NCBI GenBank assembly: GCA_005788585.1
Contig: SYBY01000254.1
Coordinates: 1 to 18,967, forward strand
DNA length: 18,967 bases
DNA from: Actinomycetota bacterium
GTDB taxonomy: Bacteria; Actinomycetota; Thermoleophilia; Solirubrobacterales; Solirubrobacteraceae
Direction: 5' to 3'
Part shown: positions 1 through 18,967 of the stretch, piece after piece
Layout of the letters: the number at the start of each line of letters is the position of its first letter
Position numbering within the stretch: position 1 is the stretch's first letter
The notes under the pieces: generated by a model
The model's input: the letters and a program-made list of their open reading frames with translations, nothing else
The model's database searches: none
What the model was told of the DNA's origin: nothing
Translations under genes and position numbers: made by a program

Positions 1-75
1 GCCCGCGCTGACGTTGAACGCGAACACGCACACCAGGGCGCAGAGGACCACAAGGACACGCGAGGGGCGGGCCAT
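1..75 (-). CDS. N-terminus of a secreted protein (truncated by window edge)
   Basis: An ATG at 75-73 opens a 25-codon reading frame that runs off the left edge without a stop. The residues form a textbook Sec signal peptide: a basic start (MARPSR), a hydrophobic core (VLVVLCALVCVFAF), then a polar stretch ending NVSAG, where a signal peptidase site could lie. Only the leader is visible, so the mature function cannot be told. The gene lies about 100 nt downstream of the small membrane protein on the same strand. No clear Shine-Dalgarno is seen ahead of the ATG. The hydrophobic pattern in such a short frame makes a real gene more likely than chance, but it rests on 25 codons. Confidence 0.55.
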   Translation of the reverse strand, partial: MARPSRVLVVLCALVCVFAFNVSAG

Positions 76-106
76 ACTCAGAGAGTCGAACACGGCGGCC
101 CCGGAT

Positions 107-148
107 CAAGGTGCGGGAAAAACCTTGCAGCCGGAGGAAGGCGCTTCC
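107..148 (-). terminator. Weak hairpin pair downstream of the helicase operon
   Basis: Downstream of the small membrane protein (stop at 177) two short inverted repeats are visible: GGAAG-GCG-CTTCC at 136-148 and CAAGGT...ACCTTG at 107-112/122-127. On the minus strand a run of five T (complement of 118-122) follows the first hairpin by about 14 nt. That is too far for a classical rho-independent terminator, so this is only a possible transcription end or mRNA-stabilising structure. Confidence 0.3.
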
Positions 149-176
149 CGGCGACGAAATCTGCGCGTTCGCCCTG

Positions 177-497
177 TCAGGCCGGGGCGCGTTCACGGGC
201 GTCGACGAGCGCCCAGCACGCCCCGCCGATCGCCGCGCCGAGGATGACCACGGACGGGTAGGCGCCCACCACGTCGGCGAACCGGTGTGAGGCGACGAAC
301 GCGGAGGCGTAGGCCACCCCGAGGCCGATCGCGACCGCCGCCCCGGCGCCGCGCCACCACCGCGGTGCGCACCACAGCGCGCCCGCCAGCAGCACCAGCC
401 CGCCGAGCGGGCGCACGCCCGTGACGTCGGCGACGGCGAAGCCGAGGATGAACGACCCCGCGGCGACCGGCCAGGTGGGAGGGTGCGCTCCGGTCAC
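177..497 (-). CDS. Small multi-pass membrane protein, unknown function
   Basis: Read from the GTG at 497-495, this encodes 106 residues. That start overlaps the helicase stop codon as GTGA, the usual mark of translational coupling. A longer frame extends into the helicase gene but has no support. The protein is almost entirely hydrophobic, with about four likely membrane segments: residues ~11-28, ~32-46, ~54-70 and ~82-101. They are separated by short basic or polar turns (PRWWRG, SHRF) and followed by a charged tail (DARERAPA). No catalytic motif is evident and I do not recognise the family. As the last member of the PAS-GGDEF/helicase set it is probably co-transcribed, but the coupling says nothing certain about function. 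Confidence 0.7.
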   Translation of the reverse strand: MTGAHPPTWPVAAGSFILGFAVADVTGVRPLGGLVLLAGALWCAPRWWRGAGAAVAIGLGVAYASAFVASHRFADVVGAYPSVVILGAAIGGACWALVDARERAPA

Positions 498-2773
498 CGT
501 TCGAGCATCCGTCCCATCATCTCCAGCGCCCCGGCCTTGTGCAGCGGCTCGTTGAGGTTGCCGCACTTCGGCGACTGCACGCAGCTCGGGCAGCCCTTCT
601 CGCACGGGCAATCGGCGATCAGGCGGTGGGCGTCGGCGACCAGGGTCTCGAAGACGTGGTAGCCGACGCGGGTGATGCCCACCCCGCCGGGGTGCCCGTC
701 GTAGATGAAGATCGTCGGCATGCCCGTCTGCGGGTGGGCGTTGGTCGACAGGCCGCCGATGTCCCAACGGTCGCACATCGCCAGCAGCGGCAGCACCGCG
801 ATCTGCGTGTGCTCGGTGGCGTGCAGCGCGCCGAGCAGCACGTCGAGGGGGAACTCATGGCGCAGGAGGTCCTCGTCGGGCTCGTACCAGAGCGCCTGGG
901 TCTGGAACGTCGTCTCGGGAAGGTCGAGGCTCTGCAGGTCGATGATCTCGTGGTCGGAGAGCCGCTTGCGCTGGTAGGCGACGACCGTCTCGGTCACCGA
1001 CACCAGGCCGAACGACAGCGTCACGCCCATCGTGTCCCGGCGGTCCTGCAGCTTGTCGATCCAGGTCAGCGTCTCGCGCTTGGGCTGGGTGTACCAGTCC
1101 CCGTCGAACGGTTCGACGAGCGCCCGCCGCGTCTCGATGTCCAGCTCGCGGACGACGTACTGCCGGCCGAGGTGCAGGTAGACCGCGCCCGGGTGGGTGG
1201 TCGAGAACGCGCGCGCGGCCTCGACCGAGCCCAGCACCTCGCCGCTGGCTACGTCGATGACCGCGAACGAATCGGGCGACGCGCTGCGCAGCGACACGCG
1301 CGCGGCGGGGTAGTCCTCGGGCGCGCGCAGGACGTAGGTCCCCTTGCGCGCGACCAGCTCGCCGCTGGCCACGAGCGACTGGGCGTGCGCCTCCCACCGC
1401 GGGCCGAGCGTCGCGGCGTCCGCGGCCTCCAGCGGCCCCTCGTGCGCGGCGCACAGCAGGTGGGCGAGGTGGATCTGCTCGTTCTCGTAGTCGAGGATCG
1501 CCGACTCCACCGCGCGGTCCAGGAACGCGTCGGGATGGCGGCAGAAGAACTGGTCGAGGGCGTCGTCGCCCGCGACGTAGACGGCCAGGCCCGTCGTCCG
1601 GCGCCCCGCGCGGCCCCACATCTGCCGCAGCGAGGCGACCGTCCCCGGGAACGTGGTCACGACCGCAGCGTCGAGCGCGCCGATGTCGATGCCCAGCTCC
1701 AGCGCGTCCGTGGTGATGACCGCCCGCAGCTCTCCGTTGACGAGTCGCGCCTCCAGCTCCCGGCGCTGCTGCGGCGTGAACCCCGCGCGATAGGGCGCGA
1801 CCTTGTCGGCGAGGTGTGGGTGCGTGTCGGCGAGCTTCATCGACACCAGCCGCGCGACCAGCTCGACCGCCTTGCGCGACTTGATGAAGCAGATCGTCCG
1901 GGCCCCGCTCGCGACGAGCTCGGTGAGGAGGTCCGCGGTCTCGGCCAGCGCGCTGCGGCGCAGGCCGAGCGCCTCGTCCTCCAGTGGCGGGTTCCACATC
2001 GCGATGTGTCGCGGCGCGTGGGCGCTGCCGTCCTGGTCGACGAGCGTGAACTCCTCGATCCCCGTCAGCCGCTCGGCCAGCTCGACCGGGTTGCCGATCG
2101 TGGCGCTGGCCATGAGGAACCGCGGCTCGGTGCCGTACGCGGAGGCCACGCGGCGCAGGCGGCGCAGCACGTTGGCCACGTGCGAGCCGAAGACGCCTCG
2201 GTAGACATGCGCCTCGTCGACGACCACAATCGCGAGGTTGGCGAACACATCCCCCCACGCCCGGTGGTTGGGCAGGATCCCGACGTGGAGCATGTCGGGG
2301 TTCGTGAGGATGAGGTTGCTCTTGCGGCGGATCGCCGTGCGCTGCTCCCGGGGTGTGTCGCCGTCGTAGATAGCTGGACGGACCTGTCTGTTCAAACCCA
2401 GTGCATGGAGGGCACGGGCCTGATCCTGTGCCAAGGCCTTCGTCGGGTAGAGGTACAGCGCGCGCGCGTGGGGGTCGCTGCACAGGACGTCCAGCGTCGG
2501 CAGGTTGAAGCAGAGCGACTTCCCCGACGCCGTGCCCGTGGTGATGATCGTCGGGCCGGCGAACGCCGCCTCGAGGGCGTCGGCCTGGTGGACGTACAGC
2601 GCGTCGATGCCCGATCGTCCCAGCGCCGCGCGGACGTCCGGGTGCAGATCGGCGGGGATCGGCGCGGTCACGGCGGCGCGCGCGCCCTCGTAGGCGCGGC
2701 GCACGAGCCGCCCGTCCGCCTCGCCCGCGTCGAGGAGCTTCTGCCACGGGTCGATGCGCTCGGTGACGGCCAC
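494..2773 (-). CDS. DEAH-box helicase with C-terminal DUF1998 zinc-binding domain (MrfA/YprA/SftH type)
   Basis: A 759-residue superfamily 2 helicase. Visible motifs are a Q-motif-like YVHQ (60-63), motif I GTASGKS (80-86), motif II DEAH (186-189), motif III SAT (223-225), motif V around TTDALELGIDIG (354-365) and motif VI GRAGRR (387-392). The C-terminal DUF1998 part carries a cysteine cluster at C722, C724, C728, C731 and C737, matching the zinc ligands of this family. Characterised relatives are Bacillus MrfA, which acts in mitomycin-adduct repair, and the mycobacterial 3'-5' helicase SftH. A DNA repair role is therefore likely, but by family only. The start is a GTG, with no clear Shine-Dalgarno in the 15 nt after the diguanylate cyclase stop, so translation may depend on coupling. 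All motifs are intact and the length is normal for the family. Confidence 0.93.
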   Translation of the reverse strand: MAVTERIDPWQKLLDAGEADGRLVRRAYEGARAAVTAPIPADLHPDVRAALGRSGIDALYVHQADALEAAFAGPTIITTGTASGKSLCFNLPTLDVLCSDPHARALYLYPTKALAQDQARALHALGLNRQVRPAIYDGDTPREQRTAIRRKSNLILTNPDMLHVGILPNHRAWGDVFANLAIVVVDEAHVYRGVFGSHVANVLRRLRRVASAYGTEPRFLMASATIGNPVELAERLTGIEEFTLVDQDGSAHAPRHIAMWNPPLEDEALGLRRSALAETADLLTELVASGARTICFIKSRKAVELVARLVSMKLADTHPHLADKVAPYRAGFTPQQRRELEARLVNGELRAVITTDALELGIDIGALDAAVVTTFPGTVASLRQMWGRAGRRTTGLAVYVAGDDALDQFFCRHPDAFLDRAVESAILDYENEQIHLAHLLCAAHEGPLEAADAATLGPRWEAHAQSLVASGELVARKGTYVLRAPEDYPAARVSLRSASPDSFAVIDVASGEVLGSVEAARAFSTTHPGAVYLHLGRQYVVRELDIETRRALVEPFDGDWYTQPKRETLTWIDKLQDRRDTMGVTLSFGLVSVTETVVAYQRKRLSDHEIIDLQSLDLPETTFQTQALWYEPDEDLLRHEFPLDVLLGALHATEHTQIAVLPLLAMCDRWDIGGLSTNAHPQTGMPTIFIYDGHPGGVGITRVGYHVFETLVADAHRLIADCPCEKGCPSCVQSPKCGNLNEPLHKAGALEMMGRMLER

Positions 2774-2788
2774 GAGGACCGAGGCTAC

Positions 2789-3724
2789 TCAGGCGGCGTC
2801 GTCGCCCTCCACGCGGGCGCGCTTGTGCGCGTACATCGCCCTGTCGGCGCGCTCGAGCACGACGTCCGGCCCCTCACCCGGCAGCGCGATCGTCGCACCG
2901 ACCGACACGCGAGGGTGCACGACGTCGGTCCCGAGGCTGACGGGCGCCTCCATCACCCGGTCGACCCGGGCGGCCAGCGCCTCGACCTGGCCCGTGGTGA
3001 CGTCGTCGACGAGCAGGACGAACTCGTCGCCGCCCCATCGCCCCGTGATGTCCGAGGGGCGGATGACCTGGGGCAGGCGTTCGGCGACCACACGCAGGAC
3101 CTCGTCGCCGGCCGAATGCCCGTGGCGGTCGTTGACCTCCTTGAAGTTGTCCACGTCGACGAACATCACTCCCACCGGGGGAGCGGGCGCGCGACGGGAC
3201 AGCAGGCGCGTGAGCTGCTCGCCCACGCACATCCGGTTCGGCAGGCCGGTGAGCGGATCGTGAAAGGCGCGATGAGACAGCTGATCTTCCAGCATGCGGC
3301 GCTCGGTGATGTCCAGGACCAGGACACACAGACCCGCCGTGATGCCCGCCACCTTGATCGGGAAGAAGTGCAGGCTCCAGTGACGCTGATCGCCGGGTGC
3401 CGCCCCGGTCGCGCCGGAGATCTCGATCCCCGTGAGCGGAACTCCGGATTCGAGCACCTGGCGGTAGAGGACCTCGGCCTCGGCGCCGAGCTCGCCGTGC
3501 AGCTCGGCGGGCGTCCGGCCGATGAGCTCCTCGGGCGGACGCCCGTTCATCTGGGCGAGCGTCGCATTGGCCCGGACGTGGCGCAGCTCGAGGTCGAAGA
3601 CCCCCAGCCCGACAGGGGCGTCATCGAAGAGGGCGCCGAGCAGGGCGTGTTCGAACTGCCCGTCGGCGGTGATCCGGTCAAGTTCCACGTCGTCGGTGCG
3701 GCGATGCGTCTCGTCTCGGCTCAC
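2789..3724 (-). CDS. PAS-GGDEF diguanylate cyclase
   Basis: A 311-residue protein. The start is the GTG at 3724-3722, preceded by a strong GGGGGAG ribosome site; a longer open frame running into the cupin gene has no such support. A PAS sensor domain spans about 31-140, ending in the usual DITERR linker. The GGDEF domain spans about 151-306, opening with DPLTGLPNR (156-164) and carrying the active-site GGDEF at 231-235. RPSD at 222-225 lies exactly five residues upstream, the spacing of the allosteric c-di-GMP inhibitory (I) site. Family knowledge says this protein makes c-di-GMP from two GTP and is feedback-inhibited. There is no membrane segment, so it is probably cytosolic with a PAS-sensed cue (ligand unknown). 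It lies 40 nt after the cupin and 15 nt before the helicase on the same strand. Confidence 0.93.
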   Translation of the reverse strand: MSRDETHRRTDDVELDRITADGQFEHALLGALFDDAPVGLGVFDLELRHVRANATLAQMNGRPPEELIGRTPAELHGELGAEAEVLYRQVLESGVPLTGIEISGATGAAPGDQRHWSLHFFPIKVAGITAGLCVLVLDITERRMLEDQLSHRAFHDPLTGLPNRMCVGEQLTRLLSRRAPAPPVGVMFVDVDNFKEVNDRHGHSAGDEVLRVVAERLPQVIRPSDITGRWGGDEFVLLVDDVTTGQVEALAARVDRVMEAPVSLGTDVVHPRVSVGATIALPGEGPDVVLERADRAMYAHKRARVEGDDAA

Positions 3725-3726
3725 GG

Positions 3727-3737
3727 TACTCCCCCCT
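3727..3737 (-). promoter_or_regulatory. Strong ribosome binding site deciding the GGDEF start
   Basis: On the minus strand the purine run GGAGGGGGGAG sits a few bases before the GTG at 3724. It is the best Shine-Dalgarno in this gene set and is why the shorter start was chosen. Confidence 0.65.
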
Positions 3738-3764
3738 CCCCGGTTTCGGGGACTTTTTCCCGGT

Positions 3765-4244
3765 TCAGCGCCGGAACATGCGCCCGACGGTGCCGAGCGT
3801 GTGCACGGCCACGGGCTCGACGGCGCCCGGGAGCGCCAGCCGGATCTCGTCGCGGTGGCGCATGAGGACGGCCGCCGCTGCGACGGGGTTGGCTCTCCGC
3901 CCGCCGACCTCGGCGAGATCACGGAAGAGCTCTTCGGTGCGCAGGGCGGGGGTGGTCGTCCAGGTCGCCCGCGCCAGTGCGGTGCTGGGGTTCCACATCC
4001 GGTGACGGGTGGCGACGGGGATGTCGAGCGTGTCGCCGGGGCTCAGGACGCGCATCGTCCCGTCGAGGTCGACCGTCAGCTCGCCCTCCAGCATCTGGAA
4101 GTGCTCGGCCTGATGCGGGTGCAGGTGCGGGGGCGGCGCTGGCGTTCCTGGCGACCACGTCGCGTCGAGGACGAGCTCCTCGGGGGTGGAGCGGACGACG
4201 GTCAGCACTTCTCCGCCGAAGTCGATCACGTCGGGAGCGGGCAC
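3765..4244 (-). CDS. Small single-domain cupin protein
   Basis: A 159-residue protein from the GTG at 4244. Cupin motif 1 is complete: H40-x-H42-x4-E47-x6-G54. Motif 2 follows as G70-x5-P76-x4-H81-x3-N85, with Ala in place of the usual Gly after the Pro. The metal ligands expected from the family (two His, a Glu, a third His) are all present, so a mononuclear metal site is likely, with iron, manganese or nickel possible. The second half (91-159) is mostly charged and helical. Cupins cover enzymes, sugar-binding and regulatory proteins, so the substrate cannot be told. A candidate iron-type operator lies upstream at 4302-4320, with a further TTAGGTTGG half-site at 4252-4260 (minus strand). It could head a transcript into the GGDEF gene 40 nt downstream. 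Confidence 0.85.
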   Translation of the reverse strand: MPAPDVIDFGGEVLTVVRSTPEELVLDATWSPGTPAPPPHLHPHQAEHFQMLEGELTVDLDGTMRVLSPGDTLDIPVATRHRMWNPSTALARATWTTTPALRTEELFRDLAEVGGRRANPVAAAAVLMRHRDEIRLALPGAVEPVAVHTLGTVGRMFRR

Positions 4245-4251
4245 CGTTGTG

Positions 4252-4320
4252 CCAACCTAACGCTTCGCGCCGGGCGGCATTCCCGACTCGCGAGGTATGT
4301 GTTAGGGTGACCTAACCCGA
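4252..4320. promoter_or_regulatory. Candidate DtxR/IdeR-type iron box between cupin and small ORF
   Basis: The perfect dyad TTAGG-GTGA-CCTAA lies at 4302-4315, and the 19-mer 4302-4320 matches the known DtxR/IdeR consensus TWAGGTWAGSCTWACCTWA at 14 of 19 positions by hand count. A second half-site, CCAACCTAA, lies at 4252-4260 beside the cupin start. The dyad stands between two divergent reading frames, 57 nt from the cupin GTG and immediately before the ATG at 4320, so a bound repressor could block both. Confidence 0.55.
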
Positions 4321-4505
4321 TGGATCCCTCAGCGCTCCCCACCGATGAGCAGGCGGACTTTCCCCGCACCGGCGTGCGCGCGCGCCGCTGGTACCGCTTC
4401 GAGCGCGACCTGCGCGAGTGGCTCGACACCCCCGAGGGACGGTTCGCCTCGTGGGACGCCGAGCGCGAGATCAGCGCGTCTTGCGCGCCGTCGCCCGCCG
4501 GGTGA
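4320..4505 (+). CDS. Possible small protein (61 aa) behind an iron-type box
   Basis: The ATG at 4320 opens a 61-codon frame. AGGGTGA (4304-4310) within the upstream dyad doubles as a fair Shine-Dalgarno, nine bases before the start, so the operator and ribosome site would overlap. The peptide is acidic at first (DPSALPTDEQADF), then aromatic and charged (RRWYRFERDLREW, 22-34), a likely amphipathic helix, with no signal peptide or known motif. The last 35 bases overlap, antisense, the end of the large secreted protein gene at 4471. The composition looks protein-like and the position at a regulated divergent promoter is suggestive, but I do not recognise the family. It could be a chance frame or a decayed remnant. 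Confidence 0.4.
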   Translation: MDPSALPTDEQADFPRTGVRARRWYRFERDLREWLDTPEGRFASWDAEREISASCAPSPAG

Positions 4506-7500
4506 CGCTCGTCCGCTGGTAGCGGTCGATGGTCGTCACCGTCGCGCTGCGCACGCCGTTGCGCTTGGTCGCGCCGGGGATCTTCAGCGATGACGACCTG
4601 GTGGTGCGCGCCACGGTCCGTCCGTCGCGCAGGACGGCCCGGACGAGATAGCGCCTGGCGCCCGTCACCTTCGCCCAGGACACGCGCACACCCCGGATCG
4701 TCGCCCGCCGCGGGGCGGCCGGACGCCATGTGGCGGCGGTGCGGTAGCGCGTGACCGTCTTCGGGGCGTTCGCCGGGCTCGGCTCGCCCACCGGGGTTGC
4801 GACGATCGTGCGCAGCCCGGCCGGTCCCGGCGGGGACGCGAACCGCAGGATACCGGCGCCGCGTCCGACCGTCTTCAGCGGGCGTTCGCCTGCCGACGAC
4901 CGCTCGGAGAGCTGCACCCGCGTGCCACTCGGCCCGGTCACCCGGTAGCGCAGGACGCGGCCGCTGCCACGGCGCTCGACCTTGCCCGTGACGCGGACGG
5001 GCTCGACGTCGCGGGAGATCGCCAGGCCGGTGATCGGCGGCGACCCGTCACGCGGGACGATCTGCCAGGTCCCCGCGGGCGGCTTCGTGAGGACGACGAC
5101 GGTCGCCTTGCCGGTCGGCACCGCCGAGACCACCGGGTCGCCGCCCGGGGCCTTGTAGCCCAGCGGCGTGATGCGTCGCCCGTCCGGCGCGATCACGTCG
5201 ACCAGCGGCGCGGCGCTCTCGCCCCGCACCAGCACGTTGGCCGTCTCCACGCCGCTGCCCAGCGTCACCGACTGCGGAGCGCCGGCCTGCGCGGGCCGGC
5301 CGACGGGCGGTGGCACCTGGTAGGCGGACATGTCGCACGTGTCGCCGAAGATCAGCTCGCCCGGGCCGCCCCACTTGTACCCGACGCCCGCGTAGCCGGG
5401 GGCGAAGGTGTCGGGCGGCGCGGGCACCGGGACGCGGATGCACCCGGCGACGCCCTTCGTCGAGAGCGTGCCCTTCGCGCCGGTGATCGGGATGCCGAAG
5501 ACGCGCGTCGAGGTGTCGAACGTGCCCGCGAACTGGGCGGACGGGCCGTCGACCCAGAACGACGCGCTGCCGTCGAGGCGCACCACCTCGAGATCGATGC
5601 CGAACTCCCCCTTGATCGAGGCGTACCCGTCGGTGGTCGCGAGCGCCGTGCCCGTGCCGACCTGGATGCCGAACAGCCGCTCGACGCCGTCGAAGCGGAA
5701 CTGGGCCCCGCCGTTGACGACGGTCAACGTCAGCCGTCCGTCGAGCTCCACGGCGAAGACGTCCGCGGGCGGAGGGGTGTAGATCGCGCCGAACGATGCG
5801 CCGACGCTGACGCTCAGCGGGTCAGGACTGAACGCCCCCGTGACGCCGAGGAAGTAGACCTTCGGGAACACCGTGATGCCCGGACGGGGGAAGCGCAGGT
5901 CGACCTCGCCGCGCTCGAACCGGCCGTCGACGAACGACACGCTGAGCTTCAGCGCGCCGAGCGGGAGCTTCAGCCCGGCTGTGCCGCTCCAGCGGTCGGC
6001 CGCGCCGTCGTAGCTCACCTTCAGGGCCTCGATCTCCAGCGGGCCGAGCGGGATGCGTCCCACCGAGAAGGCGAAGGACTGCAGGACGGCGCCGCGGCCC
6101 ATCTCGGCGCGGAGCGTCGCCGAGGCGCTGACGCCGCCGAGCGCCTTCGGGAGCTTCAGCGACACCGGGATGTTCACCCCGTTGCCGGCGATCTTGATGT
6201 CGAAGTCCGCGTCGACGGGGAAACCCTTGATGTCCGGGCCCTTGGGCAGCTTGACGCCCTTGAAGAGCGACTGCCCGGCGTTGGAGCCGAGCTGGACGTT
6301 GAGCTTCAGGTCGGCGAGCTCGATCTCGCCGATCGCCGGGCCCCGGAGCAGGATCTTCACCCGGCCGGTGGTGTTCAGCGTGCGCTTGCGCGGGTCGAAG
6401 ACGATCTTCGTCTCGCCGACCGGACGCAGGATCAGGCCGAGGAACTCGACCTCCCCGGTGGAGACCAGCGCGCCCGGGAACGCCGGGTCGTTGCTCTCGA
6501 GCAGGCAGCCGGCCAGCGGCGCGAGCTTGACGTCGGCGAACCCGGCCTCCTTGCAGCCGGCGAAGCCGCCGGGGATGCCGCTGCCTGCCAGCCCGCCCGC
6601 GCCGGCCTGGCCGGTGGGGGCCAGCGACCCGAACGCGCTGACGGCGATCTCCCCCGAGAACGTGCCGGTCGGGTTGCGCCGCTGGACGAGTACGCCGCCG
6701 CCATCGGCCGCGGCGCCGAGGTCGAGCTGGTCGATCGTGTCGGCCGCCGCCGCCTCGTAGCGGCGCCAGATGCCGCCGCCCGCGGGGCTGGAGGCGACCG
6801 AGACCCGTTGCGGCTGCTGTCCCTGGCTGAACGCGGCGTGCAGCGTGCCGCCGGGGTCCTGCGTGAAGGCGCGCGTCTGCGCGACGTCGCGTGGGCTGAT
6901 GACCGTCGGGGCGCCGGGGGCGCCGCCGGTGACGTTGCGGACGTTCCACGCGCCCTCGCGGGCGAGCAGGTAGGTCCCCGCCGGGCCGCCGGCCAGCCGG
7001 GGGAGGTCCCCGGGGACCTGCGCGCTGCTCCACGTCCCGGGGTCGTTGACGTTCCCGGCGCCGCTCCAGCGCCGCAGCGTGATCGGCCCGACCGGGCCCG
7101 AGAACGCGGCGACGATGCCCTCGCCCTCGGCGGCCACCGCGCCCTCGTAGAGGTCGGTCCCCGTGCTGAGCACGGCGCTCTGGGAGGTGAAGTTCCCCGC
7201 GTCGAGGACCTGCAGCAGGGTGCCGCCGGTGAACGCGCTGGTGATGACCGCGATGCGCGGGTTGGGGCCGCCGAGGAGCGTCGCGTCGCCGGATGGGAGG
7301 ACGGTGCCGACGATGCCCGGCCCGGTCCACGTCGTGCCGCCGTCGGACGACGTCCAGGCGTACGTCGTGCGGTCGCGATCCTCGCCGTCTGGATGGCGCA
7401 CGATCGACGGGTAGCGGTGACTGAGCACCACCAGCTGATTGCCGATCTGCGTGATCTTCGGCCCGGCGTCGTCGGACGCGTACGGCACCGAGATCGGCAT

Positions 7501-7908
7501 CGGCGTCGGGTTCGGGTTGTTGCAGGCCGTCGCGCCGCGGGGCAGGCGGCAGTAGTGCGTGACGTCGGGTGTCTCCCCGATCTGGTCCTCGTTCCACACG
7601 ATGTGCGACGTGCCGGCGGGGTCGACGTGGACGTCGGGCCAGATGCCGGCGCCGACGGAGACCGGCGCGGCGGGCGGCGCGGGTGCCTTGGTGCGGGGAA
7701 CGCGGGACGGCGGCTTGTAGCCCGGGGTGGCCAGCGCCCGCGGGCGCCGCTGGCTCGCGGACGCGGGGAGCTGCGCGGGTTCGCCGGCGTGGGGCAGGAC
7801 CAGGGACGCGCGATCGGGCAGCGTGGTCGCCGCGCTCGCGGGCGCGGGACCCGACCCGACCAGGGGGGCGAGAAGCGCGACGACGAACAGGACGCGGCGG
7901 CTGGACAC
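4471..7908 (-). CDS. Large secreted beta-rich protein with Asp-box propeller-like N-terminus, unknown function
   Basis: A 1145-residue protein starting at the GTG at 7908. The start gives a clean Sec signal peptide (basic MSSRR, hydrophobic VLFVVALLAPLVG, cleavage near PAPASA at 22-27) followed by a Pro/Ala-rich spacer (~60-85). Residues ~86-420 look like a sialidase-style beta-propeller: an Asp-box S187-x-D-x-G-x-T-W194 is present, as is the strand-like HIVWNED (102-108). The middle (~470-870) is Gly/Leu/Val-rich beta sequence without a family I recognise. The C-terminus (~900-1145) resembles Ig/FnIII-like modules and ends very basic (Lys/Arg/Thr). There is no sortase signal or terminal membrane segment, so it is secreted or held by its basic tail. 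Catalytic sialidase residues are not recognisable; ligand binding or adhesion is as likely. Confidence 0.82.
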   Translation of the reverse strand: MSSRRVLFVVALLAPLVGSGPAPASAATTLPDRASLVLPHAGEPAQLPASASQRRPRALATPGYKPPSRVPRTKAPAPPAAPVSVGAGIWPDVHVDPAGTSHIVWNEDQIGETPDVTHYCRLPRGATACNNPNPTPMPISVPYASDDAGPKITQIGNQLVVLSHRYPSIVRHPDGEDRDRTTYAWTSSDGGTTWTGPGIVGTVLPSGDATLLGGPNPRIAVITSAFTGGTLLQVLDAGNFTSQSAVLSTGTDLYEGAVAAEGEGIVAAFSGPVGPITLRRWSGAGNVNDPGTWSSAQVPGDLPRLAGGPAGTYLLAREGAWNVRNVTGGAPGAPTVISPRDVAQTRAFTQDPGGTLHAAFSQGQQPQRVSVASSPAGGGIWRRYEAAAADTIDQLDLGAAADGGGVLVQRRNPTGTFSGEIAVSAFGSLAPTGQAGAGGLAGSGIPGGFAGCKEAGFADVKLAPLAGCLLESNDPAFPGALVSTGEVEFLGLILRPVGETKIVFDPRKRTLNTTGRVKILLRGPAIGEIELADLKLNVQLGSNAGQSLFKGVKLPKGPDIKGFPVDADFDIKIAGNGVNIPVSLKLPKALGGVSASATLRAEMGRGAVLQSFAFSVGRIPLGPLEIEALKVSYDGAADRWSGTAGLKLPLGALKLSVSFVDGRFERGEVDLRFPRPGITVFPKVYFLGVTGAFSPDPLSVSVGASFGAIYTPPPADVFAVELDGRLTLTVVNGGAQFRFDGVERLFGIQVGTGTALATTDGYASIKGEFGIDLEVVRLDGSASFWVDGPSAQFAGTFDTSTRVFGIPITGAKGTLSTKGVAGCIRVPVPAPPDTFAPGYAGVGYKWGGPGELIFGDTCDMSAYQVPPPVGRPAQAGAPQSVTLGSGVETANVLVRGESAAPLVDVIAPDGRRITPLGYKAPGGDPVVSAVPTGKATVVVLTKPPAGTWQIVPRDGSPPITGLAISRDVEPVRVTGKVERRGSGRVLRYRVTGPSGTRVQLSERSSAGERPLKTVGRGAGILRFASPPGPAGLRTIVATPVGEPSPANAPKTVTRYRTAATWRPAAPRRATIRGVRVSWAKVTGARRYLVRAVLRDGRTVARTTRSSSLKIPGATKRNGVRSATVTTIDRYQRTSVTRRATARKTR

Positions 7909-7944
7909 GCCGGCCAGACCCTACTCCGTGTCCACCGATTCGTC

Positions 7945-7988
7945 GAGCGTCACATACTGGTCGCTGGAGCGACCACGATGTGACGCTC
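7945..7988. repeat. 44-bp near-perfect dyad (nested hairpin)
   Basis: Outer arms GAGCGTCACAT (7945-7955) and ATGTGACGCTC (7978-7988) are perfect 11-bp complements. Nested inside, GGTCGCT (7959-7965) and AGCGACC (7968-7974) pair as well. It lies 17 nt past the perR stop, on the strand where perR transcripts end, and 36 nt before the start of the large secreted protein gene. No T-run follows, so it could be a hairpin transcript end for perR or an operator for the secreted protein. Confidence 0.75.
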
Positions 7989-8005
7989 AGCCCAGTGGCG
8001 GGGGG

Positions 8006-8434
8006 CTACGAGCGAGCGCAGTCGCGGCACAGGCCGCGCACGGTGACCTGCGCGTGATCGGGCGTGAAGCCGGTGTCGCGCGCGGCGGTGAGCAGCGCGT
8101 CGGGCTGCACGGGCGCGTCGATGTCGGTGATGGCCCCGCACGCGCGGCACACGAGATGGTGGTGGTTTTCGGTGCGGGGATCGAAGACGACGGTGCCGCC
8201 CTCGGTCGCGACGCGGTGGACGAGTCCGAGCTCCTCGAGCAGGTCCAGCGTGGCGTACACGGTGGGGAGGGACACGCCCGGCATCTGGGCGCTCACCTCG
8301 CCGAACACCATCTCCGCGGTGGCGTGGCGGTTGAGCTGCTGCATGACGCGCGCGATGACCAGGCGCTGCGGGGTCACGCGCTGCCCGCGCTCGCGCAGTG
8401 CGCCGGCAAGCTGGGTTTCCATCGTCGCGTCCAC
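8006..8434 (-). CDS. perR: Fur-family metalloregulator of PerR type
   Basis: A 142-residue protein read from the GTG at 8434; an ATG four codons later is the alternative start. It has the N-terminal winged helix (RVTPQRLVIARVM, then LPTVYATLDLLEELGLV) and C-terminal dimer domain of the Fur family. From the GTG start the numbering reproduces that of Bacillus PerR: regulatory-site H37, D85, H91, H93 and D104, and structural zinc C96, C99, C136 and C139. The Asp at 104, where Fur proteins have Glu, is the residue associated with PerR-type peroxide sensing by histidine oxidation. It probably represses iron storage and oxidative-stress genes, and itself. It is divergent from the ferritin-like gene, sharing 111 nt of regulatory DNA. 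Fur, Zur or Nur function is not excluded. Confidence 0.92.
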   Translation of the reverse strand: MDATMETQLAGALRERGQRVTPQRLVIARVMQQLNRHATAEMVFGEVSAQMPGVSLPTVYATLDLLEELGLVHRVATEGGTVVFDPRTENHHHLVCRACGAITDIDAPVQPDALLTAARDTGFTPDHAQVTVRGLCRDCARS

Positions 8435-8449
8435 GGGAAGGATGTTAGC

Positions 8450-8492
8450 GCAACTGTGAGGCTACCCTAAGTCGCACGTTATTCTAAGTTGC
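8450..8492. promoter_or_regulatory. Divergent perR/ferritin control region with iron-type box and 17-bp-spaced repeats
   Basis: Three related 9-mers begin at exactly 17-bp intervals: GCAACTGTG at 8450 (plus strand), and GCGACTTAG and GCAACTTAG as complements of 8467-8475 and 8484-8492. Overlapping the first two, the complement of 8452-8470 reads TTAGGGTAGCCTCACAGTT, matching the degenerate DtxR/IdeR consensus at 14 of 19 positions. The site lies between the divergent starts, so binding could affect both genes. I could not fit a convincing Bacillus-type PerR box or a clear -35/-10 pair. Confidence 0.5.
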
Positions 8493-8530
8493 TTGTGATA
8501 GAGTGCAGGACCGACTCCGAAATCCCCAGC

Positions 8531-8537
8531 AGAGGAG
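8531..8537 (+). promoter_or_regulatory. Ribosome binding site deciding the ferritin start
   Basis: AGAGGAG ends eight bases before the GTG at 8546. It fixes that codon as the start in preference to an upstream in-frame start at 8489, which lies inside the operator repeats. Confidence 0.7.
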
Positions 8538-8545
8538 CTGCCACC

Positions 8546-9043
8546 GTGCCGACCACGCATCACGCCGCCGCAGGCATCCTGTCCGACGCCAACACCGAGA
8601 AGCGCGAGGAGATCGTCGATCTTCTGACCCGCGCGTACTGGATGGAGCTCGAGACGGTCATCAACTACCTCTCGATCTCCCAGCACCTCGACGGGATCCG
8701 CGCCGAGGAGATCGCGGCGGCGCTCGGCGAGGACGTCACCGAGGAGCTCGGGCACGCGAAGCTGTTCGCCGAGCGCATCAAGGACCTCTACGGCACGCCT
8801 CCCGGGTCGCTCGACTTTACCCCGGACATGAGCTACCTCCAGCCGTCCGACGACCCGACCGACGTGATCGGCGTCATCAAGGGCGTCATCCAGGCCGAGG
8901 CCGGCGCGATCGAGCACTACACGCGCATCATCGAGGCCACCGACGGTGTCGACTGGGCCACGCAGGACATGGTCATCGCGATTCTCCGCGACGAGGAGAA
9001 CCACATGCGCACCTTCGAGCGGTACCTGCGCGAGTTCGAGTAG
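8546..9043 (+). CDS. Ferritin-like diiron protein (iron storage)
   Basis: A 165-residue all-helical protein. Ferritin diiron ligands are recognisable in order: E34/E36 in YWMELE, the E67-x2-H70 pair in EELGH, E118 in IQAEAGAIEHY, and E150/E151 with H153 in DEENH. The length and four-helix spacing fit the bacterioferritin/ferritin superfamily. By family it would oxidise Fe(II) and store Fe(III) in a protein shell, limiting hydroxyl-radical chemistry. I cannot tell classical bacterioferritin (heme-binding) from another ferritin-like branch: there is no obvious interface heme methionine that I can place. It is divergent from the PerR-type regulator, a classic regulator/target arrangement, and the shared region also carries an iron-type box. 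A HAD phosphatase follows 38 nt downstream. Confidence 0.88.
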   Translation: MPTTHHAAAGILSDANTEKREEIVDLLTRAYWMELETVINYLSISQHLDGIRAEEIAAALGEDVTEELGHAKLFAERIKDLYGTPPGSLDFTPDMSYLQPSDDPTDVIGVIKGVIQAEAGAIEHYTRIIEATDGVDWATQDMVIAILRDEENHMRTFERYLREFE

Positions 9044-9081
9044 CGGTTTCGCACGTCGCGCCTGCGGCTACCGTGGGCGCG

Positions 9082-9891
9082 ATGCGCTGTCTGTACGTCG
9101 ACCTCGACGGGACCCTGCTCGGTCGCGGCGGGTCGCTGGTCCACGATGCCGACGGCAACCCGTCGCTGCTCTCGCTCCGCGCCGTCGAGGCGTGCCTGCG
9201 CGTGCAGGCCGAGGTCGTGCTCATGAGCGGCCGCCGCCAGGTCACGGTTCGTGAGCCCGCGCGCCTGCTGGGCCAGCCGTCCTACATCTTCGAGGCCGGC
9301 GGTGGCCTGGTTCTCGACGGCGAGACGTTCTGGCTGTGCGACGGCCTGGAGCCCGACGGCCGCACGATCGCCGAGCAGGTCTCCGCGGGCGGCGCGCCCG
9401 AGCTGCTGCTCGAGCGCTTCGCCGGCCGCCTGGAGTTCCACGCGCCCTGGCACGAGGGACGTGAGGTCTCGCACCTCTTCCGCGGCCGGGTGGACGCCGC
9501 CGAGGCCGACGCGCTCCTCGCGGCCGAGGGGCACGAGCAGTTGCGGCTGGTCGACAACGGCGCCATCCACGCGCGCGGGGTCAACCTCGATGTCGCCGAC
9601 GACGAGTTGCGCGCCTACCACCTCGTCCCGCGCGGGGTGAGCAAGGCCCGCGCGGTCGCCCGCCACCAGCGCGCCCGCGGCTATGCGCCCGAGGACTGCA
9701 TCGCGGTCGGCGACTCGCGCGAGGACCTCGCGGTCGCGCCGGTCGTGGGCGCCTTCTGGCTCGTGGCCAACGGCCTGGCGCAGGACCCGGGTATGACGGC
9801 GGGCGCGCCCGGCACCATCCACGTCGCCGAGGAGCGCAACGGCGCCGGCGTCTACGAAGCGGTGGTCTCGACCCTCGCACGCCGCGGATGA
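9082..9891 (+). CDS. HAD-superfamily phosphatase (type IIB-like)
   Basis: A 269-residue protein from the ATG at 9082; an in-frame GTG at 9073 is the alternative start. HAD motif I is DLDGT with nucleophile D7 and acid/base D9. Motif II is LMSGR with S49, motif III is K188, and motif IV is GDSRED with D211 and D215. The insert between motifs II and III (about 75-185) has the size of a C2-type cap, as in Cof-like, sucrose-phosphate and mannosyl-3-phosphoglycerate phosphatases. The substrate is probably a small phosphorylated sugar or similar, but cannot be named. The stop overlaps the start of the large LuxR regulator as ATGA, so the two are translated together. It lies 38 nt after the ferritin and could be on the same transcript. 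Confidence 0.88.
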   Translation: MRCLYVDLDGTLLGRGGSLVHDADGNPSLLSLRAVEACLRVQAEVVLMSGRRQVTVREPARLLGQPSYIFEAGGGLVLDGETFWLCDGLEPDGRTIAEQVSAGGAPELLLERFAGRLEFHAPWHEGREVSHLFRGRVDAAEADALLAAEGHEQLRLVDNGAIHARGVNLDVADDELRAYHLVPRGVSKARAVARHQRARGYAPEDCIAVGDSREDLAVAPVVGAFWLVANGLAQDPGMTAGAPGTIHVAEERNGAGVYEAVVSTLARRG

Positions 9892-12689
9892 CGGAGACGC
9901 TGCTGGAGCGGGACGTCGAGCTCGGCCGGCTCGACGACCTCCTCGACCAGGTCGCCGCCGGTGGCGACGGTGCGGTCGTCCTCATCGAGGGACCGCCCGG
10001 GATCGGGAAGACCGCGGTCATGCGCGCTGCCGGCGAGCGCGCGGAGCGTCGCCCGCGGGTCGTCGTGCTGCGCGCCATCGCGTCGGAGCTCGACCGCGAC
10101 TTCCCCTTCGGCCTCGTGCACCAGCTGCTCGGCCCGGTCCTCGCCACGGCCGACGCGGACCGCCGCGCGCGCCTGTTCGCCGGCGCCGCCGCGCGTGCCG
10201 ACGTCGTGCTCGATCCGCGCGCGGACCTCTCGGGTGAGGACCCGGGCTACGCGGTCCTCCACGGCCTGTACTGGCTGCTCGTCAATCTCGCCGAGGAGTC
10301 CCCGGTGGCGCTGCTCATCGACGACCTGCACTGGGGTGACCGCGCGTCGTTGCGGCTGCTCGAGTTTCTCGGGCGCCGGCTCGACGGCGTGCCCGTGCTC
10401 GCGGTCGGCACGCTGCGGCCCGCCGAGCCCGGCGCCGAGACGGACCTGCTCGCGGCGATCGCGGCGGGTCCGGTTGCCCACGTGCTCCAGCCCGCGCCGC
10501 TCTCCGACGGCGCGGCCGGACGGCTGCTCGCAGCAGGGCTCGAGCAGGAGCCCGAGGCTGCCTTCGTCGCTGCGTGTGCCACCGCGACCGGCGGGAACCC
10601 GCTGTTGCTGCGGGCGCTCGCCCGTGAGGCGGCCGACCGCGGGCTGCGCGGGCGGGCGGGAGACACGGGCGATCTCGCCGAGCTGGGCGCCTCCGGCCTG
10701 CGAGCCGTCGTCGAGCGCCGCCTCGGTGCCCTCGGCTCGGACGCGGGGCGCCTGGCCCGGGCCGCGGCCGTGCTGGGAGACCGGCGGTCGCTCGACGACC
10801 TCGCCGACGTGGCGCAGCTCGCCGACGCCGAGGCGCGGGCCGCGGCCGACCAGCTCGTCGCCGCCGACCTCCTCGACCCCGACGGGTGGGTGTACGTCCA
10901 CCCGCTCATGCGCGAGGCCGTCGCGGCGGTGACCCCGGCAGGCGAACGGGCGGAGCTCCACCGGCGTGCCGCCGCCCGCGTGCGTTCACGTGGCGGGCGT
11001 CCCGACGAGATCGCCGTGCACCTCCTGGCCACCGAACCCGAGGGCGACCCGGAGGTCGTCGAGCTGCTGCGGACCGCGGCGCGGCGGGCTGCCGCCGAGG
11101 GCGCGGCGGAGACCGCGGTCGCCCAGCTGCGGCGCGCGCTGGCCGAGCCGCCCGCGCGCGCGGACCGGGCCGAGGTGCTGCTCGAACTCGGCGAGCTGGA
11201 GCTGCGCACGAACGAGCCGTCCACTGCCGACCGGCTGCGCGAGGCGCTCGATCTGGGACTGGCGCCCGACCTGGCTGCCCGCGCCCGCGCCGCGCTCGCC
11301 TCGCATCAGATCTACACCGACCCGCCGGCCGCGCTGGACGACCTCGAACGCAGTGCGGCCGAGGCGGACGATCCGGTGCTCGCGATGCGGCTGGAGTCCA
11401 GCCTGCTGGAGGTGTCGGTCTTCCTCACCGCGCTGGCGCCCCGACGCCGCGAGCTGCTCGACGCGGGACTCGCCGACCCCGACCCGTCGCCGGTGATGCT
11501 CGCGCACATCGCCCAGGACGTCGGCGCGATCCCGCACCCGGTCGGCGAGATCGTGGACTGGGCCGAGCGCGCGGTGGCGGACGGCCGGCTGCTGCGAGAC
11601 GTGGGGCCGGGCAACAGCACCTACAACCTGCTGATGCACGCGGTGCGGTACGCGGAGGACCCCGAGCTCATGCGGCGCCTGCTGGAGGCCGGCGAGGCCC
11701 ACGCCCGGAGCGAGGGGTCGGCGCGCTCCGCCCTGTTCCTCGACCATGCGCGTGCCTACTACGAGCTGGCCTTCGGGTCGATCGCGGCGGGTGCCGCCGT
11801 GGCCCAGGGCGGGTTGGCGGCCGCGCGCGAGGCGGGCTTCTTCGTCCCCGGCGACGCCTTCACCGCGATCGTCGCGGAGCTGCAGCTCGAGGCTGATCGC
11901 CTGGACGACGCCGACGCGACCGTCGCCACCCTGGACACCGCGGGTGCCTCGGCGACGATCGCCGGGCCCTTCGCGGTCTCGGCGCGCGGGCTCGTGCGCT
12001 ACATGCAGGACCGGCGTGCGGAGGCCGAGGCCGACTGGCGGCTGGCCATCGACCTGACCGATCAGCGCGGCTGGAAGACCCCGCTGGCCACGCGCGGGGC
12101 GCTCCGGCTCGCGCGGCTCCTGGCGGCGCGCGGCGAGACCGACGAGGCGCTCGCGCTCATCGATCGCGATCTCGATGTCGCGCGGACCGCAGGCATGCGC
12201 GGGGCCGAGGGTGTCGCGCTCAGGGCGCGCGCGGTGGTGGTCGGGGGTGACGAGGGCATCGAGACGGCGCGCCAGGCGGTTGCGCTCCTGCGGACCACGC
12301 CGCTGGCGCTCGACACCGCGTGGGGGCTCTACGACCTGGGTGGCGCGCTGCGGCGGGCAGGCCACCGGGCCGATGCGCGCGAGCCGCTGCGCGAGGGGCT
12401 CGACCTGGCCGATCGCCTCGAAGCCGGCCTGGCCGCCCGGCTCCTGCGCGAGGAGCTCGCCGCGGCGGGCGCACGGCCGCGGCGCCGGGCGCTCACCGGG
12501 CCGGCGTCGCTGACGCCGAGCGAGCGGCGCGTCGCCGACCTGGCGGCGAAGGGGCTGAGCAACCGCGAGATCGCCGAAGCGCTGTTCGTGACGCGCAAGA
12601 CCGTCGAGCTGCACCTCGGTCACACCTACACGAAGCTCCAGATCAAGACCCGCACGCAGCTGCCGGAGGCGCTGGTCGACGGAGGGTGA
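9888..12689 (+). CDS. LAL-type regulator: AAA/STAND ATPase with C-terminal LuxR HTH
   Basis: A 933-residue protein. Near the N-terminus is Walker A GPPGIGKT (35-42) and Walker B with LLIDDLHWGD (142-151). A long helical, TPR-like region of alternating Ala/Leu/Arg follows (~330-860). The C-terminal LuxR/GerE helix-turn-helix begins at LTPSERRVADLAAKGLSNRE and continues IAEALFVTRKTVELHLGHTY (about 875-914). This is the MalT/LAL architecture: ligand and nucleotide binding gate multimerisation and DNA binding, usually to activate transcription. The inducer is unknown. Overlap with the HAD phosphatase by ATGA suggests joint expression; the phosphatase substrate or product might be linked to the signal, but that is speculative. 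It ends 72 nt before the heme operon start. Confidence 0.93.
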   Translation: MTETLLERDVELGRLDDLLDQVAAGGDGAVVLIEGPPGIGKTAVMRAAGERAERRPRVVVLRAIASELDRDFPFGLVHQLLGPVLATADADRRARLFAGAAARADVVLDPRADLSGEDPGYAVLHGLYWLLVNLAEESPVALLIDDLHWGDRASLRLLEFLGRRLDGVPVLAVGTLRPAEPGAETDLLAAIAAGPVAHVLQPAPLSDGAAGRLLAAGLEQEPEAAFVAACATATGGNPLLLRALAREAADRGLRGRAGDTGDLAELGASGLRAVVERRLGALGSDAGRLARAAAVLGDRRSLDDLADVAQLADAEARAAADQLVAADLLDPDGWVYVHPLMREAVAAVTPAGERAELHRRAAARVRSRGGRPDEIAVHLLATEPEGDPEVVELLRTAARRAAAEGAAETAVAQLRRALAEPPARADRAEVLLELGELELRTNEPSTADRLREALDLGLAPDLAARARAALASHQIYTDPPAALDDLERSAAEADDPVLAMRLESSLLEVSVFLTALAPRRRELLDAGLADPDPSPVMLAHIAQDVGAIPHPVGEIVDWAERAVADGRLLRDVGPGNSTYNLLMHAVRYAEDPELMRRLLEAGEAHARSEGSARSALFLDHARAYYELAFGSIAAGAAVAQGGLAAAREAGFFVPGDAFTAIVAELQLEADRLDDADATVATLDTAGASATIAGPFAVSARGLVRYMQDRRAEAEADWRLAIDLTDQRGWKTPLATRGALRLARLLAARGETDEALALIDRDLDVARTAGMRGAEGVALRARAVVVGGDEGIETARQAVALLRTTPLALDTAWGLYDLGGALRRAGHRADAREPLREGLDLADRLEAGLAARLLREELAAAGARPRRRALTGPASLTPSERRVADLAAKGLSNREIAEALFVTRKTVELHLGHTYTKLQIKTRTQLPEALVDGG

Positions 12690-12721
12690 CGAGCCGCACG
12701 GCGCAATCCCGTCCTGACGGA

Positions 12722-12754
12722 TAGGATTAGGCACCCCTAAGAAGGGGACCCTAA
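12722..12754 (+). promoter_or_regulatory. Candidate DtxR/IdeR-type iron box controlling the heme operon
   Basis: TTAGG-CACC-CCTAA (12727-12740) is the same dyad, with the same 4-bp spacer, as that at 4302-4315. A further CCTAA follows at 12750-12754, exactly 14 bp after the first. The 19-mer 12722-12740 matches the DtxR/IdeR consensus at about 13 of 19 positions. The ribosome site GAAGGGG (12741-12747) lies between the two CCTAA elements and could also pair with CCCC at 12734-12737. Binding here would be expected to shut off the heme operon when iron is plentiful. Confidence 0.6.
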
Positions 12755-12761
12755 CGCGCTG

Positions 12762-14003
12762 ATGTCCCGCCGCTCTCCCATTGCCTGGCTTTCCGGTGCC
12801 GCCCTCGTAGGCGGCCTCGTCATGGTTCCCGCCGCGCCCGCCGGCGCCGCGAGCAGTTCCCAGGGCACGGTGACGGTGACCGCGTCGGGCGCCGCGGGCA
12901 AAGCGCTGCGCCGGGCGGGCGTCCGGCTGCAGGCGCCGAGGGTCGCCGCGCTCGTTGACGGCAGTGCCCGCCTGACGTTCACCGTCACCTCGCGCGCGGT
13001 CCGCGGTGCGGAGGCGACCCTGCCGCTGCGCGGCGACCTGCGCTTCACCCGGCGGGGGCGGACCGTCCGGTACGCGTCACTGCGCGCGACGGTGCGTAGC
13101 GGGACGGTGCGCATCACCGGCCGCGTGGCGGGCCGCGGCCCGCGTACCACGGTCCTCTCCGGACAGCCGCGCCAGAACGCCATGACGCTCGACCGCACGC
13201 GCCGCGCTGTCGCCGTCCGCGCCACCACCCTGTCGCTCTCCGCGGCGACCACGCGCCGGCTGCGGGTCGCGCTGCGGCTCTCGCGCACCCCGGCAGGCAC
13301 CCTGGGCGCGGTCACCGTCGCCGCGGGCCTGCAGCCGGCGGGCGGCACCAGCGGCGGCGGGACGACGACGGGCACGGGCACCGGCGGCGGTACCACCACC
13401 GGGACGCCGACGGTCCAGCCGGCGACGACCGAGCCGCCGGCGCTCGCACGGACCGCGAACGCCACCGACATCGTCGGCGCCACCGTCGTCTGGCGCGTGC
13501 GGGAGTCGTTCATCCGCTACGTCAACACCGGGGAGGGGACGAGCGTGCGCGACGGCGCGACCGCCGACCCGGCGGAGAACCTCCCCGATGCGGGCGTCCC
13601 GCTGGTCTACCAGTTCCGCTTCCCGTTCCGCGCGGGCTGGGGCGACCCGACGAACGGTGCGGCCGCGGTCACGTTCTCCGGCGGAGTGCGTTTCCGCTAT
13701 GTCCAGCACACCATCGACTTCACCACCGCCGATCCCGAGATCGAGCTCAACGGCGACAACTCGCGCGCGATCTTCCGCCTGACCGGCGTCGACGGCACGG
13801 CGTTCACCGGCAAGCGCACCGTGCTGCTCGACCTCAAGCCGTCCGCGGCGGCGTCGCGGACGGTCAGCCCCGACGGGAAGACCGTGACGTACGAGCGCAT
13901 CCCCGCGTCCGTCCCCGCGGGCACCGGCGACTCCGTGTTCGCCGGCTTCTACCTCGCCGGCCAGCCGTTCGGCTGGGTCTCCATCACCTACACCCTCGCC
14001 TGA
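12762..14003 (+). CDS. Secreted HtaA-domain heme-binding protein
   Basis: A 413-residue protein with a Sec signal peptide (MSRRSPIAWL, hydrophobic 11-22, cleavage near PAGA at 26-29). Residues ~35-188 form a basic beta-rich domain, possibly a degenerate HtaA repeat. A Gly/Thr-rich linker (~194-216) follows, then an HtaA domain at ~237-413. Its signature positions are visible: W244, the SFIRY block with Y253, TFSGGVRF (304-311), H316, DPEI (324-327) and GFY with Y397. In Corynebacterium HtaA, conserved Tyr and His residues bind hemin; Y253 and H316 fall where these are expected. The corynebacterial protein has a C-terminal membrane anchor; this one ends without one, so it is secreted or wall-associated. 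It heads the hmuTUV operon, 8 nt before hmuT, and is the likely first receptor for heme. Confidence 0.85.
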   Translation: MSRRSPIAWLSGAALVGGLVMVPAAPAGAASSSQGTVTVTASGAAGKALRRAGVRLQAPRVAALVDGSARLTFTVTSRAVRGAEATLPLRGDLRFTRRGRTVRYASLRATVRSGTVRITGRVAGRGPRTTVLSGQPRQNAMTLDRTRRAVAVRATTLSLSAATTRRLRVALRLSRTPAGTLGAVTVAAGLQPAGGTSGGGTTTGTGTGGGTTTGTPTVQPATTEPPALARTANATDIVGATVVWRVRESFIRYVNTGEGTSVRDGATADPAENLPDAGVPLVYQFRFPFRAGWGDPTNGAAAVTFSGGVRFRYVQHTIDFTTADPEIELNGDNSRAIFRLTGVDGTAFTGKRTVLLDLKPSAAASRTVSPDGKTVTYERIPASVPAGTGDSVFAGFYLAGQPFGWVSITYTLA

Positions 14004-14011
14004 ACCTCCTC

Positions 14012-14875
14012 ATGTCCCGAACCCGCACCCTCCTCGCCGCCCTGCTCGCGACCGTCGTCGCGCTCACCGCCGCCACCCCCGCGACCGCCGCCTACAAGCG
14101 CGTCGCGGCGCTGACGCCCTTCACCGCGAACGCGATGGCGCAGATGGGCGTCAAGCCCGTCGCGCGCGGTGAGCTCCTCGGCGGCGTCGACCAGGTCGAC
14201 CCGCTCCTGCGCGGCGTCCGCGTGCTGAAGCTCTCGCACCCCAACGGCGCGAACCTCGAGCAGCTCGCGCAGCTCAACCCGCAGCTGGTCCTCACGACGC
14301 CGACGTTCCGCAAGGGCGCCGCCGGCATGAAGCGGCTCGGCATGCGGGTCGTCGAGAGCGACCCGACGAGCGTTGCCGCCGTGCCGAGGGAATTCGTGCG
14401 CGTCGGCAAGCTCATCGGCCGCGAGCGCCAGGCGCGTACGCTGGCCAACGCGCAGGTGCGCAGGATCAACGCGGTCAAGCGCAAGGCCAAGCGCAGCCCG
14501 ACGGTCCTCGTGATCCTCGGCGTGGGCCGCACCCCGTACGCGTTCCTGGCGAACTCGTGGGGCGGCGACCTCGTGCGCCACGCGGGTGGCCGCCTGCTGA
14601 CCCGCGGCCTGTCGGGCAGCGGCGGTTTCGCGCGCATCAGCAACGAGGTCGTCGTGCAGCGCAACCCCGACATCATCATCGCGGTGCCGCACAGCGAGAC
14701 GAAGAACATCCCGGCGATGGCGCGCTACCTGAAGTCGAATCCCGCGTGGAGGAAGACCAAGGCGATGCGCAGCGGACGCGTGTACGTGTCGACGGGCAAC
14801 TCGTTCCTGCAGGCGTGGACCGACGTCGACCGCGTGATCGCCGACGTCCAGACGAAGTACCTGACGAACCGGTAG
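14012..14875 (+). CDS. hmuT: Heme/siderophore ABC transporter substrate-binding protein (HmuT-like)
   Basis: A 287-residue periplasmic-binding-protein fold of the FecB/BtuF class (Peripla_BP_2). The signal peptide covers about 1-26 (hydrophobic core 7-20, ATPATA before cleavage). The mature start YKRVAAL leads into the first lobe. NLEQLAQLNPQLVL (about 79-92) is the familiar block of this family, and the second lobe includes ISNEVVVQRNPDIIIAV and VYVSTGNSF near the end. No lipobox and no cysteine are present anywhere, although Gram-positive members are normally lipoproteins. Transport specificity is inferred from the HtaA-domain partner 8 nt upstream and the permease 4 nt downstream, as in the corynebacterial hmuTUV-htaA set. 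A siderophore or cobalamin substrate remains possible. Confidence 0.85.
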   Translation: MSRTRTLLAALLATVVALTAATPATAAYKRVAALTPFTANAMAQMGVKPVARGELLGGVDQVDPLLRGVRVLKLSHPNGANLEQLAQLNPQLVLTTPTFRKGAAGMKRLGMRVVESDPTSVAAVPREFVRVGKLIGRERQARTLANAQVRRINAVKRKAKRSPTVLVILGVGRTPYAFLANSWGGDLVRHAGGRLLTRGLSGSGGFARISNEVVVQRNPDIIIAVPHSETKNIPAMARYLKSNPAWRKTKAMRSGRVYVSTGNSFLQAWTDVDRVIADVQTKYLTNR

Positions 14876-14879
14876 CACC

Positions 14880-15920
14880 ATGGCCGTGGCCAGCCCTCCC
14901 GTCGCCCCGCCCCGCCCGGCGCGCCCCGCCCGCGTGCTCGTGCGCCAGGCGGCAGTGCTGGTGGTCGCGGCGGTGGCGCTGGTCGCATCGATCGCCGCGT
15001 CGATGAGTCTCGGCGCGGTCGACGTCCCGCTCGGTCAGGTCATCGACGCGCTGCGCGGCACCGCCGACGAGGGGCCGCTGAAGGAGATCGTCCTGCAGCT
15101 GCGGCTGCCGCGGACGGTCAGCGCGATCTTCGTCGGCGCCGGTCTGGGCGTCGCGGGCGCGCTGCTGCAGGGCGCGCTGGCCAACCCGCTCGCGTCGCCC
15201 GACGTGATCGGCGTGACCGGGGGCTCGGCGTTCGGGGCGATGCTCGTGCTGCTGGCGTTCCCCAACTCGATCGCGCTGCTGCCGGTCGGTGCGCTGGTGT
15301 TCGGCCTCATCGCCGCGGCGATCGTGTTCGGCATCGCGTGGACCGGCGCGAACCGCGGCGGGATCCAGCGGGTCATCCTCGCCGGCATCGCGATCAGCGC
15401 GCTGTTCGGTGCGGGAACCATGACCCTCATGACCGCGTACCCCGACCGCGTCCAGTCCGCGATCTTCTGGATGGCGGGCGGCATCACGACCACCGGGTGG
15501 GAGGACATGGGCGCGGTGTGGCCGTACTTCGCGGCGGGCTTCGCGCTGACGCTGGCGATGCCGCGCGCGCTGGACCGTCTCGCGCTCGGTGACGACGTCG
15601 CGGCGTCGCTGGGCTCGCGACCGGCGCTGATCCGCCTCGGGGCGGGCCTGGCGGCCGCGCTGCTCGCGGCGTCAGCCGCGGCGATCGCGGGGCTGCTGAC
15701 CTTCATCGGGCTCGTGATCCCGCACCTCGTCCGGATGGCGGGCGGCACGTCGCGGCACGGCTTCGTGATCCCCGCGTCGGCCATCGCGGGCGCTGCGCTG
15801 CTGGTCACGGGCGACACGCTCGCGCGTGTGGTGCTGGCACCGCGCGAGCTGCCCGTCGGTCCATTCATGGTGGTGCTCGGCGTGCCGCTCTTCCTCTGGC
15901 TGCTGCGCCGCGCGACATGA
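14880..15920 (+). CDS. hmuU: FecCD-type ABC permease (HmuU-like)
   Basis: A 346-residue integral membrane protein of the FecCD/BtuC family (iron, heme and cobalamin importers), normal length with about ten membrane segments; the first is near 23-45. Family blocks visible are LRLPRTVSAIFVGAGLGVAG (75-94), LLQGALANPLASPDVIG (95-111), LALGDDVAASLG (234-245), the likely contact with the ATPase, GLVIPHLVRMAGG (277-289), and ELPVGPFMVVLGVPLFLWLL at the end. An extra Pro/Arg-rich N-terminal stretch (1-20) precedes the first helix. The ATG sits 4 nt after the hmuT stop, and the stop overlaps the ATPase start as ATGA, so the three transporter genes are a tight operon. Confidence 0.93.
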   Translation: MAVASPPVAPPRPARPARVLVRQAAVLVVAAVALVASIAASMSLGAVDVPLGQVIDALRGTADEGPLKEIVLQLRLPRTVSAIFVGAGLGVAGALLQGALANPLASPDVIGVTGGSAFGAMLVLLAFPNSIALLPVGALVFGLIAAAIVFGIAWTGANRGGIQRVILAGIAISALFGAGTMTLMTAYPDRVQSAIFWMAGGITTTGWEDMGAVWPYFAAGFALTLAMPRALDRLALGDDVAASLGSRPALIRLGAGLAAALLAASAAAIAGLLTFIGLVIPHLVRMAGGTSRHGFVIPASAIAGAALLVTGDTLARVVLAPRELPVGPFMVVLGVPLFLWLLRRAT

Positions 15921-16744
15921 GCGAGCCGATCCTCGCCGCGCGCGACGTGCGGGTGTCGATCGGCGGGAACTCGATCCTCCACGGAGCCGACCTGGCGGTG
16001 TCCGCGGGCGAACTCGTGGCGGTCGTCGGGCCCAACGGCGCCGGGAAGTCGACGCTGGCTCGCGCCGCGGCGGGGCTCCAGTCGCTGGCCGGCGGCTCGG
16101 TGACCTGGTACGGCGAGGACGTCGGGAAGCTGCGCGGCCGGCGCCTGGCGCGCACCCGCGCCTACGTCCCGCAGCGCGCCCGGGTGCCGGACGGCGTGAC
16201 GGTGCTCGAGGCGGTCCGCATCGGCCGCTCGCCGCACCTGCGCCCGCTCCAGCGCCTGGTGGCCGCCGACCACGAGGCGGTCGCGCGGGCGATGGACCGC
16301 GCCGGCGTCGCGGACTTCGCCGGCCGTCAGCTCTCGACCCTGTCGGGCGGTGAGCTGCAGCGCGTGCAGATCGCGGTCGGCCTCGCGCAGGAGACGCCCG
16401 TCCTCATGGCCGACGAGCCGACGAGCGCGCTGGACCTCGGCGCCACCGCCGGCCTCGCGCGCTTGCTGCGCGACCTCGTCGAGCACCACGACCTCGCCGT
16501 CGTCCTCGTCGTGCATGACCTCGCGCTGGCCGCGGCGGTCGCGGACACCGTCGTCGTGGTCTCCGGCGGCCGGACGGTCGCGGCCGGCCCGCCCGTGGAC
16601 GTCCTCACGCGCGAGCGCCTGTCCGAGGTCTGGCACGTCGACGCCGCGCTGGAAGAGGTCGCAGGCCGCACCGCGCTCCACGTCGATTGGCTGTGCGAAG
16701 CCTCGCCGTGCGAAGCCTCGCCTGGCGGCTCGGCGTCGCACTGA
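15917..16744 (+). CDS. hmuV: ABC transporter ATP-binding protein (HmuV-like)
   Basis: A 275-residue ATPase with all motifs: Walker A GPNGAGKST (38-46), Q-loop Q86, signature LSGGELQR (142-149), Walker B VLMADE (162-167) with catalytic E167, D-loop SALD, and switch His H200. It drives the HmuU permease and belongs with FecE/HmuV-type import ATPases. The C-terminal tail (from about 258) is unusual: a 15-bp tandem duplication adds a repeated CEASP motif before GGSASH. This tail probably lies outside the conserved domain and is not expected to affect catalysis. The gene starts within the permease stop (ATGA) and ends directly in a hairpin. Confidence 0.93.
   Translation: MSEPILAARDVRVSIGGNSILHGADLAVSAGELVAVVGPNGAGKSTLARAAAGLQSLAGGSVTWYGEDVGKLRGRRLARTRAYVPQRARVPDGVTVLEAVRIGRSPHLRPLQRLVAADHEAVARAMDRAGVADFAGRQLSTLSGGELQRVQIAVGLAQETPVLMADEPTSALDLGATAGLARLLRDLVEHHDLAVVLVVHDLALAAAVADTVVVVSGGRTVAAGPPVDVLTRERLSEVWHVDAALEEVAGRTALHVDWLCEASPCEASPGGSASH
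16693..16722 (+). repeat. 15-bp tandem duplication in the 3' end of hmuV
   Basis: GTGCGAAGCCTCGCC occurs twice head to tail (16693-16707, 16708-16722), identical in all 15 bases. It is in frame and adds five residues to the tail. Confidence 0.9.
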
Positions 16745-16769
16745 GAGAACTCGCTGCGCTCCTTCTCTC
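16743..16769 (+). terminator. Hairpin at the end of the heme operon
   Basis: GAGAGAA (16743-16749) and TTCTCTC (16763-16769) are perfect 7-bp complements around a 13-nt loop, and the stem begins inside the hmuV stop codon. No T-run follows, so it may be a factor-assisted end, an mRNA 3' stabiliser or a dispersed repeat. Confidence 0.45.
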
Positions 16770-16795
16770 GGCGTTTGGCATCGGCCGAGGCCGCT

Positions 16796-16869
16796 GAACG
16801 TCGAAATGTGGTGGTTCCCGGCGTCGAGCGTCGAGATGTGGTGGCAGGCGCGACCAGATTTCGACGTTC
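16796..16869. repeat. Three-copy repeat upstream of the TetR gene (two direct, one inverted)
   Basis: Copy 1 is GAACGTCGAAATGTGGTGG (16796-16814). Copy 2, CGTCGAGATGTGGTGG, starts at 16829, exactly 30 bp after the matching CGTCG of copy 1. Copy 3 is inverted: the complement of 16851-16869 matches copy 1 in 17 of 19 bases. Copies 2 and 3 form an inverted repeat with 17-bp arms (14 matches) and a 4-bp spacer (16846-16849). The array ends 36 nt before the TetR start. It could be the TetR operator or a dispersed genomic repeat. Confidence 0.8.
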
Positions 16870-16892
16870 GATCCTGGCGCGGGTCGTCGCTC

Positions 16893-16907
16893 TACACTTC
16901 CGGGGTG
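16893..16907 (+). promoter_or_regulatory. Possible -10 box for a leaderless TetR transcript
   Basis: TACACT (16893-16898) lies six bases before the GTG at 16905, and no Shine-Dalgarno precedes that start. The spacing would put transcription at or very near the start codon, as in leaderless actinobacterial mRNAs. No good -35 is seen, so this is tentative. Confidence 0.3.
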
Positions 16908-17489
16908 CCTCGGATCGATGCCGACACCGTCGCGGAGCACCGCGAGCAGCAGCACGTCGCCCTCCTCGATGCCGCCGAGGCGCTTCTCCTCGACGACGGA
17001 TTCGAGGCGCTGACGTTCCGCGCGCTGGGCGAGCGGACGGGGCTGGCGCGCAACTCTGTGTACCGCTACTTCTCCTCGCGCGACGACATCGTCGCCCAGG
17101 TTTGCGAGCGTGATCTGCCGTACTGGCTGCAGGAGCTGCGCGACGCGATGGCCGTCGCGGAGAACGTCGACGACACCGTCACGGCGTTCGTGGGCGGGCA
17201 GCTGCGGCTGGTCGCCACGGGGCACCACCGGCTCGCCGAGGCGCTCGGCGACGCGCCGCTCGGTCCCGAGGCGCGGTCGCGGATCGGCGCGATCGCCTAT
17301 AAGCCGGCCGAGGTCCTCGAGGAGCGCCTGCGCGAGCTCGGCCACCCGCGCGCGGAAATGACCGCCCAGCACGTCCAGGGCCTCGTCAACACGGGCGTCC
17401 GCATGCTGCATCGCAAGCAGGCGGACCTGCAGACGGTCATCGACGAGACCACGCGCAGCGCGCGGCTCGTCGCGCGCGCCGACATCTGA
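16905..17489 (+). CDS. TetR-family transcriptional regulator
   Basis: A 194-residue protein from the GTG at 16905. The open frame extends much further upstream, but that stretch is out of frame with hmuV and runs through the repeat array, so the extension is not real. The N-terminal TetR helix-turn-helix is clear: HVALLDAAEALLLDDGFEAL (17-36), then TFRALGERTGLARNSVYRYF (37-56) and SSRDDIVAQV. The C-terminal helical part (~70-194), which would bind the inducer and form the dimer, shows no recognisable subfamily. The upstream inverted and direct repeats are natural candidates for its operator. It follows the heme operon by 160 nt on the same strand, so control of that operon or of itself is possible but not shown. 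Confidence 0.92.
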   Translation: MPRIDADTVAEHREQQHVALLDAAEALLLDDGFEALTFRALGERTGLARNSVYRYFSSRDDIVAQVCERDLPYWLQELRDAMAVAENVDDTVTAFVGGQLRLVATGHHRLAEALGDAPLGPEARSRIGAIAYKPAEVLEERLRELGHPRAEMTAQHVQGLVNTGVRMLHRKQADLQTVIDETTRSARLVARADI

Positions 17490-17532
17490 GCGCCGCCGCG
17501 CCAGGCCCGGCACGGCGATTTGCCATCATCAG

Positions 17533-17558
17533 TCAGCCGGTTCCGAACGAAAGGCTGA
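17533..17558 (+). promoter_or_regulatory. 5' hairpin overlapping the SIMPL ribosome site
   Basis: TCAGCC (17533-17538) and GGCTGA (17553-17558) can pair over a 14-nt loop. The Shine-Dalgarno-like AAAGG (17550-17554) is partly inside the right arm, eight bases before the GTG at 17563. Folding could hide the ribosome site. The stem is short, so this is tentative. Confidence 0.3.
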
Positions 17559-17562
17559 TCCC

Positions 17563-18060
17563 GTGCATACACGTCGACTCCTGCTGGCGGCTGCCATCGG
17601 CTCGCTCGCTCTCCCCATAGCAGCGCATGCCCAAGCGCCAGCCCAGCTCACGGTGGAAGCCTTCGGTACCGGCTCCGCGAAGGTCGAGCCCCGCGATCGC
17701 ACCGACAACGCCTCCATCGTCGCAGCCGTCGACCGCGCGGAACAGGCGGCGCTGCCACTGGCCATCAATGACGCGCGTGCGCACGCAGCCGAGCTGGCAC
17801 CGCCCGTCGGTTTTACGCTGGGCCCGTTGATCTCCGTGAGCAATGCGTCGCAGACCGGCCCGTTCGTCGTCGGCCCCTGGGGCCAGGACGGCACGTTCGG
17901 GCCCGGTCGCTACTGCGGCACGGTCCGCATCCCTCGCTACAAGACCGTGGACGGCAAGCGCCGCCGTATCGGCTTCCGCAGCGAGCGCCGCTGTCGTGTG
18001 CCGGAGTCCGCCCAGCGCACGGTGAAGCTCACCTTCGTCGCCACCCAGCCGGTGGCCTGA
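17563..18060 (+). CDS. Short secreted SIMPL-domain-like (DUF541) protein
   Basis: A 165-residue protein from the GTG at 17563. The signal peptide is clear (MHTRR, hydrophobic LLLAAAIGSLALPIAA, AHAQA near 21-25). The mature part reads LTVEAFGTGSAKVEPRDRTD and continues with INDARAHAAELAPPVGFTLG and PLISVSN, which resembles the SIMPL/DUF541 pattern. It is shorter than usual SIMPL proteins (commonly above 200 residues) because one strand/helix unit seems absent. A loop with two cysteines (GRYCGTVRI and SERRCRVP) rich in Arg/Lys probably forms a disulfide in the exported protein. SIMPL proteins are envelope proteins of poorly known function. The gene is convergent with the HugZ-like gene, with only 3 nt between the stops. 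Confidence 0.75.
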   Translation: MHTRRLLLAAAIGSLALPIAAHAQAPAQLTVEAFGTGSAKVEPRDRTDNASIVAAVDRAEQAALPLAINDARAHAAELAPPVGFTLGPLISVSNASQTGPFVVGPWGQDGTFGPGRYCGTVRIPRYKTVDGKRRRIGFRSERRCRVPESAQRTVKLTFVATQPVA

Positions 18061-18063
18061 CGA

Positions 18064-18888
18064 TCAGCCGCGCGCCCGCTTGGCCAAGTCCACCGTTGCC
18101 GCCCGCAGCCCGTTCGGCTCCGTGCACGGCTCGGTGAACGTGATCCGCACGTCCGGCGCGGTGCCGCGCGGCGTGCGGATCTTCAGGTCCAGCCCGTAGC
18201 GGTCGGCGCGTACGCAGATCGCCTCGGAGGCGTCGGTGAAGCCGCCGAGCACGCGCGCCATCTCCAGCAGCGCGTCGCTGTGGTCCTCGTTGAGGTGGCT
18301 GATCGCGTACGCGGCGTTCGGCGCGACCGGGTCCGGCTCGGCGGCGAGATACTCGGCGGCGTTCGTCGAGTCCATCCGCCCGTAGCCACCGACCCAGCGC
18401 ACGCGCTCGACCTCGAGCACGAACAGGGAGAAGTCCCCGAAGTCGATGTAGATCTCCGCGGACGGCACCGCCGCGAGATGCGCGGCGCGTGCCGCGGCCA
18501 GGCGGTCACCCTCGGGGCGCACGACGCGGCCCGCGAGGGTCACCCGGCCATGGTCGAGGGGGTCGCCGGCGCGGGCCTGTTCGGCGACGACGAGCGACGC
18601 ACGCGCGTCGCCCTCGAGGTTGCGCGTGTGCTCCGCCAGGCGCGAGACGAGGAACACGGGCGCGCCGTCGTCCAGCACGCCGTAGGAGACGAGCGAGCCC
18701 CACGGGTCTCCCTCGCGGGTCAGCGTGGAGAGCGTGCCGAGGATCGAGCCCTGCACCAGCGTGCGGGCGTGCTCGGCGGGAGTCCGGCGACGGGCGGCGT
18801 CGCCTGCGGGGGTGGCGAGAGGGCCGGGGACCTCGAAGATCTCGGAGGGGGCGTCGTGGTCGGTCGGCACGGTGGCGACGTCGGTCAT
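18064..18888 (-). CDS. HugZ-type heme-related protein: FMN-binding split barrel plus DUF2470
   Basis: A 274-residue protein. I chose the ATG at 18888 because the longer start at 18939 would place coding sequence over the palindrome upstream. Residues ~36-170 form a pyridoxamine-phosphate-oxidase-like split barrel: PAEHARTLVQGSILGTLSTL (38-57), PWGSLVSYGV (62-71), FLVSRLAEHTRNLEGDARAS (79-98), and IYIDFGDFSLFVLEVERVRW (146-165) ahead of VGGYGRM. Residues ~190-270 match DUF2470, with the typical ISHLNEDHSDALLEMAR block (H198, H203). Proteins with this pairing include HugZ heme oxygenases and the plant heme-binding glutamyl-tRNA reductase partner. Heme degradation or heme sensing is likely given the nearby heme importer. 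No Shine-Dalgarno is seen, so the mRNA may be leaderless. Confidence 0.85.
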   Translation of the reverse strand: MTDVATVPTDHDAPSEIFEVPGPLATPAGDAARRRTPAEHARTLVQGSILGTLSTLTREGDPWGSLVSYGVLDDGAPVFLVSRLAEHTRNLEGDARASLVVAEQARAGDPLDHGRVTLAGRVVRPEGDRLAAARAAHLAAVPSAEIYIDFGDFSLFVLEVERVRWVGGYGRMDSTNAAEYLAAEPDPVAPNAAYAISHLNEDHSDALLEMARVLGGFTDASEAICVRADRYGLDLKIRTPRGTAPDVRITFTEPCTEPNGLRAATVDLAKRARG

Positions 18889-18893
18889 GCGGA

Positions 18894-18937
18894 GAAGGTT
18901 AGCGACACCTGTCGGTAAACGTCGCGACGGGTGTCGC
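18894..18937. promoter_or_regulatory. Palindromic control region upstream of the HugZ-like gene
   Basis: GCGACACCTGTCG (18902-18914) and CGACGGGTGTCGC (18925-18937) form an inverted repeat with 12 of 13 matching pairs and a 10-bp spacer. Overlapping it, the complement of 18894-18912 reads ACAGGTGTCGCTAACCTTC, about 13 of 19 matches to the DtxR/IdeR box, with a near-complete right half. The site begins only 6 nt before the start codon of the HugZ-like gene. Confidence 0.5.
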
Positions 18938-18967
18938 AAAGAGTGATCCGGGCCGCGGCAGCACCAC

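Follow-up and report, generated by a model that had tools for sequence, protein, structure and literature searches.

The heme and iron genes scattered over the window, i.e. the whole stretch of 18,967 nucleotides analysed here, taken from a bacterium of the Solirubrobacterales resembling Svornostia, very probably fall under two kinds of control: three boxes would serve as 14-bp operators of a DtxR/IdeR-family regulator, while the gene of the HugZ-like protein would instead be governed by a pair of palindromes recognised by a TetR-family protein (Table 1). The core of the boxes is a 14-bp TTAGG-N4-CCTAA, and the 19-bp IdeR/DtxR box is rejected as its form. In the mechanism proposed from these sequence comparisons, a metal-loaded DtxR/IdeR-family dimer would read the core at boxes 1-3 and, when iron is plentiful, would sit on the promoter or gene start and repress; when iron is short, htaA-hmuTUV and a small ORF would be released and, more tentatively, perR and a Dps-like gene. 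The box modules could also stand in tandem, in 14-bp steps.

Table 1. Genes and putative regulatory elements of the window (G001, G002 and G003 are congeners).
Feature	Position	Strand	Remarks
Cupin gene	3765..4244 (start may be 4229)	-	PF07883; divergent from small ORF
Iron box 1, TTAGGGTGACCTAA	4302..4315	.	exact; exact in G001, G002, G003; 4 nt to small ORF ATG
Small ORF, 61 aa	4320..4505	+	conserved family of unknown function; 16 database matches including the window's own
Fur-family regulator, PerR-like	8006..8434	-	PF01475; start 22 nt from box 2
Iron box 2, TGAGGCTACCCTAA	8457..8470	.	1 mismatch; between perR and Dps-like gene; kept in G001, G002
Dps-like/bacterioferritin-like protein	8546..9043	+	PF00210; ferritin of the preliminary description
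Iron box 3, TTAGGCACCCCTAA	12727..12740	.	exact; before htaA; exact in G001, G002, G003
Degenerate second module, GAAGGGGACCCTAA	12741..12754	.	2 mismatches; abuts box 3 (14-bp step)
htaA, secreted heme-binding domain protein	12762..14003 (start may be 12822)	+	PF04213 above cut-off
hmuT, substrate-binding protein	14012..14875	+	PF01497
hmuU, permease	14880..15920	+	PF01032 FecCD
hmuV, ATPase	15917..16744	+	PF00005
TetR-family gene, candidate hugZ regulator	16884..17489 (start 16884 or 16905)	+	PF00440
HugZ-like gene	18064..18888 (likely ATG 18888, coding score)	-	PPOX-type barrel + DUF2470
hugZ palindrome 1, CGACACCTGTCG	18903..18914	.	exact; overlaps box 4 of the preliminary description
hugZ palindrome 2, CGACGGGTGTCG	18925..18936	.	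1 mismatch; 22 bp from palindrome 1

A scan of the window finds the core twice without mismatch (4302-4315 and 12727-12740), once with one mismatch (8457-8470) and twice with two (4247 and 12741), these five sites standing against 0.47 expected and five being reached in none of 200 shuffles. A version of the box with a spacer of 6 instead of 4 nucleotides was discarded, its 8 sites in the window against 9.3 expected being at chance level. The preliminary description had listed four TTAGG/CCTAA boxes, each matching 13-14 of 19 positions of the known consensus; boxes 1-3 lie where it placed them and reach such scores, but box 4, at 18894 before hugZ, has three core mismatches at best. Against the strict 19-mer TTAGGTTAGGCTAACCTAA, the best scores in the window are 14/19 at 4302/4297 and 13 at 8452 and 12722, followed by 12 at 18894, tied with 4242, and by at most 11 at all remaining sites. 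With a degenerate 19-bp consensus allowing W and S, boxes 1-3 obtain 14 and 18894 obtains 13, tied with 4242 and 18018, so that the range of 13-14 covers box 4 under this lenient count alone. That such elements occur nowhere else in the window was nearly right, the further TTAGG or CCTAA pentamers, at 4256 and 12750, falling within the promoter regions of boxes 1 and 3. Scans of the window for Rfam families (gathering threshold) and for tRNAs gave no matches.

Genome-wide counts were taken from relatives, namely the three congeners and 146 genomes of the family, the window's own genome standing outside them. A genome scan for box frequency, suggested in the preliminary description and run here by pattern, shows the box to be far commoner than control patterns: G001, G002 and G003 contain 7, 5 and 9 exact boxes, respectively, and none of the pattern read backwards, while the 146 family genomes contain 492 vs 37 for the control, with at least one exact box in 132 and none in 14. 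By our own assignment, the 21 congener sites comprise 11 iron or heme uptake units, 3 small ORFs, 3 copies of ribosomal protein S4 without a Cys4 motif, 2 sites at a family of ~215 aa alone and 2 at nothing clear; the uptake genes found at boxes are those of FTR1, FecCD and HtaA, and the site at L066:5900-6661 is left unassigned. In the same line, the 26 hmuT loci hold 40 exact and 30 one-mismatch boxes, compared to 0-1 and 0-3 for six control patterns, and in 21 of them a box with at most one mismatch lies no more than 400 nt 5' of hmuT or htaA (reversed control, 0); four of the five loci that are box-free at this place have a box before hugZ. This enrichment in genus and family, at iron and heme uptake genes, argues for the DtxR/IdeR-class iron regulon claimed earlier. 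The known 19-bp consensus does not hold: the box TTAGGTTAGSCTAACCTAA has no match with up to 3 mismatches in G001-G003, the 14-bp form being found instead. Besides, within a set of 78 sites, drawn from loci partly chosen for their genes and not a random sample, the IdeR-type inner tetranucleotide occurs once, and a further module, with 2 mismatches at most, lies exactly 14 bp off in 18 cases and 5 bp off in none.

The box frequently ends only a few nucleotides 5' of the start codon, which is the place expected for a -10 element, and it might act chiefly as a promoter element shared by leaderless genes, in the form of an unusual -10 region, rather than as an operator. This is extremely improbable in view of the palindromic form of the box, of the tandem partners at 14 bp, of the low number of exact sites (5-9 in each congener genome, roughly half of them at iron or heme uptake units) and of its occurrence at 0/16 Cys4-type S4 genes.

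As to the regulator reading the operators, the most likely candidate is an IdeR-like protein that is conserved and, in two congeners, has its gene 13-14 kb away. The absence of a local DtxR/IdeR gene, stated earlier, is true of the window, but such a gene follows ~13 kb (G002) or ~14 kb (G003) past the hugZ promoter, where the window ends; in the draft G001 it is on another contig. The protein, which matches DtxR/IdeR in the PDB at ~4e-28, is present in G001-G003 and in 120/146 family genomes. It has Glu aligned at both the Met10 and Cys102 positions of IdeR, so that the iron-selective ligands are not matched, and 16 further copies show that the Glu pair is kept in the compared orthologues, except for a single Gln, Asp or Ala in copies of the genera g11 and g19. 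Since MntR proteins are reported to have Asp/Asn and Glu at these two positions (PMC10317159), the metal of the IdeR-like protein is uncertain. A joint variation of box and IdeR-like protein across genera (g11, g19) is suggestive only, the genera being too few. No convincing box indicative of autoregulation was detected at the starts of the examined DtxR-family genes, where a single weak match with 2 mismatches was seen (L079; L074 excluded), the best match among the 16 further IdeR-like copies having 3. The Glu at the Cys102 position could also mean that the boxes belong to a manganese-type regulator, namely DtxR-family types a and b, or respond to manganese. Both types are present, type a best matching 5zr4 ('metal-dependent transcriptional regulator') and 8pvt ('iron dependent repressor, putative'), which we take to be manganese regulators, and type b being put with type a by sequence likeness only. 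Nevertheless, manganese control is unlikely, given that the genes at the boxes concern iron and heme uptake and that no NRAMP-type gene was assigned among the 21 congener sites.

With an IdeR-like protein as the presumed reader, the system resembles the IdeR/DtxR regulon of Actinobacteria in its CCTAA half sites, its iron and heme uptake targets, the box at the gene start and the widespread IdeR-like protein. It differs in having a 14-bp single-dimer box where the latter has a 19-bp two-dimer box, in the 14-bp step of its second modules and in the two Glu residues mentioned above. In Saccharopolyspora erythraea, one IdeR dimer was reported to bind a half site at the nuo promoter, for which the same 14-bp consensus, TTAGGNNNNCCTAA, was proposed (PMC8464063); that source presents it as the first one-dimer case, with a function 'to be investigated', whereas the site would here be the usual form across a family. 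A site known from one promoter, its role left open in that account, here seems to be the ordinary operator throughout a bacterial family, which makes the role of one-dimer sites testable.

At box 1, the preliminary description had included both the cupin gene and the small ORF in the iron response. Only the small ORF can be tied to the box, because G003 retains box 1 and the small ORF at a locus from which the cupin gene is missing; the cupin gene as a regulon member is thus unsupported and was set aside. The small-ORF family was found in 26/146 family genomes, one match being weak, and 17 of these 26 homologues have a box (at most one mismatch) from -250 to +30 nt of the estimated start, compared to 0/26 for the reversed pattern. 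In other genera, the small ORF lies just 5' of a Dps-like gene, on the same strand, in 20 of the 30 loci with the best scores, which are a subset of 66 places and one of which, L181, extends a mere 8 nt upstream. The predicted model of the small protein is helical, and a fold search gave no match with E <= 0.001.

Box 3 precedes a putative heme uptake unit. IsdE is the best NCBIfam model for the HmuT protein, and for HmuV a heme ABC ATPase model ranks second among the NCBIfam matches, both under their cut-offs. Corynebacterial heme uptake (hmuTUV-htaA) likewise joins an HtaA-domain protein and an ABC transporter in one unit, but in the window a TetR gene follows and hugZ has a separate operator-like pair.

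The box between perR and the Dps-like gene is weaker than boxes 1 and 3, and its role is put forward more tentatively. The PerR-like protein displays the Fur fold (PF01475) and, in an alignment to the B. subtilis PerR 2fe3, which ranks second to 3eyy, the PerR-type metal residues, the choice of the residues that define PerR being our assumption; its score with the best NCBIfam PerR model is 90.4 bits, below the cut-off of 180. Could this Fur-family protein, the product of 8006-8434, read the boxes itself? Its gene adjoins box 2, and both box 2 and perR are missing from the G003 locus. However, G003 retains boxes 1 and 3, with nine exact sites over the whole genome, though without perR at the locus, and Fur-family boxes are AT-rich with an odd centre, whereas TTAGG-N4-CCTAA is even-centred. 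Moreover, the CCTAA half site is the one reported to be bound by IdeR monomers (PMC8464063), all of which makes a PerR/Fur reader very unlikely. Regarding the Dps-like protein, its nearest solved chains include the Dps-like 7stw and 2clb. That a Dps gene of the storage type should be repressed when iron is abundant would be unusual, which counts against the model, although the S. solfataricus dpsl gene was reported to be up under iron depletion and peroxide (PMC2739297).

For hugZ, the shared iron box assumed in the preliminary description has to give way to another element. The encoded protein contains the domains PF13883, PF01243 and PF10615 and scores 35.5 bits with the HugZ equivalog model, below the cut-off of 240. 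When the G002 and G003 promoters are compared, the conserved element is the palindrome pair CGACANNTGTCG, of which each of these genomes has one strict copy, located at hugZ; palindrome 1 is kept in both and has a one-mismatch form in Solirubrobacter loci. Among 25 loci with a hugZ promoter, the pair is present in 8/8 of those with a linked tetR vs 0/17 of those without, the former amounting to 7 independent loci in two genera because L087 and L088 belong to the same strain. Conversely, an iron box stands at the hugZ promoter in 1/8 loci with tetR and in 13/17 without, the four other tetR-free promoters having neither element. The tetR gene is found after hmuV in Svornostia and near hugZ in Solirubrobacter, and a comparison of hmuT loci revealed no conserved operator in the hmuV-tetR intergenic region. 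From this co-occurrence, the TetR-family protein probably binds the two palindromes near the hugZ start in both the Svornostia-like genus and Solirubrobacter, and its ligand may perhaps be heme. The degenerate DtxR-type box at 18894 could still be thought to control hugZ, considering its 12/19 and 13/19 scores, the largely conserved GTTAGC beside the palindrome and the real iron box at most tetR-free hugZ genes. This is distinctly unlikely, since the window, L080 and L081 show three or four core mismatches and the conserved bases of the promoter track the CGACANNTGTCG pair, unique in the two congener genomes. Under TetR control, hugZ would represent a heme-breakdown gene whose operator differs among relatives in step with whether a TetR gene is present.

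Finally, the box is associated with ribosomal protein S4. In genomes with two S4 types, 12 of the 14 copies without the Cys4 motif have a box (at most one mismatch) in front of them, 11 of these boxes being exact, compared to 0/16 Cys4-type copies; where only S4 without the motif was found, 2/22 have a box, both in drafts that are 65% and 77% complete. Genomes in which the sole S4 hit is of the Cys4 type, and the S4 hits of G087, G094 and G161, are outside all these counts. In Thermus, the protein corresponding to the Cys4-type S4 is reported to carry an Fe4S4 cluster (PMC10450194), its metal being called zinc in an older paper (PMC3087516). Iron shortage could, with about even chances in our estimation, lead the regulator to release the S4 without Cys4, replacing the Cys4-type S4 in an iron-sparing ribosome switch. 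Like the Zur-controlled C+/C- swaps of ribosomal proteins, this would involve an extra copy lacking the Cys motif beside a metal-type box, but here the protein is S4 and the box of the iron type, the earlier survey describing S4 paralogues without Zur sites (PMC3087516). The C. diphtheriae rpsD was not taken as a precedent because it is listed solely as one gene of a large secY operon, itself a prediction (PMC524172). In searches outside subscription literature and preprints, no iron-controlled S4 paralogue appears among the matches listed (titles and starts of abstracts), the combination of S4 paralogue, iron-sulfur cluster and iron starvation gave no match, and for DtxR and iron in Thermoleophilia the one match was work on an acidic pit lake. 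What regulates S4 paralogues with neither Zur sites nor the Cys motif is a question that the 2009 survey left open (PMC3087516). The association provides a testable answer to it within this family and, if true, would mean iron saving at the ribosome.

The preliminary description had placed four 19-bp boxes of the DtxR/IdeR type in the window and assigned them to one heme-iron regulon including a cupin gene and a small ORF. On the strict 19-mer, three of them, located before the small ORF (61 aa), between perR and the Dps-like gene, and before htaA-hmuTUV, indeed stand above the rest of the window, whereas the fourth, before hugZ, does not; on the lenient consensus this last site scores 13, level with two other places in the window. 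The gene order of the window (73% GC) is common, gaps apart, to the congener genomes G001, G002 and G003, G001 being the nearest genome compared, with 64% of sampled words in common. In the congener alignment, GTTAGG-N4-CCTAA before the small ORF is kept in G001 and G003, with an exact core in G002; in the perR/Dps-like intergenic region, TGAGGCTACCCTAA is kept in G001 and G002; and ATTAGGC-N3-CCTAA before htaA is kept in all three. TTAGG-N4-CCTAA is the core common to the conserved boxes; allowing up to two mismatches, it has five matches in the window versus 0.47 expected, a number reached in none of 200 shuffles.

In terms of geometry, this core departs from the IdeR/DtxR 19-bp box, whose overlapping modules follow a 5-bp step. 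Among 78 distinct exact sites, with a second module counted at up to two mismatches, no second module was found 5 bp off, while it lies exactly 14 bp off in 18 sites and 20 bp off in five. The IdeR inner tetranucleotide occurs in one of the 78, and the 19-mer has no match with up to three mismatches in G001, G002 or G003. An excerpt of PMC8464063 describes two IdeR dimers reading four CCTAA repeats, half a site being able to take one dimer, and reports TTAGGNNNNCCTAA as a consensus proposed by the IdeR authors, its role being left open. Since the box of IdeR-repressed genes overlaps the start site or the -10 region (excerpt of PMC10317159), the boxes found here to end a few nucleotides before the start codon fit such a layout.

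The genome-wide comparison of the box with control patterns was carried out on relatives. Exact cores number 7, 5 and 9 in G001, G002 and G003, respectively, versus none for the reversed control (the pattern read backwards), and 492 versus 37 in 146 family genomes, which are related and hence not independent samples. The box outnumbers the control in 118 of these genomes, is outnumbered in six and equals it in 22; at least three boxes occur in 58, at least three control matches in one, and 14 carry no exact box. Of the 21 congener sites, eleven were assigned to units for the uptake of iron or heme (FTR1 operons, FecCD/periplasmic-binding systems, a Suc_Fer-like/ABC unit and htaA), one of them lying between an HtaA gene and a gene cut by the contig end. 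Three others are found at the small ORF, three at a ribosomal protein S4 copy devoid of the four-Cys (Cys4) motif, two at a family of ~215-aa proteins alone, and two have no clear gene assignment. Two members of the ~215-aa family were scanned, and one gave a Pfam match, Transglut_core2, weak and below the cut-off; proteins resembling this family also come after the box-bearing S4 gene. In 26 hmuT loci taken from titled records, two of which (L087 and L088) represent one strain, 40 exact and 30 one-mismatch boxes were counted, the corresponding ranges over six control patterns being 0-1 and 0-3. The 400 nt preceding hmuT or htaA contain a box in 21 of these loci (none for the reversed control); of the remaining five, four carry one before hugZ.

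The small ORF, with 16 database matches including the window's own, is matched in 26 of the 146 family genomes, the G074 match being weak. In the interval running from 250 nt before to 30 nt past the estimated start, an exact box is present in 13 of the 26 homologues, a box with at most one mismatch in 17 (reversed control, 0/26) and one with at most two in 24, which supports the proposed membership of the small ORF. No comparable support was found for the cupin gene: G003 lacks it at the locus yet keeps the box and the small ORF. Among 30 Dps-like loci whose DNA was available, 20 have the small ORF less than 800 nt upstream of the Dps-like gene and in the same orientation, and a box with at most one mismatch precedes the Dps-like gene within 500 nt in 17 and within 130 nt in nine (reversed control, 0). 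The distance between the two genes is 3.5-4 kb in Svornostia; their adjacency in other loci links the first two boxes of the window. A ATTCCCGAC-like stretch is common to the small ORF, ~215-aa family and S4 boxes, and is perhaps a common promoter element. In genus g19, altered tandem TTCGGG-type boxes precede the small ORF, and a second IdeR-like copy is present in part of the genomes of that genus.

Coordinates and loci of the features discussed
Feature	Location	Remark
Helicase with MrfA zinc-binding domain (PF09369)	window 494-2773	likely DNA repair
ATTCCCGAC-like stretch	window 4270-4301; L059-L062, L065, L069	~20 nt before box
GTCGARATGTGGTGG-like repeated stretch	window 16800-16860	before tetR; not kept in L080, L081
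~215-aa family members	L060:3007-3660; L062:3019-3666; L063:7910-8557	directly 3' of boxes
Box upstream of S4 without Cys4, Cys4 S4 also in genome	L113-L117, L224, L226, L230, L232, L234, L238, L242	
Altered tandem boxes, genus g19	L134, L137, L139-L142	

Regarding S4, 15 genomes with two S4 hits were considered, G161 being excluded as its two hits are fragments of a single copy. These genomes contribute 14 S4 copies lacking the Cys4 motif and 16 bearing it, two of the latter in G049. In the 200 nt upstream of the S4 domain, and with at most one mismatch allowed, the box is present at 12 of the 14 copies without Cys4 (11 exact; exceptions, G071 and G156) and at none of the 16 Cys4 copies. Where an S4 without Cys4 is the sole S4 found, the box occurs in two of 22 cases, both incomplete drafts; the reversed control is 0 throughout. 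An iron-sulfur cluster is reported in Thermus uS4 in an excerpt of PMC10450194, and zinc in Thermus S4 in an excerpt of an older paper (PMC3087516), where no Zur sites were found at S4 paralogues. The boldest reading would be an iron-controlled exchange of S4 forms.

The genus yielded four DtxR-family types, of which type a is similar to 5zr4 and 8pvt, and another, the IdeR-like protein, matches DtxR/IdeR best. The latter is present in 120 of the 146 genomes at E <= 1e-40, with two copies in five of them, and its gene lies ~13 kb (G002) and ~14 kb (G003) beyond the hugZ promoter. Its recognition helix, SAPTVHEM, is nearly constant across the genera compared, g11 excepted, and it has Glu at the positions of the metal ligands Met10 and Cys102 of IdeR. 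From these sequences, we infer that the IdeR-like protein would be the reader of the box here; binding, repression, metal and ligand in the regulon model are likewise predictions.

Finally, the DtxR/IdeR-type box claimed at hugZ gives way to another element: in G002 and G003 no TTAGG box is present, and CGACA-NN-TGTCG is kept with a second copy 22 bp off. Over 25 hugZ promoter loci (the window and 24 others), tetR being sought at these loci only, the palindrome pair (each at most one mismatch) occurs in 8/8 loci with tetR and 0/17 without, and the iron box, under the same mismatch limit, in 1/8 and 13/17, respectively, both elements being together in L095. The simplest reading would be a rewiring of hugZ control between lineages. 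The strict pair was not found in G001, whose contig stops short of hugZ; in G002, G003 and G014 it occurs in one place each, at hugZ.
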